64,000 nt of DNA, taken from contig CM074195.1 of the NCBI GenBank assembly GCA_037179385.1, positions 27,488,087-27,552,086 on the forward strand, written 5' to 3'. The translations under genes were made by a program, and so were the position numbers. Of this stretch, positions 1 through 64,000 are shown piece by piece. The DNA comes from Holothuria scabra. Taxonomy: Eukaryota; Echinodermata; Holothuroidea; Aspidochirotida; Holothuriidae. Every line of letters begins with the position of its first letter. The stretch's first letter is position 1. A model generated the notes under the pieces. It worked only from the letters and a program-made list of their open reading frames with translations, searched no databases and was not told the origin of the DNA.

Positions 1-443
1 AGTCAAAACGGGGAATGGGGCTATAGAGCATTGAAAAATACAGTAATACCTTTACTTTTACCCCTCTCCTTCCAAGTCTGATCTTGAGCAAAGGTATACA
101 GATTTGAGGACCATTTATGCTAGTCCGCTTTCGCCACAACATTCGGGCACCAGCTGAAGGGAATATAAAAAAGAAACAAATAAACAGTATATGCTGTCAC
201 TATAATTTAGATTAGAGAACATCTTGTCAGCAAACAGGAGGTAAACTATATCACGAAAGTTGGAGCGGACACAAAGGGGGTCTCGGGTCTTTCTACCAGG
301 TCTTTCTGTCGGGTCTTCACTCAGGGGTTGACACGTCTTGAGGAAAAGAATGAGTTCTATCCCTGCACTCATTGTATTTATACCTCTCCACAAGAATCAA
401 CATCAAAATTTCATCAAAACAATTATTTTTTATCTTCCTGTAG
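1..443. other. Non-coding stretch left of the possible exon
   Basis: No recognisable gene, RNA or repeat. If the exon at 444-658 is real, this is its upstream intron. Confidence 0.4.
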
Positions 444-658
444 GAAAAGGGTCTCCAAAAGAAGTATCGTCCTGCGGTGTTGTGAAACTTTTTTCAGAAC
501 TGACCCCTGCTATTCAAGTTGGACTGATATCAGGGGACTTTGCAAGGACACGAGCCTACCTCCATGACAAAATGCGTCCCGCCACGGCTAGACCCGAGGT
601 CACGATGGAAGAAACAACACGTTCTTTGCCTTTACGTGACATGGAATACAATTATTAG
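444..658 (+). CDS. Possible last coding exon of an unidentified upstream gene
   Basis: A pyrimidine-rich acceptor (TATCTTCCTGTAG) at 431-443 is followed by 215 open bases ending at TAG 656-658, with an AATAAA at 686-691. The peptide has normal coding-like composition and ends LPLRDMEYNY. I do not recognise the family. The frame would enter with two bases completing a split codon. The rest of such a gene would lie left of the window. It may equally be a chance open stretch. Confidence 0.3.
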
Positions 659-902
659 TCTCACATGCAGAAGCCTTGGTACAGAAATAAACGCAAATAT
701 GACAAATGACTTTACCCTGATTAGGATGTTAGAAATAACACTGCATCAAGGCAGTTACCTGAAGGTACTTTGGAGTTTGGAACCAGAGATAAGACATCAT
801 TGTTAATTTTTCCCGGATAAGGGAGGAGTTGGGAACTGTTTTGGGCTTGGAAAGCTAGCATTAATAGTGTAAGGTCAAATTTTAAAGTTCAAAGGACCTT
901 AT

Positions 903-1492
903 TGAGCAAAACGTTTTCTTGCGACAGAGAAGTGTAATACGGTCACTTTTGAGTCAATTGGATCACTTTTGAATGACTTTGCAGCCTGCAAATATTCGCT
1001 ACCAAACATTCACTGGCGGGATATACTCCAAGGCAAGAAAATGTATTAAAATATAACTACACCCTACGAGTGGACAAATCAATTTTGGAGAGGAAGCATC
1101 TAAATGTTTTCAGTCAAGGAAATGTTATGAAAGACCTACACATGTTCTAGTTCGAGTTAATGTCATTTAATATTATTAAATATTTACTGAAATACGATCA
1201 AAACGTTTTCTTACGACAGAGAAGTTAAATAGGGTCACTTTTGAGTTAATTGGATCACTTTTGAATGGTTTTGCAGCCTGCAAATATTCGTGACCAAACA
1301 TTCACTGGGATATACTCCAAGGAAAGAAAATGTATTAAAATATTACTACACCCATCGAGTGGACAAATCAATTTTGGAGAGGAAGTATCTAAAAGTTTTC
1401 AGTCAAGGAAATTTTATGTAAGACCTACACATGTTCTACAGTAGCTCGGGCTAATGTCATTTAATATTATTAAATATTTACTGAAATAGGAC
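903..1492 (+). repeat. Direct tandem duplication, unit about 293 bases, two copies
   Basis: Copy 1 is about 903-1195 and copy 2 about 1196-1492. Both start with CAAAACGTTTTCTT and end with AATATTTACTGAAATA, with scattered substitutions and small indels between. There is no open frame. Confidence 0.9.
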
Positions 1493-4239
1493 GAAAGAAG
1501 GAAAGCTCTCCTGTATAAACTATTTAAAGGCATGTTCTCGTGAATTTTCGCCTCTGTCATGTAAGAAAAACAAAAATTTCCACACCATATCCCCCAAACC
1601 CTATCACAATGCCATGTTCCTAACTCAAGATATCTCACTTTAAATATTGGTTTTTTTTTGTTAAAAAATACCTCTGTTTTCCAACGAAGCCACAAAAAGT
1701 TATGTAATGTGGGCACATTGCTTCAAATTTCTTTTGTTTTTCTTTATAATCGAACGTCCTGTTTGTCCTTGAACTTTGATACTGTCGGAATGTTTGACTA
1801 TCTTTTCTGTAGATCTAGCATTACCCTTCACCATACAAAGAGTGCTGCCAACAATATGGCCTAACATTGCCTGCAGCGGTATCATAATTATGAATAAATT
1901 GAATGTAATGTAGAATAAATGTGCCACGATGACATCACAGAATTCCCATGATGTATCAAATCCCAAGAAAAATTTGCAATACTTTAAAAATGTGTATCTT
2001 CGGAACGCTTTAAGCTATCGAGATGCCGTTTTCACCTTCTGAAAGAGAAAATTTTTCTGCTTATTTTGAAGTTAACGAATTTTGTCTCCAGAATATGCCT
2101 TAAAAAACACAAAAGCATTGCAAAGTCTAGTTATATTAATTCTGCTGGCTACCGTCTAGTTATACATATTCTGCTGGTATTTGCGTGTTTTGCATGTGTG
2201 TGACAATTGAGGAAACAAAAGCAAACCTTGTCGATCCAAGCATGGAGGACAGTGAGTTTAGTTTTTAATTGCATATGGTATTCATTCGGCCTATTGTCGA
2301 TTGATTAGATTTTCAAGCTAGATGGACCAATTATAAACTGTAGGCCACATGGGTCCGCCCATTTTCAAGTGAGCAAGGCTGAATAATGCTGTAAGGAATG
2401 GCTGAGTTAAATAAGATCAAAACTCCACAATTTTATCACAACTTCGAATTAAATACATATATTGAGCATATAATTGTATGTATGAGAATGTCGTGTTGGT
2501 CGATACTGTAGTATGTATTTTTGCATCTTCAGCAATCAAGGCGATAGGTGATGACGTATCAACGGAAACTAACACTTACCACCATTCTTTGCTTGCTTAA
2601 ATTAATTTGTAATTTCATGTTTCTTTTTCACTTGACATATAAACATCCACATGTATAAAAAGCGAAAAGGGGGTTCTTGAACGGCACACGGCTTCTGTTT
2701 GACGGCTTCTCGTTGAGTCTAGTATCCCTCTAGAATTGTAACTCCTTTCAGGAGAATTTGCAAATTTTCACGTGTAGTTCGAGGTAGCCCAAAAGTCGTA
2801 AAGGAGAAATGCACTTACCCTAACCTTACGTAGTGGTAGTACACTACCCTGTTTCATGATTGGCTTTCGTTAGAGTCACGTGACAGGGTCACTGCTTGGT
2901 GTACCTTGAACGTAAAATGCTGGAGTCCTAATTTTGGTTATTTTTTAAAAAAGATATTTTGAAGAGAAATGAGAAGAAAATTGTGTTATTCAGCTGTTGC
3001 TCCAAAATAAATTGGCGACTATATGGTCAAACCCTTTAAATTTTAAACTCAGAAAAGCAATTAATTTGCTTCAGTTTATTTCTCAAAGAATGAAATATAG
3101 TTAAATAGGTTTCCCTAAAAGCAACTGGACAATTTACTCTGTCCTTGGTCTGCTGTTTTAAGATTGTTTTAAAGTGAGCTAAAACATATTGATTCCGCCT
3201 TGTATAGTCTCAACACAATTTACACGTATTCATTTTTTGAAGTTTGTCATGATTAAATTTACAATGAAAACCATAATAATTTGATTGTAACCGAACAAGT
3301 GTGATTTATTTTAGAGAGTTGCATAAGGGACTACACTGTGTCACTACGACTGTTTACATGCTGCAATTAACACTAATTGTATGATAGAGAAGGTCTTGTC
3401 AAATGATTCATTCGTGAAACATTTACGTCTCAAGCAAGATGGTAGCCACCTAGGAGGGGGGGGGGGGATTTAGGTTTTGAACCCATGAACGAACATCGAG
3501 AACAAAAAGTGAGTCACTATCAGTTTAAAATCGAGCCAAGTTGACTCAGTTTTAGGACATTGACTTCCGTTTTATTTTCTGAGAAGTTCGAATAACCACA
3601 ATAGCAAATTAGAAACAAGATTAATAAATATTATGTTTAAGATGCAAATATTGCGCCATTTGGTATTTAGGGACCTACAAAAAATTTTTCCTTCAAAGAG
3701 TTATTCACTCCCATTAGACCCGCCTTACCCAACGTCATGCTCAAAATCCCCTCTCATTTATAGCACTTTTAAAGGAGGATATAATCTTTTGCAATTACAA
3801 TTAAGACATTCTTCGAATGTCACAACTGTTGTGATGACGAACCATATATTGACGATCCCATAATTACAGTTGAATGGGTGAAGTCCGAGGACTAAAAGCA
3901 CACTTCAAGACATGAGATTCGAATATACCGTCTTCGACAAATTTTTACGCCTAAAAACTCCTCAATTGTAAGATGGAGTTCTTTAAATAAAGTATCAAGC
4001 TTTTCAAATACGTACAGGCCACTTCAAAATCTGTTAAAGGACGAGACATGTAGCTGCATCTAAGTACCATGAAACATTCATTTTTTCAAATGGGACTGGT
4101 CCCTCTCCCATAGAACGGTTCTGTTAAACTAACATCCTTTCAGTTTAGAACAACTTGCTACCATATGGTTAAGACTGTCACATAAAACTCAAAGGAAAGT
4201 TTTCGCGATCCATTATACTCCCTTTGAGACGGCGAATAG
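1493..4239. other. Intergenic, no gene seen
   Basis: AT-rich sequence with no supported coding exon on either strand. It has a short poly-G tract near 3460-3469. Short open stretches (for example 3633-3863) have no recognisable product. Confidence 0.5.
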
Positions 4240-4600
4240 ATCGTTGTTGCTGAATATATTGTTATCGAAGGCCTACGAATAGAGGCTCCCGGCGACATTT
4301 TAAAAGTTTCCGAAAACTTTGTTTGTTGTCAAATATTTGAAGCTATGCGCCAACATTGGGAAACATTGGTAATTTTATGGAAGAAAATTTATGAAAACAT
4401 CACTTTAGTTTCTGGTTTCACAAGGCAAAGTGCCAATTTTGTAATTTCCAGAGCTGGGAAAATTTATCAAACTTTTTAAGAGCGAACACTATTGCATTAG
4501 GAATTGAATTTTTCTGCACGCGATTTTCCCTTTTTGAAACAAATAATTACAAATCAGGAGTTTGTATTGGAGAGAATTCGGAATTTTCATTCCAAGTTAA
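4240..4600 (+). repeat. Diverged dispersed repeat, related to 22420-22880
   Basis: It shares ordered short blocks with 22420-22880 (for example an ATCGTTGTT block, GGAAGAAAATTTATGAAAA-like blocks, and a TATTGGAGAGA block near the end). It is probably an old mobile element without coding capacity. Confidence 0.45.
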
Positions 4601-4816
4601 CATAATTAAAAGGATTAATATTGTAGCTACGAATATTTTTACACGACTAAACTTGTTACTGAGAACTGTGTGTCATGGGTCAGGAGAAGAAGATTGGGTT
4701 TATTTTTATCTATATTTTTGAAACTGCGGAGTTTTGAACATGATTGATGCATTGATTTATGAAATTTCCCCCAACGTGTGACGTCACAAGATTTGCAATC
4801 AAAAGAGATCCGGTGT

Positions 4817-4995
4817 GGCAGTTTTTTTGGTCCCCTGTCCGACGGGACCAAAAAACTGGAGGTTTACAGTTTTTTTGGTCCTAGGACAAGAAAAGCTAGT
4901 ATTTTTGGTCTGGGGTAGGACAAAAAGAGCTAGATGTTTTGGTCCGGGTCTAGTTTTTTTGGTCCAATGAAATAGAAGCTTTGTTGGTCTGCTTC
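4817..4995. repeat. Degenerate TTTTTTTGGTCC repeat cluster with a hairpin
   Basis: About five spaced copies of a T-run followed by GGTC. The first part (4817-4858) is an inverted repeat: CAGTTTTTTTGGTCCC pairs with GGGACCAAAAAACTG across a short loop. Confidence 0.75.
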
Positions 4996-4999
4996 ACTG

Positions 5000-7141
5000 A
5001 TCGATTTTGTACTGTGGCCGAGAGGGGACAACAAAAAATGGTGACTTTTTGTTTTTGTTCGCATCTCAATTATCTTAGGATTCTGAGTTATTTAGTCAGA
5101 ATTCTGAGACAATTAAGATGCCGACAAAAAAAAATCACATTATTCTTTTTTTGGTGGTTCTTTCCCGGCCAAATACCAAAATAACAAATTGTGTGACCAA
5201 ATACGAAATATTACAGGACCGCAGTGACGCGATTCAGGCGAATCTTGAGCGGACAAAATAATTGTAAGGATGGGGGGGGGGGGGGTTGGCGGACTAAAAT
5301 ATATCCACATTCTTTTTTTTACGATGAGGCTGTGGCATTGGGGAAATAAATAGGGAACACCAGTTTAAGCAAAACGAGAGAGAACAAGTGGCGTGCCCCT
5401 GATTGATAGGTGACACCCAGGGTTAATTACCGCCTCTTTTAGTTCACTGAATGAGTGTCATCCTGGTGTGGGGATTAAGGGTGCCGAAGGGATACATGGA
5501 AGGTACCGGTTCCTGTGCTATCAGAGATTATGGGAACTGATTTATCAGTATCATTGTCATATTGTCGTTCCTAGCTAAAGGTCCTTTTGAAGCAGGCGAA
5601 CGCAACGCATTAAAATATATAAAATTTTCATACCCGCAAGATCCATGGACGTCACCACGGGAGGGAGGAGTTGCGAACGACTCTCTTGTGCTTTTTACAT
5701 AAACGTTGAAAGTATGTACCAAAAGTCGAAAAAGGATTTCTTCTGCCATTGAAAAGTGTAAATTTCTTTTGAAATGTTAAATGTCTAATCTCGCTGCACT
5801 GCATGTAGATCGAGTCCCCCAGGTGACTATTTTACCCCTTAATTTTTGTAAAGAGCCGTCCGATGGCAAGTCCTATTGGATGCATGTAGCTACACCTTTC
5901 CATAGTATTATGATCATATATCTAATAGTGCTTTTCATGAAATACCTTTAAAATATGTTTTTTAACAGAACAATCATTTTGATTGAAACCATATTAGAGC
6001 GATATGTTCATCTCTTGAATTCTGTTCATTTTGGGTGAGTAAACTGCTTCATGCCAGCATAGGCTCATTATACATAAACACTAAAACGAAAGTGCACCTG
6101 CGGGATATTTCAAATTGACTTAAAATCTCAATGAAGTGGTGGTACCGATATTTAAGGGATAAGTCGCATTTATAATAAATAATAAACCGTCTAGACTCCA
6201 AGTTGGCAAAATAAGGGTCGAGGCGAAGTCGAGTCCATTATGTTGCTAATTTGGAGTCAAGACGGCTTATGAGACAGTAATGATCAGACAAATGTGGTTT
6301 ATTCCTACCACTGAAAATGTGTGAAAAACTTTACCTTTATCACTTTCCTTACGTTTATTGACCGTGAGCAGTGAAACAACAGATCTCTGCTCAACCAATC
6401 AGAATGCAGGATTACCAACAACGGACGGTAGAGCTGGGAGCATTGAAAATTAACTTCCTTTTTCCATGCATACGTATCAAACTGAGTTATGACTAAATCA
6501 TTTTTCTAAGTCTCAGCTAACTTCTTTTGTTTTTCCCCCAATTGTTGCTGGGTGTTTTTAATTTTTTACCTTTCCATTTCCTCTTTCAATGGAATAAATG
6601 ACACTATTTTCTAGGTCTTGAAGGAGAATGGTTGAAGATAACAACCAAGTGCATTGGTAAAATCGCATTGTACACAAATTACTGTTCTGTTTTGAGCCAG
6701 ATTTGCAGTAGCGTAACCAGACTTTTTCAGTTGGGTCTGAGGGGGGGGGGGGGGGGCAAGGTTGATGCCGGGGGGGGGGGCGAGGGGCAAGCAGGAATAA
6801 CACTTTCTAAGCGGAGCGCCATCATTGGTCGGCGCATAGTGTACAGAGAAAATTTTGGCTAAAAATGCCTCTCAGATTGCGGAAATGGAACTTCTCAGTG
6901 TCTTCGGCCCTGTTAATTTCAGCTAAATATCCCTTATTTTTTGAAACACATGGTTAGAAATTTATACTTCCACTCTGAATGTTTACTACATGCCAAAGAG
7001 GGACCTGTTTGACAGCTAGAGTCTAAATAGGGTGGTCGAAAAGGTTCTCCACTGCGTCAAAGCGTCGTTTGTTCCTCCGTTTGTTGCACCAGCTGGCCAT
7101 TTAACTGTTTTATACTTGGAAATAGTCTTACCATGCATGCC
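5000..7141. other. Intergenic with poly-G tracts, no gene seen
   Basis: G-runs of roughly ten or more occur near 5273-5285, 6740-6757 and 6771-6780. The segment at about 6705-6760 (GCAGTAGCGTAACCAG, then a G-run) resembles the end of a dispersed element seen again near 22160 and 24080. No coding exon is supported. Confidence 0.45.
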
Positions 7142-7462
7142 TTAAAGGTCCAATTCTCTCACCCCAAACAGTACCAATGCTCCTAACCTTCTTACTTAAG
7201 CCCCTTCCGCAATTGTCTGAAATTCATCCTCATCCAGACACAATCTCAGCCTGGTTTATTGCTTCAGGGGGAGTATGTATATAATCAAAACACTCTCGGC
7301 GCCGTTAATGCTGTGCAATACAAGCTTTGGTGTCTTGCACTGTTTTGCTCTGCACTGTTTGAATTAGCAGTCAATCAAAATGCCGAGCCAATTGAGTCGG
7401 AGTTTCTGTCACCCACACAAGAAGTGTAGTTTGGGGTCAGAGGATTGGTCCTTTGATTTAAA
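7142..7462 (+). mobile_element. MITE family A, copy 1
   Basis: An element of about 300 bases with inverted ends (left TTAAAGG, then CTCTCACCCCAAAC; right GTTTGGGGT, then GGATTGG and CCTTT). The interior has CAGACACAATCTCAG and a CAATCAAAATGCCGAGCCAATTGAG block found in all copies. No coding capacity; a non-autonomous DNA transposon is inferred. Confidence 0.75.
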
Positions 7463-9540
7463 CTACGAAAATGGAAAACCTGCACATCAATTATGTTTAA
7501 TTAATCACACACATGTCAAGAAAAACAAATGCAAAATTTCTCAATTGAATGACTCATGGTTTTTATTTGTGTAAAGTTTGATTTATGCCTAATCAAAATC
7601 ATGATTTGCCACTCTAAGTTCCCATTGAAATTGCTATTGTATGGAGACCTTAAGGGGGGGGGGGGGGGGTGGATTTGCTTGCTTTTAAAATCAACTGTAT
7701 GCTTTTACTCTCTTGTTTTGGTCTTGACTTTTGCCCAGTAAAGAAATAAAACCAGGGCTATTTCTTTCTGTTTTAAGAAAAAATATATTAGTAGGAACAA
7801 AACAAAGAAAATTTTAGTAACTACTGTACAATATCTTGACTCATTTGTAAAACTTCTACTCCCACCCTACCCCACACAACACACACATGCATAAAAGATG
7901 TCTATGGCTACGCTAGCTACAATCCTCGACAAAAATACATGGGACCAGGGAGTTGCAAGTCCCTGATGGGACAAACCCCGATCCCGTATCAAGGTTAAAG
8001 TTTCAGGACGCCTTGGGCTGCCACAAGATCGAATGGGGGCGTGATGGGGGATAATGATCCGTTCATTGCCTGTTTTGCTTGTTTTTCCCACCTTTATTGT
8101 CGAGGATTGTTGCCTAAAACAAGTTAATTGTCAATTTCTTGTGTTTGGAGACGCACAGAAAAATTAATGAATGAAAATGGTTAGGCGGTGGCATTATCTA
8201 ATACTACGCATGCAGTCCCTTGTTTCAATTTTGAATTTTAGGCGTTCTTAACCCTTTACCGTTGTGCTCCATTCGGGGCATATTTGCGGACGTAGCACGC
8301 CCCTCATCAGCTTCCGTAGGCTATTGGCCCCGTGACCTTAAACTATTGTCTCTCTCTCGTTGTTGTGGCCGAATTTTCAAGTGACATAAGTGACATACAT
8401 GACATACATAATGCCAGAGGAACAATGTTTATCAGGACGCAAAAAGTCTGGGGAGTCTGAACAATATCGGGGGGGGGGGGGGCTTGGTCCCGCCCTGGGC
8501 ACTCTGTTGCTACGCGACTGACTTCAAAGTATCTGCGGTCTTTAATCCTACCCCATCTTACCAGGGAGGTGTAACTAGATCACACCTCCCTGTTGGCACA
8601 AAGATGCTACCTCTCTAACTACAAGACAGGATATTCATTAAAAACGCATAATGAGGAAGTTCGACCACCGTTGCCATGCATTCACCAATAAAAGAGTTGT
8701 CTACGAAGGAACCCAGTGAATATCCACACAAAAAATTGAATGAATCTTTTGCAAGCGATTTGTCAGGTCTTTGGGGTTTTCACTTAGCCTATCACTGAGA
8801 GTTTCCACAGTTTAGCATTTTCATTAGTATGCCACCTTTGGGTAATTGTGGGCTCGGAATCTCTGCAAGTGCCCTGTACACACATCGCAAAACCGGCCTG
8901 CCCTTACGGCAAAACGAAGATAATATCCGAGTTGAGTTTGAGTTTTTTTCCACAGTTTAAATACGAAATGATACAACATTTAAACAAGGCGGTGGAGGAG
9001 GACTGAGGAAGTAAAGATTATGCTAGTAGACCCCTTTACAAAAGAAAAAACAAAAACAAAAAACAAAACCAAAAACAAATAAAAAAACCCAAATCATGGC
9101 CCCATACACACATAATATGGACCACGAACAGTACCATGGAGGCATTATTTTTTCCCGCCAGTCGTTCCTTCAGCCCGCATGAGTACAGTGCACCCGGACC
9201 GAAGTACATAGACGACAGAAAATAGCTCTATTGTGCCTGACCACCCTAAGGTGGAATAAAAATGAAACCACACGGAAAAAAACTAGAGTAGAGAACAAGT
9301 GAGAACGAATTACCCTAAAAGTTATAGTGGTGCCCAATTTGAGTGGCATTGTTCTGTTAAGATCGCGTAAAATGTGGGTTCGTTATTAATTCAAAACTTT
9401 GCATGCGAAAAAAGTGCAATATTTCATTTTTATCGTAATAAAGTTGTGAACATATAGAGGGTCCCGGTCCCACGAGAATGCCATCCTTGCAAGTAACGTA
9501 TCCAACCCAACCATAGCCCCACCTTATAGAAATAAATTAT
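7463..9540. other. Intergenic, no gene seen
   Basis: Includes poly-G tracts (about 7654-7669 and 8470-8482) and an A/C-rich stretch (about 9040-9090). No supported exon on either strand. Confidence 0.45.
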
Positions 9541-9905
9541 CTGACCTTTTCGTGGCTTTGGAGCCCCTGTGACAATTTGCCCCCGGCTAATCGGAAGCAT
9601 GGTGATAGAATGGACCCACCCCTACATGAATCATCCCCATAGTCCGGCGAAACATTTTTGAAATATTTACCATAATGACCGTTGAAAATCGCAATGCCAA
9701 AATGACCGTTGAAAGTAGCAATTTGTACGCTATATATATATGCTACGCAAATTTTCGGACCTTTTCGGGGCTGTGGTGCCACAGTACCAATTTCCCCCCG
9801 GTCAGCAGAAGCATAGTGATAGAACGGACTCACCCCTACATGAATCACCCCCGTTATCCCCCAAACCATTTTCAAAATGTTTTCGAAAATGACCATTGAA
9901 AGTTC
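9541..9905. repeat. Direct duplication of about 165 bases, two diverged copies
   Basis: Copy 1 (about 9541-9710) and copy 2 (about 9757-9905) share GACCTTTTCG-GG, TAGAATGGAC/TAGAACGGAC, CACCCCTACATGAATCA and AATGACC-TTGAAA in the same order. The short open frames here come from this repeat. Confidence 0.8.
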
Positions 9906-10372
9906 GAAGAAACCCTCCGACCGTCGAGATGGCACTTATCAACTTCCGTACAGCCGTTATTTAGTTCCCTCCACAGCGTTGCGTTATCGTTCGCTGTCCA
10001 CTCAGTAGTGCACTGAGTAGGTTGCTGTGAGTTGCATTGGTACGTATACGTGCATCTTTGTTCGGAGTGTGAACTCTCTGCACTTACGTGCGTGTATAGT
10101 GTCCGTATGCGTCACGGACCATTTCAGCTAGCATCAGACAAAAAAAAAACCGAGCGCCTAACCAGATTTTTCTGCCCTAGAACAGCTTCCCCAAAAAACT
10201 ACGTCACCGGTAGTGTAAAAATCAGCGGCAGTCATGATTTGGCCAAATATAACCGATGTAACTAGCACTAGCTCGTTAAACTATTGTTTTTCTAGTGTCC
10301 TGTCCGGTTCTATATTTCAGTTTATATTTGTACGGACGAAATTAATAAATGAATGAAATGAATGAACTGACC

Positions 10373-10679
10373 TTAAAGGGCCAAACCTCTCATCCCAAAC
10401 TTCAATTTTGGAACCCGGGTGCTGAAATTCTCAATTGGCTCAGCTCTTTGATTGACAGCAAATTCAAACAATGCAGAGTGCCAAAACTTATACGACACAG
10501 CATGAATGGTACTGAGAGTGTTTTTATTACATAAATTGAGTTTTTTTTATACTCACCCTGAAGCAATAAATTGAGATTGTGTCTGGATAAGGATGAATTC
10601 CAGACAATTGTGGGAGGGGCTTAAGTAAAAAGGTTGGGAGAATTGGTACTGTTTGGGGTGAGAGAACTGGGCCTTTAAT
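10373..10679 (-). mobile_element. MITE family A, copy 2
   Basis: Opposite orientation to copy 1: GAGATTGTGTCTGGATAAGG near the right, TTAAAGG at the left end and CCTTTAA at the right end. Internal GCTCAGCTCTTTGATTGACA is diagnostic. Confidence 0.8.
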
Positions 10680-12305
10680 TGAAACAATTCAGAAATTTTG
10701 TATAAAATGAGCAAATGATCGTTTTGTGTACATAATTTTCGATTTGCTGAGGTCCACGCGCTAATGGTGGTCCTCCGTGTGTTACGGAAACCTCGTCTCC
10801 CTCCCCCCTTTTCGAGGTGTTTGGATCCACGCCTGTATTGCAAGCCCTTTTACGAACTGGACCGTGACAAAATGCTACTTAAGTTAATTGCATTCTTGAA
10901 AAGCAGATTCTTCAATTAAAAACCCATATATTTTTTTAAATTCTCCCTTCAAAAGCCCTAAATTGTCATTGGTGAAGTTCAAAATTTTCTCCAATCGCTC
11001 CTAAATTTCCTTTCCAATGTCCAAAAGAGGCAACAACTTTTTGACCATTTTGGTCGGACCCATGGTCGGAGAGTGTTTCTAACACCAACAATCTTGATTG
11101 ATTTTGCCAATAAAGACAGAATGATGAAGCCAAAACCAATTGTTTAATTTCTCCCATCCCGGCTAATTAACACAAAATGTTTTTAAAACATTCTGGTGAT
11201 AAAGAGTTTACATCATTTTCAATGTTTTAAGAACGTTTTATATAGTTTTGCGTTTACTGGGGGAAAAAAGAAACTTGATAACAAATATATAGAGGGCAAT
11301 TATATTTTAAAAAGAGTAATTTAATATCTGGTACAAATGTATCGGGAAAAAATTAATTGCAAAATTTCTGAAATGTGGTACTCACACGTGGCACGATCGG
11401 TGGAGTCCGAGCCGCCAGACTTTTTTAGGGGGAACTGGGGGCACAACAATTTTGCAGGGGGAACTGCTAGAATCCACCCGTGGTACCGGCGGCACCATCG
11501 AGATGGAAGCACGAGGCCCCATCGGGTGGGGATCCAGGGGCCCGCCTTACGACCCCTGGTGAGGTTCTGGGACAAAGCACCGGTGGGAGTCCAGGGGGAA
11601 GCTTCTGGGTTTTATTAAGTTTGTCAGTGAGGTCGCTATTTACCGGGGGAATTATATTGACTTATACGACTGGTCCAAAATTACCTCCATGTTAACGTCA
11701 AATACGACTTTTGTTAAAAAAAACTTGTACCACCAAGATCGCCGGCGGATCCGGCTGACGTAAAAGAAGCATGGGGAGCTGAATAAGAAAGAGAAAGAGA
11801 AGGAGGAAGACTGGAAAGAGAATTTCAAACCAGTTGACCGACTCCTTCACGGAAAGATTTAGTACTCTGCCTAAACGGCCACCGATTGGCGTATAAACTT
11901 AATTGTGCAGAAAATTTTCACTGAAAAACGCAACCCCTCAGACAGTCGGAAATGGCATTTCCCACGTATTTTTGCGGTAGGCCCTATTCTCATTTAAAGA
12001 ACATGACAATTGCTGCCTTTTTTGTCAAAAGGAGGACCGAATCGTAAAAATATCTGGAAGCCACACACTGACTATCCTACAAAAGATATCGTTTTCTGAA
12101 AATTCCTCAGTGGGGGGAGGGGGACACAGGGTTTTCCAGGGGGGTTCGAGGGGTAGGGAAACCCCTCTTGAAGAAGCCCTGGACACTAATTTTAAACTAT
12201 GATCGCCGCTAAATGTTCAAGTTGCGGAAGGGGATGGGGAATTTGTCACCGCGCCAAGGGAAGTTTGCAGAATGCACACTCCCTATAGACTCCAATTAAG
12301 GGTAC
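10680..12305. other. Intergenic, no gene seen
   Basis: Purine-rich and G-rich patches (about 11780-11820 and 12110-12160). Overlapping short open frames around 11320-11700 on both strands show no family features. Confidence 0.45.
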
Positions 12306-12511
12306 AATTAATGAATAACAATCCGTCGTGTCCATTCGGGACCCGACCTTCCCCTAGCCCGGGGGCGGGGGCGGACGATTTTTTTGTCCAGCTCATCGCT
12401 ACGAAAAAAATCTGAGGGGCGGCAGCCTAAAAGGGCTGCAGCCACAGAGGCGCTACGCAGGCTAGCCTTCGATGGCTCGGATCCAGAGACAAAAATCCTG
12501 TCCATGCCTAT

Positions 12512-12822
12512 ATAACATAACATAACATAACATAACATAACATAACATAACATAACATAACATAACATAACATAACATAACATAACATAACATAACATAA
12601 CATAACATAACATAACATAACATAACATAACATAACATAACATAACATAACATAACATAACATAACATAACATAACATAACATAACATAACATAACATAA
12701 CATAACATAACATAACATAACATAACATAACATAACATAACATAACATAACATAACATAACATAACATAACATAACATAACATAACATAACATAACATAA
12801 CATAACATAACATAACATAACA
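12512..12822. repeat. (ATAAC)n / (TTATG)n pentanucleotide array, about 62 units
   Basis: A near-perfect pentamer array of about 310 bases. It sits directly 3' of the LINE fragment at 12923-13349 when read on the - strand, so it is best read as the expanded microsatellite tail of that element. Confidence 0.95.
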
Positions 12823-12922
12823 GGTTGAAGGGCAAAGGAGGGCCAAGGCCCCATAAGATGCCCTGAAGTCCAAGCCCTAATCAAAAGTCAAACCACCAAA
12901 GCTTGACAACAGCCCCAAATAT

Positions 12923-13349
12923 TCAGATTCTACCACATCCATGGAAAAACCTGTCAATGTTAACATTAAAGCAGTGAACTAAGGGGGAGTTAACTACCCA
13001 ATCGGGTAGGCAATTCCACTCGTTGACAACTCTTTGGGAGAAACTGAACTTCCTAATGTCAAGCCTTGCAAAAGGCTTTTCAAGCTTTTTACAGTGCCCA
13101 CGCACCCGAGAATTACTTTGAACCCTTAAATAACTACAAGTCAGAAGGGGATTCCTTTCACAAAAGAACTTGAAAACCTGGAGCACGTCTCCCCTAATCC
13201 TTCTCAGCTCCAAGGTGGTAAGCCCAAGATGTTTAAGCCTAGCATGATAAGGCAAATTTCTCACCCCTGGAATGCGGCGAGTGGCTCTCCTCTGAACCTG
13301 CTCTAAAAGAAACTTGTCCTTTTCATAGAAGGGACTCCAAGCCTGAGCT
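12923..13349 (-). pseudogene. 5'-truncated non-LTR retrotransposon, C-terminal end of ORF2
   Basis: On the - strand it encodes QAWSPFYEKDKFLLEQVQRR, then NLPYHARLKHLGL, LELRRIRGD and NEWNCLPDWVV. This is the conserved C-terminal tail of reverse transcriptases of CR1/L2-like LINEs. The frame stops at 12923, and a stop lies just upstream of the preserved part, near 13350. The protein is only the far end of the reverse transcriptase ORF, with no catalytic core. Followed by a short 3' region and the (TTATG)n tail. Confidence 0.85.
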
Positions 13350-13549
13350 TATATAGGCCCATATAATTGTGAGATAATTTTTCACCAGCAAAGACGTTAA
13401 CAATTCGCCCCTCTGCCATACTTTAGTTGAGAGCCTCCGGTAAACCGCTGTTTGCCGAGCTACAGGGGGTTTTCCCCATCCTCGAGATTATTTGTGCAAG
13501 TCGGATGAATCGAAGAGTTACAAAGTTGCCTACCGGACCGCTGGTGTCA

Positions 13550-13836
13550 GTTGCATGTTTTGGCTAAAGTGCGACCAACAATGTGAACGGTTACATATAA
13601 GTAACGTTGCGCGAAATTGAAAGGACTGGAACACTGGAAGTGGAACAAGGCAGCCAAATAAATGTATGACTTCCCAGGCTCTACGAATGGTTCCAACTTG
13701 CGAAGCGTGGGGAAATTCAGTCGTCAGTAGGCAGAGTTAAAAGGAAGTTATTGTGGAGTTTAATGGAAGTTATTGAAATTTAAAAGTAAATGGGAGAACT
13801 GTCGAGGCTGATTCGGAATCGAAAGTTTTACAGAAA
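13550..13836 (+). promoter_or_regulatory. Probable REV1 promoter and 5' UTR
   Basis: This stretch lies between a truncated LINE and the proposed start codon. No convincing TATA box is seen. GCGCGAAA at 13609-13616 fits the E2F consensus (GCGSSAAA), which is common in promoters of replication and repair genes. The transcription start is not defined by the sequence. E2F control is an inference from one site. Confidence 0.35.
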
Positions 13837-13839
13837 ATG
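13837..13839 (+). CDS. REV1: REV1 exon 1, coding part (start codon only)
   Basis: An ATG is followed directly by GTAAGT, a near-ideal donor, so exon 1 would be 5' UTR ending in the start codon. Spliced to 16151 it gives ATG-GGT in phase 0, with A at -3 and G at +4, a strong initiation context. The downstream frame stays open to the BRCT domain. The alternative start is the in-frame ATG at 16211 in exon 2. An undetected extra exon between 13840 and 16150 cannot be excluded. Confidence 0.5.
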
Positions 13840-16800
13840 GTAAGTACAGGATAATGTGTGATGTCAAGGGAACCTAGGGCCTAGGCCTAGGCCTATATAT
13901 TCTTAGTACCCTGCTGGGCACCACAATCATGTATGAACAGTGACGGTAGGCCCAATTGGTGCATTCGGTTGCAATGACCTCAGTTAGTAACGTTAGTTGT
14001 AATTTGAACAGGGAGTAAGTTTTGCAGAACTGACCTAGAACACTGCTACTGTTTTGAGTACAGAACGTGGCACCATTTTTCAAAGAAGTACAGAGCAACC
14101 TGGCGTGGTATAAACTAGGCCAGGCTATAGCCTGAGACTGCAGTTAACTAGTCCAGACCCTGGCTCAATATTTTTGAAAGTAGCCAAACTTACTTAGAAC
14201 TCCTAGGCTAAAGACAATAGGCATATTGCTAAGTAAAAGTAGACTACAGAACCTTGAGCAATTGTGTTCTTTGTTTCAAGTTTGGCCATGTAACTTGTAA
14301 GTTCAATAAAAAAGTCTAGGCCTAGGAGATGCAATCTAACGTTACCGTGACCAATGATCTCAATGGATTTATACAAGTTTGAGCCATGCACGCATCTGCA
14401 GGGGAGAACTGGCGTAGGCCTACCTTCAAGTTATATGGCCTGCTAAACCTTACAGTAGTTTACATGAAAAGTGTAAAACTCATTGCTGAAAAATATAAAA
14501 GGAATTGGCTATGGTAAGTTTGTGCACAGGGAAATTATGGTATTAGAAGGAAAGTACTGCAGCCTAGCTATGAACTACATTGGGGCACTAGATTTGTACG
14601 GTATATCACAACCCTACCCTGACCTGTTACTACATTTTTTAATCCAATTTCAAATTTTCATTCTAACCATAAACAATGGTATCCTATTTGAGTGCATGCT
14701 TGCATGAACATGCAAAACCTAAACATGATAAAACAGCATATACACATAAGAAAACAAGGCCTGCTACAAGTTCTACAAGAACAGAAATAAAAGACATGGT
14801 GTGCTAAAATAGACAAAAGTTTTTTAAAAGGTTGAAAATAGGTACCCCAGAGTGTCAAGCAATGTAATTTATATTGTGACAAAGCTTGATGAAACTTTGG
14901 GCTGTAGGCCATAAAAAAGAAATGTTGGTGTAACATCGTTATGTCATTGTCTGAGTTTGGACCACAACCGGAAGCTGGAAGGGATGGATAGTCTGTTACG
15001 TACTGCAGCAATACCAGGGGACTCAGTTTTCCCAATTGCTGCCACCATATCATACCTAGCAAAAAGTACCATGGTAATTGGTTCGCCATATGTAAACTCA
15101 AACTGTATGGTAATCCACCATGCTGCTAGAATTGAATAGGATGTTTTAGCCAATGTTACCTGAGTAAAAGGCGTTTTCTCAGGTGAAGCTTGTCTCTGTA
15201 ATTGCTGCTGTTAACCCCATTCAAACCAACCCTCTTGCTCTATTGAGCAAATAGTCTTTGAAGGGGGCAAAGGCCTTTAACTTTATTGATCTCAAGATAC
15301 CAGAACAGGAGGTTCTCTGATAGATTCAGTATTATTAGTTGCCAACTTGAGATGGCTAAAACTGATTCGCTTCTAGCATCACGGCATTGCCTTTCAATGA
15401 AAAACATGGTTAGTTAGTTAGATGAGATTTAACAATTAACACACCAACACAAATGTGTCATACAGGATGTGTCAGTCAACTGCTTCATGAGAAAGCAACG
15501 AAGACTCCCCATTCCTGTAGATCCAAGGCCGGTGTAACTGTTGTGTGAATATGTTATATGATCTGTGCCCTCAAATGAGCTATGCTTTCATTTTGTTCAC
15601 ACTGCATGAAAAGCAATCAACACATGCTTGACTGGCCTGTTAGCTAACCCCAAATGTTACAGTAGGTAGCTTCTTGTGTATCTTAAAGGTAACTTCTTGT
15701 GTATCTTAATATACATCTGTTACTGTCAATGAATTAATTAGATGTGAAATGTGTCAGTATCAAGTGTGCATTTAGTGAGCTTTATTTCCTCCCAGATAAA
15801 AGGTATATAAGCAAGCAGAGAAGGAGGATGTAACGAAAAGTAAGAAGGAATGTTTCTCCATGTTTACTATTTAGCCAACAACCAAAAAGTTAAAATCCAG
15901 AAATCCTTCTGTTCGCAAGTAACTTTTTAAGATATGTACTGCACTATAGACAAATATTTCCCTTTTGATAGAGGAACTAAATGGGCATTCTCAAACCATT
16001 TGATTATTTGCAGAGTAAAGACTTTATGAGCCAACTAACTACTACAAGTAAATTCTTGAAAAGTACCGTAGGTTTATCATATACTGCATTCAAAAACACA
16101 TGGACCAAAGAGTGTGCATAAATTAAAAGTGAAGTGTTTTTTCTCTGCAGGGTGAAAATTCTAGCCAGCAGGATTCAAGAAACTTTACAACAAAATGTGA
16201 ACAATCAAATATGAACATTTCTAGTCCAAAGTCTGCAGTCAAGCGTAAGCCAACAAGTTTGACAACATATTTCAAACAATCAGATGGGAATGTTTCTAGT
16301 CAAAAATCCACAGTCAGCAGTATCTTCAAAGGAATATCTATCTATGTCAATGGAAGAACAGGTACAGTAGTAAACGTATTCACTATAAGGGGGGTGGAGT
16401 AGCTCTGTCAGGGAAGTAAGGGGGTTGGCAAGCTTTGTGAGGGGACATGGATATACAGGACTCTTTCTCTCTTGGGGGGGAGGTTGAATTTCTTCCCAAC
16501 TCTATAAAGTCCCAACAAGAGCTTAAAGTAATCTCTGCCCGACAGTGTTACCAAAGTCTGCCTGACTTTGCCAAGTTTTTGCCAATGGGCTGGGGGGTGC
16601 AGTCCTCTGGCCCGGTCCTGTGCGGCCATGCCAGTGGAGAATATTTTCTTTCTAGCCAGATGATGTACAAATTTGTGCAAAATGTATACACTTTTATGTT
16701 TCCCCTCCCCATTTGTTTTGTATAAATTCAGTTTCAGTTATTTATCTTCATTAGATGAGATCATGAAAATTAGATTCCTTTTCATTTTATTCAAACTGTG

Positions 16801-19800
16801 AAAACAATTAAAGCATTTTTTAAGACTCCTTAAATATTTTGTTTGTGAAGATACCAATTATTCAGTGATTTTAATTACTCTTTGTGAGACTATAAGCCTA
16901 TTGAGAGAATGTAGCAATCAGAAAACATGATTATTTTCATTGTTCAAAAGACCCTGTAAGTAGGCCTATTGGTCTTGATTGCATGATTGTGTTGGTATGT
17001 ACAGTCAGCAGTAAAAATTGCTTTACTTAGCACTGGAAAATGTCATTATATTGCAAGTCTGGAAAAATATATTTGAGGGCAAGGCCATTTTCTGGTTTCT
17101 TAGTTCTTACAGGTCATGGAGAACGTGGAATGTCATCATTCCAAACACCCATCCCTTCCATAAACTAAATCCCTCCGGAATTTATATTTTGAAAAAGGGG
17201 AATTCTCCTGTAGACCCCCCTTCCTTCACAAAGTTCTGAGTACTATGGCATTGCTAACAATGGGATGGTTGACTTGTCTTGTAAATTATTGTTTTAATAG
17301 TTTCACCAATATGGTTAGGGAAACAATTTCAGCTTTTATCTTTTCCCCCTCCTCTTTTCAGATCCCCCTCCTGAAAAGCTGAAGAGATTGATATTGACTC
17401 ACGGAGGGAGATATATCTACTACCCCTGCAAGTCAAACATCACTCATATTATTGCTTCCAATTCATCCTACACCAAGATAAGAGAACTAAAAAATGGCAG
17501 AGCAGTCCTTCCTAGCTGGATCACTGATAGGTAAGGTGTATGTATGTACCTTTCATTTATTCAAATTCTCTGTTCTTCTTGAATTTTTTCAGATTGCTTG
17601 TTTCGTCAGAATGTAATTTGACAGAAGCAGTCCACTGACTGGTTCGTTAGCTATTCTCCCTACTATTGTGAGATTCTCAGACGCTAAGCACGCCTTGAAT
17701 TTTGAGCTATGCAAGTGTGTAATTTCACACTACCACTCACCTCAAATCATGGTAAGGTAAAGAGTACATTTGTTTGCACCCCTAGATAAAACATGGGATC
17801 TACTTTGCACCTACTTAACAGTACCTCACCTGTTTCACAACTGGGCTATCCCGCTTACCATGGAACACTTTCTGGCTATGTCCTCTTTAGGCGGCAAACA
17901 CAGCTGTACACCAAAATAAGTCTTGGTTAGTCACTTATATTTGACTGATTTGTGACGATATATGACTGATTTCATTGTAATGAACTTAAGAATATTAGTC
18001 AAAATGAAGTCAAGGAGGCTTGATGCTTGTTAGAAACAAATTCAACTGGGTTAAATATTAATAAGTCAGTATTGTTGACTAATGTGATTGATCAACTCAG
18101 GCACTGTTTTGACTTAGTTGTATTTACGGTGAAGTCTGATTACCAAATTTTGATTAAAATTCACACCTACAGTATACTCTCCCTAGTTTCCCAACAAGTA
18201 TGATTTGTTAACACACTTGGAAATTTACTCAAGGCCTGGCTGAGGTACAAAGGCAATGTGGGTCACTGGGCAATTAACAGCAGTTGGAACATCACAGCAG
18301 CAATATGTTGATACTGTACGTAGAACAGTTGTCATTGTGCTACGTCATCTGAAGGAAAACTCCCATGTTCAGATTTGCTTTGCTTGGTGAGAGTATGTTG
18401 AATGTGTTTGTTTAGCATGGTATGTGATATAATGTGGATTATTTAAGAACACAGAATTCAAAAACTGAATCTGGGAGAAAGCAGCAGGACATACTGTAAA
18501 GGTGTAAACAAGTAGCATCATTTGCTGAATAGGGATTGAAGTGTGAGTAATGTAAAAGTGTAATGTTCAAATAATTGTACAGATTTAAGAATGAAGTACT
18601 GCACAGACAATCATAATGTATTATTCATTTGTTTTGCAATTTTTGTTTTTGCAGTGTAAATCAGATCACTTCTCGATTACTTTAACACATGTGTATTAAA
18701 GCTTTGGAAAGGAATTTGAAGTGAATTGATGTCATAGAAACTCTTTTATTAGTTGCAGAACTTTGGTGTCTTACAGTATTGCGATGTGATACTGTAAGTA
18801 GCTTGCAGTGATTATTTAAAGAGCCTGTCCCCTCACTCCAAACTACAATTTTGTAGGGGTTAACAGAAATTCTCAATTGGCTCAGCTCTTTCATTGACAG
18901 TTAGCGGAAACAATACAAAGTTCAATAGCTTGTATTACACAGCCTGTACTGTACTGAGAGCGTTTTTGATAACACTTTGGTGTCTTGTATACTCACACTG
19001 AAGCAATAAACTGAGGTTGTGTCTGGATGAGGATGAATTTTAAACAGTTGTGGGAGGGGCTTAAGTAAGTAGATTAGGTGAGAGGATCAGCCTTTAATGA
19101 GTGGTATATGTTCTTGTAGTAATGAAGCAATTTTTTTTTCCAATAGGTAAAGTACAGGTCTACTATAGGCTGTGTGCTACAGTGCTACTGCAAAGTATTG
19201 AACAAAACTCTACCAACAATGATACAGTATCCTGTATTCAAATGCAACTTGAAAATTGGAAAGATTAGCCAATACTGATTCTGTTTTTTTTAACAGTTTT
19301 TTTTTACAGTTAGCCTGCTTTTTATCAACATATAGACGTTCTTCCTACTGATTTTAAGAAATGGTATTTATTCTGCAAATTTCTGATTCCTGTATTTCAA
19401 GTAAAATGTACTGTAGTAAGCAAATGACATTCTTAAGTAAAACTGAAAATCATTTCATTTTAAAATTTCATTTCACAGGGGTTTTTAGGGACCTATGGGT
19501 ACTGTAACTGACCACCTCTCAAATACGTTTACTGCGTTCCAAAAGATATGTCTGTCCATTTTAGAAAGCACCCTCAACTTTCTTCTTTTTAAAGGCATAT
19601 TTTCATCATCCCAAACAGTTCCAATTCTCCCAACCTACTTACTTCTAGCCCCTCCCACATTTATCTAAAAACTCATCTTTATCCAGACACAATCCTAGTT
19701 CATTGCTTGATGGCATGTCCCAGTGGCCATACAAGTCCATAATGTGTAATCAAGACACTCTCAGTGCCCATGCTGTGTAATTTAGCTATGATGCATTGTT

Positions 19801-22800
19801 TGAATGTGATGCCAATCAAAGAGCTGTACCAATTGAGAGTTTTGATGTATGTATACTGAAACTGTAGTTTAAGGGTGACGAATGACTGCCTTTAATATTG
19901 TTAGTTTACAATTAAATGACTAATTAGAATGGTCACACATGTCCACACTGCCTTTTATGTGTCAGAAAAAAAAAGAAGAATTCAAAGAAGCAAAAATAAC
20001 CAGAATAGCACCATTTTGTTTCATTAGTAGTGTAAAAATCTCAAGAATTTTGGAGTAGTGGGGGGTCCCCCTGGGCCCCCTCCTACTCCTCACATAATTT
20101 GCTGCCCTCTGTAGTTTGTAAACTCTGGAGGACACTGGTTTTTCTCCTGGATACATGTACATGTATTGGTGAAATGTATTGTAATACACAATTTACACAA
20201 TAGATAACCAGCTAATGTTTATGTTCCTCATTTCTCATAACTCCTGATGAATGAAATTTTGATATTTCCTGATAGTGTGACTTCAGGAAATGACCTTTAT
20301 CAAGATTTCATTGACAAGAAAAATCTTGGCAAGCTGCAACGTTTTCCTCTTTGTATTTAATAGTTTATCATCCTTTGTTTTACGTCAAGGAAGTTGAGAG
20401 CATTTTGAAATGAAATGAACTTGAAATACAGAATACTAATTTATGGACTGGGATTTTCCTTTGTCTGTATTCTAAATAATTAGGATGAGTATTCTTTTGT
20501 CTGGAGTGCATTGTGTCTCTGGAGTAGTATTAGTAAATTTACCATTGCTGTAAAAGTATAACTTTTCTAGGAAAAAATTTGAATTAGCCAAAATATTTTA
20601 GATTTTCCATGGTTTATGGAAAATGCTTATTTGTTTCTTTTAATATGAAAGTTTCTTCTAAAATACCCAAATTTTCCTGCATTCCTGTTTCCTAGCAGTT
20701 TGTTCTAATGTTTTTTCTAACATTACTCTATCTTTACAGTAGTGCAATATATGGGAAAGCCCTCAGATATGTAAAAGTGAAACTTCCAATCTTTAAAATA
20801 AAGCACAAAAAGTTTTGTAATCTTATCAACTGTGAAAAGTTTAAAAAGCTACACAAATTGATTCCATCTTTGTTGATGTAGCTTTTATTGGAGCATACTG
20901 TATTTCTAGATTTGTTCCAGGCAAATTCTGTTGTCAGGACTAATAAAGGCCTGATCCTCTCACCCCAAATGGTTACAATTCTCATAACCTACTTATGTAG
21001 TTAGCCCCTCCCACAACTGTCGAAAATTGCATCCTCATACAGACACAGACTCAGTTTATTTTTTCAGGTCAAGTAAAAGAAGACCCCAACTTGTATTATC
21101 AAAATGCTCTTAGTACAGTTTATGTTTGCAATATAAGCTTTGCGACTATGCATTTTTTGAACTAGCTGTCAATCAAAGTGCTGAGCCAATGAAGAATTTC
21201 TGTGGACTACTACAAAAATTATAGTTTGGTTTGAGAAGATAAGCCCTTTAATAAATTTCAGGTCCAGTTGGGGGGGGGGGGGGCAGACTATAAAGAATAT
21301 TTTAAGACAATTTTTTGCCAAGTGTTCTCTCAATACTCACCTTCTTCTCACACTACAAAAAAAGTAATAATTATATTTCTCAAGTTAAGAAGACAATTTC
21401 CTAATATTTGATATCTTTTATTAATTTTGCAAGTTTTCCATAAATTAAAATGGATTGACAGTGTTCCAAGACCCATTAAATTTGGAGCAGGTATGTTTTT
21501 GCACTTTCTTCTGCCCTCAGTTTATACATGTTCAGTACAGAAAATTTCATTGTATAAATCCTTTGGTGTTATTATTTTACTATAAACCTGAACAAATAAG
21601 TGTTCACCCATACTGGATTTGTGATTCCACAAAATTCCACAAATTATGTGTCCACAACACATTGTGGGCACTTAATTTTAAAATGGAGAATGTGTGATAA
21701 GAAAGAAAAAAAAATCAAATTTTTATTGAAGGCTGATAACTGCAAAAAGAAGTGCAAGACAAATAACAGTCTGGTATACTGAACAGAAATTGATTATACA
21801 TACATTGTTCAATGTAAATATTGTAAATATTTAAGAATTGACAAAAATGATTGATGATTGATGATTACCACTTTTTACATATATTGGTGAAAATATTTGC
21901 TAATCAAGAAGGTATGTGCAATACATACAGGTATAAAATTTGGTATTACTAAAGACCAACAGTAATCCTCTCACCCCTAAGAGCTCCAATTCTCTCACTC
22001 CACCATACTTCGTACCTTAAGTCCCCCCAACAACTGTTTAAAACTCATCCACATCATACACAATCTCAGTTTATTGCTTCAGAGTGAGTATACAAGACCC
22101 CAATGTGTTACCTTAATACTCTCCGTAAAACACTATGCATGTTGTGTGATATGAGCTATAGCAGTGGCGTATCTAGACACTTTCCGGGGGAGGGGGAAGA
22201 GACCACCCAAATCATTTTTCGATTTTTGTTTTAAAGTGTGAACCGGTGAGTGAACACCACTGAAGAGGGATGCAACTTGGGGCAAATTTTCCCCTTTTTT
22301 TAAACGAATATTTGAAAACAAGTGCTTGTATTGCAGAATAATTTGGGGATTTTGTGTTTCCTGTAATGAAATTTAAACAGTTGGGAGATTACTAGATCTA
22401 CATTTTGTATTGGCAAATCTAAGATTTCAAGGCGACCAAACATCGTTGTTCATAATATTATCCGCAGCCTACAAACTGAGGCTGAGGACCCACATTTTAA
22501 AAGTCAATAGCTTAAATTGGAGAAAATTTGGAATTTTATGAAAGAAAATTTAAATAAATAGCACTGGTGTTGCCGGTGTCATTTGATGTCACATACGGCG
22601 AATTTCCGATTTCCTCATTTCAACAGCTCAAAAAAAAATGTTTAGCAAACTGAAATTATGAACCAGCAGAAAAGACTACTGCTTCTGGGAGTGCAATATT
22701 AGACATGCAAAGCGCGCAGAAAATTTGCTTTTTTGAAAAAATAACTACAAATATGGACCTTTATATTGGAGAGATTGGGAATTTTATGAAGGAAAGGTTG

Positions 22801-25800
22801 GAAAATCCACACTGTATTGACTGGTGTCACAAATGGCAAATGTCTAAATTTTTCATTTCTCAGAGTCAGCAGGGTCAAATGCCCCTGCCCCCTGTAGTTA
22901 CTCTACTGAGCTCTACTGGTAGCTCTCAGACTGCTTTTTGAACTTGCTGTCAATCAAATAGCTGTGCCAGTTGAGTTGGACTATTACAAAAATTGTAGAA
23001 GAGGTTGTGAGTTGACTCCCTCTAAGATATTATTTGGTGGAAATTTATTTGTTGCCATGACTAGTAAAAATTAGTCAAGCCACGAGGACGCTTACTATTT
23101 AAGAAGTAGAGGTTGTATGATTTGTAATTGTATTTTATAATTTTGTATTACGCCTACAATTTTTCCTCAGAATCTTTGAAAGCATTTCAGCTTTTGCGGA
23201 CCCCTAATTTTTCTACGGACCCCCATGGACCCCTTTGCGGACCCCCAAACAAGCTTCACAGACCCTCTGGGGGTCTGCGGACACCATGTGGAGAATCACT
23301 GCTGTAGATGGCTTGGTTACAGTTGGGATGAATTTCTTCCAGTTTTCATCAAGGCTGCTGAATGTAAAGTGGGCACAGTGCCTAGGGTCCGCTCTATAGT
23401 CGCCCGTCTCATTGGTCCCCCGTCTCATTGGTCCCCAGTCTCATTGGTCCCCAGTCTCATTGGTCCCCCATCTCATTGGTCCCCCATCTCATTGGTCCCC
23501 GTCTCGTTGGTCCCCCATCTCGTTGGTCCCCCATTTAGCGTAATTCGTCTCATTAGTCCCCCGTCTGAATGGTTCCCCTCTTGTTATTTCGTCTCATTGG
23601 TTCCCAGTCTCATTAGTCCCCCATTGGTGCCCTGTCTCATTGGTCCCGAGTCTCATTGGTCCCCCATCTCATTGGTCCCCCATCTCATTGGTCCCCCATC
23701 TCATTGGTCCCCCATCTCATTGGTCCCCCATCTCATTGGTCCCCCATTTAGCGTAATTCGTCTCATTAGTCCCCGTCTGAATGGTTCCCCTCTTATTATT
23801 TCGTCTCATTGGTCCCCAGTCTCATTAATCCCACGTCTCATTTGTCCCTCAGGTTAGGGTTTAGGGTTAGGATTAGGGGACCAATGAGGGTTAGGGTTTA
23901 GGGTCAGGGTTAGGGGACCAATGAGACAGGGGACTAATGAGACGGGGGGGACTATAGACATTATCCCCAATGTCTAAGTTCCTTTCTCTCCCTTTACAAG
24001 TCAGTGTCCTGTTTGTCCAGAAATCTGATACTGCTGAAACATTTTGAAAAATGACCCAGGTGCTCAGTCTCTTCAAGACAGTGGCGTAGAACTCCCCCCC
24101 CCCCATGACCCAACCTTGCAATGCAAAAAACACCTAAAATAGTTTTTTTCTCTCTATCCTTAGACTTTTCCCTCATGTCGTGCCTCCAAACCCCCCTTCA
24201 AGACACCAAAACCCTCCCCATGACACAATCCTGGCTACGTGCTTGCTTCAAGAACTGTTTTCAGTACCATTTAGGCCTAAAAGGCCATTAAGCATTTGAA
24301 AATGGCCATGCAGGTTGACATTTGATAGCAATTTATCTCAGAATAAATTAAAAGGGGATGAAACCCTTTAATGCACTAAGTAATTTGATTCCCTTTTTGC
24401 CATTCACTTATTTAAGAATTTGTCACAAGTTGTTATTTGAACCCTAAAGTTGTTGGGATTCTAAAAATACAGAAATACAGAACTACATTTTTTTCAAATT
24501 CATTAGTTACACGTAGATGAGGTTTAAAGAAATACAACCATAATTTATGTGTTACACAGTGTCAATGTGTAGATGGAAAAGTAAGATTAAGCACTGCTTT
24601 AAACGTGGCTCAAATTCAAGCCAGGTTTCAAATACAGCTCTGACATGGTGCGAGTTCCCATAAGATTCCTTTTATGACAGGCAAGGAAATATTGTGGGCA
24701 TATTCTACAACCCTCAGCTCACCGGGGGGGGGAGGGGGAGGGGGAGGAGGGAGGGTTCCAAACACTGAGCCTAGCTGAAAATTCCCTTTGGAACCTTTGG
24801 GAAAACCCTTTAAGCTCAAAGTGTTTCAAATGGTACCCTTTGGAAATACCCTTTGCATCCAAAGGGTTCTCTTGGTAATTGATGGAAATTGGACAAATCT
24901 CAAAGGGAATTTCCAAATTACCCTTTACAAAACCAAACCCTTTTGAAAACCCTCTCGAACCTTTTGAAACCCATTAAAAAGAAATGGGACAAAAGGGTCT
25001 CAAAGGGAATTTTCTGCTGGGAAGGGGCTTGCTCACTTTTGTGCAGACAACTGCCAGTTGTTGGATGTGCACAGTGATAACAGTCTTTTGTCTATGCACT
25101 TTATCTGCATCAGGGACAAACTACTTGTCACACATGACCTAACCCCACCTTGATGTGGTTAAACGTGATACCCAGGACCATGCATTTCTGTAAAAATTAC
25201 TAAATCAGTCTTTTTCAATTGCTACAGTGCATGTATTCAAATGCAGTTTTCACCCCTGGATAAGTTTTCTGCATGCTAAAGTAATAAATTAATTAAGTCT
25301 CTTACAAATCCCATTTTAAAGGCCAATTTTCTAAGCCCATTTACTTCTTGTAGTCACCATAATGGATATTAATTTCAATATTTTTTATGAAATGGTGAAA
25401 ACCTTCTAGCAATACACCCAAATTAATGTAAAGCTATATCATAGTTATGCTTTTCGAGACAGTAAAATTGGACTCGTGTAGACATGCATGGATTATGGAA
25501 TTAGATATGATCTTGGCAGTTGTTGTCCGCGTCTGATGAAAATTGGCCAAGAAAAATAAGAGTTCATCAAACCCTTGTGATTGTTTGTTTTCAGGGTTTA
25601 AATAATGCATGAAGTTTGAAACGTTATTTTCTTTATTTCACTAAGTACACGGGAGAAATGTGAGAGTGGAAGGCACGTACAACATACAGTTTTCATTTCA
25701 ACTCAAGTATCCTTTTTGGAGGCCTTCTGGAAACTTGTTCAATTTGTGAAGGGACCTTAGTTTACCAGTTGTTGCTAGGCAATCAGGCACAAAATTGTTG

Positions 25801-28800
25801 TATGTTCTAGTATTCCTCAGTTTTTTGGCTTCCATCTTGTGTGTTCTTGGTTGATCAGAATATTATTGGAATCTGATTATAAAGGCTAATCATTAGCATA
25901 CATGTGCTACCCTATTTAAACATACATACACATAGATATATTTCACATGGTCTAATATTTCTAATGGTGATGTCATGGAAAGTTACAGTAGCATTTGTCT
26001 GTTAACTTTACATTACAGCATTACAAACAGCATGACAACTTTTTGAACATTACAATATGCAAGCTTCCTACTGTATACCTGTTCACTAGTTGTTCAAAGT
26101 GCAGTATTATTACATTACAGTGTGTGATGCTATATTAACCCTTCCAGTGACAACTTTAAAAATTATAAGACCTAATTCAAACCCTCCTCTCTTTGAAGAA
26201 AATTTCACAGGCAGAAACCCGTCTGGGTTATTAGATATGACTGTAGTCAGGTTGACCTTACAAAAAGGCACTGTTTAATCCCTGCATGAACAATATGTGC
26301 AACTATCTCAAAACCTTATCCCTTTTAAGAAAAAAATTAGTGGCAGAACTCCATCTAGGAAATATATGGCTAATCAGCAGCTTTTTGAATTCTTTTTGGA
26401 TTTTGTTTCCTGATGTATAATATACGTGCACTTTGATACATACCATCGTAGCTCATCACACTTTGTAGTATGCAATGAATATTTATAAATTCTTTTGTTT
26501 CAAAAGTGTTGAAGCAGGAAGATTGCTACCTGATGCCCATTACTTGTACCAAGCTTCTAAGTCATCAAAAATGCCTGCCTCTGGACATCCTTCAAAAGAT
26601 CTGGGGTCTCAAAAGGTAAATATGAAGACTGCACAGGAATTGGCAAGGCGACAGGATCATGGAAGAATTGTTGCACGACAGTTTAGAGAAAGAAATGGAG
26701 ATAGAAATTTGAAAAGAGCAGCATGTCCCCAACTGCCCTCTGTAGATGTAAAGTCAACCTCTGTGAAGCCAGTTGAAGGAAAGAGCCATCTTTACAGTGA
26801 GGGGTACCATCCTGTCGGACCTTTTAATAAACAACAGTTTAATGGTTGCTACTTTCCCAAATCAACAGATCCAGACTTCTTAGCCATATTTTATAGTCAC
26901 TCACGATTGCACCACTTAACGACTTGGAAAGCAAAGCACAAAGCATTTGTCAAAAAACTTCAGCAAAATGGGGATCATAGTTTCCCTGGCAGAGAGGAAT
27001 TGAAAAAATTGATTTCATCAAGAGGGGTGCAGAATCAAAGAGAATTGAAAAGAGATGAAATTGTAGCTGATAGAGCTGATGCTAAAGATGGGACAGGACT
27101 AAATGGGAGAGGCCAAAGTTCAAAAAAGGATGAACCTGTAATCATGCATATTGATATGGATTGCTTCTTTGTAGCTGTGAGTATGCTTAACTATCCAGAA
27201 CTTAAGGGCAAACCAGTAGCTGTGGCCCACTATGCATGGAAGTCAGACGGTAGTGGGCCAAGATCGGAGTCTAAACTTAAAGACAAGGAACTCTGGGCTG
27301 CACAACATAAGGCAGGAGCTTTCAGCAAAGACCCACCAAAAAGAAATAGCAATCCCTCCAATTTTGAAGGAAAGGTCCGTTATAGAGAACATTCCAAACA
27401 GAGGCAGTCACTCCTCAGCTCTATTGCCTCAGAGAGGGAAAATTTTTCTTCATTGGCGGAAATTGCCTCTTGCAGCTATGAAGCCCGCAAAGCTGGTGTC
27501 AAGAATGGAATGATCATGAAAAATGCCAAGCAACTCTGCCCAGATTTGAGAACCATACCATATGACTTTGAAGGCTACTACAGGGTGTCCCGACAGCTAT
27601 ATGAAATAGTTGCAAGGTGAGAAAATAACAAATTTGGAGTTTTCATCAGCAACACTGTTACTTGTAGATAGTAGATAAATGAGGTTATTAAAGAAATATT
27701 TCCACTTTTGTATTGAATGGTTGGAAAAGTACTTTTTCGCTTTAACTATGTTGCACAAAAAATATCTGAAATGTAGACATGAAATTCAATTCTGAACCCC
27801 AGTTTTTCCACTTAGTCCCTTCATTTAGTCCTCCATGAAGGGATCTGATAGCTGCAGTACCAATTTCCCAAGGCATTTTAAAACTACAAATTAAATTTTA
27901 TTTAGAGAGAACAGTCAGATGAAGAGCATTTTTAGAGTATGCCTCTCAATGTGAGAGGCAGAATTGGCCTCATCTCATAGTTTCTTCCTGTTTCAGTCTA
28001 GCAAGGCTATTGAAAGCCCACTCTCATATTTATTCAAGACCTCTCTACTTCCTGTAGGTTGTTCAACAATGGCAAGCTTTGTCAAAACTTGATCACAACA
28101 TTGTTATTACATAGCATTGACTCATAATTCACAACAAACGGATGTAATACATCTCGTAATTCACCCGAACATAACTCGAGATTCCCCGCCTCTTCCTTGT
28201 TTTCTTACAGGTACACACACGATATCGAGGCATGCAGTTGTGATGAGCTGCTGGTGGATATTACGAGAGTGTTGGAAGATACGAGGGCAACACCTCTGGA
28301 ATTTGCTCAGGTTTTGAGGGAGGAGATTTATGAAAAGACCAAGTGTACTGCCTCTGCTGGAATTGGTTTGTATCATTTAAAAATTGTATTTGCAGGACCT
28401 AATGTTGGAGGACTGTTCCATAGTAACTTTCATCTTCAATACATTTTTGGGCCTTTTTCCAAGTTTTAAGCCTAGGCTTTTAGCCTAACAAGACTGAGTA
28501 TGCACATACAGCAGAAAATGTGAAAGTTTTTTTTTTTATTATTATTTTTCACTTTGTTGGAAATAAATGGCAGAAACTCACTTATTCCAACCCAATGAAG
28601 GATGAAATTACATTTTGATGAAATAATATTGCATTTATTGAAATTTCCTTTAATGAAAGTGTACAATTTATGATTGCTTTACATTTCTATATGTACATTT
28701 TTTTTTTTATAAATATTTATCACAGTAGATTATGGGTAGGTGACCATGGACTGACATGAAGTTCTTTTTTAATTTTGTTGATCCTGGTGGGCAGAGTTAA

Positions 28801-31800
28801 GTTCTTGCTTGTCAATTTATAAAGGGGTGGAGAAAGTTACTATACCTGGAGTTCTTTCAAAAGTTCTGTCTATAAACTTGTGCTATCTGTTTCAAAGTTT
28901 TAACTCTGAATTTTAACTATGTAAAGTTATGAAAACCGTGCTTTGTTTAATACTGTAAGTTGGAGAGGAAGAAGTTAAGCACCCCACTCCAGTCAGTGTA
29001 TATATTGATATATTGCTGTCACAAAACATGATGGCAAACCTAGAACTACCAATTAAGTACAGCCTATGCCTTCACTACATGTATTCACACATGAGGGTTG
29101 GGCGGTACCGTGAAAATATTGGTACCAGTATTGCCAAACACACAGAACCGGTATTTAGGCAGTACCGGTTCTCAACTCCCAGGTAGGGAAGTAGGGTGGG
29201 AAGGAACCTAAGCCATGCATGGACACCATGTTTTTCTGTATATTAATGCATGTGGTTGTTTGATTGGGTTAATTGCCGTGCAGAAACTAGCTCTGCTCTT
29301 ATTGTTTGTGTAAATATTTTAATCATCCACACATCCTAACAGTTATTTTTTTCAGCGAATATAATGAGTAACAGAAATTTTTTTCAAGTACCGGTATTTT
29401 CTCAAGAACCGGTATTAAACACACCAAATATCTTCGGTGTTTTCATTACCTGTACCTCTAGTACCAGTATTGACCTCAGTACGGTATAACTGTCCAGCCC
29501 TAATTCACATGCCTTGGGACTCACCTGCCTACATCTCTACTGCATTTTGCATTTTTGATGTATGCTGAAGTAGATGCCAGATGGCAATATGGGTGATGTT
29601 TGGTATTATAGTTAACATCGTAAGCTGCAGCTGCTATAGATGAATCCGATTAGCGCTTGTTTTTAGTGACTGTAATTGGCCGCCATTAGTGGGATCCATC
29701 AGCCGTAAATCGTCTTTATTTATTGTTTACATGAATTTCAAACCCTCATGTTTAGTGAACTTGGAGAGTTTAGGATACAAATTAGTGTGCAACCATCCAT
29801 GATAGAGGTAAGCAAGGAAATTGAAAGATTTAAAGGTGATGGATCCCAGTTATGGCTGACTGAAATCAGACCGTCACTTGCTGTCCGAATTCGTGTATAG
29901 CTTGGCTGCAGCTGCCTCAGTCATGCTTTGATGGTACAGACATCATAATAGTAGGATTAAACTGGTCTTTTATGTATAGTAACAAAAGCATGGCCACCTC
30001 TGCTACAGCTTGGCTGAGGAATTTGAAGCTGGACTTTTTGATGTGGTGCCTTTATCACAGTCAGGTTTTGCTTTGTTGATGAAATGGGGTTCATATATCC
30101 ATTACTGTAGACTTGCAACAGATGGGTAGTGTCCCTATATGAGAGACTAAATAATAGCTAATCAAAAAGGCCTGAGCCTTTTTCTGATTAGCTGTTATTC
30201 CCAGCTTCCATGACTGTTGTAGTTTGATAGTTTTTGCAAAGTTGTTTGTAGTAAGTGGAAAAAAAAACTGTAAAATATGCAGTGGGGTGGGTAATACCAT
30301 AATGAATCATGATGTTTAAGTGAAAAAGCTGAGTCTATGTTGAAGTTAACTGTGACGGTATTTTTTTACTTTCAAATTTTCTTTCTAGCATCCTCTGCAG
30401 TGTTGGCTAGGCTCTGTACAAGGGTTGCCAAGCCTGATGGAATACACCAGCTTCAAGAAGGAGAGGAAGCACAATTACTTAACAGTGTACCAGTAAGAGA
30501 ATTACCAGGTAAGCAAATTTTGGACACGGTCAGTTCTCACCCTAAACTACAATTTTTGTGGTAGTGTATAGGAATTATCAATCGGGGCAGCTCTCTGATT
30601 GACAGCAAGTTCAAAAATGGAAAGTACTGTACCTCATATTGCACAAATAGTGCTGTACTGATAGTGAAAGTACTGTACTGATAGTGCTCTGATTACACAT
30701 TGGGTCTTGTGTATAGTCACCCAGAAGCACCAAACTGAAATTTTATCTGGATGAAGATGAGTTTTAGACAGCTGTGGGCTTAAGTACGCATTGGCGGGTT
30801 AGGAGAACTGGGATTCTGTGGGGTGACGGGATAAGGCCTTTAAATCAAACTGAAAAGATGCATGTATGACCAATTATTCATGTTGGTTTCAAACAAAAAG
30901 GAATAGAACATTATATTAAGAAGAGGTGCACAGCTTATGCAGTGAAACCAGTTTTCTGTGTTATTTTGGAATTGTAAGTTAAATTGCAAATAAAATTATG
31001 ATAGAGTTGTGTGAGTCATGCAAACAGTCTTTGTTTAAAGAAGTATCCAAAAGCCTTTGTAGAGATAATGTGGTAAACGCTGTACGTGTAAATCTATGGA
31101 GATTATGTCTTGTAACGTAGAAGGTCACTTTAAAGGAAAAACAATGTAGGTTTTCTGTTTAGTGTTGTAAACATAGTGATAAGTGATCACTGAAATTCAT
31201 GTTTTTGACTTTGTTGTGTGGTCCAGGGGTAGAGAATCTACCTCCCATGCACCTGTGAGGTCAATATCTAGGTTGTCAACTGGTATTTAATACTTAAGAA
31301 ATGGATCTTAGTGCCATTGTGTCTTATGAGCAATGGAGTAGGAAAACAATTTATTGCCCCACAGCTAAAAAAGGCTGCTGTATGTGCTAGATTGAAGTAG
31401 CAAATTAGAAGTTGAGGCTTAAAATTGCAACAAACCAAACCAACCAAAGTGTGTACTGGTGTCAGAAATATAGGAGGCACCAGGCTGTTAAGATGTAGGT
31501 GTAAAGTATGAAAATGTTGTGAGACAGTTTAACTTAAAACACTCATTGAAATTTTGAATTTGGGTTTCCAGCTATGTTTTACAAAGAATGTACAGTTTAT
31601 TAGTGCAGATTATAATATATGACATAGTATATATATGAAGGACACTTGAATTACAGAGTTAGAAAACGCTGGAATAGTAACACCCCAATCAGGTCACATG
31701 ACCCATAACAACAAGTCTGACAGTTTGGTTCTTTTGTTTTGCTCCTTTTTTTCATTCAGGTGTGTTTACGATGCAATAGACATGCTATGAAACAACCCAT

Positions 31801-34800
31801 AGATTCCATTTCCAAATTGTACCCCAACCCTCAGTCACACTCAAGGAGAGAGAATTAACTAACCTATTCCAAACCCTGTTTCTATGGTTTTGCCTTCAAA
31901 TCTACTGTATCTGCTAGGCCAGTAACAAAGCGGGTTCTATAGGGCATTGAATGCATGCCAAGATTTTACATCCCACAGAACTGACAGTCCTCAGAGTTGG
32001 CAATGAATTGGAAAATTTGCCCTTCACTGCCAAGACATTTTATGGATTCCTCAAGGTTGTCTGTACTGGGTGTATTTTTGATACAGGATTTTCTTCAAAA
32101 CGATGCATTTAGCAATAATTTTATGAAAAATTCAGATTCTATGGAAAATTTCCTCTGCTCTTGATGCAACTTATGTCAAATTCAAGTTTACGGAAGAGGA
32201 AGAGTAGACAAAAGATGGAAACCGCTGTGCACCTGTTGAATTAGATTTATGACTAGATATTTAGACTGTATGACTGTGTGTTCTATATTGGATCAACCTC
32301 TCATGTGCAGTGTGTAGTCAGATAGTTAGTAACAGTAGATAAGATTTAACGACACACCAACATGAATTTATGATATAGCGTCATAATGTTCAAATACTGT
32401 TCAAGTCCTCCCATTTAGTCACCTCTTACAACAGGTGGGGAATACCGTGGGCATATTCTACAACCCCCAGCCCACAGGGGAAGTCAAAGTGCATGCTTGA
32501 GTGGTTTCTTCATGAGTGAAGCAGGAAATGCTGGTGTCACTTTTGGATGACCATAGACCTATGTCCAAATAGCAACTACAATGAATTGTGGGATAGAGTT
32601 TTGGGTGTACATCAATTTTCACCACAGTAAAATGCCATTGACAAAAATGACAAACACCAAAACTCTATCCCACAATGCTTTGTAATTGCGATTTGGAAAT
32701 AGGTCTATGGTTTGTTTATATTGAAACTTGATTATCATGAAAAAATATGGGAGGGAAATATGGGAGGGAAATATGAAAATTATGATATTAAGCTCTTGTT
32801 TTCAAGCAAGTTTGGGGTGACTGCTGAAGCCCCAGAGTATTAATTTTTTGTCCAACAATCTAGTAAAAAACGTAATACATCATACTCATCTTTTTATTTC
32901 AACATGTAGTGGAAAGTAAAACGCAATACATACATTCAGAGTAATTACATCGTCAAACATTGTGAGAACAAATTAAATTATTTGGCAGTGTGTATATTTG
33001 CAAGGTATTAACCATATATATCATTACTTAGGCCTCATGCCAGACTTGTGTTTGTTAGTATGTGTGTATTAGTTTCTTCCAATCACTCAAATATTTAATC
33101 CATTTCCTGTTATTGTTATTGTACAGGAGACTTGCCTTGTAGTTGCAATATGCTGGATATCCTGGAAGGCATGTAACAATTACATTGTACATAGGCAGAC
33201 ACAATACTTATCTCTAAATGTAGAGGCCTTAGCAGGGAATTATTTGTCATTCAAATTTTGTGTAGCAAAATTTGTGAAAAGTTGTTTGTGAAAGTTGAAG
33301 TTGTTTGTGAAAATGCAAGGGTTATGCACACATAAAATTGCTAATCAATTTTTCATTTGTGTAGCAACTTGGTCTGTTTGTGTGGCAAATTGCAATGCGA
33401 TACTGGATAGATTATTCCCTGGGCCTTTGATTCGAGTGATTTGTATGGTAGTTGGTACTATGGAAAGCAACATAGCACTAAGAGTTATAGAGGAATCCAG
33501 ACAGATTGTGATGGTCTGATTTTAATCGGCCATTACTGTGGTCCATCACCTTTAATCTTTGAATTTCCTTCCTTACCTGTTCCATGGATGGTTGTACACT
33601 GAAGTGTATCTTGATTTTCTCAATTTCACTGAATATGAGGATTTGAAATTAATTGATTAATTTGACAATAAATGAAGACCATTAAAGGCTGATGGACCCC
33701 ACTAATGGCTGCCTACAGTCACTAAAAACAAGTACTAATCGAATTCGTCTATAAAAGGCTTATAAAATGCATGAAACAGGAAAACAGACATGAAAGTAAG
33801 ATATATAGAAAGAAACAATAGCAAAACTTAAGGGAAGAAGGCTACCGTATTCTGTAAGGAGTAAAAGGGAGGAATATCATTATTTAGGAAAGATTCATCC
33901 TATGCCTGCACTTGTTGTGAACAATATCAGAACCAATTAAATAATTAATAGATGCTCATCCAAGCATTTGTTAATAACACTGAAGGTTGACCTTTGATAG
34001 CAGTTTATCTCAGATGAAACTGAATGGGGATCTAACCCTTCAATGCACCATGAGTAATTTGATCCCCTCTTTGCCTGAACTTTTCCAAATTTGTTGTATG
34101 CTGCTGTTTAAAGGAAGTCAACTCTCACCGTAAAGTACAATTTTTGTATTAGTCTGCAGAAATTCTCAATTTGCAGCTCTTTGATTGACAGCACATTCAA
34201 AAAATGCACAGTACTGTAGCTCATATTATGAAGCATTCACTATTTTGAGGGTGTTTTGATTGCAAATTGGGGTCTTGTATACTAACCCTGAAGCAATAAA
34301 CTGAGATTGTGTCTTGATGAGGGTGAGTATAGGAGAAATGGCACTGTTTGGGGTGAGAGGAATTAGGCATTTCTAACTTCTTGGGTCTGTACAGTATACT
34401 AAATGGTTATCAAAGCTGCTGTTTATTGAAGCATCTGAACTGGAGTAATGAACCAGTGGTAGGATACTTCATTGGAACCTTTCCCAAAAATCTGCGGTAG
34501 CAATGATCAATTTCTGCAAAGGGAAAAATGTTGTCATGTTTCACAGATAGAAGACACTGTCAGTCAGTTGGCAAATGAATTATAGTCTGCTAAACATGAT
34601 TGCATGTTGGCAAGATGCTTCTTAATGTGTGATGGTACATTTAAAATGGGAAACATTTTTAATCTGCTTCAATGCTTTAAAAAAGGAGTTCATTTAAATG
34701 AACTGTTATCTCTACACAAATGTTGACATAGTGCCCTGAAATTAATGACTGGGTTCACTAGGACAGGGACTACGCGTAATGCACATGAATTTGTGAAGCT

Positions 34801-37800
34801 GCAATGGATTGGTTTGGCTTGTTGTAGTTTTATGCATGTACTTCTAACCTTCTGATGTAATTTATCAGCCCCACAGCATTTTTTTTCAGCTGTGGATCAC
34901 TGGATTGTTGAATTTCGCTGCTTCATTGCTTCTACAGAACATGCACAATCATAAATTTATATGCTTCTATTTATAACCTTTTTGTGATGCACCATGGCAG
35001 ATGTGGTATTGTGTTGGCCAATCTACAATTGAAATACAGCCATTTTTTTTTTTATCAAATTCAATGTTATGTACTTCATTAAAATTTGATCATCTTAAAC
35101 AAATGTATGTATTATTTCAAAATGTCATGTGCCCATGATCTATCTTGATATCAAAATGAAGCATTCACAGAGCTCTTTCGAGCAGTATAAATAATGGCCC
35201 TTGGTTGACATAATACCGTATCTGCTATGGAGGGTCACATTTACCAAAAAAAAAAAAAAAGAAGGACAGCAAAAACCTGGCAAAAAAATGGAATTTACAT
35301 GTCAAGTTGGTTTTCTGTCAGGGGTAGGTGGGTCGATCAGCAAGAAGCTTCAAAATCTAGGAATCTTCACTTGTGCCGACCTGCAACAACTGACCTTGAA
35401 TGAAATACAGAAAGAATTTGGTCCAAAGACCGGACACATTCTGTATCAGCACTGCCGGGGTCAAGATGACAAACCGCTGAGTATGGAGAGGGAACGTAAA
35501 TATGTCTCAGTAGAAGTCAACTATGGCATACGGTTCCAAACTGTGAGTGATTCCATGCATGGTGTATTGGCTGCTTAAAAATGTGTATTTTTTCAACCCC
35601 ACTTTTCTTTTGTCCTAGTGGGCTACATCAGTTTCAATGTTGTCCCAAGGTAATTACAAATGTAAAGTGTTAAAAAAAACATTGATGCCAGGATGATTCA
35701 GCAGAACTGGCGGTCCTCAGAGTTGGCAATAAATTGGAAAAATCTGGCAACAAACTGGGAGATATTTGTCCTTCACTGCCAATTTGTTTTATGGAATTCT
35801 CAAGGTTGTCTGTACGGTCGGGTATATTTTGATACAGGAACTTTCTTTTTTTAAAAAAAAAGAAGCATTTAGCAAGGGATTTATCAGTAAATTCAAATTG
35901 TATTGAAAATTTCAACCTTTCTTGATGTAAATTTTGTCAAGTTCAAGCTTAATGAACATTTTCAATGGAAGGTTAAAAAAAAAGTGGGAAAAACATCAGA
36001 ATAAATTTGCACCTGTTTAATTAGACAATTATGACTAGATACTTTGGCTGTAGGACTGTGGTCTGTGGGATAAACCTTTCATGTTTGTGTGGGAGATGTT
36101 ACTCTCACAGTGTGTCACACTGTGTGCAGTGCTCCACCATGACTACACAAATAGTTGAACTGGGATTATAATGTTTAGCTGATCATTATGGTCTACATTG
36201 TAGACTGAAGTCAAACTTGTAGGCTACAGCTGTCTCAGCCATACTTCATTGCTATGTACACACAAAGCAAAAGTAGGATTATGCTGGTCTGCTGGTGTAC
36301 ATTAGGCATACGCTACCTCTATGCAGTCTAGTCATTGTTTGTTTACAAAATTCATCACGCTTCAGTGCCAGCACAACCATCCTACATGTGTCCCAAGAGA
36401 TAAGCCTATTGTCCTGGTCTGTTGAGGCAGCTCTGGTTGCAAACTTGGCTTGCATTGAATAAACAGTCTCTACCTTTATGAAGGAGGTTTTCAATGGGAC
36501 TCTTTGTTTACATAGTGCTGGACATGGCAGCTAGTATTGACAGAAAGCTGATAATAGGAAGTCGGGTTCACCTTGCTGTAACATCACTTTTTCAACAAAA
36601 ACTGGGGTGTCGGGTATAAATTGTATAGAGGCAACTTTATGCCTAATGTAGTGTGTATAGTAGCAAATCATGGGTGCTGCTGCTACAGATTGGCTGAGGG
36701 AGCTACAGGTCGGACATTTTGTCATGATGTTTTTTTAGGATTTAGTCCCATTGCTTCAGGTGTTACAGTCATAAGCTACGAAGCATTAGCTATGCTTCTC
36801 TACTGTATAATGCAAATCATTGATACAGTAAAATGACAAAGTTTCACCAGTTGGCCTGGAGATACTTTTTTTTCCGGGGGGGGGGGGGGGGGGGGGGATG
36901 TGAGTAGGAAGGGTTTGGTAAAGAAAGAGCAATTAGCAAAGAATTGTAACAAAATTATTCTATAGGTAGAAACCTTTTGTCCTTTTTCTTTTGCAGGAAG
37001 ATGATGTGATTGAGTTTGTTTATCGTCTGGGTGGAGAACTTCATAAAAGGCTCAAAGATCTAGGAATGGTTGGAAGGACAATCACAGTCAAGTTAAAGGT
37101 ACGATAATGTTCTTTTAAAGTTACACTTTAAATAGAAAACTGTTGAGGTATGGGGGGGGGTTACAACATACTGTGACTTGTTTGCTAAAATCTTGTATGT
37201 TTCAGTCCCAGTTAATCAATTTGAAAGTCTTATGTCAGAGGGTGTATGTTCCAATTTTGATCCAGTGAGGTTGAGCCTGCAGCTATATGGAAGTGAAGGA
37301 AATTGTGTGAAGTTATTGCAAAGTTTTGGAAATTTTTGTGAAGTGACATTGTTTCATTCTCATTTGTAAAGTGTATTTCCTCTTGTTATATCAAAATTGT
37401 CTTCATTGCAACATATATGAAAAAGGTCAAGAGGAAGTTCATGGAAATTCACTACTTGGTCCTGGTAAGTCCTAGATATTGATCTCCCAGAAAGTGAATA
37501 AACTCTGGTTGAGGAATGTGTAAGTGTACTCAATCAAGATGGACTATATACTCTAAAATGGGTTGAAGGGTATAACTAGAAAAAGGCCAAGTTGCAAGTA
37601 AGAAATTAACCCCCCCTCCTCCTGCTGATACAGCTTGGGTTGAGGGAGCTGCAGGTTAGTTACAGTATTTTGAACGTGCTGCTTTAGTCAACATTTGCAA
37701 GAGTAATTGATGATATAGTTTACCAAGGATCATTTTGCAGAATGTTTTTATGCCAAATAGTGTTTCCATCAAGGGGATTGGGGAGGGCGAGAATAAGAGG

Positions 37801-40800
37801 GATTTGCCCTCCTTTTCAGAAGAAGGAGAGTAAACTCCTTCCTTTTTCTTTTCCATAAAATTAAACTCAATGTCAGTATTTGATATCACTTTTACAGCAA
37901 TGTCTGAACTTCAGTAGCCTTTAAAGCCCTTTCAGAACTGTTTGTCTAATGGTAAGAGCATCCATCTCTCACAGGGGAGGCCTGTAGGGTTCGATTCCCA
38001 GGTCAAGCCACACCAAAGACTCTAAAAGCGGAACCTTCTGCCTTGGTGCATGATGCTCCGCATAAGCAATGGAGTAGGGAAAAAAGCCAAGGAGCTGCAA
38101 CTAGAAAAAAGGCCATAGCCAGCTCGACTTGAACCAATAGGTTGAAACTGGGCTGTTAAACTCCATCTAACTGACTGACTGGCTGTCTGGCTGGCTGGCT
38201 GGCCGGCTGGCTAGCTGGCTGGCTTTCTGGCTGGCTGGCTGGCTGACCAAATTGAAAATGTAAATATCATTAAAGTGTTTGATATTTCAATTGTATTTTT
38301 AGGTCCGAAGAGCAGGAACTCCAAAGGAAGATACAAAGTTTATGGGGTACGGAGTGTATGACAATAGAATCCGCAGCCAGACGCTTCGCCAAGAAACGGA
38401 TGATATAGGTACAATACAGAGGGAATGCAGGAATATTTTGAGACAATTAAATGCTCATCCAGAAGATATCAGAGGGGTATGTACTGGACCAACTAAAGGC
38501 AAAGCAAAATTTCTATCCTAAAATTAAAGGTTTTCCTCTGTAATGTTATCAATTCCAGTCCTGGTTTCAGTCAGTTCATGTTCTCCACTAGCTAAATGTC
38601 ATTTTTGTGGCTATCTTCAGAAAAGTCTTGAATATGTATGTAAACCGAAAGGGTCCAAGGTTGTAAAGCGACAATGGCTACATAGTTTGTTCTTATCCAT
38701 GATTATTTTCATAGTGAACTCTGTTGGACACATGAACTCATTTTCCTCATAAGTGACAGTTGAAACACAGAGAAAAATACTGACAATGTTGGAGGAGTGT
38801 TTGTTAAACGTGAATTTCACACAAGTGTGTGACAGAGCTCGGATGAAGCAATTACGTAATACCTACATAGTTAGCTTGTACAGCACAGTATGTAAAGAGT
38901 ACAGGCTGCAATGCATGGGACTTGGTTAAACTCGCCTCCCTTTTGCATGCTTTTTCTGACTGGAATGATTGACCAATCAAATTGATTTTTGGCTGGTATG
39001 AAACAATAATTTATTATTTTTACAATGGCATTTTATACAAATTAGTGGCCTCTTTAAAAGATGTAATATCTTACTGAAAAAAAGAAGAAATTCTGGAGAT
39101 CCTCTGGATGAAAATACAAAAGGAAAAGTAGACATATAAAAAAAAGAGCCAAGTTTTGAAGTTGCCCATTTTAAATGTCTCACCAGTAGATAGTAAGCCT
39201 TCATCAGGCTTGAAAAATACACTGAATGAGAGGAAAAAAAAGAGACAATTCAGAAACTGTTTTATACAAGACAAAAGGATGAAGAAAAGTGGTAAAATGC
39301 ACCTTGTGAAAAAGGTGCCTAGTAGTAATCCAACATGGGTCCCTGTTGTTTTTTTTGGAGGTCAAAGGTCATCTGGGGTTACTGGGGGTCAAAGTCTAAA
39401 AATCTTGTTAACACGATATCTCAAGTTTGGAAGCTTGGATAGATTTGGTATTTAGTATGTGGATGTGCTATAGTCAGGAGATTATCCCTATAGTATTAGT
39501 GGTCAAAGTCTGAAAACCTTGTTAATCCTATATCTCAAGGTAGGAAACTTGGATAGATTTCATATTTGAAATGAAAATGCATTAAAGCCAGTAGATGGTC
39601 CCTTTTGTTTTTTGCAGAGGTCAAAGGTCATCTGGGGTCACAGGGGGTCAAAGTCTCAAATCTCGTAAACACGATATCTCAAGTTTGGAAGCTTGGATGT
39701 ATTTCATATTTGGCATGTGGATGTGTTATGGTCAGGAGATGGTCCCATTTGTTTTTGGTGGAGGTTAAAGGTCATCTGGGGTCACCAGGGGTCAAAGTCT
39801 GAAAACCTTTTTAACACGATATCTCAAGGTAGGAAACTTGGATAGATTTCATATTTACTATGTGGATGCGTTATGGTCAGAGGATGGTCCCCATTGTTTT
39901 TGGCAGATATGAAAGGTCATCTGGGGTCTCCAAGGGTCAAAGCCCAGAAACCTTTTTAAATATGATCTTTCAAGATAGCTGTTTTTCCATTTGTCTGTCT
40001 GTTGTTTGTATGTCTAGCTATGTATGGCTTTTATGGAGGTCAAAAGGTCATCTGGAATGACAGAATTATTTTTTGAAAATGCTAGTGTAACATTTGAATG
40101 AGAAGATAATGGTGCATGATGGCACTCTCTGAAAGAGAACGTTTATAATATCATCGACACCTCAATGCATTTTTGCATTCTGGTTTAAATTGGTGTACTT
40201 CGTTATGCTAACTCAGGAGTGACTGTTTCAATCCTGTGACTTTATTTTCGTTAGCTATGGCTGGCATCTGCCATACCTAACTTTATCCATCCTTTTTACG
40301 TTATGGTTTTGACAGACTCTTGTATTCTCTGTTATTGTGCTGTCAGCATGAGTCACATTCTCTTAGATTGTCATGAATACTTCCATATTCTTCAGAAGTA
40401 CTGCACTGTGCTGAACCTTACTTTAGCATATGTACCCTACTTCCATTCTGGGCTTAAAGCAATTGGTTGGAAACAGGGCCATAAAACCTCATCTAATGAA
40501 CTCATTCAGGGCTCTTCCAAGGAAAGTGTCCTTAACAAGAATTTTTGACATAACTCCTGTTGCTTTGGTGTGGACATTTCTTATTGAAATTTGACCATTT
40601 TTTTTTCTTTTTATTTTTTGTAACTTAGTTTTTACCTGCTTACACTATACACGAATCGGATTAGCGCTTGTTTTCAGTGACTGTATGCAGCCATTAGTGG
40701 GGTCCATCAGCCTTTAATTCCCTTTATATGTTGTGTACAGGAGTTCCAAACCCTCATATTCAGTGAAATTGAAGGAATTAAGATACAATGTAGTGTACAA

Positions 40801-43800
40801 CAATCCGTGGTAGAGGTAAGCAAGAAAATTGAAAGATATAAGGTGACGGACCCCAAATATGGCCGACTGAAATCAGGCTATCACCTGCTGTCCGGATTCG
40901 TCTATATTATATAACATATTGGTGTAGGTGTGTCATTAAACTTTGAAATTAAACACATCTGACTTTTGTAAACTAATTGTTAAATAATTGCTCCGTGCTT
41001 CCTTCAGACATATTAATTGCATAACTGCAAGGTATAACAAATTTTTGAAAGAGTTTGTCCATTTCTTATGCAAACTTGTGGCATACTTATTACCTTTAAA
41101 GTAAAAGTTGAATGGGCAATTAATCAATTTTATTAACTCTCTGAATATTCACAGGTTGGTGTTCAAATAAGCAGATTGAAAAATGTTAGTAGTGTAGTAG
41201 GAGTGACAAAATCGCTGGAAGATATGCTTCCCAAGAAGACAGATGTTTTGAAACGGTCCACATCGCTGGACAGTTTCCCATCAACTAGCAAGACCTCTGA
41301 GAACCCCAAAAGCTATTCACTTTTAAATTTTGTTCAACCAAAACGAAAATTAAGTCTTGATGAAGATTCGATGAGATGTAAAAGTAAGAAAACAGATGCA
41401 TCATCATCATCAAAGATTAAATCTGCCTCAAGGATCTCCTCAGAACCTCCCTTTGCAGCATCGTTTATTCAAAAACAAGAAATAGCGCCCTCTTTCCAGA
41501 ATGTGAAAAGAGAACCATCATCATCTTCTGATGTTGGAAAGGTAACTTTTTTTGGAAAAGGAAGTGGTAGAAGGGAATCATCGTGGAAGGACCAAAGTTC
41601 CTCTCAATTTTCACAGAAGTTTGACAACTCTGTGAAAGTTCTGAAGGAAGGGCGGCTTTCATCTACAGTCAGTGTGGAAAAGATAGAATCCCCTGTCAAG
41701 GAGAATGGTATTGTTGAAGTATCTTCAAAACCTCAAAGTTCTTTACATTTGTCACAGAAATTTGAAAATATAACAAACCCTACAGAGAAAGTTCAGGCTT
41801 CTTCTGCTGCTGTCAGTGAAACTGAATCGCCATCAAAAATGCAAAGTCCATCTCAATTTTTACAGAAATACAGTAATGCTATGAAATCCATGAAGAAAGA
41901 TCAGCCGCTTTCTGCCTCTGTTTCTGCAAATGCTGCTCCATTTGCAACAGGGAAAGGTCAAATTGAGTCTGTAAATATACAAATTTCACAGCAACATAGC
42001 AACTCTGAAAAATCCATGAGGAAAGGTCAGTTTTCATCTGCTTCTGATTTTAGAAATACCACTCAATTTGCAAAAGCTAAGAGTCAGATTGATACCTCAA
42101 ATATACAAAGTACATCTCAGTGTTCACAGCAATGTAGCAACTCAGAGAAATCTATGAAGGGTGGGCATTGTCTTTCTTCCTCTGTCTTGACTGGTAAGCA
42201 GGAGGAACTACCATCAAAAATGCAAAAGTCATCTCAATATTTAGAGAAACATAATCCAACAAACCTCACAAAAGAAGGGCAGTCTATACCATCAGCTCCT
42301 ATCTCAAAAGAGGAAGCTCAATTTGTGAAAGACAAAGGTCAAACTGGATTATCGTCAAAAATGCAAAGTTTGTCTCAGTTTTCTTATGACCGCAATAACT
42401 CATTGAAATCTATGAAGGTAAGGCAATCTCAGTCTTCGCCTGTTGTTGCTAAAACCCCTCTGTTAGCAAATGAAAAGAATAAAACTGAATATCCTCCAAA
42501 AGTTCGAAGTACATCTCAGTTTTCACAGGAACATAAGAACTCTTTAAAACCTCAGTGTTTGTCTGCCTCTGTGCCTGGAAAAGCAACTTTTACTAGAAAG
42601 GAAACCGTTGAAACTGAATTAAGATCCAAAATGCAAAGTTCATCTCAACTCGCCAGGAAATTTGATAACACAGTGAAAACTTTGTCATGTGGTACCATGA
42701 GTGGAGGGCCACCTCCATCCTCAACAGAGGGCAGTAAAATTGAATTATCTTTAAAGGAAAAAGGTTCAACACATCTTTCATCAGATTGTGAAACTTCATT
42801 GGTTGGCCTGACACAATCTTCACCTTCTGTTGCTAGGACACCTGATTGTTCTCAAGAAAGTTTTGACAGTTATTCGCAGGAGCGAAGTTCACAGGAAGAA
42901 GACAGCGATGTATTATATACAAAATCTGGCAAGAGGTTTACGCAGATAGAAGATCCAGAGTTTCTTACAGAGTTTTATCGACACTCCAAATACCACCTCA
43001 TGTCATCATGGAGGGTAGAGCACAAGTCCTTTGTCAAAAAACTACGTTCAAGAGAAAACGGGAAATTTCCTGGACTGGAGAAATTTAAAATATTTATGAA
43101 CTCAAAGGACAGTGTTCCCGGTGGTAATGTTGGAGCACAGAGCAATGGAAATGCAGCTTCTCAGAATTCCAGGTGTACCACAGAACCATCCCAGAATGCA
43201 CCATTGAATGATGTCAACTCAGTAAACTCTCTACCAGATGACAAAAGTGTGATCATGCATGTTGACATGGACTGTTTTTTTGTTGCTGTAAGTCTTATGA
43301 AGTTCCCAGAGTTACAAGGGGCGCCTCTCGCTGTAGCACATGCTGGAGCAAAACCGATGCAAAATATGTGGTTTGATGACTGTGACAGAAGCTTCTTGGA
43401 GAAGAAAAAATGGAAAAACAGAAGTTCTGAAAGCGTTGAAATAAGTCACAAGGAAAGGGTGAATTCACCAGTACCTAAAAATGCAGAAAGCAGTGAAGGG
43501 GAGCAGTCTGATGGAAAACAGGGACAAGGCAAGAAGAATAAGATGACAGAATGGGAGACCACTTACTACAACTCCATGGCAGAGATTTCATCCTGTAGCT
43601 ACGAAGCAAGAGCCGCCGGGGTGGAAAAAGGGATGTTACTAGCAGATGCCGTCACGTTGTGTCCTAATTTACTAACTTTGCCGTATGACTTTGACAAATA
43701 TCATGAAGTTTCTAAACTTTTGTATGAGACCGTAGGAAGGTAAGAGTCTTAATTGATGTTTTTTCCAACTGGTAATCAAATGAGTGCATTTATGAGGCAC

Positions 43801-46800
43801 CATGGCAGAACTGTTACTGTTACAACTGCCTCAGCAGTAATGCGAACAACTCAGGTAAATTCTGAAAGCCAACCTCTAAATGTCAATCACCTACTGTAAT
43901 CCTTTTGATAAATAAAATTACTGATTATGCAATTGTTGCCTCACTGCCTCTGGCACCAGAAGACTACCTCAAGCCCTGTTTGAATTCATTTTGGGTGAAG
44001 AAACTAGAGCTGATCAACTCATTAAGCAAACAAATCAATATTAGGTACACTTGAAAGGAGGCACAGATGAATCATCAATAATTCCGAAGTTGGCATTGCC
44101 TATAATTGACTGGAGTTTCTCATATTCTCATTTTTTTTCCCCTCTCTATCATTCTCCTGAATAATCACTTTTATATCACTATTAAATCATTTAAGTTTGC
44201 AGCATTACCGTTCTTTTACTGTCTTTCCACCCGACAGTTTTACTGACGAAATTGAAGCTGTAAGTTGCGATGAAATGTTTATTGACATCACAAAAATTCT
44301 TCGAGATACAGGGACTACAGCAATGGAGGTTGCACATTTCATTAGGGATGAAATCCTAGCAAAGACCAAATGCACTGCTTCAGCAGGAATAGGTAAGTTT
44401 ATTTTCCTGCTATACAAGCCATCATGTTGAATTGCCCTGCCTATAGAAACCCTGTCCACACCTTTTTGCTTCAGTGAACGAAGGTCAACAAAAACCAGAT
44501 AAGAAATTGCCCTACTGCTTGCCTTTCACACCTTGGAAACAGTGGCACATCTGGCTGGTATTATTCAGCCTTTTTCTCACATCTTCCTCTAGCTGCCTCT
44601 TATCAAGCTTGTGGCTTCTTGGAGCTTGCTTGAATGAGTTAAGCAGGAAGTCAGGTAAAATTTGATTACCCCACCAAACCTCTCTTTTGGTGGGGTCTCG
44701 TGTGAAATATCTAATAGGGTATGAAATTCCTTATGATGTTTTTATAGATTTTAGTAATTTTCACACCTAAGTCATAATCTCCTCGTCTATCTGGCTTTTG
44801 AAACATCAACATATTGACTGCTGAATATAAATTTCTGTAAAATAATCAAAATGACATGATTGCCTTTCTTTCACTCCTCATATTGGAATAGTCCATTTAT
44901 CCATTGGCAAAAAATTACATAAATAACTTTAGTAGAGTTCGTGCACTGGTATATCATAACAGCAAGCATGTTACGCTGTGCTGGACCGATAGCAAACTTT
45001 TTCATAGTAGGCAAATGGTAATGCTTTTGCTTCAATTCCCAGTCACCCATTCCATAAACAATATCCACTCAAAAGTCAATCATCAGAAGTGTAACCGCTT
45101 GAAGAGAAGAAGTGTTCACAAAACAGAATTGAATTTGGAGTGAAATTTCCCCCCTCCCATTCAAATTTTTTGGGGGATTTGGAATTTCAAGGAGATTTCC
45201 TTATTTCAAGCTGTGCTTAGTAGGCACGTAGTGTGAGTGTATTGTTTTTTCATCATCTTGTACAATGAGGTGTCTGCTAATAATAACTTAAGTGCAATAT
45301 ATAATTGGATGAATTTTTCAACTCTGTCCATTTTGGGACCAATATTATGATTTGTCAGTTTGCATAGTTTGTATTATTCAGCTATTGGGGAACGATAAGT
45401 TTGCTCTTTGTTATTTGTGTAGCTGAACAAAAGTAATTTTTACTTTGAGAAAGTCAAAAGGAGGAATTCACCCCCTTATATTTAATTCCTTCTTGGGTGG
45501 GGATTTTGAGAACACCTGGGGGAATTCAGAAATTCCACATATTCATGGGAACACTGTTGAAGAGATGGATTGTAATCGCAGTTTTGATAGCGATTTGATA
45601 AAACCTGTAAAATATTTGAAATGTCCGAATGAGCAAGCTGGTATTCCAGATGTTACTGTACCTCCTAGAAATATTAATTGTCCTGGATAATGTTTGATAT
45701 GAAACTGTTAATTACAAAATTTTACCGTCTATAGAAATGCAATAATAATGTAATGTTTACAATCTTTTTCCAAAACCTGAAGCATCCAACACTTTGTTGG
45801 CAAGGCTGTGCACAAGAATTGCAAAACCAAATGGAATATTTCAGCTGGAAGATGACAAGGTGGAAGATTTTATGAAGACGTGGCCTGTGAGAGATCTGCC
45901 AGGTAAGATGCTATTAAGGTTTAAGCCCGTAATTATTCCCCTTCCCCCCTACCCCGCACAAAAAATAATACTCGTAGTACATCCTGTCACAAGTATTATT
46001 ACAATATTCAGTTTTCATAAGCAATTCAAGCCTAAAATGTCAATATTTTGTCAATGTTAGCATATTTTGCTCTTCATTAATCTCCTGTTTACCTATCCTT
46101 CATTATTGCCTGTAATAACGTCTGGTCTAAAAGTAATTGCATGGTGGTAACCTCTACCAAACAGTGGGTGCTCATTAACCAAAGTAAACCCTTCCTTATT
46201 TTTTCCTTTGTCAGTCACATGGGAAGTCTTATTTTTAATGGTTCATGAAATGAGGGATATCCAAGTTGCTGCCATGAAAGAAGAGACTGTTCCAGGGCTC
46301 AAAATACATTGTAGGAAGTCATGGCCATGGATGTCATGGCTGTGGAGAGCTTATTACTCATAGACTGATGACTTTGGTGCCCTTAAGGTTTCAGTAAATG
46401 TCATATGAAGTAATAAAGGTCTAGTGCCAAATTGTCTATTTGGCTGAATGCTTTTTCAAAGCAAAAGGCCTACTTTACGTTTATCTTAGAACCCCAAAGC
46501 TTCCTTAGATTAGGTTAAGTTAAATGGAGTTTTACGGCCCAGTTTCCAACCAGCTCAGGACTGGTTAAGTCGAGCTGGCCACAGCCTTTTTTCCACTTGT
46601 GGCTCACTGGCTTGTTTTCCTAAGCATCACTACAGAAAATGTAAGTGGTATTGTACCATGGTGTTATAAGTATTTAAATAGTTTGTGCCACCAAAAAGGG
46701 TAATTCTGTATTCTTTTTCTTTTAATTTTTACTTTCCACTGTTTTTAGGGGTTGGTGAGTCAATAGGCAAGAAACTTTTGGCCAAATTTGAAATTCAGAG

Positions 46801-49800
46801 TTGTGCAGACTTACAAAAGTTGCCCTTAAGTGCTTTGCAGAAAGAATTTGGACCCAAAACTGGACAGATTCTTTACCAGGCATGCAGGGGGCAGGCTGAG
46901 AAACCAATCAGAATGGAGAAGGAACGTAAATATGTTTCTGTTGATGTCAACTTTGGTATACGTTTCAAAAATGTGAGTTGTATGCTCTTTGCTTTAGCTG
47001 AACCTTTTGCATAAATAATGTCAGAGCACGTTGTATGCTGCATCACAGAGATATAACTGGCTGATTACTTCAGTTTGCACAGTTTGTAATCTTTCATTTT
47101 CCTTGTGCTTCAGAATTATGTATGATGTCTCTATTTCAGTCCTATCGTCCTATCAACAAATTTTTCAGGTAACAAATATATCAATTCGTCACTTAAGTTG
47201 GGCTGTGGCTGAAATAAGCTTTACATTATTGATTTTTTTCCCTGTTTAAAGCAAATTGTGTTTTTTATGTCTCCTTAGGAAGAAGAGGTGATGGACTTCA
47301 TTTATCGTATGGCAGATGAAATGCACAAGAGGTTGAAAGATGTAAAAATGGCTGGACGTAAACTCACCATCAAGTTAAAGGTGAGGTCTGTTCTATAGAA
47401 CCTGTTGAAACAAAGACTGTAGTAGACACTGATAAAAACTGGAACAACTCATTCAGTTAGATGAGATTTTATGTACGTTTCAGTTTCTAACCAACTGGTT
47501 TAAGTCAACCTGGCCACAACCATTTTTTCCGGTAGTGACTATATCTCTGGCTTGTTTTTCCAACTCCATTGAGTATGCTGAGCACCAAGAGCAATGGGAT
47601 ACTAGGTTCCTTTTTTGAAGTCTTCCATATGACCTGGCCAGGAGTCGAATTAGACATCTTGGATGAGATTCCATTACAGGAAATACCCATTAGCCAGAAT
47701 TTAGAAAAAAACTCCAACACAATTAATCCTCTGAGTCTGTTAAGCTCAACTTTCTGGCAAACATGAACCTCATTTTGACCTCTCAGACCTTGTATTGTTA
47801 AAAGTTACCCATGCATGACAAACTGAAAAGCTGTGTTGGGCCAGTAGGAGGCCCTCCCTCAACAAATCAATAAGGTGGCCTAATTCTTCTTACCCGATTT
47901 GCCATTGGCAAGTCGGGTAAGAGTAGGTAATGGGGAATTCCTGTCATGTCGGATGCTCTAATCATGTGACCATGCACTTGGGACAGCTCAGATATGTCCT
48001 CTTGTTTATTGTGCAGATTATTGACTGACTTATGGATAGGCAAATGATTCCCTCAACTTGAACATAAAAAGTTTTGGTTAAAAGTGTCTTTTCACCATTG
48101 TTATTCTCTTGTCAATGGATGTAAAAAGGGTGATAACCAGCTTTAACACCAAAAATGTATGAAATGCAACCCACTACATTTGATAGTGTCTGTGTGTTAA
48201 GTCATTTCCCGTAGAGAGTCAATTACTTGAATAGCAAGTACTAACTTACATCCCTTGCCAGCAGTGTGGATATCCCCCCCCGGTGCATCATCTTGTCTTC
48301 CATTGCTCTCAAATTAAACGAAGTGTAAATTGTGACTTGTTCTGTATACAGATCTCACATGGTTAGGCTGGAAGTTAACAGGACAAAATGGTGGTAAAGC
48401 TTCATTGGTGTAAATTTTTGGTGAACATCATTCAAATTGGTAAATTATTATTTGGGAATTTGATTGTCATTACAATTTGCCCACTAGATTACTGGTCTAT
48501 TCACCTGCAAAATTCCTTATTTGCGGGGGTCCTGCTCAGTGTACTGTAAGATAGTATTTTTTGGCTCACTAATCTTTTGATACCTTGCATTTCATGCATT
48601 CTTGGTGTATCTGCCTCCTTAGACCCTGTGATGACAATGAGTGAGCAGACCATGTCAAATCATATATTGTGACAATAGAGTTAAAAACAGTCTTGTGGAT
48701 TTTACTTCATAAGTCACCTCTCGTGTTTATTTAGTAACAGATTTAACTTGGCAATGGGCTATGTTTAATTGAGCAAACAACTTAAAATTAGAAACTTGGC
48801 AGTACCTTTATTGTGAAGAATTAAGGACCTGTGTCTGTTTCAGGAAGTTGTCCACTTTGCTCAGTTCAGCTGTCGAACTGTGGTGCAGAGCTATATAGGT
48901 ACCTCCACCATCCCGGCCGGCCAATCCTTGAGAAAGGGGCTAAAGACTGGGGAAATACTCATTTCAAAGTGAATGTCGATGGTGTTGATAGACGCTGCAC
49001 TCTGCTATAGGGCTTCAATGAACCCGAAGACTTTCTGATCCTCAGACATTTAACTTAAAATGATTTATCCCTTCAGTTTCCAGCCATACCACAAAAATGC
49101 AGGGGTAGTGTTTGTGACGTAAGATAGATTCCATTTTGAAAATGAAATTTTTTTGGATTGATTAACTTGATGTAATTTAGCATAAGTAGATTTTCCATTT
49201 ATGATTTGTCTAAAACAACTATAAGAAGGTACAAATGAATGATATTGTTGGTTTATTGATCTTTCAAGGTCAAACGACCTGGAATTGTTCGGAACTCTCA
49301 GGACGACTCCAGATTTCTTGGAACTGGTCAGTTTGACAGCAAGTATCGCAGCGTAACACTCCCACAGGAAACGGATGATTTGGCTACCATTAAAAGGGAG
49401 TTTAAAAGTATCTACTTGTCACTCAAAGTTGATCCTGAAGATGTAAGAGGGGTGAGTAGAAGACATTCTTGTTATCTATCCAACTTGTTTGATCTTGCTC
49501 TAGTTAATCCTGACAGTGATGTCATCAAAATTTCAAGGGGGGGAGGGGCCAAATGAAGGGGACTTTTTTGTTCAAAGCACAAGATTTAGAACCCTGGGGG
49601 TCCATGCAGGGACAAAACCCTAGTAGTTGTTTAGGGTAAGACCTTGGAAGCTCCTAGCTCTTAGTGAAAAATGGAATCTTAGGATATTTATATTTTGTTC
49701 AGCAATGAGGGGGAGCAGGGGGAGGATTGAGGGGGAGTAGGGGGGGGTTGAGGGGGACTGGGGGATCTGACTGGGAGGAAAATTTCCCCCTGATACTCTG

Positions 49801-52800
49801 ATACTACCAAGTTGATAATCAGCATTTGAAATGTTTGCCTGAACTCTTTTAGAAGAGCCACTAATCACAGACCTTGAAAGCTTCATACTACTTGGTGTAC
49901 ATGTAAGTTTATACTTTTCTTCTGTGTTAAATATAGACATATTAGCACTCTTAACATATTCCTTTCACTACTCTTGACTGAAAGTTTGAGTCATAGAATT
50001 TTTGTACTATCTATTGTTTTTATTGTACAACACCCTAGAATACTCATACCCAAGACAAGTCTCAGTATATTTGCATGTTCCCTGATGTTCGTACAACACA
50101 TTAGGGTTCATGCTCGTAAAATGCTTAGCATGTTCCTATGCCAAATTTGGTCATAAGTCAATCTCCTTTAAAGTTCATCGACCATGTGTTTGGTCTAGTG
50201 GTAGAGCATCCGCCTGTCTTACGGAAGGCCTGGGTTCTATTCCCAGGTTGAGTCATACCAAAGACTTTAAAAATGGAACCTACTGCCTTGGTGCATGATG
50301 CTCTGCATAAGCAATGGAGTATGGAAAATAAGTCAGTGAGCCAAAACTGGAAAAAAGGCTGTGGCTGGCTTGACTTGAACCAGTAGTTTGGAAACTGGAC
50401 CGTAAAACTCCATCTAAATAACTATTAACTAACCTTGAAAGTGCATCAGAATTACATTGTAGTCTTCGATAAAACAGAAAGGTGATGTTAATCTTGACAT
50501 GACCATGAGTAGTGAGGTGCAAATACTATTTTCAGATCAGAATATTATTTAATTGTAATTTAAAGCTCATGATTTGTCGTGCTACTGTTGTTCCAGAATG
50601 ACTTTTAAAACTAGAGTTGCTGCTTATTTGAGCAGCTAATTGAAGTTATAAACCAGGGGGTCTGGTACGTTGTTTGGCAATGACAATATTTTCCCATACA
50701 CTGCTTCAGTTGTTTACATGGTAAGTTAGATTGAATTTCACCCCCCAGTTTCTATCCAATTCGTTTTAATCCTGCAGGCCACTGACTTTTTCCAGTTATG
50801 GCTTACTGACTTGTTTTCCCTACTCCATTGCTTATGCTGAACACCAAGCACAATGGCAGTAGCTAGGTTTCAGTTGTTACTGATTTCAGAAAAAGAATTG
50901 TTACTATTCCTCGGTACCTATGTTTGTCCTTTCTGAATACATGAGACTGCTATCAGAAGATAATTTTTTTTTATGTCTTAATGTTTTTAGGTGGGAGTTC
51001 AATTAAGTAGATTAAAGAAAGTTAGCAATCTTCTTGGGGTAACCAAGTCACTGGAGGAAATGATGCCAAAGAAGTCAGACCTGCAGAAAATGTCTCCTCC
51101 TACATCCCCTGATAAGAATCTTTCCCCCAGCAAAACTCCAACAAAGCCAAAGAAGTACTCACTTTTAAACTTTGTGACTCCAAAGAGGAAATCGAGTTCT
51201 GATGAAAGTTTTGCAGATTGCAAAGCTAAAAAGATCAATGAAAGCATGTCATCCACAGATGAATCAGAATTGGAGTCCTCCTCCAGTTCTCAGAGTACCT
51301 TCTTTAGTTCAAAGGATGAGGATGCTTTGGAAAAGGATACTGATGGTGATGCTTCTCTTAATACCACCAAAGTGACTCAGACTGCATCTCTTTTTGAAAA
51401 AGAAAAAGCTGAAGGCATAGGGGAAACAAGGAGATGTAAAGTGGAAGAATCATGTTGTTCGTCAAAAATTTCAAAAGAAGATTTAGACAAAAGTAAATCA
51501 TCGGAAGTGAAACAATCAAACATTTTGAAAAATATGGGTATAGGTACATGTCAATCAAAAATTGAAAGCCACTTGGGTAAGGGAGAATCAGCAAAAGTTT
51601 GCCCATCAAAAATCACAAACTATGTAACTAAAGCTAAAGCTGCAGAGGGCGGCCAACTAAACATTTCAAAAAACACGAGCAGAAGTGAATTCAGAGTGGA
51701 GAGCTCATCAGAAATTGCCAAAAATATGAGTGAAAGAGAATCAGTGGGAGAAAGGAATGAATCAAAAATAGCCCATGATTTGAGCAAAAATACAGCCAAT
51801 GCAGAGGCTCTTGGGAAAGGTTTAAGTGACATGGGAAAGAATGCATCTCAAGAGGAACCTTCAACAAAATGTATGTCAGTGAGGAATGGAAGTGTTATTC
51901 CTTCCTCCAAACCTAATAAAACCTACACACAGGTGAGTGATCCAGGATTTCTTGCCCAGTTTTACCAAAATTCAAAATTCCATCACATTTCCACGTGGAA
52001 GGTAGAACATATGACATTTATCAATGATTTGCAGAAGAACGAAGAAAAGAAATTTCCAGGGAAACAAAAGTTGCAAATGTTCACCAAAAAGGAAGACACT
52101 GCCTCTTCTGAAACAGAAGAATCTCCAACTGAACACTCCATTTCTAAGACATACTTTGGTTCTGGGCGTACTATCTTTGATCACGTAGGACCGGAGAGGA
52201 TTGTTTGGGAGAATAAAAGTGTGATCCTTCATATTGATATGGACTGCTTCTTTGTATCTGTTAGTCTCCTTAACTATCCAGAATTACATGGGAAACCTCT
52301 GGCTGTGGCACACACAGGAGTAAAGTCATCTCAGGTGAGGAACATCTGGTATGAAGACTCTGAAAGGGCTTACCTTGAGAAGAGGACATGGAAGAATCCA
52401 GCTACGAATTGCATTGAAATCAGTTGCAAGGAAAGGGTGCACCCTTATGGAATGGTCCAAGATGATGGGGATGGTGAAAACTTAGGGGGAACACCAGGGG
52501 TGAATGGGGAAAATAAATCGGCACCATTAGAGGCCACTTACCTTAACTCGATGGCAGAGGTTGCATCCTGCAGTTATGAGGCAAGGGAAGCTGGTGTTGA
52601 GAATGGAATGTTACTGGTGGAGGCAAAGTCTTTGTGCCCTGATCTCCGAACCATACCTTATGATTTTGAGAATTATCACAAGGTGTCCCGGATACTTTAT
52701 GAGACTGTTGCCAGGTAGGTGGGGTTGGATATAACCCTTTGCTCCTATATAGTATATTTGAACACAATGAAATTGAATTATATGTAATATTAATTAAATT

Positions 52801-55800
52801 ATATTGATTAAAGGCTTCAAGGATTTTACCTGTAATAATATATGAACTCATTCACACTTACATCACTGGTTGGCACAAAGCATGTGCAGGAATATATATG
52901 CATGCATGTTAGGTATTGCACATGCAACAATCTTGCAATTGCATGCAGATTGTAGACAAATTAGAATGTACATTTCATTGTTACAAAAATGTGAGCACAC
53001 TTCATCAACTCCATTGTCAGGCAACTGTGACATCATATTTGTTTGTGAACATGAATGTGTCTATAGCCATCAAGGTATTTAAGCAAATAAAGTTTTGAAT
53101 TCTTCAGATTTTATCTAGGTCTTTTAAGTTGTGCTAAATCAAATTGTTGACATGTTTACTGAGTTATTAGAAAAGAAAGATGTCATATGAAATGTGTCAT
53201 TGTCTAATTACCCATAGTTCCATTGTCTTTTTAATTTTTCAGCTTTACAAATGAGATCGAAGCTGTCAGTTGTGATGAGATGTTTGTTGATATCACCAAG
53301 ATTCTTCGAGACACAGGGGCTGCCCCAATGGAATTTGCACACCTTGTGCGAGATGAAATATTTGCAAAAACCCAGTGCACTGCCTCTGTAGGAATAGGTA
53401 AATCATTCCAAAGGAGTTGAAACTTTTTTTGCCATCTGGTAAAATAATTTATATTTGAAAAAGGGGTTTGATCTGAAAATTGGTGTAATGTATCAGTTGA
53501 ATTAATGATAAAATGTCAAATACCAGTAATAGTGAACTTTAGGTTTCTTGTTGTCACACATGTGTAAATTTGATTTTACATTATCAAATGCATGAACATT
53601 AAAATTGCAGACTGTGCTTTGTAATTTTTAAGCAAAAATTTGAGCAAAAATTCTGTATGCTTTTCTTACTTGTTTTGTCATCCTGCAGCCTCGAACACTC
53701 TCCTTGCAAGATTGTGCACCAGAGTTGCCAAACCAAATGGAATATTTCTTTTAGAGGACAGCAAAGTAGATGACTTCATGAAGTCAGTACCTGTTAGAAA
53801 ACTGCCAGGTAGTATTCATCATTAGTCCTTTTTTGGGCTAACATTGGATGGTAGCTCCATCTTATATTGGCCTTTTAACTCTGAAGTGTTCCGCAAGTCA
53901 AAAAATTAAAAAATATATATTAAACAGCATGACAAATAAATTCAAATGATCTAAACTCCCATCTTCAGACATTCTCAACATTCACTCAAATGAAAATGGT
54001 ACATTGCACAATAAGTTGTGATGTCATTGTTATACTACTCAAATTCCAATCTTTGTATTTCTTTGTTTTTCTGAAAGTTACTGCACCTTGTACCAAGGTG
54101 TGATAGCACTCTTAATCTTATGGGGTAATGTAATTAATTAAGCACTCTGTGTAACATGCTATGCAAGCAAACAGGAAGTGTTTAAAGTCCTAACAATATT
54201 TTTAATTTTAATGTTAAACAAAGCAGGTACAGTAAGGTGAGTTATACAACAAGAAAGTTACATATTATTGTTCAATGGACTAATTTGCTTTAAGTGAATC
54301 AGTGTCAACATTTTATATCTCGGCTTAAGAATGTCCTATGAAGATAAGAGTTAGACTGTTGGAATTCATTTGTCATATGGGTAAATATGTATTTTTGAAA
54401 TTTTTGACTTGAGATACCTTTTAAAACACCCGTAGGGTTCAACTTGTTCAGTAAAGGATGAAGCACACATAGCTGTCCTTCCTAATGCTTTGGATGAATG
54501 ACCTGAATAGCCTTCAACAAAAGAACCCTTCAGTGTTTCCTCAGGTTGATCACTGGCTGTGTTAATTCCCACTCAATTTACCAATGCTAATTGTCCCAAC
54601 TCAGTCAATTGAGGCATTTTTTAGTCAACCGCAAGATTGTTCCCATTCAGTCCAATGTACATAAGATCTGATCACCTCCTGAGGTTTAAGTAACTGAAAG
54701 GTGTGTCATTTCAATCTTGTTGATAGGTCATGTTTGTTTAAACAAATTTGTGCTCTGTGGGGATCAGCACTGTTGCTTCTCCTTCCACAGCTTTGGAAGT
54801 GTGTTCCTCTTATCAGGTCCATGTGTGTTCTCATGCGCACTTGTTTACCTGATGGCCTAAATGCGGTGATCAGCCTCAGGAGATTAACATCCGGAGAACA
54901 AGAACAGCCCCACTTGCAAATATACTTGCAATTGGTGGAGGGGGAACCAACTGATTGTTGCAAAATATGCAGGCAGCCCAAGTGTGTAATAGGATTATAT
55001 TCTGCTTGATTGGTTTTGAAGTTTACACCTTACCATGACCATACACATGTATAAAGGTTGTAAAGTGTTGCATGAGTAATACTGGGAGGAAAAAGCCAAT
55101 TTGCTTTTCAAATCAGACTTTAGTTATTTAAGTTTTCCTTTATGCATCAAAATTTTTCTTTAAAGCAGAGAGTAAGAACAACTACATTCATGTCACAGAA
55201 TGAAGTGTCTCTTTGAGGGTTAACAACATGTGTTGTAGGGACTTCCAGCTCTCTTAAAGTACACCTGAAGTCCCAAATTTCAAAAATATATATTTTGCAG
55301 AGCGTGAAAAATGAATTCAGACAATCCAACTCCGATCTTCATAGGACATTCCTCAGCTGAGACATGAAATGTTGCAGTTTATTCATTGGATTGAATGGTT
55401 CATTGCACAATAAGTTGTAATGTCATTGTTGATGTAATACTCAAATTATAGTCTTTGTATTTCTTTGTTTTTCTGAAAGTTACTGCACCCTTGTACCAGT
55501 ATGTGATAGCACGCCTCATACTCTTATGGGGTGATGTAATTAATTAAGCCCTCTCAGTATTTAAATATGCTATGCAAGCAAACAGGAAGCATTCAAGGTT
55601 ATGAAAATATTTTTCACTATCAAAGAAAAACAAAGCATGTCATTTGAAATGTGTAACAGGGACTGAAGTCACAATGAATTGCACAATGGACTATTTTATC
55701 TCAGGAGAATAGATTTTGAGATTTAATATCTCAAAAATGGATTGAGCTTTAAGGACAATGGGAGTTAAATGAGTGGAATTCATTTGGCAACCTCTAAAAT

Positions 55801-58800
55801 GTGTATTTTCAAATTTGCAGACTTAAGGTATATTCTATTGGCTGCTCCAGCCTTGGAATCATGGGTGTAGTGGCTGTGACCCTTTTGCTACCAAAGAGGG
55901 CCCATTAGGCCATCCTGAGCTATGTATTATATTACGTATACTGGTATAAGTACATGTGTATACATCTGTCTGTGTATACATAAGTATATGTGTAAACACG
56001 TTTAATTTTTGTATGAAAGCCACCATATTTGCAGTGGCTATGCCCAAAGAGGATGCATATGTGTAAAACATCTCCTCAACAAGCCTATTCCATGTCCAAA
56101 ACACGATCACACACCTTAGGTTTATAATGAGCTATTCCAGGATGCAGCTGAGTGCTATGGTTTTGTGGGAAGATGCTTACATATAAAGTAATGGTAAAGT
56201 ATGGCTTTTCAGCAAAACCATGCTTAGCGAAGGGGTTTACATAATCCTTGATACAAACTTGTCAGTACTGTGTGCCATATACTTCTTTAGTGCACAATAG
56301 GAGGACCCTTGCAGCTGGGAGGTCTGGAGTTCGACTCCTGGTTGGGTCATACGGAAGACTATAAGCATAGAGCCTACTGCCATTGTGCATGGTACCCAGC
56401 ATAAGCAACGGAATAAGGAAAACAAACCAGTGAGCCACAACTGGGAAAAAGGCTGTGACCAGCCCGACTTAAACCAGTTGGTTAGAAACTGAGTTCTAAA
56501 ACCTCATCTAACAAGCTAGCTAACTCATGCGTGTTCAAGAGCATTCTTTTCCTATATAAAGAAGGTACCTCTGTTTATACAAATCTTTCAGGGATTGGAG
56601 AAGCAATTAGTCAGAAACTTCTCATGCTTGGTGTTACTACATGTGGTGAAATGCAGGAATTGTCTCTCACAGTACTGCAACGGTGCTTTGGAACCCGAAC
56701 AGGTCACGACTTGTATCAACATTGCCGTGGGAAAAATGACCAACCAATCAAGACAGAGCGGGAGCAGAAATTGGTCTCATCCACCGTGAATTATGGCATC
56801 CGTTTTAAATCGGTAAGGTGGATTTATTTTGTCCTTTATTGTTCTGTTTATCATGTCGGAAAAAATACCCTTAGAACAATCTCGTCAGGAACTGTTCTCA
56901 GTACTAATTATATGCCCATTTAAGCATTTGAAAATGACCATGAAGGTTGAAATTTGATAGCACTTAATTTCAGAATAAGCTGAGAGGGGATGTAGCCCTT
57001 CAGTGCACTCTAAGTAATTTGATTCCATTTTTGCCAGCACGTATTTCACGATTTGTTGTTAGTTGTTGGGCTCCTATTTTACCACAATAGTAATCAAATC
57101 TGCTGCTCATTGAAGCAGCTAATAGGAGTAATGAACCAGTGGTCAGGTACTATAATTGGGAACTGCAGTTTTTCCCTAAAAACTGTGGTAGCCATGACGG
57201 GTCTCCTTAAAGGCTAATATCCGGTAATGTGCTTGGAAGACTTAGCATGACATTTTAGACAGGTATCTGAAGTATTGCAATCCTGAATTCTACAAGCATT
57301 CCAACCATTATCGAAAACTAGGAAAATTCAAGATAGAAGTAATGATATGATCAACTTTATGAAATCCAGGAAGAGTTGGAGAGTTTTCTCCAGACCTGAA
57401 AAAACATCTTGAAATGCAGGGAAATTGTTTGAAGTTCTGGAAAAGTCACAGAAATTTTCACAAGGTGACATGGTTCCATTCTCAATCTTAACATCAAAGT
57501 GTTTTCTCACTCACTGTGTCAAAATTTACATTTCTCTTCACTTGGAGTTAAATATACCTTAAACATTCACGTCAAAGTGACTGATGTCACGTTTCGAGAA
57601 ATAACAATGAAACATGGTCACATTTATGATATCTGTGTATAACATTTATAGACTGGAAGTTTGCATACAGTAAAATTCCCCCAAAAGAGGGCATGCTATT
57701 TGCATTGTGACATCATGTGCATAAAGGTCTCTACTGCCTGCTTGCTGAAAATTATGGTGTGTTTTTGAGTTCCGGTCATGGAAAGTCTGCAAATGTTCCT
57801 GGTATATGTGTGTGTGTGTGTAGGTGTGTGGTATTTGTTCTGAAGTTATCCAGGGAATTAAATCATTGTTGTTTGTGGAATTAAATCTGTGTAGTTTGTT
57901 CACAGACATGTTATGGTGGGGTGACAATGATGTGAAGTAAGAAAAAATGCTAGGATTTGAAATCTGAAATGCAGTAAATAACTTGGTAAACTGCTTTAAC
58001 TAGTAGACACTTTATAATTATCTCCCACCTACTTATGTCCCCCTGTGGACTGGGGGTTGTAGAATATGCCCACGGTATTCCCCACCTGTCGTAAGAGGCG
58101 ACTAAAGGGGAGGACTTGAACAATATTTGAACCGTATGACACTATATAACACATTCGTGTTGGTGTGTCATTTAATCTTATCTAACTAACTAACTAGCCC
58201 ACCAACTTATGTGCAGCAAACATTGAAAACACTAATATTGAAATTGGTATGTTGAGGATGGAATTTCACTTTAAGAAGCATATTTTTGGTTCAAAAAAAT
58301 TCAGAAAGAAAAAAGAGCATCTTCTTGAAGAATGGGACATTAAAAAGTCTGGATTCCCTTTTGAGTGGCACTTTCCTCACAGAGCTAGTTATATATTTCC
58401 TTCGGCAAATGGTAGATTTTGACAAAATGATTTAAAAGCTTGTTTGCCTGTCATGATGCTAGAAAAATATGCCAAGTTTAGACACCCCCAGTTGACAACT
58501 AAAATTCCAGAGTTTATCAGTGATCTTCCTGTTCAGCTATCATAAGATTAAGAAATTTAAAACGGTTTTTAGTTGTATTTCAGTGAGTCATTAGTGATAA
58601 ACTTTATCACTTGAATAATAGCTCCTAAAAAAGGCATGGCTTGAAAACCCGAGAAAAGGGCTTTTTGTCGAGTCATTGTGGCTAAAACTGTTCAGTGAAT
58701 AAAAGCTGGTCTGATATGACTCTCTCTCTTTTCCCATCAAATGCAGAATGATGATGCCCTCAAATTTATCACAGAACTTGCTGAAGTGGTTCACAAGAAA

Positions 58801-61800
58801 CTACAAAAGACTGGCATGAGAGGAAGGACCATTATGTTGAAGTTGAAGGTAGGGGGAAGATAATAAATTCTCTGATTGCTGCTTTTAAAATGGATCTGTT
58901 AAGAGTATAAACCAAGTGCTTGAATGTATCATTTCTAAAGATAAACAGTACTTCTAGTTAAGTGCCTTTTTTAAGATCCTTTTCCCCCAAAGTGGTATCT
59001 TGATTCAAAATGCTTTAAAAATATAGTAAATGTGACAAAAAATTACTTCATTAAAATAGCTACTTTCATGTCATTATAATATAAATATACAAATTGCTCT
59101 AATGTTTGTTGAGCATGAATATACTTTTAAATCTTTCCCACCAGATTCGAAGGAAAGGTACCCCACAGGAAGAGCTGAAGTTCATGGGCCATGGAATATG
59201 TGAAAACAAAACCCGCACAATAAGCCTGAGACAGGAAACAGATGACTTGGCTATCATCAAGAGAGAAAGTTATGCATTGTATTGGCAGATGGGAGCTCCA
59301 CCAAGGGATATCAGAGGGGTACAAATCAATATTTGAGAATGTTCAATGTAATCGTTAAGCAGGGGCATATGGGCAGACATCAGACCATACAAAACCAATA
59401 CTTCAGGATGCTTAATATTAGGCCTTTTCAGTTTCAGTTTCAGTATATTTCTCGTCATCTCCCCTGACGGGGTACAAGAGACAAATGAAATTAATACAGT
59501 AACAAAATGCATGGTTTATATACAACAACAAAATAATGGGAAAAAAAGGTGAAAAGGCAGAAAAAGAAAACAGAAAGAGGAAAAAAAACTAAAGTATATC
59601 AATCATAGCATAAACATATAAGCACAATTTCTATGGAAGAAAGAAAGACCAGAGTTTGACTCTACACAGTCAAAGCACAAATGGGCACCAACTGAGTAGA
59701 AAAAGACTTAAGTTAGTAACAACTAACCACCTGAGAATTTAAAAACGCTTAAGGATTTCACCACAGAATGAACTAATTTTAAGTAGGGTCTTCTTGCTTT
59801 TAGATTGAAATAAGTTTTGCACCTTGAAAGTATTAGGATATCTATAATAGCAAGGAGCAATATATTTTTTCTTAATTGGGAAAATAACTGGCACTCGAAC
59901 AGATAGTGAAACTCATCACCTAATTTTTCTTTATTACAAAGAGTACAAAATCGCTCAAGAAAAACAATGTTATCATACCTCCCAGTGATGGTAGGAATTC
60001 TACTGTTGCTGCAACGAAGAAGACAAAAATTAAGCCTATTACACAATGGGAGATGAATTAAATATTTTTCAAAAGTAAGCTTTGTTTTAAAGATATGATA
60101 AATTTTACATTGGGAATTATTATTTACTTCAGCACACCATTCTTGCATATAAATATCACTAAGTCTATGATCAATAGTCTTCTTTAACCATGTTTGGCTT
60201 GAGAAATCAGTATTTCACATTTTACTACCTGCTTCAGAGCTCTTATTATCCCAAATGAAGGGCATACCTATCTTTTCAAAAACTTTTTTAATTTTTAAGA
60301 TCCAAGGAGATGAGTAGATAGCCCTATCATGTAGAACCCTCAAAACCTGTACAAAAGATATGACAATTTGTTACTATCCCCCTTTACAACCCTGCCCAGA
60401 AAAGTTATCATTCTACTCTCAATTGTCTTGATTAATTTACATCTGCCAAGCTCACAGTAAATCATACAATTTGGAGTGCTCTCTTTATGTTAATGAATCT
60501 GCTTACAAAAATTCAAGTGAAACAATTTAGTTATCTTCAGATCCTCAAAACCCCACACTTCACATCCGTAAAGAGCATGGGTAAAGTTAATTGGTCAAAA
60601 TGTTTTAACATTAAATCTAGAATTGCAGGTTATAAGATTTATTCAAAACACCAAACATAGCATCTTGGTTTGGTTAAGTTGCTTACATTTAGTCTTTTTA
60701 AATTTATTGTTGTAATTAAACATAACACCAAGGTAATTATAGTTATCGATTACATCGATTTTCTTATTTCCAAAATAAAAGTCTGGCCTCCGCCTTATCT
60801 TACTCCTTGAAAAAACCACCACTTTTGCTAGCATTAACTGACATGTTCCACGTTTCACAGTTATCCTTAATGCCATTTAGAGCAGATTGCAAGTCTGTGG
60901 CATTCTCAGATAAAACTATATATTATGTCGTCAGCATAATGGAAAGTTAAAAATTTGACATAAATTTCAGTATCATTATTACTACGGTGATCTCGCATTG
61001 ACTGTGATAAATTGCGTAGGCCATCGTAATACTTACTAAAAAAGTGCTCAGGCAGGGCACAGAGCTAAACACCAGAATGTGCAAAACCAGTACTTCAGGA
61101 TGCTGAATGTTGTCATTAAGTATGGACTAAGCCAGCCTTCTACATTAATGGTGTAATACTTGCCACTCCCCTCAAGGGAGGGATTGCAGTTTCAACTAGC
61201 AGTTGGAACTGTAATCTTGAAAATATATAGCAGCTTCTCTTAGGAAAAGTGAGGGAAATTTTGTGTCATTGCATCTTCATGAGGTAACTTTTTGTTGTAG
61301 TTTTTAAAAAAGATCAGCTCTGGATGAAAACTTTAAAAAAGAATATTCAGTTTTAAAGTCAACACCTACTTGTAACTTTTATCACTGATGGTTATTAAGC
61401 AAGAGACTCAAGTGATTACATTGTTTGGGTAAATTTGCATGAACACCACTTACAAAATGCTCATAGGGCAGCAAATTTATCAAAATAGGAACAAAACTTG
61501 AGTTGTGATTAATCATGCAATTGCTTCTCAGCCTTTTGGCTATGATCATGTGCAGTATCTGTTCTTCTCACTCAGTCTAAAATAGAGCCATACATGACAG
61601 ACGAATGATGTAAATGGTCTGAAGGCCGCGAGGTTGGTCAAGTGTTGTCCTTCAGTAGACATAATAGCTTCTTCGGGAAGCAGCTAAAAGTTTGGTTTTG
61701 CCGAATGGCCCTTTTCCAAAGGGTGGGGAGGACTTTAGAAAAGTGATTAATCATTCAATGTTCAGAATTTTTTGATATAATTTGTCCAAGTAGAGCCAGC

Positions 61801-63459
61801 ATTTTACCTCCTGCAGAAGATATGCTTTATTTGGAAACCACTCTTTGTTTATCAAATCTACAGGTTGGACTTCACATAACCCGATTAAAGAAATCAAGTT
61901 CTTCTTCATCCAAATCACTCATCGATATGCTTCCAAAGAAATCTGATCTGTCAAAGTCATCTACATCATCATCATTTGTGAAGTCACCATCTGTGAAGTC
62001 AAACTCTGTCAACAGTCCATCAAGTCCCTCACCGTTATCAACTTTTTTCACTAAAAAAGGAAAAGGAGAGCCAAGATTCTTTTTTCCTGAGGAAGATGAT
62101 GATGATGAGGTCTTCAAAGAAGAAGAAAATGGCTGCCATGTTACTGAAAAGAAGGTCAGATTTTCTTTTAAGGATTGGTTTAAAGGGACTGAATGAGCTG
62201 GTTCACAAAAATTCATGATATTTTCCGTTCCTGTTGAGATTTACTCACATCTTGATGAGTGAGTCTAGGGCTGGAAAAACTGTACATTAGGGGGAAATTT
62301 CCCTCTAAATAGAAAATGCCTGAATTTCCTGCAAAGGAGCCTCCCATCTTCCCAACTTTTTCCATGTATCTTGATGACAGATGGTCAAACTGAAGGAGGT
62401 TCTTCAAATCTGACAACTGAAATAAAGATGTCGTAGTTTATGATGTAAATCATTTGTAACAAAGTTGTGACCTGTCTTTTTGTTGGCTTGCTATTGTGTA
62501 TTAATCAAATGCAACCATTATCCCCCAAAACTACAACATTTACGAGAAAAGCTGTGTCAACTAGTTCCAGATCCACAGTTTTTCAGATGTTTCTGACATT
62601 GGTTAAATGATTATGGTTTTTGCAGAGACATGCATGAAAACCTGTGTCTTAGAGTGAAATGAACACAGATTTGATGGTTGCCTCATTTTTCACCGGTGTG
62701 TGACAGGTTTACAACAGGTTCGACTGGGAAACACAGGTTTGTCACCCAGGAACACACATGATCCCCATGTTTTTCACAGGTGGTCATGCATGGTAATTGA
62801 CAGAGGCTGACATATTCTTGTTTGTAAGGGAATTTCTAACATTTTCAGTTAATCCAGGGAGTCATATTTAAGGAAAGAGGCTAAGCGTCGTCATGCAAGG
62901 ATTTCGTTCAAACTTGTCACAAAATAATCGATATCAACTCAGTTCGCCCATTTAACTGGTTTTATTTTTGCAGGAATTGTATGTTCATGTCAATATAGTA
63001 CAGTATTTTACTTCTCTACATGGTATTTGGAGAAGGGGAGAAACCTCAAGGGGTGTCACACTTGGCATGTTGATGTCCCATATCGAGTGCAAGAACCATT
63101 ACATGGGTCCTCCTGATGATTGTCAAAAGTCAGTATGGGTCTTGTTATAAACAAATGTGAGCACAAAATATAAAAAAAAGGTAAATTGAAATTCTTGTAT
63201 TGCAATAAGACAGTTACATATTAGTGATAAACATCATCGAGTAACAGCTCTCAAGGGAGGCAGGGCTGGAAACCCAGGAAAAGCCATTTTGTCCTGTAAT
63301 TGTGGCTCAAATCTCTTATTATATTGTAGCAGCATCTTAACAGTTAAACTTTTATTTTTCTCTCTAGGGTATCTCTTCTTCACCCATTCAAAGCAGTCCT
63401 GACAAGCCAATCTTCTCCCCCAAACCAGTAACTATGTTTGGATCAAGTCCAACAAAAAG
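13837..63459 (+). CDS. REV1: REV1-like Y-family DNA polymerase with three tandem catalytic modules (gene overview, 3' end outside window)
   Basis: REV1 is a nuclear translesion polymerase that inserts dCMP opposite G and abasic sites and scaffolds other bypass polymerases. Joined exons: 13837-13839, 16151-16361, 17362-17530, 26507-27616, 28211-28365, 30389-30508, 35322-35542, 36997-37098, 38303-38476, 41155-43739, 44238-44392, 45783-45902, 46749-46972, 47279-47380, 49269-49451, 50991-52714, 53243-53397, 53689-53808, 56592-56812, 58747-58848, 59145-59318, 61864-62154, 63368-63459. They form one open frame of about 2,838 codons with GT-AG boundaries. Domain order: BRCT (about residues 57-135), module 1 (about 245-765), linker 1, module 2 (about 1350-1888), linker 2, module 3 (about 2190-2720), C-terminal start. 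Human REV1 has one module and 1,251 residues. The UBM motifs and C-terminal REV7/polymerase-binding domain are not seen and should lie to the right. Family identity is secure. The single-protein reading rests on the fused exons at 41155 and 50991. Confidence 0.94.
13840..16150 (+). other. REV1 intron 1
   Basis: Phase 0 intron with GTAAGT donor and TTCTCTGCAG acceptor. It has a short GGCCTA repeat near 13878-13895. No coding exon is recognised inside. A fragment of the second SINE family lies at about 15405-15470. Confidence 0.6.
16151..16361 (+). CDS. REV1: REV1 exon 2: N-terminal tail, PIP-like motif and first part of BRCT
   Basis: The acceptor is TTCTCTGCAG and the donor follows ACAG at 16362. 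The exon encodes a Ser/Lys-rich tail, then IFKGISIYVNGRT, which matches the start of the REV1 BRCT domain (human IFSGVAIYVNGYT). At 16250-16273 (about residues 35-42) it encodes PTSLTTYF followed by Lys, which resembles the non-canonical PCNA-binding boxes of translesion polymerases but lacks the first Gln. The last codon is split (G|AT) with exon 3. Confidence 0.88.
16362..17361 (+). other. REV1 intron 2, splits the BRCT domain
   Basis: About 1 kb, phase 1. A G-rich unique-looking segment is at about 16390-16620. No other feature seen. Confidence 0.7.
17362..17530 (+). CDS. REV1: REV1 exon 3: main part of BRCT domain
   Basis: The exon runs from a CTCTTTTCAG acceptor to a GTAAGG donor. It encodes DPPPEKLKRLILTHGGRY, then a THIIAS segment and LPSWITDS, the last codon being completed in exon 4. 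These match REV1 BRCT landmarks: the HGG turn, THIIA, and the Trp of the P-x-WI motif. In REV1 this domain helps recruitment to damaged chromatin and 5'-phosphorylated recessed primer ends. It is the only BRCT seen: modules 2 and 3 have none. Confidence 0.93.
18815..19097 (-). mobile_element. MITE family A, copy 3
   Basis: Contains CAATTGGCTCAGCTCTTTCA, TGAGGTTGTGTCTGGATGAGG, a right end GGTGAGAGGAT and CCTTTAA. Confidence 0.8.
19589..19896 (+). mobile_element. MITE family A, copy 4
   Basis: Starts TTAAAGGC with a CATCCCAAACAGTTCCAATT block. Has CAGACACAATCC and a GCCAATCAAAGAGCTG block, and ends CCTTTAATA. Confidence 0.75.
20943..21252 (+). mobile_element. MITE family A, copy 5
   Basis: Starts AAAGGCCTGATCCTCTCACC and ends GAGAAGATAAGCCCTTTAA, with all internal blocks of the family. 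The best-preserved inverted ends in the window. Confidence 0.82.
21950..23035 (+). mobile_element. MITE family A, copy 6, split by a nested insertion
   Basis: The left part (about 21950-22160) runs to GATATGAGCTATAG. The right part resumes at about 22926 with GCTTTTTGAACTTGCTGTCA. The 0.76 kb between starts GTGGCGTATCTAGACAC and resembles the dispersed repeat at 4240-4600. The insertion is therefore younger than the MITE. Confidence 0.7.
23400..23840 (+). repeat. Minisatellite of CTCATTGGTCCCC units
   Basis: More than twenty copies of a unit of about 16 bases, with a larger block (containing TTTAGCGTAATTCGTCTCATTAG) repeated twice at about 23530-23600 and 23750-23820. A long open frame across it is a by-product of the repeat. 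Confidence 0.9.
23850..23950 (+). repeat. Interstitial TTAGGG-like repeats with inverted minisatellite units
   Basis: GGTTAGGGTTTAGGGTTAGG-like sequence is followed by GGGGACCAATGAG units, the reverse complement of the preceding minisatellite unit. Together they can form long inverted pairs. Confidence 0.75.
24250..24440 (+). repeat. Dispersed repeat D, copy 1
   Basis: Shares AAGCATTTGAAAATG, TTTGATAGCA, CTCAGAATAA and AGTAATTTGATTCC in order with 33965-34520 and 56885-57200. No coding capacity. Confidence 0.65.
24640..24725 (-). mobile_element. SINE family 2 core fragment
   Basis: Contains GTGGGCATATTCTACAACCC, as in 32328-32500 and, inverted, 58036-58197. Confidence 0.5.
26507..27616 (+). 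CDS. REV1: REV1 exon 4 (module 1, exon A): end of BRCT, linker, N-digit, palm/fingers start
   Basis: The exon opens with VEAGRLLP, the end of BRCT (human IKAGRLLS), followed by a basic linker of about 100 residues. The REV1 N-digit motif FYSHSRLHHLTTWK follows. Arg261 (codon 26904-26906) and Leu262 correspond to the yeast R324/L325 and human R357/L358 pair that holds incoming dCTP and fills the place of the flipped template G. HIDMDCFFVAV has its first metal Asp at residue 344 with the steric-gate Phe behind it. The IASCSYEAR and LCPDLRTIPYDF segments are intact. Module 1 therefore looks like a normal dCMP transferase. It has an insertion between the palm start and SCSYEAR that is not similar to the one shared by modules 2 and 3. 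Confidence 0.95.
27617..28210 (+). other. REV1 intron 4
   Basis: No recognisable repeat or RNA. Donor GTGAGA, acceptor TTTTCTTACAG. Confidence 0.7.
28211..28365 (+). CDS. REV1: REV1 exon 5 (module 1, exon B): catalytic SCDE palm strand
   Basis: The 155-base exon reads YTHDIEACSCDELLVDITRV and ends in a CTASAGIG segment. The Asp509-Glu510 pair in SCDE corresponds to human D570/E571, the catalytic acidic pair. Intron phases and length equal those of the B exons in modules 2 and 3. The donor GTTTGT is weaker than its counterparts. Confidence 0.95.
28366..30388 (+). other. REV1 intron 5
   Basis: Contains a repeat rich in ACCGGTATT/GGTACCAGTA blocks (about 29100-29500), MITE family B copy 1 and dispersed repeat F (about 29560-29633 with 29901-30060, matching about 36190-36320 and 36650-36740). 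No coding exon seen. Confidence 0.6.
29634..29900 (+). mobile_element. MITE family B, copy 1
   Basis: About 265 bases with inverted ends (CTATAGATGAATCCG and CGAATTCGTGTATAG). Internal TTAGCGCTTGTTTTTAGTGA and GTAAGCAAGGAAATTGAAAG are shared with copies 2 and 3. It interrupts dispersed repeat F, so it is younger than that repeat. Confidence 0.8.
30389..30508 (+). CDS. REV1: REV1 exon 6 (module 1, exon C): palm, end of catalytic core
   Basis: The 120-base exon encodes ASSAVLARLCTRVAKPDG and then a variable segment to VRELPG. The AKPDG lysine, which contacts the triphosphate in Y-family enzymes, is present. The length is identical to the C exons of modules 2 and 3. A small inverted-repeat element begins about 15 bases after its donor. 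Confidence 0.94.
30523..30844 (-). mobile_element. MITE family A, copy 7
   Basis: Begins about 15 bases after the exon 6 donor. Has TCTCACCCTAAACTACAATT, TGATTGACAGCAAGTTCAAA and ends AAGGCCTTTAA. Confidence 0.78.
31213..31492 (+). mobile_element. tRNA-headed SINE (family 1), diverged copy
   Basis: Has the head TGGTCCAGGGGTAGAGAATC, then GTGCCATTGTG, GAGCAATGGAGTAGGAAAA and AAAAAAGGCTG in family order. Box B is degraded. Confidence 0.6.
31920..32310 (+). repeat. Dispersed repeat E, copy 1
   Basis: Similar along its length to 35640-36085: CAGAACTGACAGTCCTCAGA, GTTGGCAATGAATTGG, TCAAGGTTGTCTGTAC, GATACAGGA, TTATGACTAGATA. Confidence 0.75.
32328..32500 (-). mobile_element. SINE family 2, copy on - strand
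   Basis: Inverse of 58036-58197: CACCTCTTACAACAGGTGGG, then GTGGGCATATTCTACAACCC and CAGCCCACAGGGG, with the AT-rich 3' end GATAAGATTTAACGACACAC at the left. Confidence 0.65.
33486..33754 (-). mobile_element. MITE family B, copy 2
   Basis: Opposite orientation: starts TATAGAGGAATCCAGACAG, ends CTAATCGAATTCGTCTATA. Same internal blocks as copies 1 and 3. Confidence 0.75.
33965..34520 (+). repeat. Dispersed repeat D, copy 2, split by MITE A copy 8
   Basis: The left part (to about 34106) matches 24290-24420 and 56935-57050. The right part (34395-34510, GAGTAATGAACCAGTGGT) matches 57130-57200. The interruption is the MITE at 34107-34373. Confidence 0.65.
34107..34373 (-). mobile_element. MITE family A, copy 8
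   Basis: TTTAAAGGA left end, TTTGATTGACAGCACATTCA inside, CTGAGATTGTGTC and a GTTTGGGGTGAGAGG right end. Slightly shortened. Confidence 0.75.
35322..35542 (+). CDS. REV1: REV1 exon 7 (module 1, exon D): thumb with helix-hairpin-helix
   Basis: The 221-base exon encodes VGGSISKKLQNLG and then a CADLQQL segment. The helix-hairpin-helix core EFGPKTG and CRGQDDKPL follow, and the exon ends NYGIRFQT. These match the REV1 thumb and the thumb-to-PAD tether (human KEFGPKTG, CRGLDDRPV, NYGIRF). The acceptor is TTTTCTGTCAG and the donor GTGAGT. Confidence 0.95.
35543..36996 (+). other. REV1 intron 7
   Basis: Contains dispersed repeat E copy 2 (35640-36085), dispersed repeat F sequence (about 36190-36740) and a G-run of about 20 near 36878-36897. 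No exon seen. Confidence 0.65.
36997..37098 (+). CDS. REV1: REV1 exon 8 (module 1, exon E): polymerase-associated domain, first part
   Basis: The 102-base, 34-codon exon is in phase 0 at both ends. It encodes an acidic start, then FVYRLGGELHKRLKDLG and TITVKLK. It corresponds to the first helix and strand of the polymerase-associated domain (little finger), which grips the template major groove. Length and phase are identical to the E exons of modules 2 and 3. Confidence 0.94.
37936..38241 (+). mobile_element. tRNA-headed SINE (family 1) with (GGCT)n tail
   Basis: The head has GTCTAATGGTAAGAGCATCC and an intact box B, GGTTCGATTCC. The family body follows (CTTGGTGCATGATGCTCCGC, GCAATGGAGTAGGG, CGACTTGAACCA), ending in CCATCTAACTGACTGACTGG and a GGCT-rich tail. 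It lies in intron 8, just before exon 9. Confidence 0.85.
38303..38476 (+). CDS. REV1: REV1 exon 9 (module 1, exon F): PAD with the G-loop region
   Basis: The exon encodes VRRAGTPKEDTKFMGYG, then YDNRIRSQTLRQETDD and PEDIRG. KFMGYG aligns with human KFGGHG, the region that binds the evicted template G in REV1. It ends after the RG of the family sequence DMRGVGIHV, whose remainder is at the start of the next exon. Confidence 0.94.
39337..40060 (+). repeat. Minisatellite, period about 143 bases, with nuclear-receptor-like direct repeats
   Basis: About five copies share ATGGTCCC, TTGTTTTTGG, AAGGTCATCTGGGGTCA and ACGATATCTCAAG. AGGTCAAAGGTCA, a perfect DR1 element, occurs at 39359-39371 and 39618-39630, with variants at 39762-39774, 39906-39919 and 40037-40050. 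In intron 9. Confidence 0.85.
40457..40515 (+). mobile_element. SINE family 1, 3' fragment
   Basis: CAATTGGTTGGAAACAGGGC, then AAAACCTCATCTAATGAACT, as at the 3' end of the full copies. Confidence 0.45.
40644..40907 (+). mobile_element. MITE family B, copy 3
   Basis: Ends CTATACACGAATCGG and CCGGATTCGTCTATAT form an inverted pair. The internal TTAGCGCTTGTTTTCAGTGA block matches copy 1. About 250 bases before exon 10. Confidence 0.8.
41155..43739 (+). CDS. REV1: REV1 exon 10: end of module 1 PAD + linker 1 + start of module 2 (fused exon G1-A2)
   Basis: A single 2,585-base open exon begins with VGVQISRLK, the end of the module 1 PAD, followed by SLEDMLPKK. A PIP-like SYSLLNFV with a PKRK basic patch lies at 41311-41334. 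A Ser/Lys/Gln-rich linker follows with nine imperfect repeats of about 43 residues (about 41590-42690, core S-S-Q-F-S-Q-K-x-x-N-S-x-K). Module 2 then starts with FYRHSKYHLMSSW: Lys1367-Tyr1368 replace the family Arg-Leu pair. HVDMDCFFVAV has its metal Asp at 1459, and ISSCSYEAR is intact. The DNA joins two catalytic modules without an intron or stop, so this is not two neighbouring genes. Both splice sites are good (acceptor TTCACAG, donor GTAAGA). Confidence 0.95.
43740..44237 (+). other. REV1 intron 10
   Basis: No recognisable repeat or RNA. GTAAGA donor, CACCCGACAG acceptor. Confidence 0.7.
44238..44392 (+). CDS. REV1: REV1 exon 11 (module 2, exon B): SCDE strand
   Basis: The 155-base exon encodes SFTDEIEAVSCDEMFIDITK (first Ser codon completed from exon 10), then RDTG and CTASAGIG. 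Catalytic Asp1628-Glu1629 are present. It is closer to exon B of module 3 than to that of module 1. The acceptor CACCCGACAG is moderately pyrimidine-rich. Confidence 0.94.
44393..45782 (+). other. REV1 intron 11
   Basis: An open stretch at 45445-45690 has no recognisable product and no good splice sites. No clear repeat of the named families. Confidence 0.55.
45783..45902 (+). CDS. REV1: REV1 exon 12 (module 2, exon C)
   Basis: The 120-base exon encodes ASNTLLARLCTRIAKPNG, then IFQLEDDKVEDFMK and VRDLPG. The nucleotide-contacting Lys of AKPNG is kept. ASNTLLARLCTR is shared exactly with module 3 and differs from ASSAVLARLCTR in module 1. The acceptor (AACCTGAAG) is weak, but the junction is fixed by frame and by the two paralogous exons. 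Confidence 0.93.
46500..46640 (-). mobile_element. SINE family 1, 3' half, - strand
   Basis: AAATGGAGTTTTACGGCCCA, then CAGCTCAGGACTGG, CGAGCTGGCCACAGCC and GTGGCTCACTGGCTTGTTTT: the reverse complement of the family's 3' part. In intron 12. Confidence 0.65.
46749..46972 (+). CDS. REV1: REV1 exon 13 (module 2, exon D): thumb
   Basis: The 224-base exon is one codon longer than its counterparts, through an extra residue in KKLLAKFEIQSCADL. It keeps KEFGPKTGQILYQ, CRG and VNFGIRF. It is closer to exon D of module 1 than to that of module 3, opposite to the pattern in exons B and C. The acceptor is CACTGTTTTTAG and the donor GTGAGT. Confidence 0.94.
47279..47380 (+). CDS. REV1: REV1 exon 14 (module 2, exon E)
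   Basis: The 102-base, 34-codon exon is in phase 0. It encodes EEEVMDFIYRMADEMHKRLK and ends LTIKLK, matching the first part of the polymerase-associated domain. A poly-pyrimidine acceptor (TGTCTCCTTAG) and a GTGAGG donor bound it. Confidence 0.94.
47455..47672 (-). mobile_element. SINE family 1, nearly full, - strand
   Basis: Starts TTAGATGAGATTTTATGTAC, includes CAACTGGTTTAAGTCAACCT, TGGCTTGTTTTTCCAACTCC and GCACCAAGAGCAATGGGA, and ends in the head region CCAGGAGTCGAATTAGA (box B mutated). In intron 14. Confidence 0.75.
47673..49268 (+). other. REV1 intron 14, remaining part
   Basis: No recognised element. An inverted pair occurs near 47885-47920 (TTACCCGATTTGCC with GGCAAGTCGGGTAA), a good hairpin. 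Confidence 0.6.
49269..49451 (+). CDS. REV1: REV1 exon 15 (module 2, exon F): PAD, diverged G-loop
   Basis: The 183-base exon has three more codons than the F exons of modules 1 and 3, inserted before RFLGTG. It encodes VKRPGIVRNSQDDSRFLGTG, then FDSKYRSVTLPQETDD and PEDVRG. RFLGTG replaces the KFMGYG/KFMGHG of the other modules. With the altered N-digit this suggests changed template-base handling in module 2. Confidence 0.92.
50178..50437 (+). mobile_element. SINE family 1, full copy
   Basis: The head TGGTCTAGTGGTAGAGCATC fits box A, and GGGTTCTATTCCC is a mutated box B. The full family body follows, ending ACTCCATCTAAATAACTATT. Not a functional tRNA gene. In intron 15. Confidence 0.85.
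50770..50875 (-). mobile_element. SINE family 1 fragment, - strand
   Basis: TTATGGCTTACTGACTTGTT, CCCTACTCCATTGCTTATGC and ACACCAAGCACAATGGCAG match the inverse of the family's middle. About 115 bases before exon 16. Confidence 0.6.
50991..52714 (+). CDS. REV1: REV1 exon 16: end of module 2 PAD + linker 2 + start of module 3 (fused exon G2-A3)
   Basis: A 1,724-base open exon starts VGVQLSRLKK, followed by GVTKSLEEMMPKKSDL. PIP-like KYSLLNFV with PKRK lies at 51153-51176 (first residue Lys, as in the Pol kappa box). An acidic STFFSS segment follows, then about eight repeats of about 18 residues with core SKIxKN (about 51460-51870). Module 3 begins FYQNSKFHHISTWK: Lys2207-Phe2208 in place of Arg-Leu. 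HIDMDCFFVSV has its metal Asp at 2294, and VASCSYEAR is intact. The insertion with NIWYEDSERAYLEK and TWKN parallels NMWFDDCDRSFLEK and KWKN in module 2 and is absent from module 1. Confidence 0.95.
53243..53397 (+). CDS. REV1: REV1 exon 17 (module 3, exon B): SCDE strand
   Basis: The 155-base exon encodes SFTNEIEAVSCDEMFVDITK, RDTG and CTASVGIG. Catalytic Asp2464-Glu2465 are present. The acceptor is TTTAATTTTTCAG and the donor GTAAAT. It differs from the module 2 exon mostly by conservative changes. Confidence 0.94.
53689..53808 (+). CDS. REV1: REV1 exon 18 (module 3, exon C)
   Basis: The 120-base exon encodes ASNTLLARLCTRVAKPNG, IFLLEDSKVDDFMK and VRKLPG. The triphosphate-contacting Lys is conserved. 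It is flanked by a TCCTGCAG acceptor and GTAGTA donor. Confidence 0.94.
53872..54437 (+). mobile_element. MITE family C, copy 1
   Basis: About 0.57 kb. Inverted ends carry CAAGTCAAAAAATT and AAATTTTTGACTTGAG. Interior CACAATAAGTTGTGATGTCA and TTTGTATTTCTTTGTTTTTC match copy 2 in the same intron. Confidence 0.7.
54438..55249 (+). other. REV1 intron 18, middle part
   Basis: No recognised element. A Cys-rich open stretch at 54701-55009 has no family features or splice sites. Confidence 0.5.
55250..55842 (+). mobile_element. MITE family C, copy 2
   Basis: Left end TACACCTGAAGTCCCAAATT and right end AATTTGCAGACTTAAGGTAT form an imperfect inverted pair. The interior shares long blocks with copy 1. 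In intron 18. Confidence 0.72.
56270..56525 (+). mobile_element. SINE family 1, full copy near exon 19
   Basis: Diverged head with GGAGTTCGACTCCTGG box B, then GCCATTGTGCATGGTACCCA, GCATAAGCAACGGAATAAGG, CCAGTGAGCCACAACTGGGA and ACCTCATCTAACAAGCTAGC. Ends about 66 bases before the exon 19 start. Confidence 0.82.
56592..56812 (+). CDS. REV1: REV1 exon 19 (module 3, exon D): thumb, diverged hairpin
   Basis: The 221-base exon encodes IGEAISQKLLMLG, then a CGEMQEL segment, CFGTRTGHDLYQ, CRGKNDQPI and NYGIRFKS. The helix-hairpin-helix core FGPKTG has become FGTRTG, so thumb contacts with the DNA backbone may differ from modules 1 and 2. A tRNA-headed SINE ends about 70 bases before its acceptor. 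Confidence 0.94.
56885..57200 (+). repeat. Dispersed repeat D, copy 3
   Basis: The most complete copy: TTAAGCATTTGAAAATGACC through GAGTAATGAACCAGTGGTCA to AACTGTGGTAGCCATGA. In intron 19. Confidence 0.65.
58036..58197 (+). mobile_element. SINE family 2, 3' part with (CTAA)n tail
   Basis: TGGACTGGGGGTTGTAGAAT, CCCACCTGTCGTAAGAGGCG, GGTGTGTCATTTAATCTTAT and a CTAACTAACTAACTAG tail. The conserved middle looks like a SINE core domain; I do not name the superfamily. Confidence 0.65.
58249..58545 (+). pseudogene. Degraded coding-like fragment, unknown family
   Basis: A frame of 99 codons has one internal stop (TGA 58420-58422) and ends at TAA 58543-58545. Sequence includes KKSGFPFEWHFPHRASYIFP and, after the stop, MMLEKYAKFRHPQL. 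Its composition is more protein-like than the surrounding intron. It could be a processed pseudogene or transposon remnant in intron 19; no family is recognised. Confidence 0.25.
58747..58848 (+). CDS. REV1: REV1 exon 20 (module 3, exon E)
   Basis: The 102-base, 34-codon exon is in phase 0. It encodes NDDALKFITELAEVVHKKLQ and ends IMLKLK, the first part of the polymerase-associated domain. It is the most diverged E exon of the three, but length and phase are unchanged. Confidence 0.93.
59145..59318 (+). CDS. REV1: REV1 exon 21 (module 3, exon F): PAD with G-loop region
   Basis: The 174-base exon encodes IRRKGTPQEELKFMGHGICE, then TRTISLRQETDD and PRDIRG. KFMGHGICE is close to human KFGGHGICD, closer than either other module. 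The acceptor is CCCACCAG and the donor GTACAA. Confidence 0.94.
59420..61080 (-). mobile_element. 5'-truncated LINE with reverse-transcriptase remnant
   Basis: On the - strand, near 60905-60945, the sequence reads HYADDI, containing the YADD active-site motif. At 60643-60876 follow AKVVVFSRSKIRRRPDFYFG and NYNYLGVMFNYNNKF (thumb region), and at 59723-60148 a C-terminal part with a zinc-binding C-x2-C-x8-H-x4-C pattern (LCNKEKLGDEFHYLFEC). Frames are broken between parts. The 3' end has CCCCTGACGGGG and a TTTCAG repeat. Flanks share AAAACCA-TACTTCAGGATGCT (59388- and 61080-), a likely target-site duplication. Confidence 0.85.
61520..61590 (+). pseudogene. U2 snRNA pseudogene (5' end)
   Basis: ATTGCTTCTCAGCCTTTTGG, CTATGATCATG and GCAGTATCTGTTCTT follow the start of U2 snRNA closely. 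The invariant branch-point-pairing GUAGUA reads GCAGTA, and no good Sm site (ATTTTTGG) follows, so it is very unlikely to work in splicing. The match fades after about 48 bases, with weak similarity onward. In intron 21. Confidence 0.75.
61864..62154 (+). CDS. REV1: REV1 exon 22: end of module 3 PAD + start of C-terminal linker (exon G3)
   Basis: The exon begins VGLHITRLKK, then SLIDMLPKKSDL. A Ser-rich segment follows, then PSPLSTFF with Lys-Lys behind it at 62026-62049 (PIP-like), and an acidic FFFPEEDDDDE stretch. The donor AAG|GTCAGA at 62155 is not strong. Splicing to 63368 keeps the frame (phase 0). If not spliced, the frame ends at TGA 62194-62196, and an AATAAA lies at 62421-62426, so this could alternatively be a last exon. 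Confidence 0.85.
62155..63367 (+). other. REV1 intron 22, or alternative 3' end
   Basis: If exon 22 is not spliced, the frame adds 14 codons to a TGA at 62194-62196, with an AATAAA at 62421-62426. Otherwise a 1.2-kb phase 0 intron without recognised elements. Confidence 0.5.
63368..63459 (+). CDS. REV1: REV1 exon 23: C-terminal linker (last exon seen)
   Basis: The 92-base exon lies between a TTTTTCTCTCTAG acceptor and a GTGGGT donor. It encodes GISSSPIQSSPDKPIFSPKP and GSSPTK, a Ser/Pro-rich disordered stretch with several SP sites. The frame follows exon 22 without a stop. No database-recognisable motif is present, so support is from splice sites, open frame and position. Confidence 0.6.
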
Positions 63460-64000
63460 GTGGGTTGAATAAGTCTTGTGGGGTTTTTATAACCTGCACA
63501 TTGTTGTAGCTGAGTGGAGAAAAATTGGATACTGAGTAAATTTTTGAAAGGTTAAATTCACAAATTAATTTTGATTGAAAGCAAAATGATATTTGTATTG
63601 TTGTGTGGTAGTGTGGCAGGACAGGTTATTTGATTTTAAGCAGAAAGTAACCTCTGGTGCAGAAAATTTAGTCGGTGGACATTTTGAATACAAATTGTTT
63701 TTTTCTATATTGGATCAATTTTATTATCATATACAATGAATATTTGGCGGTTTGTAAGAAAGAGACTTCTTGAAAAAATTATGTGCTCTATCAGTTAAAC
63801 TATGAAAAAAAAATGGTTTTTTTTTTCAATTTGTGTTGCCAATATACTGGGATATTTGATAATCATCTAGTATTTCCCAGAAAAAATTCAGGAGAGTGAA
63901 AGAATCAATACTACAAACATTGCCCTAGGTTGTCCCTTAAAAAACCAGATCCAGCATTTGTGCCCTGCAATTTTTGTTCCAAGAGCAAATTTTTTTTAAC
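63460..64000 (+). other. REV1 intron 23 to window edge
   Basis: No exon supported. The conserved UBM and C-terminal domain exons of REV1 should follow to the right. Confidence 0.5.

What the first reader, a model, noticed from the sequence alone, without database searches (positions are those of the whole stretch)
26507..61900. REV1 with three complete catalytic modules in one protein
Seen: three sets of the same exons, each with N-digit, H-[IV]-DMDCFF, SCSYEAR, SCDE, AKP-[DN]-G, thumb hairpin and PAD, all in frame, with two exons that physically join consecutive modules. Known: REV1 from yeast to human has one catalytic module behind one BRCT. Inferred: a three-headed translesion polymerase with one damage-recruiting BRCT and, presumably, one shared C-terminal scaffold. 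I know of no described case, but could not search.
Basis: partly seen in the sequence, partly recalled or inferred. Interest (0 to 1): 0.95.

Follow-up and report, generated by a model that had tools for sequence, protein, structure and literature searches.

The report
Three-headed REV1 with altered template residues
One gene, likely from a sea cucumber, carries three complete copies of the catalytic part of the DNA-damage-bypass enzyme REV1 joined head to tail in a single predicted reading frame, and the second and third copies have changed both amino acids that REV1 uses in place of a DNA template, so they would likely insert different bases.

Summary
Twenty-two predicted exons (GT-AG, matching phases) give 2836 codons without a stop: BRCT, then three full REV1 catalytic modules. 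Two long exons, open for 861 and 574 codons against shuffle maxima of 207 and 139, physically join consecutive modules. The modules are 46-51% identical and keep all catalytic acids. The nearest relative is an uncharacterized two-module protein of the sea cucumber Apostichopus japonicus. In the tree, module 1 pairs with its first module; modules 2 and 3 group with its second.

New point: the N-digit Arg-Leu pair that stands in for the template base is Arg-Leu in 225 of 225 other proteins with a detectable N-digit (230 examined) and in module 1. It is Lys-Tyr in module 2 and Lys-Phe in module 3. Three A. japonicus second modules have Tyr for Leu; two of these keep Arg, one has Thr. Heads 2 and 3 are therefore likely not plain dCMP transferases.

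Against: no transcript evidence; the splice donor leaving module 3 is the weakest of 22; 0 of 4 A. japonicus models show the REV1 C-terminal domain; the whole-genome search did not complete (12 tries).

The parts
16151..16361 (+). predicted exon, start of the BRCT domain (true first exon and start codon not determined)
   Evidence: AG acceptor and GT donor; frame fits; P0052 match E 0.027
17362..17530 (+). predicted exon, BRCT middle
   Evidence: P0052 71% identity over 58 residues, E 9e-23; Pfam BRCT_2 E 2.2e-14 for the joined stretch
26507..27616 (+). module 1 exon 1: BRCT end, linker, N-digit (SRLHH 26901-26915), palm and fingers start (HIDMDCFF, SCSYEAR)
28211..28365 (+). module 1 exon 2 (SCDE); donor GTTTGT is second weakest of 22
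30389..30508 (+). module 1 exon 3 (AKPDG)
35322..35542 (+). module 1 exon 4 (thumb hairpin)
36997..37098 (+). module 1 exon 5 (PAD part 1)
38303..38476 (+). module 1 exon 6 (PAD part 2)
41155..43739 (+). joining exon 1: post-PAD tail of module 1, Ser-rich linker, N-digit of module 2 (SKYHL 42985-42999), palm and fingers start
   Evidence: 861 open codons, shuffle maximum 207; P0052 residues 756-788 and 226-496 match its two ends
44238..44392 (+). module 2 exon 2 (SCDE)
45783..45902 (+). module 2 exon 3 (AKPNG)
46749..46972 (+). module 2 exon 4 (thumb hairpin)
47279..47380 (+). module 2 exon 5 (PAD part 1)
49269..49451 (+). module 2 exon 6 (PAD part 2)
   Evidence: P0001 and P0052 match, P0056 does not at E 0.01
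50991..52714 (+). joining exon 2: post-PAD tail of module 2, linker, N-digit of module 3 (SKFHH 51972-51986), palm and fingers start
   Evidence: 574 open codons, shuffle maximum 139; P0052 residues 756-788 and 166-497 match its two ends
53243..53397 (+). module 3 exon 2 (SCDE)
53689..53808 (+). module 3 exon 3 (AKPNG)
56592..56812 (+). module 3 exon 4 (thumb hairpin)
58747..58848 (+). module 3 exon 5 (PAD part 1)
59145..59318 (+). module 3 exon 6 (PAD part 2); donor GTACAA is the weakest of 22, and reading through it gives VQINI then stop
61864..62154 (+). tail exon after module 3 (VGLHITRLKK, PIP-like motifs 61909-61947 and 62026-62064; the motif name is recalled, binding untested)
   Evidence: matches the sequence after the last module of P0001, E 1.6e-11 over residues 1870-1925
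63368..63459 (+). possible next tail exon (KPVTMFG); the gene appears to run past the window end
   Evidence: frame fits; only weak likeness to A. japonicus tails (E 1.0, and by eye)

Best explanation
This is a single REV1 gene in which 22 predicted exons with matching splice phases encode one BRCT domain and three complete catalytic modules in one uninterrupted frame, likely made as one three-headed polymerase whose first head would act as the usual dCMP transferase and whose second and third heads likely choose the incoming nucleotide differently. Shown: the exon chain and in-frame joins, the intact catalytic residues, the changed template pair, and the relatedness to A. japonicus. Inferred: the BRCT and the clamp- or ubiquitin-binding segments tether the protein at stalled forks. 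Head 1 evicts the template base with its leucine and pairs its arginine with dCTP. In heads 2 and 3 an aromatic side chain would fill the place of the evicted base, and lysine in place of arginine cannot make the same two-point contact with cytosine, so dCTP selectivity should weaken or shift. Origin (inferred): an exchange between the Ser-rich coding linkers after the PAD and before the N-digit made a chimeric joining exon; the resulting block, which starts and ends in phase 0, was then duplicated again, giving modules 2 and 3.
For: 2836 codons with 0 stops across 22 GT-AG exons. Joining exons open for 861 and 574 codons, shuffle maxima 207 and 139. 18 of 18 module exons recovered with each of two outside proteins, 17 of 18 with a third. 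Codon positions 1, 2, 3 differ by 37.5, 29.8 and 59.9% between modules 1 and 2 (dN 0.46, dS 2.7), similar position patterns in the other two pairs. D423, D425, F428, D570 and E571 kept in the three window modules. R357-L358 in 225 of 225 other proteins with a detectable N-digit; K-Y and K-F in modules 2 and 3. Of 65 near-invariant columns, 50 are unchanged in all five extra modules of the two species; 358 and 699 are the only ones changed in all five but not in module 1. Tree: modules 2, 3 and three A. japonicus second modules group at 100, apart from the module 1 pair at 100. Role of the pair: PMC9130138 (arginine) and PMC7913688 (L358), passages read.
Against: No transcript evidence. The donor after module 3 scores lowest of 22 and read-through stops after VQINI. 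dS could be computed for only one of three module pairs, the other two being saturated. Two of five extra modules keep Arg at 357, and the A. japonicus P0053 module has D at 571. A. japonicus P0001 has two modules, not three. The REV1 C-terminal domain is not in the window nor in 4 of 4 A. japonicus models. Lys or Thr plus an aromatic residue at these positions has not been assayed in any paper seen.
Confidence: 0.6

Rival explanations
1. Optional heads: each module block starts and ends in phase 0, and different transcripts carry one, two or three modules by skipping a block, so much of the protein made has fewer than three heads.
For: Module blocks are phase-symmetric: the last exon of each module ends, and each joining or tail exon starts, on a codon border. 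The donor after module 3 is weak.
Against: Skipping a block would need splicing over whole six-exon units; no sign of it can be seen in DNA alone. The A. japonicus model P0001 keeps both of its modules in one protein.
Confidence: 0.2
2. Structural heads: modules 2 and 3 no longer synthesise DNA in a useful way and serve as DNA- or G-quadruplex-binding arms of the first head.
For: The template pair is changed and further near-invariant PAD and thumb positions differ, such as 699 in both, and 709, 738 and 742 in module 3.
Against: All five catalytic and steric-gate positions checked are intact in modules 2 and 3; 50 of 65 near-invariant columns are unchanged in all five extra modules.
Confidence: 0.15
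3. Decaying tandem duplicates: the extra modules are on the way to being pseudogenes.
For: Module 2 has the longest branch of the three window modules (0.61 against 0.35 and 0.28); one weak donor.
Against: 0 stops in 2836 codons; third codon positions change most; modules of the same kind in A. japonicus.
Confidence: 0.05
4. Assembly artefact: copies of one gene or haplotype were strung together wrongly.
For: Only one genome is seen with three modules, and its reads could not be examined.
Against: Modules are 46-51% identical as proteins. Self-BLASTN on the + strand beyond 16 kb shows, outside local tandem repeats, no match of 60 bases or more above 83.2% identity. The joins are inside open exons, and A. 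japonicus has a two-module model.
Confidence: 0.03

Closest known systems
REV1 with one module (human 3gqc, yeast 2aq4; deoxycytidyl transferase)
   Same: Each module matches human REV1 3gqc best among solved structures, E 6.4e-124, 9e-108 and 2.5e-120; BRCT, N-digit, palm, fingers, thumb and PAD in the same order; module 1 keeps SRLHH.
   Different: Three modules instead of one; modules 2 and 3 have Lys-Tyr and Lys-Phe in place of Arg-Leu.
Apostichopus japonicus 'uncharacterized protein' P0001 (2189 residues) and models P0051, P0053
   Same: P0001 has two palms and two PADs; P0051 and P0053 have two PADs. Same kind of join. Second modules have Tyr at the leucine position in 3 of 3.
   Different: Two modules, module 2 type absent; first-module N-digit missing from the models; BRCT not in the models; Arg kept in P0001 and P0051, Thr in P0053.
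Apatococcus lobatus P0046, a green-alga model with two Y-family palms
   Same: Two Y-family catalytic parts in one predicted protein.
   Different: Not REV1: no N-digit detected, and no sign of shared origin with this array; may be a gene-model fusion.
P0045, REV1-REV3 fusion protein of unnamed source
   Same: A REV1-type module in cis with a second polymerase.
   Different: The partner is a family B polymerase with REV3_N, not a further REV1 module.

Membership tests
REV1 | N-terminal BRCT domain | tested here: met
   Pfam BRCT_2 E 2.2e-14 and BRCT E 3.4e-8 on the joined N-terminal exons
REV1 | Palm, fingers, thumb and PAD of REV1 type | tested here: met
   IMS, IMS_HHH_1 and IMS_C above cut-off in all three modules; best solved match human REV1; modules nest among echinoderm REV1 in the tree
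REV1 | Catalytic acids D423, D570, E571 and steric gate F428 (human numbering from 3gqc) | tested here: met
   Kept in all three window modules
REV1 | Protein-template pair Arg357-Leu358, module 1 | tested here: met
   SRLHH at 26901-26915
REV1 | Protein-template pair Arg357-Leu358, modules 2 and 3 | tested here: not met
   SKYHL and SKFHH; RL in 225 of 225 others with a detectable N-digit. By descent these are REV1 modules; by this feature they are not standard ones
REV1 | Ubiquitin-binding motifs (UBM) | tested here: inconclusive
   Not reached in the window. Relatives: P0001 23.0, P0169 22.6 and P0051 20.4 bits against a Pfam cut-off of 23.3, none listed for P0053
REV1 | C-terminal domain REV1_C that recruits other polymerases | tested here: inconclusive
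   Window ends before it. 0 of 4 A. japonicus models match REV1_C at E 0.001, while the control P0002 (Mya) matches at E 5e-10
REV1 | Single catalytic module | tested here: not met
   Three modules in one frame; 233 of 235 listed proteins have one palm
REV1 | dCMP transferase activity | not testable with these tools
   Needs purified modules

The most novel reading that the evidence does not exclude
Sea cucumbers turned REV1 into a self-contained multi-head bypass enzyme: one head writes C with arginine as its template, and the other heads use new side-chain templates (Lys-Tyr, Lys-Phe, Arg-Tyr, Thr-Tyr) to write other bases, replacing in cis the inserter polymerases that REV1 elsewhere recruits through a C-terminal domain that these proteins have lost.
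Probability: 0.15. Interest if true: 0.95.

Novelty: new variant of a known kind. Interest (0 to 1): 0.8.

Why it matters
[quoted passage not shown] All 225 other proteins with a detectable N-digit that were compared here show the same Arg-Leu pair. These modules are natural variants at exactly those two positions inside otherwise intact active sites, so they offer a direct test of whether a protein template can be rewritten. They also ask what a polymerase gains from several inserter heads on one tether, and whether that can stand in for switching between separate polymerases.

Tried and rejected
Assembly or haplotype artefact: rejected on 46-51% module identity, self-BLASTN and the A. japonicus two-module model.

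A fourth module right after 61864: no sign. The exon matches the sequence after the last module of P0001 (E 1.6e-11), and tblastn with P0001, P0052 and P0056 lists no module exon after 59333. The link of exon 63368-63459 to the A. japonicus tail is weak (E 1.0).

First count of the template pair (216 rows) was circular, because rows had been chosen for holding SRLH. It was replaced by a count that locates the N-digit by a profile whose seed includes the divergent modules: 235 listed proteins, less 4 of A. japonicus, less P0050 (no strong match), leaves 230; 225 had a detectable N-digit, all Arg-Leu. The five without are P0043, P0046 and the bacterial-type fusions P0047-P0049. One row printed as 'DC' is a pattern hit upstream of its SRLHH. 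The 225 are not independent (many vertebrate isoforms), and the two large searches listed 120 of 2640 and 120 of 1441 matches.

M1 motif upstream of the BRCT: not found by pattern on the + strand before 17500; not proof of absence.

Matching the module number to trimeric PCNA: dropped, since A. japonicus models show two modules.

Literature: no report of a multi-module REV1 in the listings. These cover open-licence PMC papers only, and lists were capped (15 of 164; 10 of 2220; 8 of 16; 8 of 30). One search, for human R357A and L358A together with four other terms (at least 5 of 6), found 0. Passages, not whole texts, were read of PMC7913688, PMC9130138, PMC12871630 and PMC9141541.

No structure prediction or fold search was run.

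Full report
What is there. The + strand from 16151 to 63459 carries 22 predicted exons with GT-AG borders and matching phases; joined, they read 2836 codons without a stop. The order is BRCT, module 1, module 2, module 3, tail. Each module has six exons of the same content: N-digit with palm and fingers start; SCDE exon; AKP exon; thumb hairpin; PAD part 1; PAD part 2. Outside proteins recover them by tblastn at E below 0.01: P0001 (A. japonicus) 18 of 18, P0052 (source unknown) 18 of 18, P0056 (Patiria) 17 of 18, missing the last exon of module 2. The modules are 46.1, 46.2 and 50.9% identical in pairs. Each matches human REV1 3gqc best among solved structures, E 6.4e-124, 9e-108 and 2.5e-120.

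The joins. Exons 41155-43739 and 50991-52714 hold the post-PAD tail of one module at the 5' end and the N-digit and palm of the next at the 3' end. P0052 residues 756-788 and 226-496 match the two ends of the first join, and 756-788 and 166-497 those of the second. The exons are open for 861 and 574 codons. In 500 base shuffles of each, the longest open run was 207 and 139. The longest run in non-exon + strand sequence of the window is 225 codons, the frame at 23180-23854 that holds a minisatellite. Two separate genes side by side would not give such exons.

Constraint. Modules 1 and 2 differ at 37.5, 29.8 and 59.9% of codon positions 1, 2 and 3; NG86 gives dN 0.46 and dS 2.7. In the other two pairs third positions also differ most (61.1 and 60.3%), but dS is saturated and was not computable. 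This fits long purifying selection on the protein.

Relatives. Among 50 proteins in the long-protein search the top hit is P0001, an 'uncharacterized protein' of A. japonicus. Of the 235 proteins listed by the three searches, 2 have two palms (P0001 and the algal P0046), and 3 have two PADs (P0001, P0051, P0053, all A. japonicus). P0001, P0051 and P0053 come from contigs of the same length, 28,441,223, so A. japonicus likely holds several such genes on one chromosome. In the tree of 31 sequences (489 columns, LG+G4+F, 1000 ultrafast bootstraps) the window and A. japonicus modules form one group at 100, next to P0052. Module 1 joins the first module of P0001 at 100. Module 2 is sister to module 3 plus the three A. 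japonicus second modules (100 for both nodes), and the A. japonicus ones group at 99. So the split of modules 2 and 3 predates the split of the two species, and A. japonicus either lost module 2 or its models lack it. That the window comes from a sea cucumber is inferred from this tree alone.

The template residues. REV1 evicts the template base, and an arginine (yeast R324) makes two hydrogen bonds with dCTP (PMC9130138, passages); human L358 of the N-digit helps evict the template guanine (PMC7913688, passages). In the PDB alignments the pair is RL of SRLHH in both human and yeast. Module 1 has SRLHH, module 2 SKYHL, module 3 SKFHH. The A. japonicus second modules have SRYHH (P0001, P0051) and STYHH (P0053); its first-module N-digits are missing from the models. 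In 225 of 225 other proteins with a detectable N-digit, of 230 examined, the pair is RL. Of 65 columns at least 97% conserved in those 225, 50 are unchanged in all five extra modules. Only 358, 699 and 711 are changed in all five, and 711 is also changed in module 1. D423, D425, F428, D570 and E571 are kept in the three window modules; P0053 has D at 571. So the residues that choose the nucleotide changed while those that do the chemistry stayed. The leucine change may be one ancestral event; the arginine is replaced in three of five.

How it likely works (inferred). Head 1 should transfer dCMP as usual. In heads 2 and 3 an aromatic ring would take the place of the evicted base, and lysine would replace the two-point contact with cytosine, so dCTP selectivity should drop or shift. 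PIP-like motifs (pattern and name recalled, binding untested) lie after each PAD, two in each joining exon start and two in the tail exon. They could give each head its own clamp contact. The A. japonicus models end at a shared tail without a REV1_C match, 0 of 4. If that holds here, the enzyme would not recruit partner inserters through that domain.

Weak points. There is no RNA evidence. The first exon and the C-terminus are not in the model. The window's genome could not be searched, so an ordinary second REV1 in the same genome is neither shown nor excluded.

Verdict. The three-module gene is well supported by the sequence and is a new variant of a known kind. The difference between the heads at the template pair is the more surprising part, and it can be tested directly with purified modules.

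Noticed in passing
P0045 (protein hit, source ena): A 3432-residue protein joins a REV1-type IMS and IMS_C part to REV3_N, DNA_pol_B and the C4 zinc finger: a REV1-REV3 (Pol zeta) fusion by Pfam. Organism unknown.
   Followed up: partly
P0046 (protein hit, Apatococcus lobatus): A green-alga gene model of 1952 residues has two Y-family polymerase palms; real protein or model fusion not decided.
   Followed up: partly
P0169 (protein hit, A. japonicus): Named 'alpha integrin binding protein 80' but is a REV1 module protein nearly identical in most of its length to P0051; the name misleads.
   Followed up: partly
P0051 and P0053 (A. japonicus): Two further two-PAD models from a contig of the same length as that of P0001; the array may have multiplied on one chromosome.
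   Followed up: partly
window 59318-59336: Very weak donor GTACAA after module 3; without splicing the frame stops after five codons. Could be a regulated end or a sequence error.
   Followed up: partly
window 12512-12822: Perfect array of the pentamer ATAAC, 62 copies.
   Followed up: no
window 23399-23848: 16-base minisatellite, open over long stretches in several + strand frames.
   Followed up: no
window 12926-13348 (-) and 59726-60214 (-): Open frames on the minus strand that look like pieces of retrotransposon reverse transcriptases, by eye only.
   Followed up: no
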